This document shows positions 1 through 64,000 of a stretch of 64,000 nt of DNA, piece after piece (the stretch's first letter is position 1; each line of letters begins with the position of its first letter). A model generated the notes under the pieces. The model did no database searches, was not told the DNA's origin, and saw only the letters and a program-made list of their open reading frames with translations. Position numbers and translations under genes: made by a program. The DNA lies in NCBI GenBank assembly GCA_033819885.1, contig JAQYUZ010000019.1, forward strand, positions 1 through 64,000, in the 5' to 3' direction. The DNA is from Microbotryomycetes sp. JL201 (lineage: Eukaryota; Basidiomycota; Microbotryomycetes).

Positions 1-110
<110 letters not shown>

Positions 111-138
111 GTTGTCGCGTCAGAAACACAAAACTCAC

Positions 139-423
139 TTGATGCTGTCCAGGTGTGGGAGGAAAACAGGCACCACAACGTCGGCGCGCGTACGGCCAAA
201 GACTTGGAGGCTTTCGTTATCGGCAACGACATCAAAGTTCAAAACAAAGCATGAGATCAGTCTCGCTAATTGTCAGGAAAGTTCAGTCATCAGTCAAGTG
301 AAAATCAAGAAAAAAACGGGCTCATTAGCAGAAAACAATTATGTGAAATGCATCGACGTGGCGATTCGTGCTCTGAAGCGGACAGCATGCAAAGCGTCTA
401 GATTGTTGCAGATCGTCTGCCAT
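139..423 (-). CDS. Possible 5' part of a gene cut by the contig end
   Basis: Tentative. On the minus strand an ATG at 423 could begin a 40-nt exon (384-423) joined to exon 139-265 by a 118-nt intron with a weak GTCCGC donor. The second exon is open for its full length and ends in a good donor (GTGAGT at 138), so the next exon would lie in or beyond the homopolymer end. The second exon encodes a plausible folded segment with the core FDVVADNESLQVFGR. I do not recognise the family. It lies downstream of LYS2 on the same strand, 151 bp past its stop. It may instead be chance coding potential. Confidence 0.3.
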
Positions 424-574
424 CTTCTCTCGAGACCGAAATTGCTATAGTCGTCAATGACTCGCGGCTGTTGTTGCCAGCACCAAGTCCTCACTTCATC
501 CAGCGTCGCACGAACAAGAAAGTTGCAGCTGTATTCACAATGTTTTTATCCCTCCCTTCGGTTGGAATCACAAC

Positions 575-3500
575 CTAGTGACCTGAACTGCGTCCGATAG
601 CCTTTGCCACACCTCCCTGCAAGTTCAGTTCTGGCAACGGTTGACTGGCTTGGCCTGTCGGCTGGTCCAAGAACCCAGCCGCGACCAACCAACTCAAGTA
701 CAATCCCATCTGTTTGTCATCGACCGTGACGGCAGTCACTTCATCGAACGCCTCCAACGCCTTGACAGTGTTTGAATCGTCCAACTCGGCTTGCTTCGTT
801 GACGTTGGCAAGTCGTCCAATACGAAATGGAGCAAAGGGAACAAGGCGTTGTCTTGAGACTTGAGGACATGTTGCTCAAGCAAAGTTCGCCACGGGAGGT
901 AGTCTGTTTTTTCGACTCCGTAGCCGTACCTCGACAACGCAGACAAAAAGTCATTAAACCTCGGTGTCGGTCGCGCAGTCACTTGATGCACAACAAGAGG
1001 CTCATTGGGTGACTTGAGCGCACAAACAGCTGTAATGCGAGCAACATGGTCGACAGGGACCATGTTGATCGTGTTGTGAATATCTGGAATGTGACCCAGT
1101 TGAATGCAACCTTTGACCAGGCGCCACAAAAAGTCGTCCGTGTTGGTGACTGCAGTGTTTGTATCTCCGACGACATACGAAGGCCTGACGATGCTGCCTG
1201 CCAATCCTCGTCGACCGGCTTCCATCAAAAGACGCTCAGACACCCACTTTGTCTGGCCATAACCACCCTTGAGACCAGTTTTGGCCGCGTCGAGCGAGTC
1301 AGATTCTGGCACTCCCTTACCACCTTGAGACACGATAGAGTCGCCGAGGCGGATATAGTGGCCCTTTTCGATAGCAGCCGTCGACGAGACGAATGTGAGC
1401 GACTTTGGTCGTCCGGTGGCAGCGAGCTCGATCGTGGCGACCGTTGCAGAGACGTTGGCAGCTCGCAATTTGGCGTATGGATAGATCCAGTGAACCTTGA
1501 AAGATTCTGTAAGCTTGAGGGTTTGTCGGTCAAGCAGGAACAAGACTCACCAAAGCACCGTTATGAATGATAATGTCTGCCTCGTTCGCCACACGATCAT
1601 AGTCTTCCTGACTCAGACCCAACTTCTCGCCCTCTAGATCACCGACAACGACTTGAACGCGACCTTGCTTGACCCACTCTTCGTCCCAAGCTGAGCGCGC
1701 CTCTCCACTGTCCCTCAACCTCGCCAAACCCGCCTCGACAGACTTGGCTCTGACGTGACAGATGACTGTCTTGACGTATTGAGACTTAAACTCGACCAAG
1801 TCTCTCAAGATAAATGCCCCAAGAAAGCCCGTCGCGCCCGTCAAGAATACAGTCTTTGGTTCGGTCGACTTGTGAGGTCTCTCGTACGACGCTCGTAGCT
1901 GTTTCACGAGTTTGGCTTCATCTTCAGAATACTCGTTGTCGTCGGCAGCGGCGGTGACGATTTCGTTGCCTTTGGCCAATCCAAGATCAGCATCGCGCAA
2001 CTTGTCTAGCTCAGCCGCCAGTCCTCGAATCGTAGGAAAGTCAAAGACGAGTCCGAGAGGAGCTCCGACTGCGAGGCTTTTGCGCAACTCGAAAATCAAG
2101 CGAGTGGCAAGAATCGAGTGACCTCCCAAGTCAAAGAAGGACTCATCGGGCGAGATCTCGCCAGGCGGCGTCGGCAACAAGGTCATCCAGATGTCGTGAA
2201 TTGTCTTTTCGGTAGGAGACATGTTGGACGGTGATGAGGTCTTGACGGACGACGTAGCGGCGGCAACAGTATCGGGGAAAGGCAACGCTGGCTTGTCGAC
2301 CTTGCCGTTTGGATTCAAAGGCATACGCACGAGCGGCACGATGACTATATGTCACAAGCTCGTTAGGCTGATGACGAACATCTCGCAAACGCGAGACCGT
2401 GAAAGCTCACCGGTGGGTACGCTGTACGATGGCAGCTTCGTCTTGAGATACTCGCGAATGTCCTTGATCAGCTTGCGGTATTTCTTCAATCCCTTTGCGA
2501 CTTCAGTCGCCGTAATCTTGTTACCTTCGCGTGCTGCAGGCGCTTCCGAATCGTCTTCGGTCGCAGAAACGAGTCCATCGAGCGCCTCGCTGCCAACCAA
2601 CGGCACAAAGTAGCTGACCAAGACTTTTTCCTCGTACTTGTCGCGCCTGACAAGAGTGACGTTTTCTCGCACGGCGGGATGACGACTAAGGTGCGTGTCA
2701 ATCTCGCCCAGTTCGATGCGGAATCCTCGGATCTTGATCTGGTCGTCCGCCCGGCCGGTGCACTCGACTGTGCCGTCTGGGTTGTACCGGCCCAAATCGC
2801 CAGTACGGTACATTCTGTCCCTGATTCCATGCCAGAAAGGCTTCCAGGGTTCCGACCCACTCGCAATCTTATCCTCCCGGGCAATGTCGGTTCCGAACCA
2901 GTTGGTCACAAATTTTTCGGCCGTCGCTTCGGGCAATTGCAAGTAACCCTCGGCCAAACCGCCAGAGCGGACATAAATTTCTCCAACTTCGCCTACGGCG
3001 CAGATCTGGTTCTTGTCGTTGCGGTTTACAACGAGCAATTGAACGTTGATCATACCCGAACCTGCCGGCATAATGTCTTTGCGTGTCTTGAGGAACGTCG
3101 GGTCTTGGGACAGTGGCGGGATCGGGAAATACGAGACGGCACGTTGAGTTTCTGTCGTACCAAACATGTTGATGATGCGCACGTTGTTGGCAAGCTGTTG
3201 CAGACGGGTGCAATCGCGCTTGGTCAAGATGTCTCCGACAAAGAAAGCATTAAGCAAAGAAGGGATCGCTCTAGTCGCCTGCGCCGACAAAAGCTGACCC
3301 ATGGCAGGCGTCAGATGTGTGACCGTCACTTGGCTGTCTGCCATCCACTCGGCCAAGCGACCGGGTGTGCCAATGTCTTCGGCTGTCGGAATGTGGAGCT
3401 GTGCACCAAGGAACAACGGCGTGAAAACTGACGGGACGGTATGTCAGCTTGTGAGGGCGAGCGCGGCCAGACAAATGAGATCTTACTGTCTCGCTGAATC

Positions 3501-5235
3501 GGGTCGTGTGCAATGCCAGACAGCATGGTGAATTTGCTGTTCTCGCTCAATCCAAAAGTTTCGGCCATCCACGGGAAGAAATGGGTCAGACTAAAGTGCC
3601 GACCTCGGACGCCCTTTGGAATGCCAGTTGATCCACTCGTGAAGGACAGCGTGCCGACAGAATCGGGACCTAGCGGAATATTGAGTGGTTGCGACTTGAG
3701 CGATAGGCAATCCGCAAGAACATCCGCCGCGGCGTCGGACGCGTTCGATCCGAGCAAGAGTCCAGAAGAGGTGAGCTTGAGTGCAGGTACCTCGACACGG
3801 ATCGACAGCTCTTTGTCGACGTATGCGCGCACGGGCGGCAAAAGCGAACCGGCGGCGGCAAGTATGACCAGTGCGCGTGGCTTAGCGACCTGAAGGTAGA
3901 TCGTTTGCCTTGCTGGCGGGTACGCAGGATCTACAACCATGTGGCATCAGCCAGGCATTAGCGCATAGTTTATGCCCTCGAAACATGAGACGACTTGCCG
4001 ATGACGGAGAATGTGGCGCCCGCTTTCAAGACACCCATGACTGCGACGACGAGGTCTACTCCGCGCGTCGAGTACACAGTGACGACCTCTTCGCGCTCGA
4101 CCCCCGATTTGACGAGGTAGTGAGCAAGCATGTTTGAAGCTTCATCAATCTGCTTGTACGTGAACGTCCGCAGACCGTTCTTGCCACCGACCTCTTTGGG
4201 CGAAAGAGACTCTACGATGCATGTGCGGTCAGGAAACCGTTGCGCATTTGCAGTGAAGATATCGGTGATTGCGCCGCGGTACCCGCACCACTCCAGGTCC
4301 TTGCGCGGGTCTGGCAGAATTTTGCGCTGCTTTGCCGTTAGAAGCGAAGTCGAACCGATCGGGTCAAGCGGATGCGCGGCAGCGTGATGGAGCACGTGCA
4401 TGAGCTGATCGATCGTAAACGCGATCCTTGCCGACGAGAACAGGAGCGAGTTGTACGAGAGCGTGAGCGAGATGCGAGGTGGCAGCATGGACGTGCGGGC
4501 GGCCGAAGTTGGCGTGGCCGTACCAGATGAGGGCTGCGTCGGTGCGCGCACTTCTGACGAGACATACAGCGTCAAGTCTGACGTGAGCGATGTCTGTTGG
4601 ACGAATGAGTGCTCTGCGCTGTCCAGCTCGTCAAAGAACCGGACGCGGAACAGTGGCGCCTTGGGGGGGCCGTCTGGGTTTTTCGAGTCTGTGTCGAGAC
4701 CGAGGGCGGTGAGCAGTGCCTGGTACGGCACCTTGTCGTCCTCTGCCTGCTGCTCTGTGAACTGGACGGTGCGCACGAGCGACCAGAACGAGTCTTGCGG
4801 GTCGAGCTTTATCCTGAGCAAGAGAGGATCGCGCGACGAGGCGGATGAGGTGGCGACGACCAAGTCCGTGTCTCCAGTGTACCTGTGCAGCAAGACGACA
4901 AAGGCGGCGAGCAAGAGGTGGAAGGGCGTTGGACTCGACTGTTGCTGGTGGTGTTGCATCTGCTGCTGCTTTCCTGAGGCCGGCGACAGTGTGCCCTCGA
5001 TACCCCGGGGCTCGTCGTCGTCGTCGTCGTCGTCGTCGTCATCTGTCAAGTCGTCTTCGTTCTCGTCAAACATGCCCAAGCGGACGAGTGCGGCTGCGGT
5101 GCGGTCGTCAATCACGCGACGTTCCTGCGCTTCGACCATTTGGTCGCCCGCCGGCCGCGGGTAGTCTGTAGGCAACTGCAGACTCGGCAGGTCTGCCAAT
5201 CGAGACAGCCACCGGTCCATCCTTGCAGACGCCAT
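575..5235 (-). CDS. LYS2: L-2-aminoadipate reductase (Lys2), 1470 aa, five exons
   Basis: Large subunit-type alpha-aminoadipate reductase. It activates 2-aminoadipate with ATP, holds it as a thioester on a phosphopantetheine arm and reduces it with NADPH to the semialdehyde, in the fungal lysine pathway. Exons on the minus strand are 3999-5235, 3487-3930, 2411-3427, 1551-2344 and 575-1495; together they stay in frame. Order of domains: condensation-like N-terminus, AMP-binding domain with the P-loop-like core [11 protein letters not shown], carrier domain with Ser in [14 protein letters not shown], then a reductase with the NADP motif [10 protein letters not shown] and the YGQTKW catalytic segment. 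Intron 1 (3931-3998) uses a GC donor, GCAAGT; intron 4 ends in AAG. A run of about ten Asp near residue 70 comes from a GTC repeat. An in-frame ATG upstream at 5292 is possible, but [17 protein letters not shown] fits the family start. A separate phosphopantetheinyl transferase (Lys5 type) would be needed; none is in the window. Confidence 0.97.
5012..5040 (+). repeat. (TCG)n microsatellite inside LYS2
   Basis: About ten TCG/GTC units in a row. On the coding (minus) strand they give the poly-aspartate stretch in the Lys2 N-terminal region. The tract is likely to vary in length between strains. Confidence 0.9.
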
Positions 5236-5372
5236 CCTTGTCGGTGTGTCCGAGCACTGTCGTTGCGAAAGACAGCGACACGGCCGAGTCAACCAGCGTC
5301 AAACGCGATTATCTCATCCATTTGTGGGTATAGCCTCTCCCAAAGACACGGCAGTATAATTCTGGAACCAGC

Positions 5373-6179
5373 TCATTCTTTTTCGTCGTCAACACCGCCA
5401 CAATCACATGCTGCGTCCCGCAAGGTCACGTGCCTGCCCGGTCCCTCATTGGGGTCCTCCGCCTTTCTATGTGTAATTACAGTACATGAGCTTGGAAGGG
5501 TGTCTACCCGGGCATCGTCGAATACGAATGACCTCTTCTTCGCCCGCTGGCGCCACTGATGACTGTCCGGCCGAGCTGGACCAGTTCCTGGATCCGACGT
5601 GAGCATGTCAGCCCGCCAGAGTCTCAAGTGGCACGGGGAATCAGAACGCACGGAAACGACCCCTCGGACCCCTCCGGTCTGGAACAGCGCCGGCAAGTCT
5701 ACTCCCGCTTGCTTCAGTCCAGCTCCAACGAGAAGCGCGCTCGTGATGAGAATAAAGACAACGACGAGAAAGTGGCTCTTTGGAGAGTCTCGTTCTGCAA
5801 TCATGATCGTGCTCGTCAGCAGAGATACGGACAGCGTGCGAGCGCCACTACGGCCCAACTGACGAAAGCATCGCGCCTCGACGTCACCATCCTCGCCCGT
5901 GCCCGTGTCTGGGTCGTCGTCTCCCCTGTGTGCGCCAACACACGCTTGCAGCTTTTGATCGAGGCAGAATTGTTTGGTGCAGCTCAGGCACGGGTGCAGC
6001 GGATCTTTCGGCAGATACAGCGGTATGATGGTCGAATTAGAGAAGCAGATGCACTTGCAGAACGTCATTGCACTCGATCCGGACGAGGACCATGGCGCCA
6101 AGGCGGCGACGAGCGTGGTCCAGTGCACACACGCGACCCACACGACGAGCCAGATACCGCACGAGCGCTTCCAGGCCAT
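5373..6179 (-). CDS. Conserved fungal Cys-rich membrane protein, function unknown
   Basis: The start at 6179 gives a hydrophobic N-terminal signal or anchor (CGIWLVVWVACVHWTTLVAA), then a lumenal cysteine-rich part with CKCICFSNSTIIPLY, CLSCTKQFCLDQ and a conserved CFQRDS motif, then a second membrane segment (FLVVVFILITSALLVGAG). I know this arrangement from many uncharacterised fungal proteins; no function is established to my knowledge. The CFQRDS motif is split by an intron, 5795-5863, with donor GTCAGT and acceptor TTGCAG; removing it restores the motif. The C-terminus is uncertain: the frame stays open to 5373, but a further intron ending near 5600 could give a shorter tail stopping near 5477. 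It lies just upstream of LYS2 on the same strand and is divergent from GPI13. Probable site: ER or another secretory membrane. Confidence 0.72.
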   Translation of the reverse strand: MAWKRSCGIWLVVWVACVHWTTLVAALAPWSSSGSSAMTFCKCICFSNSTIIPLYLPKDPLHPCLSCTKQFCLDQKLQACVGAHRGDDDPDTGTGEDGDVEARCFRQLGRSGARTLSVSLLTSTIMIAERDSPKSHFLVVVFILITSALLVGAGLKQAGVDLPALFQTGGVRGVVSVRSDSPCHLRLWRADMLTSDPGTGPARPDSHQWRQRAKKRSFVFDDARVDTLPSSCTVITHRKAEDPNEGPGRHVTLRDAACDCGGVDDEKE

Positions 6180-6618
6180 GCTGTGCGACCACCGAGAACG
6201 AGCCTCTCGCAGACGGCAACACCGCTGGTCGAGCGAGCGAATCGACAGCAGCAGACTGAAAACGATGGTAGGCTCAGCGTCCCCCCACAAATCCTCGGCC
6301 GGCCCACCACGCACGTGCATCCGCGCATGCTGCCCCGTTCCGGGCACAACTAGTTTCGTGAGCAACTATTGCCATAGTCTGCCAAGTCGCTGACCCGTAA
6401 GGCGCTCTCTGCGCAGGATCGGACGGCAACTTTTCGTCACAGCGCGTGCTCGCCATCAGACGGACGAGTACATGCTCGGCAATAGAGCCTGCCGCATCCG
6501 ACAAACACGAAAGAAATCGGGAATCAAGCGACAAAGACTCTGGCAGTGGGTAGGCTTCGGGAACGGCGCTCATCCGATACATTCTGAATGCTCGACTCGC
6601 AGCAAGACGACGTGCACA
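6180..6618. promoter_or_regulatory. Shared promoter region between the Cys-rich protein gene and GPI13
   Basis: A 439-bp divergent intergenic stretch. Both flanking start codons face outwards, so it must hold the promoters of both genes. I see no clear TATA box or repeat. An in-frame ATG at 6472 could extend GPI13 by 49 residues, but those residues are basic and do not resemble the family. Confidence 0.6.
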
Positions 6619-9600
6619 ATGTCTGCCACCACGCATCCTTCCTCGAACGATGGCGCCAGTGGTGTCAACCGGGCGTCCAATGCAGGCACAAATGCCGAAG
6701 AATGGCTGCCCCCGTTCGTTCGGCTGAGGCTGTGGCTGCAGACGCTGCCATTCATGTCGCCCATTGCGCTCGTCGCACTCTCCCTACTGATGCTGAGCAG
6801 CATGCACGCCGCTGCCATATACCTTTTCTCACAAGGCTTTCTGCTCACTCGCCACGCACTGGCCGACGCAAACGACTGTCAACCGTTCAAAGTCAACGGT
6901 CAGCTCGATCCCTCTTGCACCATGCCAGCGACACATCAAAAGCTCGTCTTGCTTGTAGTCGACGCACTCCGGGCTGATTACGTGTTTCCGGTCGACGAAA
7001 TGTCAAAATCAGCATCTCGGTTCTATTCGAACCACGTGCCGCTACCTGCTCATTTGACGGACCACGACCCTACTAGGTCGTTTGTGGCTCACTTTATCGC
7101 GGACGCTCCAACTACTACATTGCAGCGAATCAAAGGCTTGACGACCGGTTCGCTGCCTACTTTTGTCGACGCTGGCAGCAATTTTGGCGCAGAGTCGATC
7201 CTCGAAGACAACTGGTTGCGTCAAGCGAGCAGAGCTGGCAAGCGACTGGCCATGGTCGGTGACGACACGTGGCTCAAGGTATTTCCCACTGTTCACGGCA
7301 CTGCGGACAGAGCAAGCGTCGTGTGGGCTGCCAACATGACCAGAGGCTACGATTCTTTCAACGTCGAAGACCTAGATACGGTGGATGACGGTGTGAGAAG
7401 CGGTCTCTTGACGATGCTCGACTCGCCATCGGAATGGGACATTTTGATCGCGCACAACCTTGGGTTGGATCATGCCGGACATCGTCACGGCGCTGAACAC
7501 GCAGAGACGACTCGAAAATTGCGAGAAAATCAGCTTTTGCTCGAACGCGTCGTGGAAAAGCTCGGCGACGACACCCTTCTCGTCGTTCTCGGAGACCATG
7601 GCATGACCAATCGCGGAGATCACGGTGGAGATAGTCGAGACGAAGTTGACGCGGCATTGTGGATCTACTCGAAAGGTCCCCAGCTCGTTGATCCGGACTG
7701 GATCAAGACACCGCCATTCGGCTCGGACCATCCGGCCGCGGCCCTGTTCAATTCTTCACGCGATGCGTCAGAATTGGCCGATCGCATGCTCATCGACTGG
7801 CCAGAGCGTGGGTTGCCTACGGAAGCGCGATCTGTAGCCCAAGTCGACCTCGTGCCGACACTCAGTCTGTTGCTCGGCCTGCCGATTCCTTTCGGCAACC
7901 TTGGTCAACCTATCCCAGAACTCTTCTACCGTCAATCGTCTTTGCCAGCAGCACCAGAACCTGAAGAGCGAAAAGCTAAGCGTAGCATTTTTGGGCGTAC
8001 CGAAGCTGTCCGCGGGACCGAAAGCTTGTCTCCGCTTTCGACTCTGCTGCACGCACATCTGCTCCAGTCATCTCAACTGTCTCAATTCTTGTCAGCGTAC
8101 ACGTCTGAACCAACGGGCTCAGATTTGGCCCGACATATGCCTGAACTGCACTTTCACCTCGAACTGGCAAAGTCGTCCTACAGAGGCGCTCACGCTCCAG
8201 GCCATTCGCGCGCTCAGATGGAAAAACTCGCACTTGACAAGTTTTGGACGTTCGGTCGCAAGACGAGACAACGTGCCAGAAGTGTTTGGGCAAAATTTGA
8301 CTCGAGTTTGATCTGGGCCGGGCTAGGCTTGTGGATCGGTAGCGTGTTGGTTGGCTGCAGGTTGGCCGTGGCGGCAAGGACAGGAGAGATCTCGGCTCGA
8401 GAACTGATCGGACGAGGATTGGAGGCTGGGTTGGCGGCTACGTGGGCGACAACGGCCTTGTGGCTCATGGACCTGCTCAGCTTTGTCTTTAGGCGATACA
8501 ACGTCACGCATGGGCTCATCCTGCTCATCATCGGCTCGATGGAGCTTGGAGTTTTGTCTGCTCCTTCGGGAGGACTGTCGACGATGCAAGCACTCGGACT
8601 CCCAAGCCGGAAAGGCTTTTTCCATATGATCGGGTCATTGGCGCATCTCTGGCCCGTCATTGCTCATGCGGCGCTCTTTGCTTCCAACTCGTTCACCGTC
8701 TTCGAAGACGTCTATGTCTTGTTTGCCCTGTCGACCCTTCTCCTCGCGACACTCGTCAAGGCGTTCGCTGCTCCGGAGGCTCGCTTGCGTAAACGGCTGA
8801 TTGGCTTTGCCAGCGTCGCGCTTGTTTGCGTCCGTCTCATCTCGCTGAGCACCAGCTGTCGAGAAGAGCAAACGCCGCACTGTCATGTCACCTTTTACCA
8901 AAAATCGGGTTCTCCTGCCGCACTCGGTTTTGTCGCGCTCGCTTACGTCGCTGCATGGCTCACGCCGACCGTGTTGCGGTCATCGCTTGCGCTTTCGGCT
9001 TCAGACGTCGCGGTGGCTCCACCATACCTTGGCATATTGCTCAGAGGTCTCCTTTTGTCAGCCACTTCGTACTGGGCTGTTGATTGGTCGATTGCCGGTC
9101 TAAACCTCGACCAGAACGGAATTCATGTCGCCACAACACTAAAGACGACGCTCGCTCGCGTTTCCCTGGCAGGTGGAGTCTTGCTCGCGACCATTGTCTG
9201 GCACTACACGCCTCTGTGTTTGCGCGTCCAGCGAGAATCCCTGCGGGACGAGCAGGGGCAAGTCGTCAAAACCCAAGTGACTTTGACCGGGTTTGCCAAC
9301 GCGCTCGGATCATCGTACTTGTTGTTCTACGCCGCCGTGTTCACGATCGTCTTTGTCGTCAGTCCACCGGTCGGTCAAGTTGTGCTCGCGTTGCAGACTG
9401 TCGTCGTTTTGTGTTTGCTCGAGTTGTTTGACTCTGAGCGTGATGTTCAACATTTGTACGACATGCTCTCTTCGGAAGAATCTCTCAACGTGCTCCTCGA
9501 TAGCGTCAACGACAAATCGACGAGCGCAACGACGAGCGCAAATACCGCTGTCGGAGACGACACGACGCCGTTGGCGACGCCGACTTTGTCTGTTCATTCT

Positions 9601-10113
9601 GGTCCGACCGTCAAACAACTCGTCGTCCTCGCTTTGCTGTCGCACTTGTCATTCTTTGCGACTGGCCACCAAGCGACGTTCCCTTCAATTCAATGGTCTA
9701 CAGCTTTCGTCGGACTTGAATCAGTCACGTACCCTATTTCTCCTCTCCTCGTCATTCTCAACACGATCGGCCCAAGTCACTTGCTCGTCACTTTGAGCGT
9801 CCCATTGTTTGTACTATGGAACTTGTCACCAACTCTTAAAGATCAACCGCCTCTGTACGTCGCAAGAGACTTGACAAAATCTCTAACGGCATACATGACC
9901 ATTCAAACCGTCGTGGGATTGTCGAGTGCGTTTTGGTCAAGTTACTTTCGACGACACTTGTTTGTTTGGAAAGTGTTTGCACCGAGGTTCATGTTGAGTG
10001 GTTTACAAGTTTTGTCGATGGATCTTGTCGTTGTCGTCTTGTGTGTCGGTTGGGGAGTGAGAGGAGTGTTGGAAAAGGCAAGGACGACGCTGGGCACCAA
10101 AGTGGCAGAGTAA
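6619..10113 (+). CDS. GPI13: GPI ethanolamine phosphate transferase 3 (PIG-O/Gpi13), 1164 aa
   Basis: Transfers phosphoethanolamine to the third mannose of the GPI anchor precursor in the ER, the group later joined to protein. A single exon. An N-terminal membrane segment (about residues 40-65) is followed by the PIG-O-typical FLLTR, then the alkaline-phosphatase-fold catalytic domain: LLVVDALRADYVFP carries the metal-binding Asp and the nucleophile region, DILIAHNLGLDHAGHRHG and VVLGDHGMTNRGDHGG carry further metal-binding Asp/His. From about residue 560 the protein is a long series of hydrophobic helices, as in the family. The FLLTR motif and length favour Gpi13/PIG-O over Mcd4 or Las21. 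Start chosen at MSATTHPSSNDG. It converges with NPY1 with 104 bp between stop codons. Confidence 0.93.
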   Translation: MSATTHPSSNDGASGVNRASNAGTNAEEWLPPFVRLRLWLQTLPFMSPIALVALSLLMLSSMHAAAIYLFSQGFLLTRHALADANDCQPFKVNGQLDPSCTMPATHQKLVLLVVDALRADYVFPVDEMSKSASRFYSNHVPLPAHLTDHDPTRSFVAHFIADAPTTTLQRIKGLTTGSLPTFVDAGSNFGAESILEDNWLRQASRAGKRLAMVGDDTWLKVFPTVHGTADRASVVWAANMTRGYDSFNVEDLDTVDDGVRSGLLTMLDSPSEWDILIAHNLGLDHAGHRHGAEHAETTRKLRENQLLLERVVEKLGDDTLLVVLGDHGMTNRGDHGGDSRDEVDAALWIYSKGPQLVDPDWIKTPPFGSDHPAAALFNSSRDASELADRMLIDWPERGLPTEARSVAQVDLVPTLSLLLGLPIPFGNLGQPIPELFYRQSSLPAAPEPEERKAKRSIFGRTEAVRGTESLSPLSTLLHAHLLQSSQLSQFLSAYTSEPTGSDLARHMPELHFHLELAKSSYRGAHAPGHSRAQMEKLALDKFWTFGRKTRQRARSVWAKFDSSLIWAGLGLWIGSVLVGCRLAVAARTGEISARELIGRGLEAGLAATWATTALWLMDLLSFVFRRYNVTHGLILLIIGSMELGVLSAPSGGLSTMQALGLPSRKGFFHMIGSLAHLWPVIAHAALFASNSFTVFEDVYVLFALSTLLLATLVKAFAAPEARLRKRLIGFASVALVCVRLISLSTSCREEQTPHCHVTFYQKSGSPAALGFVALAYVAAWLTPTVLRSSLALSASDVAVAPPYLGILLRGLLLSATSYWAVDWSIAGLNLDQNGIHVATTLKTTLARVSLAGGVLLATIVWHYTPLCLRVQRESLRDEQGQVVKTQVTLTGFANALGSSYLLFYAAVFTIVFVVSPPVGQVVLALQTVVVLCLLELFDSERDVQHLYDMLSSEESLNVLLDSVNDKSTSATTSANTAVGDDTTPLATPTLSVHSGPTVKQLVVLALLSHLSFFATGHQATFPSIQWSTAFVGLESVTYPISPLLVILNTIGPSHLLVTLSVPLFVLWNLSPTLKDQPPLYVARDLTKSLTAYMTIQTVVGLSSAFWSSYFRRHLFVWKVFAPRFMLSGLQVLSMDLVVVVLCVGWGVRGVLEKARTTLGTKVAE

Positions 10114-10217
10114 CCAAAATGGCAGAGTACGTAAGACTTTGCATTCCTCACCCGAAACGGACGGTGAAATGTAATAGATATATTTGCAATATAGAGAACG
10201 CATCTAGTCAAGGTTTG

Positions 10218-11871
10218 CTACAGTTTGTTTGAACCTTGAGCGCTGGGCGCATTTTGGATCGGCTGAGCACCAAAATAGTCATTCCTTGCCCAAGCGTGAA
10301 CCAAAGTATTGGCAATCGCCGTCGCAGGAGGCATCCTGAACAAGACGTCATTCTTCTTGGACTGCTCTCGTCCATCTTGACCATGTTCAGACTTGTTGTC
10401 TAAACGAGCGACTTCTTCTTTGCTAAACTGGGTTGGCTCGGAAGAGTTGATCACCTGCATGACTTGTTCTCGAGTGAACCATTGAGCGTCATCAAGCTCA
10501 TTGTCCAGGTCACAGCGAATCGTTTGGCCGGGCTTGGCGACGCCAATGGCACCAATCATGAGAGAAGATGGGTACGGCCATGGTTGAGACGAGTGATAAA
10601 AGACTGAACAGACATCATCATCAGCATAACGTGTTTGGCCTGTCTCCTTTCAAAAGCAACACACCTTCATCAACGACGATGCCCGCTTCTTCGTAAACCT
10701 CGCGCCTGACCGACTCTTCGATCGTCTCGCCAGATTCAATGAAACCAGCCAAGCAAGAGTAAAACTTTGGCGGCCAGCTCTTTTGGCGACCGAGCAGGAT
10801 CTGATTACGGTCTGGCGTCGTGATAGCCATAATGCAAACCGGGTCTGTGCGAGGATAATTAAAGTTGTGCACGCCCTTTTTCGAGGTACAAGCCGGTCGA
10901 CTTGCTTCCTTGTCCATATCGGACGCTTCAAACTCAACTTGGTGGTCTTGTTGTGCTCCCGGGACGCACGTTCGTTTCCAGCCTGCCCACACGCTGCGGA
11001 GAGCCCCTCCGCAAGCTGGACAGAACAAGTTGCGTCTGTTCCAATCGATCAAAGCTCGACCTTCTCCACCGATGGCAGCGTCTTCAGCTGGGATGGATTG
11101 CATGCCAGCGCGCATGTCTCCAAACTCTGCGTCCGTGTGGCGCTCGAGCACGAGCTTCTTCAGGTCGGTCAAGTTTGACACATCGAGTGCCCAGTATGGG
11201 ATACCGTATGGTGAATGAGACTCGAGGGTTGAATCGTCTGTCGGTTTCGACACTGGCAGCGATTGCTGTTCCTCTGGCGCACTCGATTCGTCTACGCCGA
11301 GAAACACGAGGGCGGGCTGTCGGATGTACGATCAGCACGCTCACTCATATGATCCGGGAAAAACTCTTGACTCGCTTGATGGATAAAATGTTGCCTGATC
11401 TCTGTAGGCGACAGTTCCGTCACGAGCCTGGTCGTTACCTCGTCCGACCTCTTGTACTGAGGAACGACTCCCAGTTTCGAGTCATCCTTGCCGTCGACGC
11501 CATCAAACACGTCCTTTGCTGTTGAACCGTCTGCTGAAATGTACTGCTTGACGTCTTGCCAGTCGACACTGACCAACCGCCTCACCGTTCCTCCTGATGA
11601 GGACGACGAGGAACCGTCTGCAGAGTTTGGCGACTTGTTGACGAGCGGAGACAAGCTGTCGTACAGCAGGAACTTTGCCTTGTGTGACTCGAGCGCACTC
11701 GTGAGGAACGCGGCGGATGATCGCAAGTATGATAACCGGTTTAAGCGGTTGCCGGCACTGCACAGGCAGTCGGGACAGACACACGCAAGGTCAGTCCTAT
11801 TCGTGTCAGCTCGAGTACGCATGCCTGCGCGTCACTGCGAGCTCAGAGGAACAATCGTGCGATGACCTCAT
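10218..11871 (-). CDS. NPY1: NADH pyrophosphatase, Nudix family (Npy1/NUDT12 type), 474 aa
   Basis: Hydrolyses NAD(P)H and NAD-capped substrates to NMNH and AMP; family members are peroxisomal. Seen: the N-terminal family block GNRLNRLSYLR, zinc-ribbon cysteines (CPACGGALRSVWAGW, then a further Cys), the YPRTDPVCIMAI block and a complete Nudix box GFIESGETIEESVRREVYEE followed by AG. The C-terminus is SNKL; the final NKL resembles a weak PTS1 peroxisome signal. Proposed exons: 11867-11871 (ATGAG only), 11376-11757, 10665-11316 and 10218-10603. The 5-nt first exon is an inference: with a 109-nt intron it restores MSAGNRLNR. Intron 2 (11317-11375) needs a GC donor, GCGAGT, to keep frame. The last intron (10604-10664) is well supported by EAGIVVDE running into VFYHSSQPWPYP. 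Confidence 0.9.
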
Positions 11872-12101
11872 CGCCGTCCGATGCCGACACTCGTACACGA
11901 CTCAACTAGTAGTTCCAGTCTCGAGACCTAGTACTCGTCGTCGACATGGCCCTGCGCGCAGCTGCAAACCCGTGAATGATGGGCTCGTTCAGACGGCAAA
12001 CCCCAGTTGCTCTTTGCTCGACCAGTTTCATCTTGCAGTCCGCAGTACCCAGAATAAATAATGTTTGACAATACGAGGATGAGCCAAAGGATAGTACAGT
12101 A

Positions 12102-13803
12102 TCATGAATCGCTAGACTTGATTCTCCCCATGTCGCGCATCATTCGCTCAAACCCAAACGGCATCTTGTCAACTTGGTCGTCCTCGTCTTGTCGAACCCG
12201 GTCGACCAACTTGAGTAATAAAGCCCTTGGAGGCAACATTGGCAGTCCGAAAACGTTGCTGCCGTCATTCTGCCACTCGCCCAGCCCGATCGTCTCGAAC
12301 GACCTCAGTTTGACGGCGTCACCCGCAGCCGACGATGTGTTTGACCTCTCACTCGACCGATCATCCATGCCACTGCTCGCGTCGTCCGAGATAGTAATCC
12401 TGTCCTTGACCCGAGCACTGGACAAAACGTCTGTACGTAATTGACCAGACTCGTCGAAATCGTCGAGGTCGAGATGCAAGCGCGCTTCGAATCGAGTTTC
12501 GACGACATCTTCGGACCATCTCCTTGTCAAGTACTCTTGCTCATCTGTCGAAAGCACATGCCACATGGGAGACGAAGTAGGGTTGTATTGGGTATCAGAC
12601 TCGTCCGTTTGTGAGCGGGTGGCCAGATTAAACGCGTGAGGTGCTCCCGCGGGAGCGAACTTGACTGCGTTGACAATCGAGCCAGTCTTTGGCGGCTCGA
12701 TCACCTCTACATGACCTTTTTCGCCTGCTTCCCGCTTGTCGCCTTGTTCGTCAAAACCTAAAGTCCGATGTTTTCCTGGCAACGTTCGAGTCTTTGATAA
12801 ATCGGACGAAACGAGCGAAGGCGGTCTCGTCAGACTCCTCGACAGCACCGGTCCGAGGCTGACAGATCTCGACCTCGCGTTCTGCCGCCTATCACCACGC
12901 AATCCGGCGACGAGTTCGGGCGATATGCATCTGGCACCGTTTGCAGAGCCTTGGCCCGTCACAGTTGTTTGCTCATCTTGCCCGTTGTCATCCGGTTCCA
13001 CGGCAGATTCGACCCAGCCTGAGGTCAAGAAGACTGAGATCAACCAAGATTGATGCATGTTTGTAATGGTCAATGGAGGAGGACACGGTGGCGCTCGGCA
13101 AACAAGATTGCCAAGCGTAGTACGCGAGTCCGCTTTTGGCGAGACGCTCGGTGTGGGATACGACGGGGATGTTGATGATCTTCTAGGCCTCTTCTTGGTC
13201 GGCTGCGATGAATGTGTGGACTGCAAAACACGGCAAGCACGGTCAAAATAGGGCTTTCGTCGAATGAAACAACCGCCCGCTCACTTCTGCGTCAGAACAT
13301 TGGTTTTCGAGATCAAATTCAGCCGCGACCCGTCCATCGCCATTGGATGCGCTGTTTGAAGACTGGTCCGTATGGCGTCGCGCTTCGTACAAAATGCGAC
13401 CTGGTGTTTGAGGAAAGCCCATCTGGGTTTCTTGCGAGCTGCCTCTGTCAACAATGTCCATATCCACGTATTGCTCCTGTGCGCCATCTCCTTCTATTGC
13501 AGTCAAGTCGACCGTGTCACACTACATCGCACGTGACCCGAAGGGGATTAGCGGTTTCACGCTGTACTACTACACTCCTTTACTCGAAGGCTTGCTCACC
13601 TGAGTTGGTCTGATAGTCCTGTGCATATCATTTTGAGACGTATGTGATGTTGGTGAAGGCGCTCGCATGGCCAGCGCAATTGTAGATTGTTCGGTCAAGT
13701 TTGTCGCACATGCCGTGCCATGACGAGTCGGGCTGACCCCAAGCTCGTGTCTGAGACTTGTATTGACTGTCTGGCCGCTCTGTCGGGCTCGAATCCGCTG
13801 CAT
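12102..13803 (-). CDS. Unrecognised, largely disordered protein, about 519 aa
   Basis: I do not recognise this protein. Three exons fit in frame: 13600-13803, 13285-13521 and 12102-13220, with good splice motifs (GTGAGC donors; TAG and TTTTGCAG acceptors). The start is uncertain: 13803 (MQRIRARQ) or 13668 (MRAPSPTS). The middle is rich in Ser, Thr and Pro, with a basic cluster KKRPRRSS that may be a nuclear localisation signal and nearby Ser/Thr-Pro sites. The C-terminal part looks more ordered, with VFGLPMLPPRALLLKLVDRV and MPFGFERMMRDMG as the best conserved-looking pieces. A possible in-frame intron lies inside exon 3 around 13020-13110. The features would suit a nuclear regulator under phosphorylation control, but that is a guess. 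Confidence 0.55.
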
Positions 13804-14341
13804 GGACGCATACAGCGTCCCGGTCTGGCCGTCGCCGGACTGTGCCTTGATCCGACGCGTTTCAAAGGTCAATACTGCTCTGTGCTTGGCTGAGGAGCTG
13901 CCACGATTGTGTCGCGGCAGATATGACCCTTCAGCAAAGGATTCGCAAGGCTGTTGAACGAAACAAAAGGCGCCCTGGACAGCATTCCGGAAGCAAGAAT
14001 GCGAACAATGTCTTGAGCTCGAGTGTTCATCAGAAGTTACAACAACTGAAAGAGTTTGTCTATACTGCACACCGCGCACTGTTCTCGATTAACTCGTTGG
14101 GTTTCCTCCGCCGCCAAAAAAAGGCCCATACAAGAACGTGAGCTACGAGGGCCGGCGTGTGGTCATCCGTGGCCTTATACAGGGAGAAGAGAATGCAAGG
14201 TGCGTCATTGTCGCAATGCGCTTTGACCAGACATGCGTTGGCCTTTCGTGGTGGCCTGACAGAGAGCTGACTCGCGATCCTCTTGGCCTCGTCCCGCTGA
14301 TTTCAGTCCTGCTTCTCTCGGCGATCCTTCCCTATTAGAAT
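13804..14341. other. Intergenic stretch with no convincing gene
   Basis: About 540 bp between the unrecognised gene (start 13803 or later) and the PCC1 stop codon. Both strands hold open frames of 60-90 codons, one of them an extension of the neighbouring gene without an ATG. None shows a family motif or a supported start. It most likely holds the promoter of the unrecognised gene and the PCC1 3' end. Confidence 0.5.
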
Positions 14342-14821
14342 TCACCTTTTGATGCCCTGCCATTGTCCCTTCATGCCCACTTCCAGACTGTCTGCCTCTT
14401 TGTCCGTCTTGTTGCCGCCACCCGCCTGTTCCGGTCCAAACTTTGACATTGTTTGAACGATCAGCTCGACGTCACTGAGGCAGTGATCCAACGCGACTCG
14501 GGCTTGTGCGACTGTTCTTGCTTTGAACGTACTGCGTCACATATTTCCATCGGTCAACTGCCAAAGCGCAGGGGAGCGCAATCTAAAGCGACTGACATGA
14601 CGAGGCTCGAGTCGACCACTTGCAGCTGTCGAGACAGTTCTGAGGGTTTCAAGACGGGATCCACCTGAATGACACGTTGCAATGCTGTAGCTTGGTCTGG
14701 CGTCGGCAACGGCACCTTGACGGTTCTGCACCGGTGAACGGCAGCGTCAGTCAATTAAACCAATCAAAGCTCATGCGCAAGTGTTGACTGACACTGTGTG
14801 CCAGTTGCTGGTGTCGGACAT
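14342..14821 (-). CDS. PCC1: EKC/KEOPS complex subunit Pcc1, 115 aa, three exons
   Basis: Small dimerising subunit of the EKC/KEOPS complex, which makes the t6A modification of tRNA and is linked to telomere upkeep and transcription. Exons on the minus strand: 14793-14821 (29 nt), 14597-14725 and 14342-14531, joined by introns of 67 and 65 nt, both with GTCAGT donors. Seen: the Pcc1/CTAG family pattern of a first strand TVKVPLPTPDQATAL, then VDPVLKPSEL, a second strand SSLVITFKART and the last helix VALDHCLSDVELIVQTM. The length is a little above the yeast protein because of a Gly- and Lys-rich tail. The short exons and lack of a long frame make it easy to miss. Its start codon faces that of FAU1 with 61 bp between. 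Confidence 0.9.
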
Positions 14822-14882
14822 GGCTCCGCAACAAGCGCCGGAAACAACAAAGTCGACGTTCGACGTTTGTGCCGCTTTGGCA
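14822..14882. promoter_or_regulatory. 61-bp divergent promoter between PCC1 and FAU1
   Basis: Only 61 bp separate the two outward-facing ATGs. Unless transcription starts inside the opposite gene, both 5' leaders must be very short or overlap. A FAU1 start at an in-frame ATG just upstream (14820) would leave even less space. I see no TATA box. Confidence 0.6.
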
Positions 14883-15947
14883 ATGGCGTCATCGATCCAG
14901 GCGACAAAACATGCATTGCGCAAGACTATCAAACATCGATTGAAGCAACTGTCGCCAGCAGAGGTCGCCCAGGACTGTCAGTCTGTCTCCCGCTCCGGCA
15001 CAATACTCTCGTCTTTAGGTCATTCATGCTCTTGAATCCCGGGATCCTGTTCGGTTTGATCCAGCTTCAAAGGTAGTTGCACACGTCATCAACTCTTCAT
15101 GGTATCAACGAGCCAAAACGATCTCATGCTACCTGTCTACGCCTTTTGGCGAAGTCGACACTGACCCAATCATCCTCGACGCTCTCAACAATGGTCAGCG
15201 ACATGTTTTCCAGCAGGCGAAAAAAGCACTGACTGTTTCGGACACGCCGACAGGAAAAGCGTTGTTTGTGCCGTTTTGCCCGATAGAAGATCCAACAGTC
15301 ATGCGAATGTTGAGATTGAGGTCGATTCAACATTTCCAAGGTCTGAAACTCAATAGGTGGAAGATTCGTGAACTCGACCCATTAGAGGTAAGTCCGTGTG
15401 CATGACAGATCACACAAGGCCGTCAGAGGCTGAGGTCTCGCCACACAACGCTTGAATAGATTGACACGCTCGATGACGGTGCGATTCGCTTTCAAATGAA
15501 ACTCGCCTCTGTCTTTTTGAACTGATTCAACATTCCATAGCCGAGACTGAAGCAGTTGGCGGTTTGGACTTGATCCTCGTCCCAGGCATGGCATTTGACC
15601 GGTCGAGAAAGCGTCTAGGACATGGTCGGGGCTACTACGACAGGCGAGTTTCAGTTGTCTCCTAGTACAAAAAAGCTTCGCGTGCTCACGTACTGAACAA
15701 CGGTCAGGTACATCAATCGAGCACACGAGACCTATGAGCAACGGTTTGGGAAACCTCCACCTCTGTCGGGCAAGTCTCATTACTTTTCCAGCTTGATTGT
15801 GATTCAAACGCGCTGATTTAAATGTGCTTGGTGACAGTGGCATTGGCACTGAACGCTCAAATGGTCGAATCAGACGAACACATTCCTTGGGACACATTTG
15901 ACCGGAAACCAGACAAGCTCGTCTTGCCCAGTGGGGTCATTGAATAG
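14883..15947 (+). CDS. FAU1: 5-formyltetrahydrofolate cyclo-ligase, 216 aa, seven exons
   Basis: Converts 5-formyl-THF to 5,10-methenyl-THF with ATP, returning folinate to the folate pool. Exons: 14883-14976, 15065-15193, 15254-15387, 15460-15478, 15541-15643, 15708-15769 and 15838-15947; the sum is in frame to TAG. Seen: N-terminal [15 protein letters not shown], the central [12 protein letters not shown] and GKALFVPF blocks, and the family signature [20 protein letters not shown] followed by RGYYDR. Exon 4 is only 19 nt and was chosen because it alone joins LDPLE to [10 protein letters not shown] in frame. Introns 5 (15644-15707) and 6 (15770-15837) have GC donors, GCGAGT and GCAAGT. It is divergent from PCC1 and converges with the next gene (121 bp between stops). 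Confidence 0.93.
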
Positions 15948-16068
15948 GACAGAAGGCTATTCAGAAGTTGAAGTAGGCTTATGAGTGTCTCATTGCTTGT
16001 TGTACTTTCTCTCCCGAAGCGACCCGAAAATGGAGCGCGCCCCGTGCATCTTCAGATCATCGGTTGCA

Positions 16069-17455
16069 TCAATAGACAAAAGGTATGATGATTTTTCTGT
16101 CACGTGGCCAATCCTGACCAAACGTGCGAGTATACCACTCGTGTCCTCGGATCTATTGAGCAGACAAAGGGAAAGGAAAAAGGAAAGAGCCCCGAGTCAG
16201 TCGTATAACACCATCGTTGCATTACGCCACTTCACACTCACAGCTCTCGGCAGCATGGCGGCGATTTCTGCCCATAAAAATAAACTTGGCGGATCTGTCA
16301 ACCACGGCTTGTCGGTCAAAGGTCTCAAATGCTTTGGCAAGCCGCGAAGCAGTTTCAACGTTAAACCGCGTTGAGCCGCCGGTTTCAAATGAGCATTCAA
16401 AAGTTGCTTGAGTTTGGCTTGCGAAGTAAATGTCGTCAAGAGAGGGCTAGGTTGGAGCGTCGAGGCTGCGATCGCGAAACCTGGTTTGGCTCGCTGTCAG
16501 TCAGCCCAGTCCGAGGCTTGCCAGCTCGAGACTACGCGTACCTGTCCACTCAATCCACTCGCACAGGTATGCCGGGTGCGATACGTACTCGTACAGGAAC
16601 CCTTTCGGAATTTTGTATCGCGACGATCTCGAAGGAAGCGGCTCTTTGTTCTTACTGTCATCATTCTTGCGTGCCGCTTTCCTCTCCTCGATGGACTGCC
16701 TCTTGAGACTGTACAACATTTCGTCGCACACAATATTGCCGACAAAGCCGAGCGCCCAGAATACGACCCCAATCCAAAACACGTACACATTCTTGTCCTT
16801 GTCGTCAACTTTGATGCCCCACGTGTCTTTCTGGTGCCTGTCGTCCTGCAAGTCTGCGAAACCGCCTTGCACGAACAAGCCGATCAGGGTGGCGTTTGCC
16901 AAGTTGAACAAGATCGCAAAGAGCGGGACGAGCAAGGACATGTTGGCTCGACTAGGGTTGCGCATGGATGAGATGATGGATCTGTTGACGTAATGGAGGA
17001 CGTATAGGCCTGCAAGAAGCCTGCGAGCATAAGGCAAGGCGGACCAAACTTTGGAGAATCGTTCGATCGAGATGTACGGGAATGCTTGACGGAATGCGTC
17101 AATCGAGAGAGAGGTTGGCCATGGTGAGACTCGGATGGTTGTGAGAGGTTGCAGCATTGCATGCATGAACGTGATTGGCGCAACGAGCTCCATCAACAGC
17201 CACCCGGCGGTGCCGTTGACGGTCAGCGCTGACGCTGGAGACCATTTGCCGAAAGGCGCGTCTGGTTGAGCGCATGTGAGTCAGTGAGAGTGGGCGACGC
17301 ACGTGGATTCGGGAGGCGATGACTGAACTAATGACGAGACACAGCGGCAAGGCCATGACACTGAGCAATCCAAATACGCGCTGCAGGCTGCCATACAGCC
17401 CAGCAGAGCCATAGTCGCCTGCAAGTGCAAGCACAAGGTCGCGCGCGACACCCAT
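16069..17455 (-). CDS. Steroid 5-alpha-reductase family membrane protein, about 399 aa
   Basis: Member of the 3-oxo-5-alpha-steroid 4-dehydrogenase family (C-terminal domain PF02544), NADPH-dependent enzymes of ER membranes. Seen: APFGKWSPASALTVNGTAGW leading to LMELVAPITF, the NADP-site-like region GFLYEYVSHPAYLCEWIEW, and the C-terminal EWYTRTFGQDWPRDRKIIIP typical of the family. Proposed exons: 17299-17455, 16542-17261, 16242-16480 and 16069-16152. Intron 1 as drawn is only 37 nt, short for this genome, so the true junction may lie further upstream; introns 2-4 fit well. An insertion of about 50 residues with a basic, Leu-rich composition sits before DPPSLFLWAEIAAMLPRA. The substrate could be a steroid, a polyprenol or a fatty acyl group; sequence alone does not decide. 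It is divergent from TMA16. Confidence 0.8.
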
Positions 17456-17700
17456 GCAAGCACCAGAGGAAACAGAATGCGCGCGCGGATCCGGCGACAC
17501 TCTGACGCCGGCTGTCCGCCCATCGCAGGTCACGTGCCCGAACAGGATGACGACGAGTTTGCACTCCGTCGACGGCTTCAGACTGACATAGCCTTCCGTT
17601 TGATGGTACCAAGTTGATTTGCTCACTCTTGATTATTTTGTAATACTCTGATTCCGTGGCTGCGAACTTTTTGGTCGGCTCCCAGATTCGCTATTCCCCA

Positions 17701-18651
17701 ATGCCCGGCAACAGGTGCGCAGAGCGTGTAACCACGAGCGTTTCCGTGATCTGACACGTCGTGCATGGTGCAGGGTCAAGACGCTCAAGGCGCTGCAGAG
17801 CCGCAAGGGCGGTGCGGCCTCGTCAAAGTTGCATCCAAACTCGCGCCGCGCCAAGCAGCTTCAGCGCGTCGAGCTCAGAGCGCACAAGCTGCAGGTTCAA
17901 GGCAGAGTGCACCGCAGCGGAGAAGTCAAGCGGGGTCAGTCACGCGCGCGCGCTCGCCATCAGAAGCATCGGCCGAGGCATGGGCCTGAGCGCTCACAAT
18001 TTGGAATTGTATGCAGTCGACCGATTGCTATACTTTGTACATGCGCTCGACGAAGACCGGGATCAGATCTCATTGGACGAGCTGCACCAGATCGTCAGCG
18101 ATTACATTAGCCGCGACGACGCAGAACGGGACGAGCTCGAACATGAGCGACAACAACGGTCAAACTGGCGCAAGACGGAAGGAAAATCCAAACGAGAGAC
18201 TGAGATTGACAAGCAGAAGGAGCAAGAGACGCTCGAGTACAAGACGGGATTTGGTCAGTCGGCTCGGCACAGTCTGCCTGTGGCTCGGTCGCCACTGCTG
18301 ACCCGAGTTTGCGTGTCACTGGACGCTCAGTCGTGCCAGACTTGACAAACGCAGAAAACGTGTTCATTTGCAGACAATGGGTTAAGCCTATTGGATCTGA
18401 AAAGAACCCTCGAGGAAGCAAAGGTGGAGACCCGTCATTCATTGGCAGGCGAGTTCTGAATCAAGTTCGGCTGTGCCGTCTCCGTTGACAGTGTCTGTTG
18501 TCCTAGGCTGCGGCTAATCAGTATCAACTCGGAGGACAAGAGCAAAGTCGCTGTCGTGCAAGAGGGCGTTAGACCAGACAAAGACGAGGAGAATCCGCCA
18601 CAGGACGAAGACGAGTCGGAAGAGCAAGAGGTCGAGATGCGAGATGCTTGA
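17701..18651 (+). CDS. TMA16: Translation machinery-associated protein 16, 224 aa, five exons
   Basis: Factor of the TMA16 family, which binds pre-60S ribosomal particles in the nucleus. Exons: 17701-17714 (14 nt), 17774-17934, 18017-18253, 18331-18448 and 18507-18651; the sum is in frame. Seen: the N-terminal HPNSRRAKQLQRVELRAHKL, the central helical block VDRLLYFVHALDEDRDQISL with SDYISRDDAERDELE, then VPDLTNAENV and RLRLISINSEDK. The tail is acidic. The last intron (18449-18506) has a GC donor, GCGAGT. Intron 2 was set by joining KR to VDRLL in frame through donor GTCAGT and acceptor ATGCAG. Divergent from the reductase with 245 bp between start codons. Confidence 0.87.
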
Positions 18652-18907
18652 TCAGGCTGTATTCATGTTGCCCTTTGGTTGATTTTGACGCATTGTATTG
18701 GTTTTTTTTTGGAACATCATGTTCGCGGCAGCCATGGCCAATTCACATCGGTGGCACAGGCACGAGCCTCTCGACAAGTTTGCGGTCCTGACGCTGCCCG
18801 GCAACATCAAAGGCCCACCTCGCCAACTTTGACGCCGTCATACGTCACCAAGGCGAGCGTCTGGTGCCTCGACGAGCAGCTATTGCGGTGCCGTAGCCTC
18901 GTCAAAC

Positions 18908-21900
18908 ATGGCGGCGCCAGGTCGCAGCTCGTCCCCAACAAACCCGGTCACATCCCCGTCAACAGCCAGGCCGGGATCAACCGTTTCGACGAGAACATCT
19001 ACTCGCAATGGCTCTGTTGCATCTGTGCCACCTGGCGCAGCTGGACAGGCCGGGACAACCGCTGGCTCGTCGCGGAATGTGAGTGGTGCAACATCGCATA
19101 ATTAGACTCACTTCCATGCTCATCCCTCGCTCACCATGACAGTCGCACTCTGGCCACGCTACGACGGCTCCGACGTCTCACATGGAAAGTCAGTCGCCTT
19201 CCATGGATTGCTGCGGATTTGCACACAACCAAAGCTGACGGCCGCAACCAACACAGGCACGATCACTCGACTCTTGGTTGCCACAAAGCAACTGCTTGAA
19301 GGTGCGCTATCATCTCGCTCAGAGGTCAGCCGGATTGCGCTCGCTCACGCCACTCATCGCATTCTGGGCGTGTTTATGTGAGCAGGACTCGCGAAATGGT
19401 CTAGGGGCGAAGTAACGGAAGAAAACATTTCGGACATATACGTCAAGCTCGGTAACGATTTCAACGTCGCTTGCGCAGCTTTTCAGCGCGAAAACATCAC
19501 AATGAAGTAGATCTTGTCGATCATTTTACAGCATTCCCCTGTCTGACGCTCGTCTTTACTCGAACAGTGAGCTGTTGTCTGTCCCGTCAGACCTCAGGGA
19601 ATGCCTCGAGACGTGCCTGTCAGAAACTCCGTCTCAGGCGACTCTCGAGCGCCATTTGCCCAAAGTCCGACAGATCATCATAGGTTTGCTGCATGGCTTG
19701 CGAGAGAAGCAGCGGCAGTACAGAGACAGCGCAGCTGCCAGGCGAGCCAGAGAAAGGCAGCGGGAAGAGCAGTCTGTGCAACAGGCAGCCTTGCCTCAGT
19801 CAGCAACCAGCCACAATGATGTCGGGCCGAGCGACATGTCGAGGCAGTCGTCAAGCAATTCGATAAACAGGCCAACGTCACCGACGGCGACCATGAGGCA
19901 GATCGCTGCCGGTCAAGCGCCAATGACGCCCAACACGGCCATGCGGTCGAAAGAGGAACTTCGCAAATTCGTGTCGCAAGCTCAACAAAAGCAGTCGGTT
20001 TCCGCGGTACCGTCAGCGTCCGCAGAGTCTCAGAATGCAAGTTCGGGCGCGCGCAACAGCCTCATCCATGCCGTGCCGTCGTCATCTTCATCGGTAGTGC
20101 CGTCGGAAGTTTCGTCTTCAAATTCGTCGTTTGTGTCTGTCGCAAGTCGTCAGGAGGACTTGACTCATCCACAGCCACATGAGCCTGTGACCATGTCGAC
20201 GCGACCAACGACTAGCTCGCGAGCGGGCAGCATCAATAATCGATCCGTTTTTCCGCAAGAGCTAAGACGCTCGGTGTCGGAAGACAACCCGTCCTTGTCT
20301 TCGTACTCGACCGGAGCTTCACATGAGATGGGTCCGCCTCCAGCCAACAAGTCTGCTCGCACCTCTGGATCGTTGAGGGAGTCGACGCGATCCTCGAGGA
20401 CAATTTCACGCAACCAAGGCCATGTAGAATCTTACAGACATAGTGGAGGATCTTTCTCCAGCGCGAACAGGTGGAGCTCTGGCCACCCTGGGTCGCCGCC
20501 ACCTCCAGCACGGGAGCCCGAAGTCTTAGGTCCGCTGCCCTCGTCCGCTACGACCTCGCCCGAACTAGACGTCGGTAGCACGTTGACAAGTCGTGTCTCG
20601 GTCTCTTCGGCGTACGACGAGCCGTACACACCTACGCTGAGCCATTCGCAGAGCGCTGCGCAATTAGAATCTCTCGAAGCGCTCAAACAAGGAGACCACT
20701 TGTCAAGGCGGGCCAGCAAGCGATACTCTGCATATACGATCCAAAAAATGACGTCTCCGATGAGAGACGGGGCTGGCTCGAGTGGTGGCAGGGAAAAGAC
20801 CAGTCGCGCAAATTCCTCAGGCGAAGTGTCTGCCGGTAAAGAGCTGGCAAACGAAGCACACGTGTACGGCTCTCGGCATGACAGATCCACAGCGGGCTCT
20901 GCTGGCGTGCGAAGGGCGCGCACAGAAGTTCGACCGAGCAAGAACGGTGACGGACCTCGCAACTTGCCACCTTTGCCGCCAATCCCGGCTGTATTCTCAA
21001 ATATGGACTTGAAATCGTCAGGGTCTGTGCAGACGATTACAGAAGAGGGCAGCGGAGGAGAAGACGATGGTCGGGTGCTGCGCGACGCCACATTGCGATC
21101 AAATGAGCTAACCGTTCCGCATTCTGAAGCAAAGTCGGGTTCTCGAACGCCCTCAATTGTGTCGGAGTATTCTGCACGCAATCTCGACTCGCCTCTGCCA
21201 GACACGTCTTCTACAGAAGCTGCAGAACCCGGCGACCGCACACCGAACGCTCACATTGACAGAAACAAAGCTGAATTCGGTCCGGCACATGCAACGACGG
21301 ACGACAGCGACGAACAGACTGTTCACTATCCCATTTCGATCTTTCTCCAAATTGGCCGAGATGTCAAGAAAGTTAAACTCGCATCACCTCCGGGCGAGAT
21401 CTCGAACCTCAAGCTATTGTTTGTCGAAAAGTTTCAGTACAACCCCGGGCAGCAAGATTTTCCCCTGATTTACGTCAGAGACCGAGACGCGGGCGTGTAC
21501 TACGAATTAGAGGATTTGAGTGACGTCAGAAACGGCAGCGTTTTGAGTCTCAATATCGACAGTGAGTGCGACGTTTCAGAAAGACGAAAGGAGAGGCGCT
21601 GATCTATATACCGTTTGAAGCTGTTGAACAAGTCAAAGCCCACATTGATAACGGACTTGCGTCGCTGACGCAAGAAATGAAGGAGCTCAAGTCGACGGTG
21701 ACAGCAATGAGACGCGTGTCAATCTCGGCGAATACGTTGCTCTCTCCCGACTTGAACGGACCAAGCTCGACCATTGGTGTCGGGGGCACGGGCTTGTCGT
21801 CGCCGATCGTTAGGGCGTCCCCGTCGGAAAGACAGTTTCAAGATGCAGCGAACAAGGTCGCCCGAGTTCGAAGGCTTGGGTCGATCGCAGACATTTCCGC

Positions 21901-22966
21901 GGTGCAGGAGCAGTCTGAGCAACGCAATGTCAACGAGAACGCTGGAAACAGGGCGGTTCGGAATGCTGAGATTGACACGAATACCGATGCTGCGCCCGAG
22001 GCGACGTCGGCAGCAGCGGCTGCTGCTGCTGCTGCTGCATCTTCTCCAACGCAGTCCGTCTCTAGCGACACTTACACGGCACAGGTTGTCGTTACATTGA
22101 AACAGCAACACGAACAAGTATCAAACCTCCGTCACGAGATCGGAGTGCTCCGTCAAGTTTACCTCGACTTTGCATCGCAGACAAAAGACATGATCAACCA
22201 CGTCAGAGTTCAATCGTCACAGGTTCACAAGATTGCAGCTTCAAAGCTGAGCAAGGATCGATCGTTTGTAGAAGCTGGCACGACAAAGCTTGATACGGAC
22301 TCGACCGAGCTCGTCGTCAAAGTTGACGAATTGTCAGACACGATCGAAGCGATTCGTGCAGACACTGTTCGAGGCATTCGAGCTCGACCGAGTCAATTGA
22401 GTGAGCTCAAAACCCAATTAAACAAACTGGACAAGACAAGAGTCGACTTGTCCGAATGGTTGGGTGTTGTCAAACCGAAATGGCAAGAATTGTGGTCGAA
22501 CGAGTTGGCAAAGGTTCTCGGTGAACAAGAGCGAGTTCAAACGCAAGAAACTTTGTTGAACGATCTCGCTGTCGATTTGGACGACGTGAGGGACGTTTTG
22601 GGCAAGGTCGAGATTGTTTCAAAACAGGTCAAGACGAGTCGAGTCTCGAGTTCGACGGTCGGACCGACGTACGGCGCCGGCACGTCGCCTGATCCAGAGC
22701 GAGACGATGAACAACAGTCTTTGAACAGAGAAGGTGTCTTGTTACAAGTTCAAAGTCTTAAACCAGATCCGACAAAACGATTAGAAGCGATCGAAAAGGC
22801 AGAACGTCAACGTCAACTCGAACTCGCTTCCAGGACGGACGAGTTTGAACAAGAATTATCGGGTTTTGTGCAACAGAACAAATTGAAAAAGAGTGGTGGG
22901 ATTGAAGAGACGGAAAGGAGGAGACAGGCGCAGAATCAGCAGACGCTCAAGGCCATGTTTTCGTGA
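18908..22966 (+). CDS. BUD6: Bud6/Aip3 actin-interacting polarity protein, 1240 aa, six exons
   Basis: Cortical polarity factor that binds actin and formin and helps nucleate actin cables. Exons: 18908-19078, 19143-19188, 19257-19301, 19386-19506, 19568-21561 and 21621-22966; together 1241 codons in frame. Seen: the conserved N-terminal block split over three exons (TITRLLVATKQLLEG, AKWSRGEVTEENISDIYVKL, then LPKVRQIIIGLLHGLREKQR), a long Ser-rich middle, and the AIP3 core starting at ISIFLQIGRDVKKVKL and VEQVKAHIDNGLASLTQEMK, followed by coiled coil to the end. The last intron ends in AAG rather than CAG or TAG, supported by LSLNID joining to VEQVK. A run of ten Ala sits near the middle of the last exon. 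The start at 18908 is chosen because the same frame has a stop upstream; another leader exon is possible. Confidence 0.92.
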
Positions 22967-23149
22967 TCGTGAGCGCACAATGGTGCGATCGTCATCTTGA
23001 TTAGTTGTCGTGCGTGTTGTTGTACTTTGGCGAGTTCCCGAGTCCAATGCAAAAGGATCGATTACAAGCAGGTGGAAGCTACCTACTCAACAAGACTGGT
23101 GATGACAACACGATCCAAAGACAACCATACCACCTGGAAGAGACTTTCT

Positions 23150-25252
23150 CTAGTGACGGACGAGGAGACGACTCGTTCTCCTGACGCGCGCCATCCTCAC
23201 CTGTCGCTTGATTGAAGCGCCACCAATATGTCGTGTCATTGCTCGCGGAGCGATGGCGACCGGCTCGGACAACGTTCCTGCGTTGCCGAGCTCGTTCATG
23301 ACGAGGTTGGACTCGCCTGTCCTGGCGAAACCGACTAGCGGTGAAGGCACAGCCTTCAGAGGCAGGACAGGTGAAGCTTCAAGTTGTCGAACAGGTTCAA
23401 CGACGAGTCGTTTCGTGAATTGAACAATGTGGCGACGTCGTCGAGGAGTGGAAGGAGTGTGGCTGCGCTTGATGCGCTTTGGTGTTGCAGTGACAATCTG
23501 ATCGTCTCGACATTCTGTTCCAGGGGCGACTGAGCCCATGTAGGTGCAAGTACCGTCGCCACACAGAGACCAAGTCGTCAGGCTGTCGCACCGCAAGTAT
23601 GCCAAATCAGGAGTGGACGTTGGCGCGGGCGCACTAGACGAGGTTGTCGAAGCACCGGATGAGCTGGCTCGTGTCGAGGTCACGCTGGCGGACGAAACGG
23701 AGCGGGTACTGGTCGACGAAGTGGCAAGGGAAGCAGACGAGGCAGTCGAAGCAGAAGACGGGGTCGAACTACCCGCCTTGCTCGTGGATGCTACGGAGGT
23801 GGCAGCTGACGATGCAGTCAAGGTAGCGCTGGAGTTAATGGACGATGCCTTTGAGGTGGAACTCGAAGACGACGTGCTCGTGGTTGACGCAGACGTTGCG
23901 CTCGAACGCGAGCTAGTCGTCGAAGGGCTTGTGGAGCTTGACGAACGAGTGGTGCTAGTTCTAGCGGTGGTGCTTGATCGCGAGGTTGTAACGACTCGCG
24001 ACGACGTGCTCGTTTTCGAGACAGTTGAAGTACGCGAAGTCGTTAATACCTTTGACGTCGTCGATGCCTTTGACGTTGTGGACGCTTTCGAAGTCGTTGA
24101 TACCTTTGACGTCGTCGATGCCTTTGACGTAGACGATAGTTTTGACGTTGTGCTCGACTTGGTCGTTGTCGTCGCCGATTTTGAGCTGGTCGTCGACTTT
24201 GAGGTAGAGCTAGCCGACGTCGAAGTTGACGCAAAGGATGTCGATGATGACGTGGAAGCTTTTGAGCTGGATGACAAAGTGGATGAGCCAGATGACGCCG
24301 ACAAGCCTGAAGCAGTCGAAGCAGAGCGTGAAGACGTGGCAGTGGCGGACGAACTGGTGGCGCTGCCCGTGGAAACGATTATTGTGCGGCTGCTGGTCTT
24401 TGTAACTGACGTTGCAGATGCCGGAACACTCGAAGAAGAGGCAGAGACAGCGCCAACGGGGACTGTGACGTCGCGATCCTGATCATACGGGCAATTATCC
24501 AGTACGGTCGGCTTTGAACTGCGCGTTGATGCTCCAAAGTATTGGACAGAAGGACCAGGATTCGGAAACACGACTTCTTGTCCTTCGACGGTGATGCAAG
24601 TATCGTCGGCAAACGTATTGGCGCGGAACAATGTTGGGCCAGTGTAGCTCGACGAGCTGCTTCCTTTAATGTCGACGATCGCGCAATTCATGTATTCTTC
24701 ACGGTTACCGATCAAGTTGAACCACGTCCATGCAAACGTTGCCTTTTTCACTGATGGCAAGCTGCTAGGAATTGGAACCGAGAACTGCAAGCCGATCGGG
24801 CAGCCTCCGATGATGCTGGCGACGACGGCGAACGTTTTGCCCTGATCGTAGGACACTGAGAATTGACAGCTACCACCACCATGGACAGCCGTGCCGTCGA
24901 GCGTCACGTTGAACGTTTTGCCAGCCTCGAGCGTGGCGACAGAATTGAGTGTGGAGTAGGCGCTTGGCGTGTTGTAACCTTTGCATGGGTAGTTTGAGCC
25001 ATCGGCCAAAAGAGGTGATGTCACTGTGTGCACGTATGATGAGAAGCTGTTTCTGGTAATGAAGTACAGAGCCGTCGCCGCCTGCTGCTTACTTGAATAG
25101 TCGATCATCGATTCTGGCGTCTGAGGGTCAAACTTTGATCTGATGGGAGGGGGGTAGAACATTTGGATGTGCGCCTGCACAGTGGCAGCCAGGTAGCTGG
25201 CCAGCAGCGCGCAGACTGCCAAGCCAGGGCGAGAGTGTCGAGCAGCGGGCAT
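23150..25252 (-). CDS. Secreted LPMO-like protein with Ser/Thr-rich repeat region, 677 aa
   Basis: A signal peptide ends at about residue 27 (LAATVQA), leaving a histidine as the mature N-terminus, as needed for the copper-binding histidine brace of lytic polysaccharide monooxygenases. The second brace His would be in GTAVHGGGSCQFSVSYDQGK; FAWTWFNLIGNREEYMNCA and the PLLADGSNYPCKGY block are also typical of fungal LPMO-like proteins. I cannot fix the AA family, nor claim activity. Exons are 25093-25252 and 23150-25023; the 69-nt intron is a multiple of three and open, so an unspliced reading looks intact, but splicing restores IDYSMTSPLL. A long Ser/Thr-rich part with hexapeptide repeats, probably O-mannosylated, leads to a small Cys-containing module (SLTTWSLCGDGTCTYMGS) and a basic tail. 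I see no clear GPI-anchor signal. Confidence 0.8.
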   Translation of the reverse strand: MPAARHSRPGLAVCALLASYLAATVQAHIQMFYPPPIRSKFDPQTPESMIDYSSKQQAATALYFITRNSFSSYVHTVTSPLLADGSNYPCKGYNTPSAYSTLNSVATLEAGKTFNVTLDGTAVHGGGSCQFSVSYDQGKTFAVVASIIGGCPIGLQFSVPIPSSLPSVKKATFAWTWFNLIGNREEYMNCAIVDIKGSSSSSYTGPTLFRANTFADDTCITVEGQEVVFPNPGPSVQYFGASTRSSKPTVLDNCPYDQDRDVTVPVGAVSASSSSVPASATSVTKTSSRTIIVSTGSATSSSATATSSRSASTASGLSASSGSSTLSSSSKASTSSSTSFASTSTSASSTSKSTTSSKSATTTTKSSTTSKLSSTSKASTTSKVSTTSKASTTSKASTTSKVLTTSRTSTVSKTSTSSRVVTTSRSSTTARTSTTRSSSSTSPSTTSSRSSATSASTTSTSSSSSTSKASSINSSATLTASSAATSVASTSKAGSSTPSSASTASSASLATSSTSTRSVSSASVTSTRASSSGASTTSSSAPAPTSTPDLAYLRCDSLTTWSLCGDGTCTYMGSVAPGTECRDDQIVTATPKRIKRSHTPSTPRRRRHIVQFTKRLVVEPVRQLEASPVLPLKAVPSPLVGFARTGESNLVMNELGNAGTLSEPVAIAPRAMTRHIGGASIKRQVRMARVRRTSRLLVRH
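24038..24150 (-). repeat. 18-bp tandem repeats coding for Ser-Thr-Thr-Ser-Lys hexapeptides
   Basis: Five to six imperfect 18-bp units encode STTSKA or STTSKV on the minus strand, inside the Ser/Thr-rich part of the LPMO-like protein. The plus strand is open across the whole low-complexity region because of the repeat's base pattern, not because it is a gene. Confidence 0.8.
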
Positions 25253-25934
25253 GTTGAGTGATGACGTGTGGCGCTGAACGACGAGGGATAGGCAGGCGGA
25301 GAGAGCGATGATTCAGGAGACCGGCCCTGCTTGATACCAAACAAGTTGTCTGAAAATGTTGTGCGGAGGCTGCAGAGCAAAGGCTCGGTGCAGGAGAGCG
25401 GGCTAAGAGTTGCGGACGCTGGGAAGTGGCGTTCGCGGGACAAGGTGCGACGCAGAAGAGTGAGAGGAGAGATGTGCACTCGATCAACGAGAATGAACAC
25501 GGCTCTGTAGGGAGGTGCGGCGGCGGTTGAAAGAGATAAAGGTGAAGAGAAAAAGGCCGTGCGCAGCGAGAACCAACCCGTTTTGGCGAGCAAACTGGCG
25601 CGGGCAGCAGATATCAGAACCGCAGCAATTCGGCGTCGCACATCGCTGGAACGCCCTTCGAGCTCACCTGTGCCATGCGTCATTGCAGGACCCAGCCGTT
25701 CGGTTGCAGAGCGTAGACAAGTCGTTCAACAAGAATTGTCTCACTTTGATGGAATCTGTGAGTCAGTCCTGGAGAGGTCGGGCGATGTAAGTTGCAGAAG
25801 CATAGACAGTGCTTTTGTGGATGTTTCCAAGTAAACAATCGACTGTGCTATTTTTGCCCACTCGGGCACCCGAGCGAGCGGCACGGTGTGGAGGTTGGTG
25901 AAAGCTTGCGCCGACCATTCGTCTCGCGACCAGC
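25253..25934. promoter_or_regulatory. Divergent intergenic region, 682 bp
   Basis: Lies between the start codons of the LPMO-like gene and the Apd1-like gene, so it holds both promoters. A plus-strand frame at 25559-25834 (about 91 codons) has protein-like composition but no ATG and no family I recognise. No other feature seen. Confidence 0.5.
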
Positions 25935-27122
25935 ATGCCTGTCGAAGCACGACCAGACATGCCGGCTGCGCACAAAGCCAAGCTCGTCGAGCACAGTGTT
26001 CCGCTGGAGAGTTTGGAGGATGCGTGCACTGGCTGTAGCGAGTTTGACGGCGACGACATCGATGGCTACCCGTCTGGGTTCGACATCGACATGGACTCTG
26101 TCATGCTGGGCTCTGTCAAGCCATACGGACGTGAGTCGTATCGTAATCCTTATCTTCGCCGCGACTGACGCGCACTTGCAGGTCAAATCTTGATCGCGAC
26201 CGGCAAGAAGAATTGGGAGCGCGAAGTGACAGACAGCGGCTTGCCGTCATACATCAAGCTCGCGTACGACGAGCGACCTTCAGTAAAGTCGTCGGGCGGC
26301 AACGACGGCGGCGGCGCTGGCTTTTTCAACAAGCTCACGTCCAGACTAAAGCGAGATGGACAATCCACGCCAAAAGAAGACGCCATTGAAGGCATCTTTG
26401 ATTCTGCGGCACAACTTGATCGAAATGGCGGCGGCATTGCTGACGCTCGGCTGTCGATTGTCTCGGCTTCGTTCCAGTCGTCATCCTTTGCTGATGCCGA
26501 GCAATCAATAATCGTGTTGCCCGATTTCAAGATCGTTCAAGGCGTCGCACAGACAAAAGATGCAGCTAATCACCTCGTAGAGCAATACTTGGACCCGACC
26601 ATCGGCCGAACAGGATTGCCAACACCACCGCTAGACTCTGGCCTCAAAAGCTGGCCGCTACCTTACTACGCATTAGTGCTAGTCTGCTCCCATAAACGAC
26701 GGGACAAGCGGTGTCACATTGCCGCGCCTTTGCTCGTCGAGCAGTTTCACAGACACCTGCACCGGCACGACATGGAGGTAGATGAGCGAGGCGACGATAT
26801 TCACTGCCCAGAAGACGCATCCATCGAGAGCTGGCCGGTGGACGGGCGCGACAACCGCTTTGACGAAGAATTGCAGGGCGTCAAGTCGAGCCAACGAGTC
26901 GGCCTATTCCACATTAGTCACATAGGCGGGCACCGCTACGCCGGCAACGTCATCATTTATCTACCAAACGGCGCTTCTGTGTGGTACGGACGCGTCACGC
27001 CAAAGGACGTTGGTCCGATTGTGGAAGCGACGATTCTCAAGGGCAAGATCATTCCAGAATTGCTCCGGGGTGGCATGGGTTTGGCAGGTAAACAAGGACC
27101 AGGTGGAGTGCTCAGTTGGTGA
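25935..27122 (+). CDS. Apd1-like (sucrase/ferredoxin-like) protein, 378 aa
   Basis: Member of the Apd1/Aim32 family, thioredoxin-fold proteins that carry a [2Fe-2S] cluster with two Cys and two His ligands; the yeast protein affects tolerance to oxidants and ions. Exons 25935-26130 and 26182-27122, joined through a 51-nt intron. Seen: an N-terminal CTGC motif, then in the C-terminal domain CSHKRRDKRCHIAAP and HISHIGGHRYAGNVIIYLP, which supply the C-x8-C and H-x3-H ligands expected in Apd1, and a WYGRVTPKDV block. Residues of about 100-200 contain a Gly-rich insertion. Start at MPVEARPDMPAA. Same direction as the potassium transporter, 515 bp upstream of it. Confidence 0.86.
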
Positions 27123-27637
27123 TGTGAACCATAGCGGGCGTTTCTTTGCAATGTTGTTGCTCACAAATCCCGAGTAAAGCTGAGATCAACTGGCTAGATG
27201 TATACGAAAACTGGAGGTGGCAAGGATGAGGGCTCTGTATGTGTGAGTCGACGAGTGGTCCAGCTCGATGGCTCTAAAGATGCTTGCACTTTGCACGTGT
27301 AAACGGCAGAAAGACTTGGGGAGGAGCGTGGTCAGCGCCAATTGGCGCACAGACGCCGACCTTGGGCGATTACCCGAAAGGCACGCTCATGAAACGATCG
27401 AAAATGAGAAAATCCACAAGGCGGGCTGTGCCCTGATCGACTGAGGCGTGTGGCGGGAGGCGGCGCACGCGCATGGGCCAAAAACCCTCTCGCGCGTGGA
27501 TAAAGATAGTGAGGGATTTCCACCCTATCGCCGCACCTCTCAAAGGAAAAGAAGAAAAATCTGGCTCGTGCACAAGTGAATCTCAGTCTTCTTCCTGTTG
27601 CCCTCCACTTCCGCGAAACTTTGACGCCGGGCAGACG
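27123..27637. promoter_or_regulatory. Intergenic region upstream of the potassium transporter gene
   Basis: 515 bp between the stop of the Apd1-like gene and the transporter start. The frame of the transporter is open upstream to about 27473, but that extension is not like the family. No repeat or RNA gene seen. Confidence 0.5.
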
Positions 27638-30461
27638 ATGCTCTGGTTCTCAAAGATGATCGAGCGCGACATCGAGTCGGCGGACGACGTGTCTGCGACG
27701 GAAGAGATGGAAAAGGCCGCCAGAAGCGCAAGGATCAAGCGCACTCTGGTCTTGGCAGGCATGTCGTGCGGTGTCATCTACGGTGATATTGGTACTTCGC
27801 CACTCTGTGAGTCGCCTCACGCCCAGGTTCTTGATGGTGTCGAGCGAGCAACCGCTTATCTCGGCTTCCTATCAGACGTTCTCAACGCCGTGTTTCCCAC
27901 GTCGGGACCAGTTCCATCGACAGAAGACGTGATTGGAGCTGTCAGCGCGTTAGTCGACGCTGTTTTCTGCCAACGTACATACTCAGGGCTCACCGCCAAT
28001 CCCTCATCTACAGCGTGTTATGGGCAATCACCATCATTCCATTGATCAAGTATGCATTCGTTGCACTCGAATTTGGCAATCCGGCGGGTGAAGGAGGCGA
28101 GTTTTGCAGAACGTGAGACATTGAACTAGAGCTGACGGCTGGACCACGTACAGGCCCCTTCGCCTTGTACGCCGCACTGTTCCCACCACCTGAGGAAACG
28201 GACAATCAGCGCACACTGACAACGCACACCACCATGAGTCGAGCCAACAAGATGCCGGGATCGCGCTTGATCGACCGCCTGTGGATCAAATATGGTCTCT
28301 TTGTCTGGGTCCTCTTTGCAGTTGCTCTGACTGTCAGCGACGGACTCCTGACTCCGGCAGTGTCGGTCACGAGCGCCGTCACAGGCATATCGGTTGCCGC
28401 TCCGTCTGTGGCTTCGTCCGTCGTGCCCATCTCGATCGCGATCCTCGTTGTCTTGTTCCTCGTTCAACCCTTTGGAACTCATCGCGTCGGCAGCACATTC
28501 GCTCCTATCGTCTTTTTCTGGCTCGGCCTGTGTGGCGTCCAAGGCATTGTCAATCTGACTCACTACCCAGCCATCTTTCGTGCCTTGGACCCTTCGCGCG
28601 CCGTCATGCTCTTTGTCAGAACAAAGAATTTTGACTTGCTTGCCGGTGTTCTTCTCGCCATCACGTGAGTGTGTTCCACTCAGGTCTAGGAGACAAGCCA
28701 GCTGAGGAAAACAATTTGTCCAGCGGTGTCGAAGCCTTGTTTGCCAACCTTGCTCAGTTCAGTAAAGCCAGCATCCGCCTCGCCTTCACATTCTGGGTAT
28801 ACCCTTGCCTCATCTTTGCCTACCTCGGTCAAGGAGCCAAACTTATTGTTGACGGTGAGAACGTGATCAAGAACGTCTTTTTTCAATCGATTCCCGGTGG
28901 CGTCGGTTCAGCACTGTGGTACATCACTTGGTTGTTCGCCGTCTTGGCAGCCGTTATTGCCTCCCAAGCCATGATCACAGCCACATTCTCGCTCGTGCAA
29001 CAACTCACCGGCTTGAAGGCGATGCCTCCTGTCAAGATTGTCCACACGGCCGACAACTATGAAGGACAGATTTATGTGCCCCTTGTCAACGTTCTTCTTC
29101 TCATCGGATGCGTGGGCTTGACTGGTTAGTCGCAACCTGGTACTCGCTTCTTCAAGGCATGCTGACTGTTGACTCTGGCAGCCGGTTTTGGAACGGATGT
29201 GGCACTCACAAACGCTTATGGCTTTGCCGTCTCTGGCGTCATGTTCATCACAACTTGTTTCATCTCCATCTCGCTCGTCTACATGAAGGGCCAGCCAGCC
29301 TGGTTTGGCGTCATCTTCTTCTTCGTGTCTGGTTTCTTCGACGCCATCTTTTTCGGTGCAGCCCTCAAAAAAGTACCTCATGGTGCGTGGTTTCCGCTGG
29401 GCTTGGCGGGTATCCTGTGCGCGTTCCTCTCGTTCTGGACTTGGGCCAAGCATCTCGAGAGCAAGTTTGACGCCACTCACCGCCATCGACTTAACGATGT
29501 CATGTCTCGCGTCGGAGTCGAACAAGAAGACCCTGAGGATGATGCACCTGTCGGCGACAAACACGAGACGTTGGCCGTCAAGGGTGCGCAACTGGCGCCA
29601 CGAGCATTCTCTTCAACATCCGTTCCGAGTTACAAGGCAATCGACCGTCCGACTCTGCTTGCGCGCTTGCCAGTCTTTGCGTTCTTTCACAACCAGTCGG
29701 CGAACACGCTCAGTGGCGCTCCTCACGCATTCAGCACATTCCTGAACACGTACCCCGCTTTGCCTGCCGTCATCGTCTTTTTCAACGTTAGAAGAGTCGG
29801 CGTACCTCACACGGAAGGAGAGGCACGATTCGTCGTGACTCGCGCGCGATCTTTTGAAGGCATGTCGACCTTTTCGGCCTTTGATTCTTCTTGGATCGCA
29901 GCACTGACCCTTCTTCGCTCACCAGGAATCTATTCTGCCACTCTTCGCTTGGGTTACCGCGACAAGATCGACCTGTCCAACATTGCACAACCGATCAGGG
30001 ACCGCATCGTTGCCATCGAGACACGCATAGGTGGCGCGGACTTGAATCAAAAGATCGCCACAATGGACGAGGCGATCGCTACTTCCGTCACTCACATGTA
30101 AGGAGCTCGCTCGAAACTCCCGCCACATTGAAACTGACAATCGTCTGTCTTTTTAGTCTGCCTAACTTTCACGTCAAGTCAGAACCGTCCGCGACAAACA
30201 ACAAGATTGCTCGATGTTAGTGCTCGTGTTGGCCATTTTTCACGTACGAGCATATCTCCTGATGCTTGCTCCCGTTCAGGCATCCGCAAGTTTGTGATCG
30301 AAGACGTCTTTAGGCGGATTCAACTTTTGTTCGACGATTACGACGCGTTCAAGTTTGGGAACGACGGGTGAGTCCAATCGAGTTGTCAGTCTACGATTTG
30401 ACTGAGGTAGTCCTGTCTGGTCAGCGATGTCTTGCGTATCGGTGTCTCGGCACCTTTGTAA
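27638..30461 (+). CDS. High-affinity potassium transporter, HAK/KUP family, 765 aa
   Basis: Plasma-membrane K+ uptake protein with about 12 membrane helices. Exons: 27638-27806, 27876-27948, 27987-28096, 28154-28664, 28724-29124, 29182-29859, 29926-30097, 30157-30215, 30280-30367 and 30425-30461; all phases match and the sum is 766 codons. Seen: the family signature GVIYGDIGTSPLY across the first junction, SLIYSVLWAITIIPLIKYAF, GPFALYAALFPP, AITGVEALFANLAQFSKASI, LTAGFGTDVALTNAYG, the cytosolic C-terminal domain and the terminal DVLRIGVSAPL. Introns 3 (28097-28153, GCGAGT) and 6 (29860-29925, GCATGT) have GC donors; intron 6 is also open and a multiple of three, so it can pass for coding. ATGs at 27656 or 27707 are possible starts. 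Homologous to Schwanniomyces and Neurospora HAK1. Confidence 0.96.
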
Positions 30462-30839
30462 AACGTGCGAGCTCGACGGCGTCACAAGTTCTAGGCTTTG
30501 GCGCAGGTTCAATGAGTAGATATCATAGACAACGCTTCCACTGCTCAACATAGAACAAGGGCTGGACGTTTGTAATACTATGCGCCGGTGCAAAGGAATA
30601 GACAATTTGATATCGGTTCGTGCACGAAGGGAAACCAGTCTTGGCCTTTACATTTTGATCAGGATCAGACACTCTCCCTCTAATTGAGCACGCTTTGTAC
30701 ATATTGGATTGCATTGCCAGTCTCCGGTCGAACGAGACCGATATATGTCATATTCTTTATTAGACCTTGAAGAGCCCCTCGTATCTCAGGCATACGATGT
30801 AACCTATAGATCAGAATGTGACTGATGAAAGTGAGAATG
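30462..30839. other. Convergent intergenic region
   Basis: 378 bp between the stop codons of the potassium transporter and the amino acid transporter, so it carries both 3' ends. No gene, repeat or RNA seen. Confidence 0.5.
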
Positions 30840-32813
30840 TCAGTTACGCTGTGACAGCCTCGAAAAAGTATCGTCAGCCAGCTCACAGCCTGTATTTGCG
30901 CAAGTGAACGGTTTCTTGATGGCGCCCGCGGCATAACTGTTGATGATTGATTGAATAGAGGCGTACGTCCCTGCCACGAAGAAGAACGCCCCGGTGATGA
31001 GGATAACGACATTGACGACAAACTCGATAGTCTGCCTCTTGCCCTTGAACTGCCGACCTCTGTTGAGGTCGAAGTAGCAAAAGGCCCAGAGAATATAGCC
31101 GAACCAGCTGTCAAACAGACTGCTAATCAACGCAAGCAGATCGTTGAAAAATGGAATGGCCTGTCGAAAGGAAAGTTAGCGTGGGAGTCCGAGACGTCTC
31201 CGCGTTTTGGGAGGCTGCTTGAGCTTTCCGCGCACCTGTCCAATGATGAACGAAATGACCCATCCGCAGAACACGACAGCAAGCCAAGTACCCCAGCCTT
31301 TGACAGTGTGACGAGTTCGATGCTTGCTTCCCTCTGGGAAGATTTGGAAAAAGATCGAGCGACTCGTGATCAAAGAGTAGAGCACACCAACGAGTAGGAT
31401 CGTCGGCATCGTCAAACCAGCTGCTGGCTTGGCAAATTTACTGATGAGCGATCCGTAACCCGGAGCAGTCGAAAATTGACCGGCATAGTGATAAACGACG
31501 GCGCCCGTCAGGGTAAACAAGAGAAACTCGAACAGCATCGACACAGCAAGAGCTTTCGGGAAATCCTCGGGTCGCTCCATGTCGCCCACGTAGGTAGGGA
31601 TGAGGGCGTGACCGATCCTGCCATCGTAAACGATTAGCCCTGAGCGCCGACTTATACCCGATTAGCCCCCAACTCACCAAGTGTACACAATGTTGAGCAG
31701 AGCGTTCATGCCTTGGACAAAAGTCGTACCTTCTGGCGCCCAGATAGAGATCTTGATTGAATCGCCAGGCTGTGCACCGTTCGGCAAACCTTGAACGCCA
31801 TGTCCCGAAATCACCAGAATAGTGCAAACAAACATGGTCGAAGAGGCAAGAACGCCAATGTACGCCATATGTTTCAACTCGCGAATGTTTGACGGAATGT
31901 ACATTATGACGCCAACGACAACGGCCCAAACGAGGGTGCATTCCGTTCCGCCTCGAATCGTTTGAATGGCGGTGGCGCCAGCATTCACATGAAGGCCCAT
32001 GATGAACCAGTTGTTGAGAGCCAAACCGACGAATGCAGCGTACCACGCCCAGCGAGATCCAGTCAAGGCAAAAGCTGCATCACAAATGTCGCGCACTTCG
32101 GGATGGGCCATGCAAAATCGCCACAGAACGTGTGAGGTATAGTAGGTCGAAACTCCGATGACGAGTGTGGCGATGACGCCGCCTGCCATGCCAAGAACGG
32201 CAAATGCGCTCGGAAATGCGAGAATAGCCCTGTGATGGCCCTTTGTTAGCCACATTGCTCGTCTCGGCCAGAAGTCTGGGCACTCACAGTACGACATATT
32301 CTGTCAAGAGAAGAAGTGTAGCTTGCACCCTGGGTACGCGCCATTCAAGTCAGTGAATTGCTGAATCCAAATGCGAACGCTGTTTTCATGCAATTCGGCC
32401 ACTGAAGCATTTCGGTCGACCGCCAGCTCGGCAATTTCCTTGTCAAGAAAGTATCCTGTCTGCGACAGAGCACGCCAAACAGAATGTGGAAACGACCTCC
32501 TCTCCCGGCCCGGCGATGGATCACGTCGCTGCCCCTTGGCAGCGACTGCGAGAAATGGGGCGACGGCGTCCCAATCCAAGCAAAAACACCAAAGTTCTTG
32601 TACGACGTACCATGTGAGCTTCTTCTCTGCAATCTGCATGTCACTGCTGCCATCGTCCCGAATGACTTGAGCCTCGGCCAACTCGCGCTCCTCCTTAGTC
32701 TTGAGTGAACGAACTTTCTGGAGATGAGCAAAATGGCTTCTGGGCGCTTCGACATCATGTTGATCAGACACAGAGGGTGCCGACCCTTGGTCGTCGTGCT
32801 TCTCGACAGACAT
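30840..32813 (-). CDS. Amino acid transporter, Aa_trans (AAAP) family
   Basis: Membrane amino acid/proton symporter of the family that includes Neurospora MTR. Clear exons: 32288-32300 (13 nt), 31678-32229, 31236-31617 and 30840-31160, all in phase. Seen: EYVVLAILAFPSAFAVLGMAGG over the micro-exon junction, YTWIGHALIPTYVGDMERPE over the next, then GSLISKFAKPAAGLTMPTIL and a last block GYILWAFCYFDLNRGRQF. About 11 hydrophobic helices. The N-terminal hydrophilic part starts at 32813 (MSVEKHDDQGSAP) and ends at KKLTW near 32600. The join between KKLTW and the 13-nt exon is not settled; one option uses an exon around 32350-32410 coding for CMKTAFAFGF and a GC donor. It is divergent from the next gene with 264 bp between starts. 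Substrate range cannot be read from sequence. Confidence 0.86.
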
Positions 32814-33077
32814 GGTCTACTCTATCGGGGGCGATTGAGCGGGCCGTTGAACAAAGGTGAAAGCACAAGTGGTTTGGCCGAAACTTTTCACGTCTCCCGC
32901 GACTCTTTTTCGCTTGATTCGCTTTTCGAACTGATTTCGCGCTCGATCGACTGCTGATGACCTGAATGAGGTGCTGATGAGCAGAACGAGCACGCCATTC
33001 GCCGTCTGGGGCCCGGGAGTGTCCCAAGAGGCAAATCGTTGATCGCGTGCCCCGCGAAACTATTTTTAGCTCGACGA

Positions 33078-33947
33078 ATGTCGATTTCACGAGCCCGACC
33101 GAAGTCGCAGCATACGCCTTCGAGAACCTGGCTTCAGAACAAGGTGCAACATGGCCCACCCAAAGTCTTTCCCTCTTTGTTTTTATTCTCAAAATGCGCA
33201 GAGCTACGAATTCATCGAAATTACATATACTCTATATCTACCGAACAAGGCACTCGCAGACTCCAGAGAGAGAGTCAGTCACAACCCTGACCTTTCTATG
33301 AGAAGTCGCAACTTTGACTGACTACGTTGCCATTGGCCATTGTCGCGCAGGACGCCTACAATCAATTCTACGGGCCCAAAGGACGAGGCCACAAACTGCT
33401 CGAGAAACGAGATGAACGACTTTTTAGACGCATGCTGTGCCACAAGTTCACGCAGCGTTTTGAACTGGACGGCGACTGGGTTTGCGTTCAGCTAGGTCGC
33501 GTGGGCCACACATGTCGTTATCTTGAGATTCGTGATCAGGCGGTCGAGGACGGACAATGGGCTTTTGTGTTACAGTTTGATACTGCTGCAAGTCACGCTG
33601 GTGCAGTTCCGACCCCAGCCACCTCGCTGACTGTACAACATCCTTTCAACACTTAGATCCTTCAGCGACTTTACGAGACCTCCAATCAAAATTGTTCACC
33701 AGACGAAGCGGACCAGGACTTTTCGAGCTCTTTAACTGGCAGTGCCACGGCCACAAGGTTTCCTCTTCCGTGCGATCCGAGCGACAATGCGTCCGAGAAT
33801 TGCTGGCGGCAAGTACTGAGCGGAGCAAGGTACACTGCCCGTCACAGCGGTGCCGACAAACTTCGCATTCTCGGCGGCGATAGAGTGTGGTGGATGACGA
33901 TTTCTTCACGACGTGACAATCATTTTGAATACTCTGCGGATTGGTAG
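33078..33947 (+). CDS. Unrecognised small protein, about 190 aa, three exons
   Basis: I do not recognise this protein. Exons 33078-33143, 33351-33566 and 33657-33947 are in phase (22 + 72 + 97 codons with the stop). The N-terminus is basic (MSISRARPKSQHTPSRTWLQ), followed by DAYNQFYGPKGRGHKLLEKR and a part with DWVCVQLGRVGHTCRYLEI. The third exon, in another frame, reads protein-like to the stop with KLRILGGDRVWWMTISSRRD. The 207-nt first intron is long for this genome and could hide another exon. The mix of basic, aromatic and Cys residues suggests a small folded domain; no function is proposed. It faces the amino acid transporter gene head to head. Confidence 0.5.
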
Positions 33948-34426
33948 TTGAGAAATAGGTAGACAGGAATGTAGAGCGTCATCTCCCAACGCAAACGCCA
34001 CGGTGGTGGCAACAAGCAAGATTGACGTACATCCTGCAATCGTTGGCTGCAGATTGATCTGTCAAGAGCTGAGAAGTCGCTCCTCATCTGCAACGTATTT
34101 CACTTGCTAAGAATTAAAGTGATTCTCCGAGCGCTTGTTACGGTCGTGGAACCACTTTACGCCCTGGCATAGAGCATGGAAGCTGAAGTTGGATCCGTCG
34201 GCTCGTCCGGAGACCACCGTCAGACCCTCCTGCAGGCAGCAGGCGCTACCCCAACTACTGCACCACCGCACAGAATAGCGGAGGCTCGCCACTGCGGCTC
34301 GGCAGCACCGCCGTCGCGACGAGACTTTGGCAGAGAAATTGCGGCTTCAGCAATGCTTGACATTCAACGTTTCTATGCTGCTTATACATCACGAGCTGGT
34401 CAAAGGAATGGGAAGCCTAAGAAATC
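33948..34426. other. Stretch between the small gene and the Crypton-like gene
   Basis: 479 bp. One end of the Crypton-like element should lie here, because it sits between a host gene and the 3' end of the recombinase gene. I see no terminal inverted repeat. A plus-strand frame from 34176 runs antisense into the recombinase gene and has no family features. Confidence 0.45.
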
Positions 34427-37400
34427 TCACGCTGTCGCCACTGTAACCGCCACTGCTGCCGGAGCTGTCTGTACTGCACCTGCTGTTTTGCGTCTCTTAC
34501 TTCTACCAGCTTCACAATTCCAAGCCCTGACTCTGTTGATAGCCTCCGTGCAAGTGTCAGATTGTAAAGCATACTTCTCTCTGAATGCCTTCGTCTGCTC
34601 CTCTGAATTGCGACTGGGATCATCGGCACATGACAACTCCCAAGCGGTGGCAATGGTTCTCCGAATACCATAACCCATCGCATTTTGAGCTTGCCACGTC
34701 GCCGGCCAGTCCTTCAACGCGATCCGTCCGTTGGCGAGACTGCCATTGAACCACTGGTCAATGTACTCGGTCCAGCTCTTAGCTGTTTGAGTTTGAGTCG
34801 TCGGGGCTTTGTCGTCCGGGATAGGAATCTCGGCCTCTGCACATCTCCTCCGAAATGTTGCATCGTCATGTTTACGGTTGGCGCGGCTCTTCTTGACTGG
34901 GGCGGTGTGCAACAGTGTTCGGCGACGTTCACGCTGGCGAGTCCTCAGTCGATCTCGACCATGCAGCGATGATTGAGGCGAGACTTGCTCCTTCTCTTGC
35001 ATCTTTTCTGCCATCTGCTGGGTTTTGACGACGATAGTCGAGCACAGTTTCTGGAGTGCTGCGATCGCCTCGCTCGTGCGACCCTGAAACTCATCTTGCT
35101 GCCGAGCCAGGTGCGCCTGGACTAGGAAGAGTTTCCCATGTGCGCCCGCTGATACAGGTGATTGCTCATCTGGTGCCTCCATCGCGTCACCGCGCTGCGT
35201 CGCCGACGTTGCAAAGTCTACCTCGTTTCGGTTCGAAGCTTCAAGCTGAGAGTAGGCCTGCACTTCGTCATAGATGATCTGACGGACCGTTTTATCATCT
35301 ACGAGGGCCGCTGGTGGTTCTTGATACAGAGCTCGGCCTTCGAACGCCTCCGGATCGAGGATGTCTCCCACGTTGGTTGACTGAGTTCGAATGTTGGCCA
35401 GCAAGTACTTCACGATTGTTTCCTGGTGTTCTTGCTCTGTCCAGCCACCCCACTGTTGACATGCATGCAGGCTCCACTTGCGCCGGGCATAAATGAAACG
35501 CCACTGAGCGCCACCGCGACGCAGATAGTGACCAGTGTACTGCAAATCCATGTAATCCACTCCGGCTTGTTCAAACGTTTGCTGCATGAGAATGTTGAGA
35601 GCAGTTTTGCTAAGTTCCTGTCCCGGTTGCAGGTCCCATTGCTCGTTTCGAAAAGCAGGAAAGAAGCGCAAGTTTCTGTTGTCCCTGCAGTCGGCAGGGA
35701 GTCGAGCGAGCAGTAGATTCTTGTACTCGGTGATGATCTCGAAGAAGGCTGGCCCTTCAGGCTGGTTCTCAGGGCATCGCATGCGGAAGGTTCTTGTGGC
35801 GTCCGTCTGATTTGTCTTGCGTAAGCCGAGATGAAGCAAGAAACTCTTGCGGCCATGACCGTCTGTCTGATCAAACTGGAAGTCTGTCATTCTCAGCTTG
35901 CAGAGCTCGTCCACTCTGCACAGTGAGATGACAGTGATCAGCCAAGTTTCGAACGATGCCGGGTTCTAAGTGGCGTCGAAACCTTGCTTACCTCAACCAG
36001 GCAAAGAATCCTAGCGCAAACAGTGCACGGCGGTAAGCGTTTTGAAACCTTCGGACCGCGCTCATCAGGGGCCCATTAGTTGGATGCGTGTCGATGATTT
36101 GTTGCAAATGCGAGACGGAAAGGGCTGTCAATCGCTTGGCGTCTCTGTTGCGTCCGCCCTCTTTCTTGACCATCGCGAAGAAATCTATGCACTCTTGAGA
36201 GCAAAGAGGATGTCCAGTCGCCGTCGTGGGCTCGAATGGTGTGGTCTGCGCATGCTAGTGCGTCAGTTGGTTCAGCAGGATGCCTGCGAGATTGCGAAGG
36301 CTCACCTTCAGACGTTGATGTTCTTTCGTGTAATGCCAGGAGACGGCCGACCGAAATACATCTACAGTTGTTGCGGCCCATTTTCCGACCCTGTACTGAT
36401 GGCTGGCGTAACGCAGGATGGCTGCTGGACTGTGCTCCGTGACTTTGTCGATGCCCGCTTTCAGATGAGGTTCGCCTTCAAGACGCGAGGTCCATTCAGT
36501 CCAACGCCTGAGGAGACTCTTGTATGAGTTGATTGTGTTCTCGGAATTCAAGCCCTGGGTGAATTTTTTGGTGTGGATCCATGCATCCTCTGGCGAAAGG
36601 ATAGACACTTCTGCTGCGTTCGGCTTCTTTCTTGATTTTGAAGACCTCTTTGGAGGTGGCTGAGACACAAGCATGACCGTCTGAGCTGGACCATTCGGGT
36701 CATCCGTCGTGGGTCGCTTCTGCATTCGAGGTGGGGCGGACTGTGGCGCAGGGAGAACGATGGCCACCGGCGTGGTCTGAGAGATAGAGGTAGTTTCCTC
36801 AACGATGTTCTGCTGCTGCTGCTTAGCCCTCGTCTTCTTGTAAGGGCCGCGTTTCTTGCCGGAGCCTTTGCCACTCGTCGGTTTGACAACGCCTGGAACA
36901 TCGTTGTTACTGACGTTCCCCTGATGCGCACTCAAGGTCGGGTGCGAGGACTGTGTCGGTGCAGGAGACAAAGTAGGCTGAGGTGCAGCTGCTGGCGACA
37001 AGTTGCCTGGCAACGGCGCGGAGTGCCCTGCCGTCATGTTGGGAGGCAAGTGACTGGCTGACACGGTAGGAGAGGTGCCGGCTTGATTCCACCTCGGATC
37101 AGGCGGTTGCCATTGCTGCCAGTTGTTATGAGCTGCAGGATGGGCCGATTGCGACCATTGCGATGGATCTGGGTGCGGAGGAGGGTGACCATCAGGTGTA
37201 TAAGGTGGATTTGCACCTTGCTGGATCAAGACTGGCTGAGGTGCGTAAACAACTCGCTGGAGCGGCAGTGGGAACGGGGAAGGACTCGGCGAGATGCCTG
37301 GAGCCGTCTTGGGCACGCTACCGTAACATGGTTGATGATGAGCATCGACAGGTGTCTGTTGCTGCTTGAAGTCGACAAGAAAACTCAAAGGAAGGGGACG

Positions 37401-37586
37401 GTCGTCTAGATTGGGATTGTCGAGACGAGAAAGGACCGACGCGTTCGAACACGTTGTTGTGATCGTTAATGTGATTACTATGATTTTTATTTTATGTGCG
37501 ATTACAGAGGGCATTACAAACAGCAGGAACATTCGCGCGAGACGAGCACAAAAACGAGAGGTGCGTGTCGTGTCAACGCTGAACAT
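34427..37586 (-). CDS. Crypton-type tyrosine recombinase with GCR1_C domain, about 1007 aa
   Basis: Site-specific tyrosine recombinase of a Crypton DNA transposon, which would cut and join DNA through a covalent phosphotyrosine. Exons on the minus strand: 36306-37586, 35992-36245 and 34427-35915; total 1008 codons, in frame with no internal stop. Order: Pro/Gln-rich N-terminus, a basic AT-hook-like stretch GKKRGPYKKTRAKQ, a core-binding domain (NTINSYKSLLRRWTEW), then the catalytic domain with Arg in LRVDELCKLR (split by intron 2), the H-x-x-R box in YTGHYLRRGGAQW, QWGGW in place of the second His, and Tyr in ETIVKYL. The C-terminal KSWTEYIDQWFNG and AMGYGIRRTI region matches the GCR1_C DNA-binding domain that Cryptons carry. 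The start is uncertain (37586 or 37529). A domesticated host gene is the main alternative. Confidence 0.84.
34427..37586 (-). mobile_element. Crypton-like DNA transposon (minimum extent)
   Basis: Only the coding span is given; true ends must lie between 33948 and 37771, the limits of the flanking host genes. Cryptons lack terminal inverted repeats and leave only very short direct repeats, and I could not fix the ends by eye. The single gene with introns, the recombinase core plus GCR1_C and the absence of any other transposon gene all fit. The open frame over about 1000 codons suggests a young or still functional copy, or a domesticated one. The stretch at 37440-37500, just inside the 5' end, is AT-rich compared with its surroundings. 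Confidence 0.75.
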
Positions 37587-37771
37587 GATGACATGGTGTG
37601 ATGCATCATATATACGCGCGCCAGCCAGCGGGGCTGCGGTGGGTGATCTCTCTCGAGTCGAAGGGCGTACCCCGCATTTTAAACCCTTTTAGAGCGCCCA
37701 GGTAAAACGGAGCGGATTCGGTTCAACATTTCTTTTTGGTAGCATCAAAAGGTTTCATGAATACAACTTAA

Positions 37772-40700
37772 TCAAGCCGCCGTGATATTGGGTGGCGCAG
37801 AGCCAGGCCCGAACGACGAACTCCTCGACCCAGGTTTGCTCACGCTCAACCTGTTGAGCACGGTTTCAGCTTTGGCGCGTGCAGTTCTTCGTTGCGTATG
37901 AGTCGACGTCGCGACCGTATTGCTTGTGCTCGCCAACGAAGGCGTTTTACTGTTTCGCGCCGAAGTCGTCGGTTGACCGAGAGATGATTGCATATCGGCC
38001 AAGGATGGAGCTCGGATAGACGTCGGTCGATCAGGAGAGCCAACTCGAAGAGAACTGAGGTTTGTCATTGATCGGTTTCGACCGCCACCATTGCTCAGCG
38101 ATCCAATATGGTGTTCTACGACGAAAACATCAGCGCGGCCGCTCATTGGTCCCTGTCGCGATTCAAGCTCACTCTTCTTTCTCTGAGCCACTTCTGGCGA
38201 CCATGGAGCAACCAGCTGCGTCGCCAGCCCCGCTCCTCCAGCTTGTTGTAATCGGCTCGAGCTCGTCAAGGCGTCCAAAACTGCCTGGACAGGCAATGAC
38301 GCTCTCGAGCTCGAGGCGCTGTGAGCAAAGTCCGCTGACGTCGTGCCTTTCTTTCTATGCAGGTTGGGCAATACGGAGGGATCCAATTTAGACAAAACCT
38401 GATGGAACTCAATTGTAAGTCGACAACCAGTCACAGCAAACTGCATCGAATCGTACCTGTGTTGCCAAGCGGCCCACCTCACTGATCCCCCAAGCTTCTC
38501 CGATTGCCTGGATACCTTCTGCCGCAATCTCCCTACACGCCTGGGCTCGCTCTCGCCCTTGGTTTTCCGAATTCTCCCATTGTTCGCCGTTAGTCTGCAG
38601 AGCCAGAAGAGCTGGCGTGCCTTCAGTCACTGCCTCAATCGACTGCCTCAATTGTAGAGCTCGAACGATGGCGACCATGGCGGCGTAATCCGACGCGTTG
38701 GCCAAAGACTGTCCGCCAGGACGAGACGAAGACATGGACCTCCTTCTCGAGCTTTTGGACGATCTTCGCGTATGAGTTACAGTCGAGCGAGACTCGTCCG
38801 CACCAAAATCATCCATGACGGCCGGGCCAAGGTTCTGGCTCGTCGCTAGCTCGTAAACGGCGACGTGCAACTCGCGAGCGAACCTCTCCAACTGGTGTGA
38901 CGGCTCCCATAGATCGTCTTTTGGGCTTGGTCTAGCAACTGCCAGCTCACGCTCGATGTAGAACAAGACGGCGCGCTGATACTCTTGTCGGACAGCAGCG
39001 TCAACGTCCGTCATCAAGAACAACGATTCTGCAAAAACTTCTGGCGCGACTTTGGCTCGCTGTCCAGCAGACTTGATCCGAACAAGCGGTCGTCCAAGCG
39101 CGTCCGTCGGACTGTCCTTCTTGCCTCGCAGCTCGCCGCCGTCGCTATTAGCGTTGCCATTTACGTCACCGTTGGCTGACGCGTCGCTTTCGCTTTGATT
39201 GACCGGCACGGCGACCTGAACTTTTCCGTCGCACTTGTCCGCTTGAACGAGAACGGCTTTGAGGGCGCCGACAAGCCGGCGCATTGCACGTTTGCGCTCG
39301 CTCCGACTCAAAGGCCGACCTGTCCGTCCTTCGCCCTCTTTGACCCGTTTGATGTCTTCAATCAGATCGGTAACGACGTCATTGAGCTGATCGACATAGT
39401 AGATGTGGCTCGTTGCGAGGGACGCAATCGTGTCTAGCAATGGGAGACCTAACGGGTCGTCTTCTCCGAAGGAAGCGCGCTCAATAGCCAATCCAGCCAA
39501 CTGGCTGAGGACGCTCCCGATTCCGAGTCCGACGAGCGTCGTCGGCCCTCTCAATATTTGAGAAAGTGTTTGCAAGAGCGTTTGGGCTTTCGCCGACGCT
39601 TCAGAGTCGTTCACTTCGACGACTTGCTCGACCCACCAACTGACCACTCCTGCGCGATACTGGACGGCTGACGCAGAAATGACCGACGTGCCGAGCCACT
39701 CTATGAATTGCGTCTGCTTCCATAGCGAACCATTCTTGTACCGGTCCAGCCACGAGCCGGTTGCGGTCAACTTTGAGTACAGCTGTGCGCTGTTTGACAG
39801 GCGTGTTGCTGTCCTCAGAGCCTTGACGGCTTCTGTTGCAAGATCCTTGGACGACGGCGCGGATTCGGGGGCGTTAACCGGAGGCGCCCTACGGTGCTCG
39901 AGCTGTGGCAAGTTGGAGGTGTGCGCCTCTGCGTCCGAGACGTCGTGACTGCACAGAGGGACGAAATGAGCACATCCGTCAGCACTTCCGGGACGTCTGT
40001 GCGAGACAAGCAGGCGCTTGATGAAGGAACCCTCGAACGTACGCCTGATTCAGTTCGTCCGTCGAGCTGTCGAGGCAATTGTACAGCAAGCCGGGTACAA
40101 TTTCCTCGATCTGCGAGTCGTAACCGTACGTTGAAGAGTAGAGCAGCTCTGATCTGACTGCGGCGTTGAGTGCCTCGAGTGCGACCATTCGAGAGCTATA
40201 GTGGGGCCGAGCAACGGAACGTGCGCAGACAGAGTGTTAGCACGTGCAGTGCTTGAGACGAAGGAGGCGTGGTAGTGAGCACTGACGCTGTGTCTTGTGG
40301 TCCGAGTTGAGCGAGTGAGGATACGAGTGCGAGGCAGCGTGTGTATTGCTTCGAGGTGGCTTCGTCGACGGATGGGCCGACCCCGCTTGCCATGGTCGCC
40401 ACGGCAGCAAACTGAAAGATGGCGGGGCGTGAGGAGAGATGTCAGTATCAGGACCTGTGCTAGTGTGAGCGTATGACAAGTGACGCGACTTGCCAGTTGA
40501 GCGGCGTTCGCCTCCAAATGGACGTCACGGTGCGCGCCATTGCGCCGGAGCAAGCCGATCTCGGCCGCACGCAGCGCTGCCTTGGCCGTCACGTTCCATT
40601 CTGTCCTGGCCTCGGTCACAAGCGCGGTCATAGCTTGTAGCGTGACGCTCAAACCGCCGCGCGCCTTTGCACCCGATGACGGCCGACCATCGCGCTCTGC

Positions 40701-40880
40701 CCGCTCGAGCAGCACCGCACACACTTTTGGCAACTTCTTTGGTCTGCCGCTCGCGTAGAACGTGAGCTTGCCGAGCGCGTTCGAGACTGGGCCTGCTGGC
40801 GGGTCTTGGCCGAGCTCGTTTGGGGGCGGGTACACGGCCCGGATCAGCTTCTGGTGGTTCGGCGTCGGCAGCAGGCCCAT
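37772..40880 (-). CDS. EFR3: Efr3 plasma-membrane scaffold for PI 4-kinase, about 927 aa
   Basis: Anchors the Stt4-Ypp1 phosphatidylinositol 4-kinase complex to the plasma membrane. Exons on the minus strand: 40494-40880, 40287-40411, 40043-40195, 38457-39948 and 37772-38398; phases agree. Seen: the family N-terminus LLPTPNHQKLIRAVYPPP with KLTFYASGRPKKLPKV, helical repeats such as RMVALEALNAAVRSELLYSS and IEEIVPGLLYNCLDSS, and a long C-terminal part ending in Ser-rich disorder with basic patches. Intron 1 (40412-40493) has a GC donor, GCAAGT. A further in-frame intron of about 60 nt may sit in the last exon near 38110-38175 (donor GTGAGC, acceptor TAG), which would shorten the protein by about 20 residues. 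The start at 40880 is chosen for the match to the family N-terminus. Confidence 0.9.
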
Positions 40881-41493
40881 CTTGAATGGTTTGATCTCGC
40901 GCGGGTGCGCAGAGCCCAACCCGACCGACTTGCTCGAGCGTGGTTTGCCTTGGCCGGGGGTCACGGCGAACTCGACAAGATCGCCGCCCCCGCCTCGTAT
41001 GTGTTCATTTTGTCCCTTGCAGTATGCACACAAGGCGTATATTGACAGCTCAGAGCTCACTGCGTTACCAATCCTGTATGCATTCGACACTTGCCGCAAC
41101 GGATTAGCCTCATGTGCACGTGACCGAAATTACACTATATCTAAGCTCTGCATTCGTCCAAAATAGACTCGCACTAGCTCACCAGCCTCCTCACTGTACC
41201 TGGCTCATCTTGCTTGATCCACGCGACTATATTACAGGGCATCCGGGAAAAGGAAGTGTCCGAACGGGCCGACGCGCCGACGGATCTGCAGCGCGCGGGG
41301 CGCCTCACCGCCGACCAGCGCTCCTTTGCGTGTCTGCCCGTATTGCTCGCTCAGCTGCCCAAGTCGAAATTGACCCTTTACGTCTCGTCGGCGTTCCATC
41401 TGGCTACTTGCGCATTGAACTCTGCTGCAGCGCCGAATAAAGTCCGCGCATTCATTCGGCGACACTCGAACGAGAACGACAGCAAAGAAAATC
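40881..41493. promoter_or_regulatory. Divergent intergenic region between EFR3 and the BCKDH E1 alpha gene
   Basis: 613 bp between outward-facing start codons. A plus-strand frame at about 41229-41490 is GC-rich and open but has no start or family; it may be part of a leader. No other feature seen. Confidence 0.45.
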
Positions 41494-43528
41494 ATGCTTC
41501 GCAACGCAGTTGGTCAGACTACCAGAGCGTCCATCAGCACACCAAGGCGGGTTGCATTGTCTGTCACCCCGTTACTCCGGCAAACGCTGCACTCGTCGGC
41601 CGTCCGTCGTCTCTCCCCCCTCAACGCCGTTTCGCACGAGCCCATCTTTTTCTCTCGCGTCAACGTCCAATCAACAGACAATCAGCACAGCTATGAGCAT
41701 ATCCCAGCTTTCCGGGTGCTGGACGGCGACGGCAACATCCTGCCTGACGTACCCAAGCAGTGGCGAGACAAGGTCGAAGCAATCCCGGAAGACGTCCTGG
41801 TAAAAATGTACAAGACGATGATCTTTATGCCTGTCATGGACACGATTCTCAGCTCGAGTCAGCGCCAAGGGCGTGAGTTGGTGTCGATCAACAAGGCGCG
41901 TCTTGGTTTTGAGAAGCTCACGGCTCGCCCTCAGGCATTTCTTTTTATATGACATCCTACGGAGAGGAAGGAGGTAAGCCGGCAAGCTGGTCACAACGAA
42001 AGTGTTTCTCCTGACAATCTTTGTCTCTAGCCGTGGTTGCGTCCGCGGCCGCCTGGAAGAATCACTACGAAGTCTTTGCGCAGTATCGAGGTCGGTGCCG
42101 ATCGTCGTCAAGTATGAGCATATCACTGACACCGCATCATGAACGCAGAGGTTGGCGTCTTGCTGTGGCGTGACTACCCGTAAGTCACCAAAACCCTTTT
42201 CCTGGCGTACGTACGCAGCGCTCATCAATCGGAGCTCAATCAGCCTGTCAACTCTCATGGCGCAAGTGTTCTCTACCGAGGCAGACACCGCCACCCGAGG
42301 CAGACAGATGCCTGTCCACTATGGCTCAAAGGATCACCACTTTCACACAATTTCTTCGCCCCTCGGGACTCAGATTCCTCAGGCGGCAGGTGCAGCATAT
42401 GCACTCAAGGCGACCCCTGGCAGGGAAGATTCGTGCGTCGTGACATATATGGGCGAAGGCGCCACCAGTGAAGGCGATTTTCATGCTGGACTAAACAGTC
42501 AGTCGTTGTCGGGGATCTCACATGCTAACCATTTGCGACTCACCTTTCTTACGCAACAGTGGCCTCTGTTCTCGGCGGTCCATGCGTGTTCTTCGTTCGA
42601 GTAAGTCATCTGCGCGTCCGCCTGGTTGGATTCGTTGGCTGACACCACTTGGTTGCGCAGAACAACGGGTACGGTCTCAACAAGTCCCGACAGCAGTCGT
42701 GATACTGATCGCCTGCATGCAGTTTCGCCATTTCCACACCAGTTGCACAGCAATACCGCGGTGATGGCATTGCTGCTCGAGGACCTGGTTATGGTATCGA
42801 AACGATCAGAGGTCAGTCTCTGTTTCACGAGCTGACAACGACGACTTGCTCAAAGGTACCTGGGACTGCAGTTGATGGTAATGACCCTCTCGCCGTGTAC
42901 ATTGCCTGCGTCGAGGCACGTAACAAAGCTGTTGAGCAACAGAAACCGGTCCTGGTCGAGGTTAGCCTTCCCAAAAATCCGGTTCAGCCGATTGTCGGGG
43001 ACATCCCGCTGACTTTTGTGTTTTGTTGCTAGGCCATGAGTTATCGAGTAGGACATCATTCTACGTGAGTGATTCCTCGTCAGCTCGTCTAAGACCAAAC
43101 ACTGACACTCATGTCTGTGACTTGTCCATGCGCACGCTCCGACGTACAGATCTGACGATTCTAGTGCCTATCGATCAGCAGCCGCCGTCGACAACATTAA
43201 AAAACTCGACAGTCCAATCATGCGACTTCGTCGTTACCTCGAAAATCGCTCAAACCCCCTATGGTCTGAAGAGTTGGAACAATCCACTTTGAAACAACAT
43301 CGTCAACAAATCTTGACAGAGTTTTCAAAAGCTGAAAAGGCAAAGAAACCTGCCTTGATAGAAATGTTTAGAGACGTTTTCAGTGGTGGTCAAGAGTTGG
43401 AAAGACCTTTGGACGAACAAAAGAAGGAATTGAAGAGGTTGATCCAAAAGTGGGGAGACAGTGCAGAGAGTTGGAAAAAGGACTTGGAAAAGTTCAAGGG
43501 CGGCAAGCAAGCCGTTGATCAGTGGTAA
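41494..43528 (+). CDS. Branched-chain 2-oxoacid dehydrogenase E1 alpha, mitochondrial, 466 aa
   Basis: Thiamine-diphosphate-dependent subunit that decarboxylates the 2-oxoacids of leucine, isoleucine and valine. Eleven exons: 41494-41872, 41935-41973,  42031-42090, 42149-42179, 42244-42497, 42560-42600, 42661-42668, 42723-42811, 42872-42960, 43033-43064 and 43150-43528; the sum is 467 codons in frame. Seen: a basic mitochondrial presequence with an [10 protein letters not shown] region, [28 protein letters not shown], the ThDP motif [15 protein letters not shown] with [20 protein letters not shown], and the phosphorylation loop [17 protein letters not shown] known from animal E1 alpha. Exon 7 is only 8 nt (AACAACGG), completing the ThDP motif as NNGFAISTP. 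Presence of this enzyme implies mitochondrial branched-chain amino acid breakdown, absent from Saccharomyces. Confidence 0.97.
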
Positions 43529-43625
43529 TGCTCAGGTAGCACTCTTTCGCAATGGCAATTTTTTGTCTTTATTACGTGCCCAATTTTGTGTATACCAGAA
43601 CAGAGGAGGAAGAGGTCACCAGAAT

Positions 43626-46600
43626 CTAATGTTTTGAGATGTCATCGAGAGCGTCGAGCAACGTGCTCGAACTCCATGCCTGAGTCGCACAACTGTCGGG
43701 ACAGTGTTGTCCGTCCTTCTGCGTCAATTCAGGCAACCCGGCCCAAGCGTCTTGCATGATGTGTTGTCGATGCTGGGCGAGCAAGCTGTGAATGTGATGG
43801 TACGTCGCGTTCGGATCCTGTGGCATGGGAAAAAGACAATTTCACCGTCCGTTCTTCCGCATGCATGACGAAATAGACTGGAACCAACCTTGGCACCTTC
43901 ACCAGCCTTGAGGTCAAAGATGAGCAAAGCCCGAAGGTAGAATCCTAGCGGCCAAACCCATTCAGGACCCTGGTGATAATTCAATCCTTTGGCAACGTGA
44001 TAGTCGTCCGAGTCGTTCGAGTTGTCATAGTAACCTGATTATACGCGGTCCGTGATTATGAGATCCGGTGACAGTGCGCTCAGAATCGAGTGCAAGCTCA
44101 CCTCTGTAATCTGGGTCTGCTGGATCTAGCGTCGCGACACCAAGAGGGCCAACAAGCACGTCTTCGTATACCTTGAGAGCACCGAGCGCGTGTTCAGGAT
44201 CGAACAGCTCTGGGGCAACACTCATGGCGATTGGGAAATTGCCGCGGAGTTGGTAATCGGCACGAGCCCGCTTATCAGGCGTACCGTGAACGTCCTTGTA
44301 GATGCCGCGACGAGCCACGAGCTCGGTCTTGATGTCGTACTTGCCATCGTCCGTCGGATCTAATGAACATTTGAATTGCTCAGTCGGCTTCGATCGCCAT
44401 CGTGGGATACACAAACCACGAACACTCACCCGCAGGCACGTAGAACAATCGCTCGAACGAGTTTTGAATCAGGTCTGACCACTCTTTGTAAGTGACTGTC
44501 TTCTTCTGGCCCTCGATCAGAATGTCGACGCCTTTGAACGGAAAGTGGCCTTGCTGCGACAACGAGTCGACCCAGCGCAAAGCCGATTTGAGCAAACCGA
44601 TGATTTCGACGGGTGCCCCATCACGGGGTGTTCCAGGACGGCCCTTGTTGCCCGCTTTGGCGCTCTCGCCCATCTTGTCTTGCCAAGTGCCGCAGTTGTG
44701 CTCGTTGCCACCGTAGATAATACCAGTGTTCCAATCAACATTAATGTCAATGTTGAAACCCAAGTCTGACATTTGCATATCCAAGTTTGGTCCAGCGTTG
44801 TATTCACGGAAGTGAATGCCCTGCGCGTGCCTCTGCAAAACTTCTTGAACGATTTCTGCAATGGTAGACTCGACTTGATACGCCTTTGGGCTGTCATGAG
44901 GTACCCATTCATCGTCGAGCGGGAATCTGCGCTTGACTTTGTCGCGAAGCAAATCCAGTCCGTTCGGCGCCATGGTCACAAAGTCTTGAATGTTCTGCAG
45001 CATGAACCATGGTCCGTCGCGACAGTTATAGCGAGGCGTCTTGCCAGAGTCGAGCAAGTTTGGCACAAGACCGTGTTTGAGCACAGACGAGAAGGCGAGA
45101 ATGTGCTCCCTGGCAGCTTCAAACTGGCCCGTGACGAGGAACAAGCCGCGGAGCGAGATGAAGACGTCACGACCCCATGTGCGAGCCCACTGTAGAAAAG
45201 CGAGAGCATGAGAATAGGCTTGAGAATGAGGAGGACACGACTCATGCTTACGCCTGCGGTGAAATGAGGAAGACCTGCGGCAAGCGACGGAGTCGTTTTG
45301 AACGGGTCCAAGCTTGCCGACTTGACTTGGCCGAGCATTTGCACAGCCGTCAAACCCAAAGCTGCGGTAAAGCTTGTCCCGTCTCTGACCAGAGGCGAGC
45401 ACTGACCTAGGGCGCGGTCTCTGGCAGCTTTGTACGCCACGTTGATGATCATGGCAAAGTACTTTGGTCGAAGGAAAGGTGGTACGTGTTTCTTGACCAA
45501 GTCGAACCTTTGTTTGAACCAAGCAGACGGCTTTTTGAGTCTAGGAAACACGTCGAACTGCCTAATGAAGTGAATCCAGTCAGTTTTTGTCTCCGTAGCA
45601 CAGCGAACAGCCCGCTTACTTTTCAAGTCGCGAATAGACATAGTCGAACGCCCACGTGCCAGCGCGCAAGTGGCCGCAGAGCGGATGGCCGAGATCGTTG
45701 TGCTTCATGATATGAGTCAATGGATGCATCCAACCTTGCAAGCCGCAGTAGACGAGCGGGCTCATTCCTGGCACGGTGTACACGCCATCACCGCCGACTG
45801 CAACGAGATCACATCAGCGGTTGTCGGCTTGACGAAGGGTCACATTCCTCGCACCTGCGTCGCGCTCTTCGCCATCAGCTCTGTACAAAACTGTGTTGAG
45901 CTCGACCATGTCGAGTTCGCCGAACGCCTCGGTAGCGCCGCCCGCGCAAACGTCATCAAGGTCAGCAGGCAGATCGTCCATCCATGTCGAGAACACGAGA
46001 ACGGATCCAGGCGGGAACGTATCCGGAACGACGATTTCAGAATATGTGACGCCGTCCTGGACCTTTTTGACGTTGACGACAGCCTTGGCAGGTTCTGCAA
46101 TGGTCACATCCAGACCACGGAGCGTGTCTTTGGTGTCCCGGGCGTCGGTCGAATTGACCAAGATTTGAGCTCCTCCGATGTATTGGACGTTTGTACCATC
46201 AAGCCTGATCGGTGCAATGTTGCCTTTGGCTTTGTTGCCACCTCGGCTGAAAGCCGTCCGCGCGATTAGCAGGTAGCCCTTGTGTGTGACAGGGTTGACT
46301 CGATGAGCTGTGATATATTCGCCCTCTTCCGAAAAGTGACCCTCGACTCCGTCATCGAGCACGAGCTCTGTATGCAAGTGGTTGAGCAGTCGCTTGACGC
46401 CGCCGATGCCAGATTCGGCCGACGTCACCTCGTAGCGGCGCGTTTCCGATACGACATTTAGCAAGTGAGGGTAGAGGTCGTCAAAGCCTCGATTGGATCC
46501 GACGGCTGCTCGAGCAAACGTCACGAGCGCCCCGGTAGCGAGCGCGTCCTCTGCAGTCCGCTTCGACAAGGGCGACTCGTTGTCGTGCGTGCAGTCCATG

Positions 46601-49126
46601 AGGAAAGCGTGAGGTTTCGAACCGGCGAGCGGCACAATTTTGCAAGTTCGCATCTTGCCGTTGAATTTGACCGTTGAGACCTCCGACATGCAGTCAGTGT
46701 CCATAGCACCTGCAATTCGACGAATTAGCGTCGACACGGGCTGTCGGGACCAAACACTCACCGATGGGTTTGCCGAGACCAAAGCCATACAGCAAACCGC
46801 TCTCTTCCTTGGGATTGTTGGAATCTATCGCAGCAAGATCAGTTGGGCATTCCTCCACAGCACAAACCCGTTCAGCTCACTCATCGCTTCTCGAATCAAG
46901 CTGTTCAGGCCCAGGCGACAAACGAAGTGCATGTCGAGCTCTTGACTGCCCGTGAATAACTCTGCACAGACGTAGAGGTGTGGGTTGACTTGGCGAGCTG
47001 CGTCGAGAAGCAGTTCGCCCACGACGATGGGAGTCGAGTGAGCATTGTCCAAGCGAAAGCCATCAAACATTTTCGCCAAGGTCACGACATAGTCTGTCAT
47101 ATGCTGCCACAGCCAAGGGTTTGACTTTGGTCCATCGCCGTAGTTGAGCTTGACGCAGTCGCCCCAAACGATCAAGTCTCGCCTCATGTATGTGCGCGAT
47201 TCGGGGCCGGCGAAGTTGATTAGCGGGTCCGCGTCCCAGATCCAGCCATTGTTGGCGAGCGCCAAACTGCGCGGATCGTGGCGCGAAGTCTTTTCGTTCT
47301 TGGGCAAGCGAGTGAACAGCGGCTCGGCGAAGGGGAGTCTGAAACATTTACGGTCAGTGGCTCATCAGAAGCGCAGGATTCAGCAACTCGCCTTTCGGTG
47401 ATCGGGCCATACTTGGGTCCGTGTTCGTCCAGCCGAGTGAATTTCGCTCTGTTCCGGGTATTTTCAATGATCGCCTTCAGATCTTGATCATAGGCCTCGT
47501 AGAGAGGGACGTTGATGACGTCGAGGATGTTGGCCAACGCCTTGCGCGCTTCCTCGGCTGTGTCTTGTCCTGGTTTGAGACCAGTGAGCTCGGAGATGAA
47601 CGTTGCAGCGGCGTCAACGTCAACTTTGGCATGATAGCGCGCGCCTAAGTGCTTGTAGTCATCGGACAAGCATTTCTGACCAAACGCTTCGCCGAGTGCC
47701 TTCGGGCTCAAGCCGGAAAGACTGGCAGACGAGCCATTTGCTTGGGCCGACACTTTGGCGCTGGGCCATTTGCTTGCGAATGCGTCTGCCTGTCCCTTGA
47801 CGTCAATGGCATAAAATTCGTAGAGCTTGAGCGACGGCAAGACCTCCTTCGTGACGACCTCCATGATCTTGTCAAGGTCAGCCATTGACTTGAGCTCGGT
47901 CGGCAACCCGCGTGAAGCGAGAGAGTTTGAGAACTCGAGAAGAGCAGAGTCGAGCTCGACAGCACCCTCAAGGTGAGGTGAGTTGATTACGTTGTACCCT
48001 GTGAGTGTTTGCGCCTCAATGTCAACACATGAATTGAAATGATTGCCGCCTGTTTGGGACTCGCCTGCCTCTGGATGATCTTGAAGCCATTCAGAATTGT
48101 TGGCTGTGTGGTTCAAAACCACATCCATCATGCCGAGCATGCCCCACTCTTCTTTGATGCGCTTGAGCCATTTTGCCATCTCCTTGTTCTTTTCTTGGCG
48201 CGAAATCTTTGACGAGAACAAGACATCGTCGAACTCCAGCTGGTCAAAGATGGAGTATGGGGACCCCGATTCTCCTCTCTGCTGCAGAGGAGTGTAATGC
48301 AGCATGTTGTAGCCGCGGTCGCGCATTTGGTCGAGGTGAGGCACCCATTCGTCGAGGGTGCCCATCCATTTTGCAATGACGGACTGGATAACGAGACCAT
48401 CGAGAGGCAAATTGGCCATTTCCTTCGTAACAGTGCCTCCCTTGCCGACAGGGAGAGGTTTCATGTCTTGCCCCAGTATGCGAGTCCTTCTCGGTACAGT
48501 CAAGGCGGGATCGACGATGAAATAACCCGACTGGCACCGGACGCGCTGTGACTTGGGTCCGTCATGCTCGATATAGTATTCAAAAGCGCCAGCGGTCGTG
48601 ATCTGTGTTTGCGGCGGAGAACAATCTCATCGGTCAGGAATCTTCCGTTGCGCGTTCGATGCGCGTCCGAAACACGTCTCGCTCACAGTCAAATCGATTT
48701 GAAATGGTTTGGTGAAATCTTGTGGCAGCCTACACGTGATGTTTGTGAGCAATGTTTGAATCGGATTCCGCTCGAGTTCCGTGAATCGTCAGTGACGCAC
48801 TTTGTTTCGATAAACCGGGCGCGCTCGTACTGCGAACCGTCCAGAGGAAAGTTTGTATACAAGCTACCATTTCTCGAGGCTGTCGTGCCTGCGTCGAGCG
48901 TGATTCTGAGGATGTAGGGCGTCACGGGCGGCGGCAGGCGGACGAGCTGCGCAGTTTCGGTGGCACAAGGCGAACAAACTCAGCATTCTCTCGCGGATGT
49001 GCCCCAGCGATAGGCTTGTCGGCTACTGACCGTCTTGTCACGGTTCGGTGAGCCATTGTCCTGCAGCTGAAGGCTGTATACGATGAGCTCGTCCGTGGCC
49101 TCGTCAACTCGACCGAGCGCGGCCAT
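43626..49126 (-). CDS. GDB1: Glycogen debranching enzyme (4-alpha-glucanotransferase/amylo-1,6-glucosidase)
   Basis: Bifunctional enzyme that moves maltotriosyl units and then cleaves the alpha-1,6 branch point. Exon 1 is 49031-49126 ([17 protein letters not shown]), ending in GTCAGT; exon 2 starts near 48944 ([20 protein letters not shown]). Many more exons follow: the main ones lie at about 47395-48540, 46830-47340, 45800-46710, 45200-45640, 44430-45190, 44120-44360 and 43626-44020. Seen: the GH13 transferase domain with [15 protein letters not shown], the nucleophile region [12 protein letters not shown] and acid/base region [14 protein letters not shown], then [12 protein letters not shown]; the glucosidase half ends with [21 protein letters not shown]. 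Length of about 1500-1560 residues matches eukaryotic debranching enzymes. Divergent from GatA (204 bp) and convergent with the E1 alpha gene (97 bp). Confidence 0.97.
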
Positions 49127-49330
49127 CCTGTGCGGCGATGAGTTCAGGCGAGACTGTGCGCCTGTCAGCTGAGCCCACAGACAAAGATGGGATGAAAGCG
49201 TCGGAGCTCACTGGCTGTCTCGGAGCGGAAGGAAGCAACCGCGAGTGATCGACCGGTCGCGGTTGACTTTCGCCTCTGCGCGCGACGTCACCGCCCGAGC
49301 GCATTTTATTGACCCTTTTTTTCCCCCGCA
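49127..49330. promoter_or_regulatory. 204-bp divergent promoter between GDB1 and the GatA gene
   Basis: Start codons of the two genes face outwards over 204 bp. The stretch is mixed in composition, with a short T run just before the GatA ATG. No TATA box is evident. Confidence 0.55.
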
Positions 49331-51350
49331 ATGGCACTGCCGCGGGAACTTGTACAACTCGTGACAGATGCTGCCGCGCTCAACACGACCGTGCGCGCAC
49401 TGAATCATGTGGCATCCATCGCAGGCGAGTCGCGCCGGGCGACACGCGAGGCAAGCAAAACAACAGCAACTGACGCGCTTACGTCGGCCATTCTACCAGA
49501 TCTCACTCGGGCTTACAATGCTGCTGGTGGCTCAAGGAACGAACTGCAGCAGCCGGTGCGGCACTGGCCCGTCGCCGTCAAGGACGTCTTCTGTACCACG
49601 ACAGAACCCACGACAGCCAGTTCACGCATGCTCAAGGGTCAGACCAGCCTGGCAAAACGCTCTTTGTCTTGCCCGCTGAAGCCGATTTGGTCCCGTGCGA
49701 CAGACTATATCAGCCCGATCGAAGCTACAGTCGTCAGCAGATTGCGCAACGCTGGCGCACTCGTCGTCGGCAAAACAAACATGGACGAGTTTGGCATGGG
49801 GTAAGCCCACTGCGAATCTGGTCCGCCGTAAATTTGACTGACCAGGTTCAATCATCCTTGGGGCTTAGCTCGGAAAACGTCAATTCAATCTTTGGATCAG
49901 TGGTCAATCCAGCGCGCCCGAATGGTGATACACCAAGAAGCGCAGGTGGAAGCTCGGGTGGAAGTGCGGCTGCAGTCGCCGCGGGCATGTGCCGGGTGTA
50001 AGCCGTCGCCACCTTGAAGGAAGCACTCCATGTGCCGGGGACTGAAAAGTAAACATACTCGAACAGAGCACTTGGATCGGATACTGGCGGATCTACACGC
50101 CTTCCCGCTGCATACTGCGGCGTCGCTGGATTCAAGCCGTCCTATGGCTTGCTGTCGCGATTCGGCATGATCGCATACGCCAGTAGTCTCGATTGCGTTG
50201 GCATCTTGGCAAAAAAGGTGGAAGACATCAATGTCACTCATGGTGTGCTCTCATCAAGTGCAACGCGATTCATGTCGTCGCTAACTGCTATATATCTGAT
50301 AGACACTCTCTCGGCTCACGACCCGCGAGACCCAACGAGCGTGCCACAGTCGGTTCGCGACCGTGTAGCAGATCGCGACAGACACCTCGCACACAAGGAC
50401 GTGCACGACCTAGCCGGGTTAAAGGTTGGCGTGCCAAAGGCAAGTTGCCCTGGTCGTCTAACTTGAGATCTTCAAACGAAGACTGATCGTGGTCGCTGCA
50501 ATCAGGAATACTTTCCCAGCGAACTTTCGCCTACTGTGCTACCTCCTTTGAGAAAAGCTCTTGGCGCGCTCAAGAAACGAGGCGCGCAGATTGTGTCGGT
50601 GTCGCTTCCGTCAACGCCACTCGCTCTAGGCGCATATTATGTGCTGGCATCGGCTGAAGCAAGTAGCAATTTGGCGAGGTACGACGGCATCCGCTATGGT
50701 GAGTCACAGACGATGCGAGCGTCGAATCGAGGCCTCATGCCTTGAATTCCTACAGGATATCGCGACATCGATAGAGAGGATTCAAGCGCACGCGCTCAGC
50801 TCTATGCCAAGACAAGAAGCAAAGGTTTCGGCAAAGAAGTTCAGAATCGAATACTGCTCGGCACATTCGCCTTGTCGGCAGAGTAAGACTTTACAAGCTT
50901 ATGCCGAAGCTCACCGCGCTTTGAGCTGAGACGACTTTTTTTTTCAGGGCCTTCGACAATTACTTTCTGCAAGCCCAGAAAGTCAGACACCAAATTCGTC
51001 AAGAATTTGACGAGGTTTTCCGTCAACGGTCACCGCTGTCGGACTCTGTCAATTCAGTGCACGGTGGAGCTGGTGGTGTTGATGTCTTGTTGTACCCTTC
51101 CGCTATTTCTACAGCACCGTTTCTCAAGCAGGAAGCAACTCGGAGCTCTTCGCCGTCGCCAAGCACGAGCTCATACGTTCAAGATTTGCTCAACGTTCCT
51201 GCTTCTTTGGCGGGTTTGCCAGCACTTCACGTTCCAGTCGGACAAAGTGAGCAAGATGGCTGGCCTGTGGGAGTTCAATTGTGTGCGCAGTGGGGTGATG
51301 ATCAACTCGTCTTGCGAGTCGGTCGAGCTCTGCAAGCCGCCATCGAGTGA
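49331..51350 (+). CDS. HER2: Glutamyl-tRNA(Gln) amidotransferase subunit A, mitochondrial, 544 aa
   Basis: Amidase subunit that releases ammonia from glutamine to convert Glu-tRNA(Gln) into Gln-tRNA(Gln) in mitochondria. Exons: 49331-49800, 49869-49997, 50067-50242, 50303-50439, 50506-50698, 50756-50882 and 50948-51350; the sum is 545 codons in frame. Seen: the amidase signature with the Ser-cisSer-Lys triad: Lys in [10 protein letters not shown], Ser in [16 protein letters not shown] and Ser in [15 protein letters not shown]; also [39 protein letters not shown] and the C-terminal [11 protein letters not shown]. Intron 4 (50440-50505) has a GC donor, GCAAGT. The N-terminus is weak as a mitochondrial presequence. 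A general amidase is less likely, given the C-terminal block. Confidence 0.95.
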
Positions 51351-51473
51351 GACGCTTCAACTAGACTACATATTGCAGGACAACGTGAAATGTATAGGAA
51401 CAACAACAAAGAGCCCAAGCAATTTTCCATCGTACATGGTTTGGGAGTCTATCAGGAAAGTGGCGTCATCGTC

Positions 51474-53310
51474 TCATACGAGGGATCCTATCCTGTCTCG
51501 TCTGCTCTTATTCCCATCCTCATCTTCCCATTCTACACTTCTCGTCGTGTGCACTTGGATTCTCAACGCGGTCGCCGGATCTCTGTTCTCGTTACTTTTC
51601 TTGCCGCCGCCGCCCCCTCCTCCGCTACCACCGCCACCGTTCGAACTGCGACTTGAGTTTGAATACGTTCGATGGTTGACGTCGAGGTAGCCAAAATTTG
51701 CTGGAGTATTAACCCTGACGTCCCTGACGACTCTTGGTTGAGCGGGTCCGAAACCCAAAGAAGCGAACGTCCAACGAGTTGGCGAATGACCTGGTTGAGA
51801 ACTTTGGCCGACCGAAGACGAACCAGGCGTGATCGACGTTTGTCCATGACTGTTATTGTTGTGTCCGTTGCTCATGCCAGACGTAGACGATAACGTTCGA
51901 TCGTTCGTGATGACAGGACCGTTGCTTTTGACTGCCAACGAAGCACCCGCCATTGTACTTGCGTTGGCGGTGGGTTGGGACATGGAATGTCGTTGTCCAA
52001 TCCAAGCCTCCGTCTTTCGTTGATCGCTTGAAGTAATGTGCGGCACGAACAAGTTTGCAATCTTTTTAGATTTATTGGACGTGCGAGAGTTTGAAGAATC
52101 GATCGAACGTAGCACCTGGTCGTCGCTCGGGCACAAGTAGCAGTCTGCGACAGCCAGGCTCGTGGCGCCGTTCATTTGCGGCTGACCAAGAGACGAGCGA
52201 GTATCGTTAGCGAGTCTTCGGTGAGCGGCGACTGCAGCAGCGTGCACGTTTTGCATATCGCCGGTCGTCATGTTGTGGTTCGTGCCTGTGGCGTGACCGA
52301 GCTGCCGGTTGATGACTTTTCTCGAGTACAGCGTCGTGAACAATGACAGGCCGTAGAGCGAGCTAAGTGGGTACCACAGCGCGTATTGAACGTCCGTCGT
52401 ATACAGATCGTCTTCGTGAAACGACACGGAGACGACCGCACCGGCGATCGACACGAGAGCCGTGTAGGCAGCCGTGCGCAATGCCGTCTGCACAAGAGCT
52501 CGCAAGAGCGAGTCAGTAGCGGGATTGAACCCTGCGATGCGCGAGCGCAAATTGTACAGCAGCGCCAGAGACACTGCCACATCGACAAACATTGAACAAA
52601 ACAGCCAGATGCTGACAGACATGTTGAAGGTAATCGGTAGGGCGCGGTCCTCTTGCCCGATCAGATACAGAAAGCCGATCGCGGTGACTGAGATGGCGGC
52701 CACGAGCGCCACTGTGATGAACGTGAACTGCACTGCGCAGAACAGTCGTCTGGCCCACCTAGACGCGAAGAATGCGCTGGCTCGAATGGTCAGGTAGACC
52801 GTGCACAGAGTTCCGATAATTGCTGTCAGCAAAGGCGACACTGTTGTTGGCCAGTGGGCCGCCAGTATTCTTTCGACTGTCCAATTTTGTTGCCTGGAGC
52901 CAAAAATCAGAGAGTGAGCCGGAATTTGAAAGGTAATGCGCGACACGAGTTGCTCACACGCCAAACCAAAAGATTTCTGCCCAACAAAATCCTGCCTGGA
53001 CGGTCAAGAGGAAGGCGACGGTCCAGAGCAGAGCCCTGACTTTGGGTGAGTTTGCTGACCAGAGATCGGCCGATTGGTAGTTAACAAAGACGGCGACAAA
53101 GACGCCATACAAGAGCAGCTGAGTCGACCAGCCTGCGTACAAGGGTCCCTGCAAGCCGGTAGGCTACTTTAGCCACTGAGGAGTCACGATGACGGGGCCG
53201 GCGTTCTCTCGCTCAAAGAGCGAGCCCGAATTGAAACTGACCAGCAAGGCCGTGGCAAGCCTCTGCTCGATAACGAGGCACTGCTCCTCGGTGCCGATGC
53301 CTGTCGACAT
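51474..53310 (-). CDS. DUF6534-like seven-helix membrane protein, 559 aa
   Basis: Resembles the basidiomycete membrane protein family with a DUF6534 domain; no function is known. Exons on the minus strand: 53242-53310, 52958-53148 and 51474-52893, in phase. Seven hydrophobic segments lie in the first ~290 residues, starting with GPLYAGWSTQLLLYGVFVAV and VRALLWTVAFLLTVQAGFCW and ending near LWYPLSSLYGLSLFTTLY; an RALLWTVAFL-type second helix and the short segment after it fit the family. The remaining ~270 residues are predicted to be cytosolic and disordered, with many Ser and Asn, a Gly run of about eight and an acidic-basic end. The tail is longer than I expect for the family. A receptor-like or sensor role is possible but unproven. 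Confidence 0.72.
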
Positions 53311-53865
53311 GACGCGTCGACGCAGGCCGTGGCCACTCGTTTCCGTGTCGAGATGGCGGGGAGCTCGTCTCTTCACACGCAAGGTGCCGAGCCCACGAGT
53401 TACGGGACTGCGTTAGAGTATTTCTGAGCGGTGTGTGAAGCAAGCAGCGGGCAGTCCGCGTTGGCCGAGCGCGAACTTTGGGCAGTCGGCGGCGAGGGCG
53501 AGGCCCGTCGCAGTCGTCGCGATCGCCAGTCGCGTGGCATGCAAACGATCGCTTCCAGAAACTGCATTCTTGCTCGGGGCAGATGTAAATTTATAAACAA
53601 GCACGTTCTGTCACCGACAGAGCCCGCTCGCTCACGTGACATCAATCTCTTTCCTCCTCGTCCACACTCCGCAGCAAGTCACGTGAGCGCTATCCGAGTG
53701 CAGCGATCGGGCTCGTGCCAGCGTCTGCTTTCTGCTCAAACAAGCTGCCAGCACAAGCGGACGACAGAAGACTTGCGGGCTGTATTCTTGTGCATGCGTT
53801 TTGGCCGCTTGCAGCTCATCCACTGCAGAAATCGCCTTTGGCCTCAGAAACAACTCGGACGCGCC
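53311..53865. promoter_or_regulatory. Divergent intergenic region, 555 bp
   Basis: Holds the promoters of the DUF6534-like gene and the oligoribonuclease gene. Two copies of the palindromic hexamer CACGTG occur (53634-53639, 53680-53685), 46 bp apart, in the part nearer the oligoribonuclease start. CACGTG is the E-box bound by bHLH factors in fungi. No gene seen. Confidence 0.5.
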
Positions 53866-54804
53866 ATGGCGACACGTCAGGGGAACGAAAAGATCTTATG
53901 GGTCGGCAAGTACCATTGTGTAGACCTGGCTCGTACGGTCATGTAGGTGTTCCCGTCTGACTAGTCTGTATTGGCGCAGATTGTGAAATGACTGGCCTCA
54001 ACGCGTACACGGCACCGCCAGACCACGACACGAGCAAGCCCTTCGTCCCAGACAGAATCATTGAAGTATGTTCACAGGGATGTCGAGCGCGATGCGGTCC
54101 CGGCTGCTGAACTCCGTGACAGATTGCAGCAATCGTCACCGACAAGGACTTGAACTTGCTCGACGATGGAGTGCAGTACATCATAAAGACTGACAAGGAC
54201 GTGCTCGACAACATGAACGAATGGTAAATCATGCACGTCTCGTCAACAGCCTCGGCCGCACCGCCTCGACCTGAACAACCACCTCGTCCACACACAGGTG
54301 CATCAATCAACACGGCAAGACGGGTCTGACGGCATCCTGCTTGTCTTCGTCAACAACAATGTCCCAAGTCGATGACCTCGTTTCTGACTATGTCAAATCT
54401 CATTTCGACGGTGGCGACACAAAAGCCCTTTTGGCCGGCAACTCTGTTCACGCAGACAAATTGTTTATTCGCAAAGATTTGCCAAAATTGCACAGCTTGT
54501 TACATTACAGAATTTTGGACGTGTCGACGATCAAGGAACTCGTCGCGAGATGGTATCCGCAAGTCAGCAGACCAGCGAAAGCAGACTCCGATCACAGGTA
54601 CGCGGAACCACCATGCGTTCTCGCCTTTTCGCGAACTGACAATGCGTCTTGATTCCAACAGAGCGATGTCAGACATCAAGGACTCGATCGCAGGCAAGCG
54701 GGCGCTGCTGTACCACTCGATCGGACGGCGCTCCTTTCTGCTGACAGACATGTTCTGGGATCATTGCAGAACTAAAACATTATCGCAAACATGTGTTTGT
54801 ATGA
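53866..54804 (+). CDS. REX2: Oligoribonuclease (DEDDh 3'-5' exonuclease, Rex2 type), 197 aa
   Basis: Degrades RNA dinucleotides and very short oligonucleotides, usually in mitochondria in fungi. Exons: 53866-53905, 53980-54065, 54123-54223, 54298-54597, 54662-54693 and 54770-54804; the sum is 198 codons in frame. Seen: Exo I motif as WVDCEMTG over the first junction, RIIEIAAIVTD, WCINQHGKTGLT, the Exo II region GNSVHADKLFIRKDLPKL with HYRILDVSTIKEL, and Exo III DHRAMSDIKDSIAELKHYR. Introns 1 (53906-53979, GCAAGT) and 5 (54694-54769, GCAAGC) have GC donors; both are required to join conserved motifs. No clear mitochondrial presequence is visible, so the compartment is open. Converges with the eIF4G gene with 238 bp between stops. 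Confidence 0.95.
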
Positions 54805-55042
54805 GCGGCATAGTTTACAAATACCGTTACGCGCTACGCAGACGATCCCAATTCTGTTTCATTGGTAGCTCATGCTGGAAAACTTCCGAGCGATTACATC
54901 AAAAGACGAGAGAGCAAGAAGAGAGAGCGCGAGTCTACAAGAAAATGCTGGCAACGTAGCTGCCAGGATCTCTCCATAAGCCTTGTTCTTCTTTTGCTTC
55001 TCCGCTATATAGAAACCGTTCGAGAACACTCCCTCTACCACT

Positions 55043-58000
55043 CTACTGTGCCGCCAGCTTGTCAAAGGCAGCCAAGAGCTGCTCTCGGCCATATTCAACC
55101 TCTTCTTCACCCTCGTCGCTCTCCATCGTCTTTGCCATGTCTTCGAGCTCGGCTCGGCTAGCACCAGCGCCGAGCAACAGTTGACACTGTGAACATACAA
55201 TGTCAATTGGAGCACTCGGGTCTGCACTGGTCAAGTTCGACTCACAGCAAACTTGTACGCGTTGGGCACATCAACAGCGACATCAACGATGCCGTTGATG
55301 GTCGGCCGCAAGGCGTTAATCAATCCGTCGTGCGAGATAATGCTCTTGCTAACGGCTTCGGCAAACAACGACCTGGTAACGTTGACATCGTCGTCCTTCT
55401 TATCCAACGCGGCATCTGCCAGCGATTTGATGAGGAACGGGCGATGCTCTGCAGGCAGAGCTTCGATCGACAAGACACCTTCCTGAACATTCTTGACAGA
55501 AAAGAACTGGTGCAAAGAAAAGACAACACCAGCGTGAGTATATCTCAGTGTTTCGCGACATTGGACAGTATCAGCCTCACCTCTTTGACACTGTTGCCCG
55601 CTCTCCGCTCGGCCTCTGCTCGAGACAAGCTTGACGCGTTCGGGTCAATCGCACCATCGTCGTCATCTTCTTCCTCCTCTGCCTCTTCCTCTTCCTCGCC
55701 TTCTTCGCCGTCGAGTGGCTTTGACCGAGGCTTGAGCTGCAACTTTGGTCGCTGAGACTCTTCCGCCGCAGGCTCGGACGACTCTCCCGATCCGCTCAGC
55801 AAAGCAAACGGATTGCTTGGCGTCGGAGGCCGAGCTGCCTCCTTTGCCTTCTGGCGAGCTTGGAAAGCTCCAGAAGGACCCAAAAAGTTTGATCCACCAA
55901 GATCTCGGACTTTGCCAAATGCCGTCAAGTCGCCGGCTTTTGCAGGTCGTTGAACAGGTGCGCTCCATCCTTCTGAACCTGCTGCAGGAACGCCAAAGTT
56001 GTCTCGGCCTTGACCTCGTCTTGAATTTGGTCGCGAGAGCTGGTCGTGCATTCTCGGCAAGCCCTTGCCACCTGACGAGGCAACGCGGCGAGCCGACTCG
56101 TCGGCCTCTCGTTGTGCCTGGAGCCCGGGACCCAATGTCAGATTGTCAAGGTACAGCAACACCGATTCTGAGACCACTGACATCTGCGTGCACTTGAGAA
56201 ATGAGCTTGGGTCCTTGCTGAGTCTTCTTGTTGTGCCAGCCAGCCCTTCGCAGATCGACAACGTCCTGCAGGACATGAATTGACAGGACCAGCCAGCCGC
56301 CAATCAGCACATAAACATCAGACCTCTGAACAGCAATACTGACCATGATCATGAACTTGATGCGAGATGTCACCTTTGGACTGTTTGCAATCTCGTTCAT
56401 TCGATCAAAGTAGACCCTCATGTGCGCCTTTGCCTTATCGTTGTCCAATTTACCACCGACAGTCGTCAACAACCTCGTCAATGATTCTACATCCTCCTCG
56501 TCAGGGTCTGCGGTGTTTGCGAGCAACTTGCGGATGCACTCGTGCATAATACGCTCCGTCAACATGGACAACTTGTACAATTCTCCGATGAACCTGACCA
56601 AACCGAGACCTCGTCGCTTGGCCTTTTGCGCGGCGTAATACTCATCTGACATGAGTTCGACCTCCTTTGTCGGTTGTGCGTTCTTGCCCGCTGCCTCTTG
56701 CTCGGCGGCGTCGTTCGCTTCCTTCTTGGCCTTGTCTGAAGCGGCTGTGGCGGCGGCAGCGGCAGCAGCCGTCTCTGTCGCCTTCCATCCAGCCTCGAAA
56801 TCTTCTTGGCAACGGTTGAGCAAATATTTGCGGAACAAAGCGCCGCCAGAGAACGGTTTGCCTTCAGCATCTTTGACAGATTCATCCATGACTTGGGGAG
56901 AAATCTTTTCCATGATCTTGCGGCACAAGCGCGCATACATTTCCGAAAAGTTGGCTTCATCCGTCGCCTTTTCGAAAATAAGGGCAATAACTTGACGCAA
57001 GATGCGTCCGTCAGTTTCGTCCTTACTTTTGTCGGCCCATTCGATAATTTGATTCGAAATCGACTCGAACCTTTCAAGCGTGAGCTTGTTGAGCAAAGCC
57101 TTGACCTTTCGTTGAACAAGTTCGAGCGAGTTCGAGTCCAGAGTCTGGCCTCCAGCGACAACCGAAGGAACCCAACCTGTCTCTGACCGAGGCGCGAGCG
57201 TCGCGTTCTCAAAGCCTTCGCCTGTGACGTGCTTATCGCCACCGCGTCGGCCTCCGCCACCTTCTTCTTGTCGTCTCTTGCCACCTCTGCTGCTGGTCGT
57301 TCGACCACCAGCAGGCACAAAGCCGCCCATACCGCTCTGACTCGATGTGCGAGACATGGATCCAGGTCGGCCCGAGAACGCGCCAGAGGACGATCGACCG
57401 AGCGACGCAGCAAAGCGAGCTTCGCTCGTGCCGAGCGGCGCCTGACCGAAATTGCCCATGCCTCCGAAAGCACCACCGACGCCTCCTCCGCTCGTGCTGC
57501 GGCCGAGACCGCCAGACGAGCCAGATCGAGAAGGACCGGGAGGGCCCATAGGAGACCGTCTGTTGCCACCGAACGAGCCTCGTCCGCCAACATCTGCGCC
57601 GGCGTCCACCATACCGATAGACTCGAGGTTAGGCAGATTTTCAGGTCGCTCGACGCAGACGTTCATGAACTGCATCAAGAACTCGCGGTCGTAGCGGTAC
57701 TTGCCAGGCTCAGCGCCAGCGTTAAGCTCGGCCCTGGGCGATTTGATATTTTCTGGATAGGATACGGCATTCAGATTGTCGATCGGTCGAGCTGTGCTCA
57801 ACGGAGACGGACCAGCAGCAGCCTTTGGCTTGTCTTCCGTCGCGGCCGATTCCGGTCCGGGCGTATCAGCACGTTGGACATCATCGACCACGCCCTCCTC
57901 TTTCTTGAGGGCTTCGACAGCACCAGCCGCAGGTTTGTCTGCAGCGTCGTTCCCGTCCAGTGCAGCATTTGCCCTTGCGTCTTCGGCAGCCTTTGCCTTT

Positions 58001-60081
58001 GTTTCTTCGGCAGCCTTTGCTTCGTCTTGCTTCTCTTTCTCAAGCTGGGCAGCTTTTGCGTCATCTGCCTCTTTTCGTCGAGCTTCTTCTTCAGCTTCGG
58101 CTTTTCGCTTTTCTTCTTGCTCGGCAGCGGCCTTTTTTGCTTCCGCGTCGGCCTTTTCTTTTGCAGCAAGCTCCTCTTGCTCTTTTTTGACGGCAGCAGC
58201 AGCCGCTGCTTCTTCCTTTGCCTTTTTCTTGGCAGCTGCTTCGTCTTCTTCAGCCTTCTTTTGAGCGGCCGCGGACTCCTCTTCAGCCTTTTTCTTGTCG
58301 GCAGCTGCGGCAGCTGCTTTCTCATCAGCCTTCTTCTTGGCTTCGGCTTCGGCTGCGGCAGTGGCAGCCTTCTTTTCGTCTTCGGCTGAGGCAGCAGCAG
58401 CAATAGCAGCGCCTCCGCCGGCGGCCTTTGCTAGCCTCTCCTTTTCTTCTGCAACCTCTTTAGGATTCCGAATCTTGATGGCGGCGTTTTTGCGAGGCGT
58501 AGGCGTAAACGTGCCAGAGTCCAGGCCAGAAGGCTTGAACTCTGAAGCATTGATTGCACTTGACAAGGCCCTCAACGGAGTCGAGCCGAGCGCCGCGGGT
58601 GCGTAAGGGTTTGCGCCGGACGGCAAATTCTGAGCTTGTGGCTGAGGCGACGTCATGTTGGTGTAGTGCGATCCGGTCGTAGCAGACGCGATTGAAGGCG
58701 AAGGCGAAGTTGGAACGCCGGATGAGGAAGTAGGACCGCTCGCGGCAGGCGTGCGACCGCCCGCCGAAGGGGTGGATGCGCCGCTGTTATTGAACGAGGG
58801 TCCGCCAGGTGTTCCTTGACCATACCCAGCATATCCGTACGGACTATAGAATTGTTGACCGTATTGTCCGTACGCCGGCTGCAGAGCACGGCAAGACTTG
58901 GGATGTCAGAGCCCAAGACTCGAGGCTAAGCGATGAGAAACTCGAGACTTACCTGACCCTGCCAATGTTGCGCGTACATCATTGACGGCGCTCCTGCGAC
59001 CGAAACATTCGGCATGCGAGGGCTCGTCGGACCAGCGAATTGAGGACGAGCGCCAGCTTGTCGCTGTCCGGGGGGTGCTTGCATGACCGGGCTGCCGACG
59101 TAGGATCCAGGTCGGGAACCTGGTCCAGACGCCGGCTGTTGAGGCGTAGATCCTGGGTAGGATGAACCGTTCGGAATCGCTTGCGAAGGCGTCTTGCCCG
59201 GTTGGCCAGGGAATGGTGACGAAGCTTGACCGGCGTATGCAGCCTGTGCGAGCATGGGCTGGAACGACGGTGAATGTGACGCAAATTGCTGGGGCTGTTG
59301 TTGCTGTGGCTGAGATTGCGGCACAAACGCCGGTGAAGGCTGCTGGCGAGGAGCGAACGCGGCTGAAGACGAAGACAGACCGTGAGCTGAGGGGACAGGA
59401 GACGGTGTCGGCTGGGGCGACCTGGCCTGTGATGCCGGCGACGACGTTGCCGCTGCGCCTCCGCCTCCGCCAGTAAAGAATGCGTGCATGTTGATTGCGG
59501 GCTTTGCACCGCCACTAGTTCCAGCGGGGACCGTCCCGAACGATTGCGGGTTGCCGCCGTTGAACTTTGGAGGTGCAGCAGGCGATGACGACAAGACTGC
59601 GTTCTTGTCGTTGACGTTGCCGAAAGAAACGGCTGCAGAGGACGGGGAAGGAGCGAGAGACAACGAAGAGTGAGCTGTCCGACCCGTGACCGCCAAGCGT
59701 ATGCGGTCTCGCAGCAATGAACTCACAGTTGTCCTTGGCAGCTTGCGGCAGATTGACCGGGCCGCCTGCCGGCTTGTTGGTACCAGAGACAGGCTTTTGT
59801 GCGTTTGTCGCTGTCGGGCTCGTGGCGACGGCGGCCATCGCTGCTGCGGCTGGGGTCGACTGGCTGGTCTGGCCGATGTGTGCCGGACCTGCGTCTTTAC
59901 CGTTGACTGCTGCCGGACTCGGCTTTGACTTTGAAGCTGCCGCGGCGTAGTTTGAAGGGCCGCCCTTGAACGCTGGGATCGGCTGAACCGTGTACTGGTT
60001 CTTGCGCGGTGGGGCCGCCTGCTGTTGTTGCTGGCTGCTGGTCGAGGGCTGAGTGCCCTTTTGGTTTTGATCTGCGCTCAT
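55043..60081 (-). CDS. Translation initiation factor eIF4G with MIF4G and MA3 domains
   Basis: Scaffold that binds eIF4E, eIF4A and poly(A)-binding protein in cap-dependent initiation. The start at 60081 (MSADQNQKGTQPSTSSQQ) opens a long Gln/Pro/Ser-rich N-terminus. Exon joins seen: DN to SVSFGNVNDKN across 59640-59729; QHWQGQ into a Tyr/Gly-rich part; FMIM to DVVDLRRAGWHNKK over a 78-nt open in-frame intron near 56268-56345; HAD to AQREADESARR near 56120-56185. A highly charged Ala/Lys/Glu coiled region (about 57930-58440) precedes the eIF4E-binding-type YDREFLMQFM. The MIF4G domain runs from KVKALLNKLTLERFESIS to KFMIM and ends at GPKLISQVHAD. C-terminal MA3-like helices lie after an acidic run (VLSIEALPAEHRPFLIKSL). 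Total about 1450 residues. Homologous to yeast TIF4631/TIF4632. Confidence 0.93.
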
Positions 60082-60729
60082 AGTCTGAGTGCAATCGAGC
60101 GCGCGGCTTCACTCTCGGACGTCACGCGTTTTTGAGCGGTGACGACGACGAGGAGCGGGAACAGAGAGCTCAGCAGAGCAATTCGGGGACACGCTACTGG
60201 ACCGCCGAGTGCAAAGGTGCGCTGCGAAGAGAGGCGGACGTGCGTACGCGCGGCAAAAAAACCGTCGGTGGGTTTTTGCGGCGAGCAAGCGAGCGAGATG
60301 CAGGCACGAGCGACAGCTGACACACAGTCAAGCGTGCAGTCTGTCCTTTAGATTTCGACTACCGTGTGGCGTCGGCGGGGGAGATGGGCAGGCGAGACGA
60401 CTGGCGGCGCAGTTGCGTCAGTTTGCGCTCTCGAACGATCACAAGCACACGGGCCGATGCACACGCGTGTTGCATGCAAGCATGTCGTGCACGATACGAC
60501 TCACCTCTGCTGTCAGTCCTTTGGGAGCAAGGGACCGAGTGCCGACGACCGTGACTAGAGACGGTCGCGGATTGCACAAAGACAAGCAACGGTTGAGACA
60601 AATTTTGTAATTGCAATTCATTCCGCACAAAAGGGCTTGGCGCACCGGCCTGTCTCTCCTTTTTCCTCAAGTTTCTACACAGCTGTACACAAAATTTACG
60701 CCTTTTCGGCCAGTCACTTGCGTTCGCCC
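60082..60729. promoter_or_regulatory. Upstream region of the eIF4G gene, 648 bp
   Basis: Lies between the eIF4G start and the stop of the branching enzyme gene, both on the minus strand. It must hold the eIF4G promoter and leader and the branching-enzyme 3' end. Open frames on the plus strand have no family features. No tRNA-like fold was evident. Confidence 0.5.
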
Positions 60730-63700
60730 TCAATGCTTCAACACCTGGACCGTGCGCGCTGGCAGATACAGCTGTGTGCAAGATGGCAAACCGTAACTTG
60801 AGCATCTTAGTCACTATGTCCAAAACTTGTCGGAACTGACCTGCAACCAATTCTTGCGACCGTTCCACTCCATCGGAGTCGTGAAATGGTGCACAGACTT
60901 GTCGATGCGCTCATGGCCACCAAACTGCTTGTCATCAGACGACAAGACAACCGTATATTCGCCGGCCCAGTCGGTACCAATGCGATAGTCTGTGAACGAA
61001 TTTGAGGGGTGGAAGTTGAACACCCACAGCAAGTCGCCTCGCTCAAACACGACGACTTTGTCAACCTGCCACACGAGCAAGCGGTTCGAGGACAAGGAAG
61101 GACGTGAGCATGAGTAGAATCCGAGAAAAAAAAGAGAAACACAGACAGACCTCGTGCTTGAGCGACACGTACGTCGGCGATGACAACCACTTGTACTCGT
61201 CCTCGAGCAAGTTCATTGCCGCATCAAAATTGTTCAAGTACTTGTACCTCAACAAGTGGTCATCGACGAGGTTGAATTGGCGACGTGCATGCTGGTAAGA
61301 ATCGTTGTTGCCGGCGCGAGGAAAGTCGAGCCATTCGGGATGGCCAAACTCGCTAGACGAGGTCAAACAGAATAGCGTCAGTTCCACCTATGCACAGATT
61401 CGCCACCTAGGAACCACGAGAGGGACTCACTTGCCCTCAAAATTGAGGTAGCCTTCTCCTCCAAGCGCGTGCGTCAGCAGGCTACACAAGCACAATCCAG
61501 AGGTCAGAACACTGGACCGTAGTTGCCCACACACAGTCAACGCGCACGCACCGAATCATTTTGTGCAATGCCATACCACGATCAATGATTACCGTCAACT
61601 CGGTCAAATCCGACATGTTCGTGTACATCTCCTTATCCATCAACCAGAACGCCAAAGTCTTGTCGCCAACCAGAGCCTGGTCATGGCTCTCGCAGTAACA
61701 GATATTCTTTTCTTTCCATCGTCGGTTCGTCAAAGTGAACGTAATGTTGCCCATCTCCCAGCTCTCGTCGGACGTGCTTTCCTTCAACAGCTTGATCCAC
61801 ATGTCAGGCACCGCCATCGCTAGGCGGTAATCAAAGCCGATGCCTCCTTCGGCAACAGTTCGACACAGTGCCGGCATGCCAGACACGTCTTCAGCGATGG
61901 TCGTGCATCCTGGGTACAATTCGTGCAACATCGTGTTGGCCTATTCGCCCCGTCCCGTCCGTATGAAGATAGTCAGCGCAATGTCTGTCAAGGCAAACTC
62001 GGATTTGACGCGAGACGCACAAGCATGAGGTATACGAGTGCCTCGTAATCGACAGAGTCGCCAAAGTACTCGTGATAGCCGCCGGAGAATCCCGTACCGA
62101 TACCGTGATGCAGATACATCATTGATGTGACGCCGTCAAACCTGAAACCGTCAAAGTTGAATTCGTCCATCCAGTATCTCAAATTTGACAGCAAGAACCT
62201 CAACGTCTCGTGATGGCCGTAGTTGAACAAGCGAGAGTCCCAAAGTTCGTGACGTCCTTTACCGCCAGAGTGGAAGTAATGGTGGTCAGATCCGTCAAAC
62301 ATGTTCAGGCCGTCTTCCGAGTTGTTTGAAGCATGCGAATGAACCACGTCGAGCAAAACTGTCAGGCCCATGCCGTGGGCAGTGTCGATGAGCTCCATGA
62401 GCTCCTCAGGTGTGCCTGGCAGTTGGTGCAGCAAGGTCAACGAGGGCGTTTCTAGCATCTGTCAGATGGTATGACGCACCGTAGCGACTGGATGCGGCAA
62501 AGAAACTGGTGATCTGATAGCCAAACGATGCGTAGTAAGCATGCTCCATGATGGCCCTGCGGTGGCACACTCGTGAGCCAGATCGATTACATCGTGCCGG
62601 TACTCGAGACGTACATGAGCTGGATGGTGTTGTAGCCGAGCTTTTTGATTCGTGGCAGGACGTCACGCGTAAACTCTTTGTACGTTGCGATTTTTGGCTC
62701 TGGGGAAGAAATGCCGACTGGATGTCCCACGTCAGTTGAAGCTTGACGGAAGGTAGCGCTGAGTGGGTGTAGCTTGCCATGTGCCTCGTACACTTTGACG
62801 GCTCGGGGTGTTGGGGGCCGTGGATGCTTGAATTTATACTTTTCTGGAGGGTTCCAGAAAACGGCGTCGTATACAGGGGACACTGTAAGATCTTGAACGA
62901 CGCGCCTAATTGCAGTGTCGGTGCCGTTCAGTGTTTTTTCTGCGTGTGAAAGTGAACAAGAACAACTGACGTGATCCAAGCAGGCACGCGCTCGATACGC
63001 TGACCACCGGGGATTGTCATTGACACCTGGATCAAATTGCTCGTTAGGCTCAAAGTCCAGGAAGGCTGCTTTTGACCGTCTTGGTTCGCCACTTGCCTTC
63101 ACTTTCGTATTGTGCGGGATTGCTGGCTTGCCGTTGACCGCGGGTATCGTCACTTGAAAGGTGCCAAATGCATCCTTCTTCATTGGATTGGCTGACCTGT
63201 CCCAGTTGTCTGTCACGCGGGGCGAAAAAAAGAGCAAAAACAGAGAGGTCAGGCTCCCCGCAGCTGAACCCAATCTGGGTCGTCCGAACTGACTGAATTC
63301 GCCAATCAATGCGGCCGTTTCGGCATTTGGTGCCCATTCGCGATAGACAATGTCTCCATTTGGTTGAGCATGGATGCCGTAATTTTTGTAGCTTTGTGTA
63401 AACTTGTCAAAGCCGCCTTCGGATTCGTTGATGCGCTTGACCCAGTCGTCAAAAATGGAGTTTCTAAGGGGATGACAGGGCGGTGGTGGTGTCAGAGGCG
63501 GCACGGTGTGTGAGTCAAGAGTGTGCCTACCTGTGCTTGATGGCGCCCTCGAATGGTTCGAGGCTGCAGATGGGCGAGAGTGACGACACGAAGGCAACCG
63601 AAGAGAGCTGTCAGCTCGAGAATGGGAAGCAGTCTGGCGGCAGAGACTGACTACGAGTCTTCTCTGATGACTGCGTAAGGCGAGGGCTCCTTGGCGGGCG

Positions 63701-63731
63701 GGGCCGGCTGAGCTGCAGCGGCTGTCGCCAT
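60730..63731 (-). CDS. GLC3: 1,4-alpha-glucan (glycogen) branching enzyme
   Basis: GH13 enzyme that makes alpha-1,6 branches in glycogen. The start at 63731 ([20 protein letters not shown]) leads through a 77-nt exon 63655-63731, exon 63531-63563 ([11 protein letters not shown]) and on to [20 protein letters not shown]; the last exon is about 60730-60770, coding for [13 protein letters not shown]. Seen: the CBM48 part with [28 protein letters not shown] with [14 protein letters not shown], then the catalytic core: [11 protein letters not shown], nucleophile Asp in [16 protein letters not shown], acid/base Glu in [12 protein letters not shown] and the third Asp in [29 protein letters not shown] and the C-terminal beta domain follow. 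Many introns; length is about that of the yeast enzyme (700 aa). Acts opposite to GDB1 in glycogen turnover. Confidence 0.96.
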
Positions 63732-64000
63732 CAGATTCGTTTCGTTTTAAAAGTGGGGCGTCGCAAACACGTCAGACCGAGCCAAACAAGGTCAAAAGTC
63801 GAGGTCGAGCACGCAAGGTTAGCTCTTTGGTGTCGAATGTGAGGGCTAGCACAAATTGGGCACGCCGTCAGCAGGGTAACAGAGGGGAGACTTAGCGCAA
63901 GATCGATGAGCGCAGCCGCTGACCCGTGTCCCGTGCGAACGACTCGCGGCGCCCCAGATACCGTCTACCGAGTCGACCGGGGCGTCAATACTGATAGTAT
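63732..64000. promoter_or_regulatory. Window-edge region upstream of the branching enzyme gene
   Basis: 269 bp with no gene recognised. It should include the branching enzyme promoter. Confidence 0.4.

Follow-up and report, generated by a model that had tools for sequence, protein, structure and literature searches.

The share of introns with a GC donor in Microbotryomycetes sp. JL201 appears to be several times the fungal average, although the U1 snRNA of this fungus looks normal. By computation, GC-AG introns appear to constitute ~7-16% of introns, with a best guess of 10-15%. Published surveys of animals, fungi, and plants place the GT-AG class at ~98-99% of introns, and the GC-AG class averages 1.009% over 130 fungal genomes (PMC7072748); for Ganoderma lingzhi, 1.85% has been reported (PMC11590231). 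A partial search of the open-licence PMC literature returned no fungus with a comparable share. We consider it probable, at roughly 70%, that these are ordinary major-spliceosome introns with C at position +2, recognized by the canonical U1 and tolerated when the remaining pairing is good.

The window analyzed here is a stretch of 64,000 nucleotides with a G+C content of 54.6%, in which an earlier note had listed eleven GC-AG introns. All eleven (11/11) run from GC to AG on the coding strand at the coordinates then given, and every donor reads GCAAGT/C, GCGAGT, or GCATGT, as described. In ten of them, the GC donor received a posterior between 0.74 and 1.00 from our gene model. The first window model that allowed GC donors contained 22 GC introns, seven of which (at 13600, 15917, 17479, 19486, 23201, 32330, and 35992) were left out as weak or located at gene ends; one REX2 intron (53906-53979) was added on homology grounds, giving a set of 16. 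Five of these lie beyond the original eleven: two in the glycogen debranching enzyme, one in GatA, and two in GLC3. At posterior >0.5, the joint model described below makes 19 GC calls in the window, including four outside this set (13600-13666, 23201-23246, 39949-40015, and 60317-60393). The resulting tally of 16/107 (15%) mixes two standards, as the 16 GC introns were hand-picked and the 91 GT introns are unpruned model calls.

Protein homology supports 13 of the 16 window junctions. When paired gene models with and without GC donors were compared by Pfam score, the GC form was better in nine of ten pairs, TMA16 being a tie; in the pairs for FAU1, GatA, REX2, and GLC3, two GC introns were tested jointly. 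In LYS2, the intron at 3931-3998 (minus strand; junction SVI/DPAYP, the slash marking the splice; donor posterior 0.98) gives an AMP-binding score of 90.7 bits versus 58.6 bits for a hand-written GT form. The NPY1 intron at 11317-11375 (minus strand; HQ/PALVFLGVDE; posterior 0.92) raises the NUDIX-like score from 31.1 bits in the GT-only model to 37.5 bits. The two FAU1 introns at 15644-15707 (GYYD/RYIN; posterior 0.98) and 15770-15837 (PLS/VALA; posterior 0.97), both on the plus strand, together bring the 5-FTHF_cyc-lig score to 129 bits versus 66.2 bits, and PDB alignment supports both junctions. For the HAK potassium transporter, also on the plus strand, the intron at 28097-28153 (GEG/GPFALY; posterior 0.99) yields 293.5 versus 261.0 bits for K_trans, and that at 29860-29925 in the C-terminal part (SFE/GIYS; posterior 0.82) yields 45.3 versus 38.2 bits for K_trans_C.

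Among the introns of the glycogen debranching enzyme (minus strand), 47339-47391 (GPITE/RLPFAEP; posterior 1.0) is crossed by an ungapped PDB alignment, and removal of 47999-48064 (HPEA/GYN; posterior 0.99) gives 270.0 bits for hDGE_amylase versus 254.6 bits with the intron retained, in agreement with the PDB alignment. In GatA (plus strand), the junction of 50440-50505 (VGVPK/EYF; posterior 1.0) lies within an ungapped PDB alignment, and the GT-only model loses the residues equivalent to VGVPK; with the additional intron near the gene start (49425-49499; posterior 0.86) removed as well, the Amidase match starts closer to the start of the profile. In GLC3 (minus strand), the intron at 63027-63096 (posterior 0.89) is favored both by CBM_48 (60.9 versus 50.1 bits) and by the PDB alignment, and that at 62718-62777 (posterior 0.84) has an ungapped PDB alignment, while Pfam does not discriminate (40.8 versus 40.5 bits). 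Both REX2 introns (plus strand) together raise the RNase_T score to 94.8 bits versus 72.2 bits for the GT-only form. The junction of 54694-54769 (DSIA/ELKHYRKHVF; posterior 0.74) is supported by PDB alignment, and the intron at 53906-53979, which follows a short first exon, is the low-posterior exception (0.12). We accepted the latter because homology decides the case: its junction WV/DCEMTGL aligns with WVDLEMTGL of solved oligoribonucleases and rebuilds the first exonuclease motif.

The view that all eleven introns of the earlier note need a GC donor is thus supported by homology for nine, and the support for TMA16 and EFR3 comes mainly from the splice model. In TMA16 (plus strand), the Pfam domain stops short of the intron; the model keeps the listed donor (posterior 0.99) but prefers an acceptor at 18521, giving 18449-18521, over the acceptor listed at 18506 (posterior 0.08). 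The EFR3 intron at 40412-40493 (minus strand; posterior 0.99) has a GT-only alternative with an in-frame donor 9 nt downstream, and the EFR3 profile slightly prefers the GC form (24.6 versus 22.3 bits, both below the cut-off of 27).

To estimate the share across the genome, we used a sample of 28 loci (312 kb), omitting L024, which duplicates L023, and L013, which consists entirely of N, and a gene model with 14 competing decoy dinucleotides. The net GC share in this joint model was 14.8% (12.5-16.6% by bootstrap over loci), and 14.1% once the window was excluded; the enrichment is therefore not local. Stricter counts gave 7-10%, including 7.3% at posterior >0.95. Allowing one dinucleotide at a time gave 102 for GC versus 19-54 per decoy, or a share of ~8%; this value is lower than the joint estimate probably because a decoy substitutes for the missing GC introns. 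The 15 percent proposed earlier therefore matches the joint value but lies near the top of our range, and the underlying statement that the share is well above the usual fungal value stands.

These counts also bear on whether the GC introns were over-called, that is, whether a model patched frames with GC sites while the real share amounts to 1-3%. When no GC introns (0%) were simulated, the model still returned 4.0% net, with GC at 30.6 and the largest decoy at 29.0, and decoys in the real data reached 24.3. However, GC stood at 114.7 against that decoy maximum in the joint model, and before CAGT the same model gave GC a value close to that of the decoys. With dinucleotides allowed singly, GC lifted the model score by 474.6, compared with 85.2-164.4 for each of the 14 decoys; with the Pfam pairs, these gains support the earlier expectation that GT-only gene models perform worse here. 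Outside the gene model, whole-genome pattern counts found GCRAGT 1216 times versus 572 for its control, extending the enrichment beyond the window, and GRRAGT 481 times versus 604, with no excess of GA plus GG. Among pattern donors in the sample, the model supported 16 of 30 with GCRAGT and none of 10 with GRRAGT. Given also the 13 homology-supported junctions, we regard over-calling on this scale as improbable; the decoy tests reject chance or frame patching as the origin of the calls. A GA or GG donor class was likewise rejected by the pattern counts, the joint decoy model, and the sample check. The lengths of 31 of 86 GC introns are divisible by three, with no enrichment.

The frequency of GC donors depends strongly on the downstream context. 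Expected counts before AAGT were 20.7 for GT and 19.5 for GC, so that GC accounts for about half of the modelled donors; before GAGT they were 94.1 and 22.2 (about one fifth GC), and before CAGT 84.6 and 2.5, with GC nearly absent and approximately at decoy level. The odds ratio for a purine versus C at +3 preceding AG was 12.1 (p 1.8e-6). GTAAGT was observed 21 times versus 48.8 expected from independent positions, and GCAAGT 18 times. The 86 GC calls carry G at -1 (0.70), A/G at +3 (0.88), A at +4 (0.73), and G at +5 (0.98), and outside +1/+2 GC donors match U1 at 4.36 of 7 positions versus 3.74 of 7 for GT donors (p 8e-6). The GC share does not rise smoothly with the number of U1 matches (17-19% at 1-2, 9-10% at 3-4, 17% at 5, and 50% at 6).

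Pressure of G+C mutation could by itself have made GC donors common, with no special tolerance of C at +2. The C/(C+T) ratio of intron interiors (0.536) indeed nearly equals the fraction of GC donors before AAGT, and mutation pressure was proposed by the authors of the Emiliania huxleyi study, which reports 65% G+C and 56-65% GC donors (PMC4028052). Yet the window is only ~1 SD above the fungal value of 47.1 +/- 7.39 (taken as G+C from the context in PMC7072748), and the GC share exceeds the fungal mean of 1.0% several times over. The near absence of GC before CAGT also speaks against this explanation, which we consider unlikely, and indicates that pairing matters. The same pairing makes C-to-U editing of the pre-mRNA, converting GC donors to GU ahead of splicing, highly implausible: GC donors pair more strongly elsewhere, and edited sites would have no such need. 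Nothing observed here favors editing.

In other respects the GC introns resemble their GT counterparts. The donors show the U1-pairing context (AG/GCRAGT-like) of U2-type GC-AG introns, the commonest best branch motif is CTGAC in both classes (37/86 GC and 237/567 GT), and median lengths are 62 and 63, respectively. The AG acceptor is no independent test, because the model required it. U12-type introns have donors of the RTATCC type; the 16 window donors all start with GC, never with ATATCC or GTATCC, and this class was rejected.

The earlier note suggested a change in splice-site recognition in the lineage; our results do not support such a change in U1. We found one U1 gene, a weak match (31.1 bits versus a cut-off of 69.5) whose 5' end, AUACUUACCU, is canonical; the zinc finger of U1C is normal, as is the ACAGAGA box of U6, and we therefore see no change in U1. 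Neither Rfam (E<=0.001) nor a DNA search (E<=1) detected a second copy, searches that a diverged U1 could escape. A variant U1 with G facing +2 might nevertheless recognize the GC donors, as PMC7072748 suggests for a variant isoform and the GA-AG introns of Eurytemora and Oikopleura. The one-base variant ATACTTGCCTTG has two genomic sites under a pattern that demanded the bases following in the canonical gene. However, both continue unlike U1 by eye, and on the opposite strand one of them looks like a GC donor preceded by an open frame. A matched variant would also make the purine at +3 unnecessary, and we judge this explanation improbable.

The introns, their raised share, and their context dependence are computed results, as is the normal form of the 5' end of U1, the zinc finger of U1C, and the ACAGAGA box of U6. 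We propose that the canonical U1 itself would bind GC donors despite one C-A mismatch, which would be offset by better pairing through G at -1, A/G at +3, A at +4, and G at +5. If C at +2 is tolerated here, T-to-C changes at strong donors would be close to free, and for this reason GC could rise to ~7-16% of introns, presumably by drift and not selection. Some later splicing step would then be more permissive than in most fungi. More tentatively, this may be a lineage with a relaxed check of +2 due to a change in a later splicing factor, in which C and T are nearly interchangeable at strong donors, GC serves as a regular second class of donors, and U1 is ordinary.

Gene finders restricted to GT would misread many genes here, and perhaps also in relatives; without GC donors, models of several conserved enzymes in the window miss or acquire segments. 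With a canonical U1 and GC in perhaps one tenth of its introns, this compact fungus would offer a natural setting to study what C at +2 costs and which factor checks that position.

Compared with known systems, these introns resemble the major-spliceosome GC-AG introns of other fungi in their GC donor, AG acceptor, and stronger U1 pairing elsewhere, but differ in their share (~7-16%) and in supplying about half of the donors before AAGT. The haptophyte E. huxleyi similarly has genome-wide GC donors with AG acceptors on which GT-only gene models fail; there GC is the majority (56-65%) at 65% G+C, whereas here it is a minority in a fungus of ~55% G+C. In Eurytemora affinis and Oikopleura dioica, GA-AG introns likewise represent one non-GT donor class far above its level in other species (PMC7072748); a variant U1 was proposed for them, in contrast to the sole and canonical U1 found here.

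The window (contig C11:1-64000) belongs to a genome of 17.15 Mb in 92 contigs. Judged by gene content and short introns, this is a fungus, presumably a basidiomycete. We trained a gene finder on 28 loci (312,329 bases), made up of the window, 24 further stretches of 10 kb and three small loci; it combines a 3-periodic coding model with profiles for donor, branch and acceptor and with a length model, and reads both strands. One of the 25 fetched stretches consisted entirely of N and fell outside the sample. Only GT introns served to train the donor profiles. For the joint estimate, all 16 donor classes, that is GT, GC and 14 decoy dinucleotides, competed and were re-estimated, and the GC share was taken net of the mean decoy.

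Read on the coding strand, all eleven stretches that an earlier note had listed as GC-AG introns begin with GC, end in AG and carry the donors it had named. When one non-GT class was added at a time, the score gain was 474.6 for GC vs 85.2 to 164.4 for the 14 decoys. The joint model gave expected counts of 591.3 GT, 114.7 GC and 1.3 to 24.3 for the decoys in the 28 loci. The corresponding net GC share was 14.8% (bootstrap over loci 12.5-16.6), close to the 15 percent or so of the earlier note. Among calls with a posterior above 0.5 the share was 13.2%, and it was 10.4% above 0.8, 9.3% above 0.9 and 7.3% above 0.95. The net share was 14.1% (11.9-16.0) leaving the window out and 18.3% inside it. 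Taking RAGT and RAGC donors alone (bases +3 to +6) and subtracting decoys, about 60 GC beside all 591 GT donors correspond to 9.2% by arithmetic. Tested on synthetic sequence, the estimator gave 4.0% for a true share of 0%, 1.1% for 1.1%, 9.2% for 8.0% and 17.3% for 17.0%; it may therefore be off by about four points. Our model-based estimate of the GC share is 7-16%, with a best guess of 10-15%.

Across the whole genome, we counted a pattern free of any gene model (donor, 25-55 bases, CTGAC, 4-24 bases, CAG); the same pattern reversed served as control. There were 1216 matches for GCRAGT vs 572 in the control and 1662 vs 316 for GTRAGT; GRRAGT showed no excess (481 vs 604). GCAAGT gave 711 vs 237 and GTAAGT 381 vs 161. 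These pattern counts are rough because controls and targets differ in word frequency (in the sample, GTAAGT 53 and its reverse 169, GCAAGT 284 and its reverse 233), and a predominance of GCAAGT over GTAAGT is not claimed from them. At a posterior over 0.3, the model backed 16 of 30 GCRAGT, 23 of 26 GTRAGT and none of 10 GRRAGT pattern donors in the sample. If the excess of each class is divided by the proportion of RAGT among its modelled donors (0.465 for GC, 0.205 for GT), the GC share comes to about 16-17% by arithmetic.

Sequence homology supports 13 of the 16 putative GC introns of the window, including nine of the earlier eleven. Across the junctions (marked by a slash), VGVPK/EYF of GatA forms an ungapped alignment with IGLPKEFF, GYYD/RYIN and PLS/VALA of FAU1 match solved cyclo-ligases, and WV/DCEMTGL restores the first exonuclease motif of REX2. 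Gap-free alignments cross HPEA/GYN and one further junction in the glycogen debranching enzyme, as well as two junctions in GLC3. Pfam scores in bits, GC form vs GT-only form, were 90.7 vs 58.6 for LYS2, 37.5 vs 31.1 for NPY1, 129 vs 66.2 for FAU1, 293.5 vs 261.0 and 45.3 vs 38.2 for two parts of HAK, 306.3 vs 287.8 for GatA, 94.8 vs 72.2 for REX2, 270.0 vs 254.6 for the debranching enzyme, 60.9 vs 50.1 (CBM_48) and 40.8 vs 40.5 (alpha-amylase) for GLC3, and 114.1 vs 114.2 for TMA16; the GT-only forms were the gene finder's best, those of LYS2 and the debranching enzyme being hand-written. In line with the earlier note's warning about gene finders that assume GT, GT-only models do worse here: most GT-only forms score lower, and GT-only GatA loses residues in the VGVPK/EYF region. 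The remaining introns are predicted from a profile start and the gene model (GatA, 49425-49499), from the gene model with a slight Pfam preference (EFR3) and from the gene model alone (TMA16).

Two other predicted products of the window gave no Pfam match at E 0.001. The gene at 34347-37532 looks like a candidate mobile-element integrase, presumably of the tyrosine-recombinase type by resemblance (371-residue piece searched), and that at 23150-25918 encodes a secreted-looking protein with HIQMFYPPP and a long Ser/Thr-rich tail (residues 1-284 searched).

At +3, GC donors strongly prefer a purine, and at +4 they prefer A. Where AG follows, +3 was a purine in 59 GC and 241 GT donors and C in 2 and 99, respectively. 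Expected GT/GC counts at +3 to +6 were 20.7/19.5 for AAGT, 26.9/12.1 for AAGC, 94.1/22.2 for GAGT, 76.4/9.5 for GAGC, 46.5/3.8 for GCGT, 30.3/1.6 for ACGT and 84.6/2.5 for CAGT, which serves as an internal negative control. The view that base composition by itself explains the GC share looks weak but keeps some probability. If positions were independent, 48.8 GTAAGT would be expected; 21 were observed, alongside 18 GCAAGT, as if part of the pool had shifted from T to C. With one or two U1-matching positions the GC share was 17-19%, with three or four 9-10%, with five 17% and with six 50%; calls are least reliable at the low end, which departs from a smooth rise. Computed U1 pairing had a mean of -5.9 in GT donors and -4.4 in GC donors; with T in place of C at +2, the latter would reach -8.3. 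In the window and the 27 other loci, GTCAGT was frequent (86 of 567 GT calls vs 51.9 expected); together with the rarity of GTAAGT, this looks like avoidance of the strongest U1 match.

A single U1 match was found (contig C7, positions 112439-112616); it spans the Rfam model and has the 5' end AUACUUACCU, with a weak score of 31.1 bits vs a cut-off of 69.5. A DNA search of the genome at E up to 1 revealed no second copy. Two of six ATACTTRCCTTG sites in the genome carry a variant G, and by eye neither reads on like U1. On its other strand, the variant site on contig C49 (locus L031, C49:53251-53750) reads as a GC donor that follows an open frame; this minus-strand frame is cysteine-rich and runs up to a GCAAGTATTT donor, a by-eye candidate GC-AG intron, and the model called no gene in the 500-base piece. 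Over residues 1-64, U1C matches solved U1C proteins, the best at 71.8 bits; LUC7-like exons occur at one place, and U6 keeps ACAGAGA. An mRNA-type intron (GTAAGA...TTAG, about 67 nt) apparently interrupts the U6 snRNA gene (L022:1501-1683, equal to C63:52479-52661) right after ACAGAGAA; U6 introns of this type are found in some fungi.

Of the change in splice-site recognition suggested earlier, the raised GC-AG share is supported; a change in U1 is not, given its single match and 5' end, nor does the start of U1C point to one. Most simply, U1 recognition would be normal with tolerance of C at +2, and donors strong enough to bear this base would mutate toward it. In searches of open-licence papers we saw no fungus near this GC-AG share. 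High GC-AG use is on record for Emiliania huxleyi (PMC4028052).
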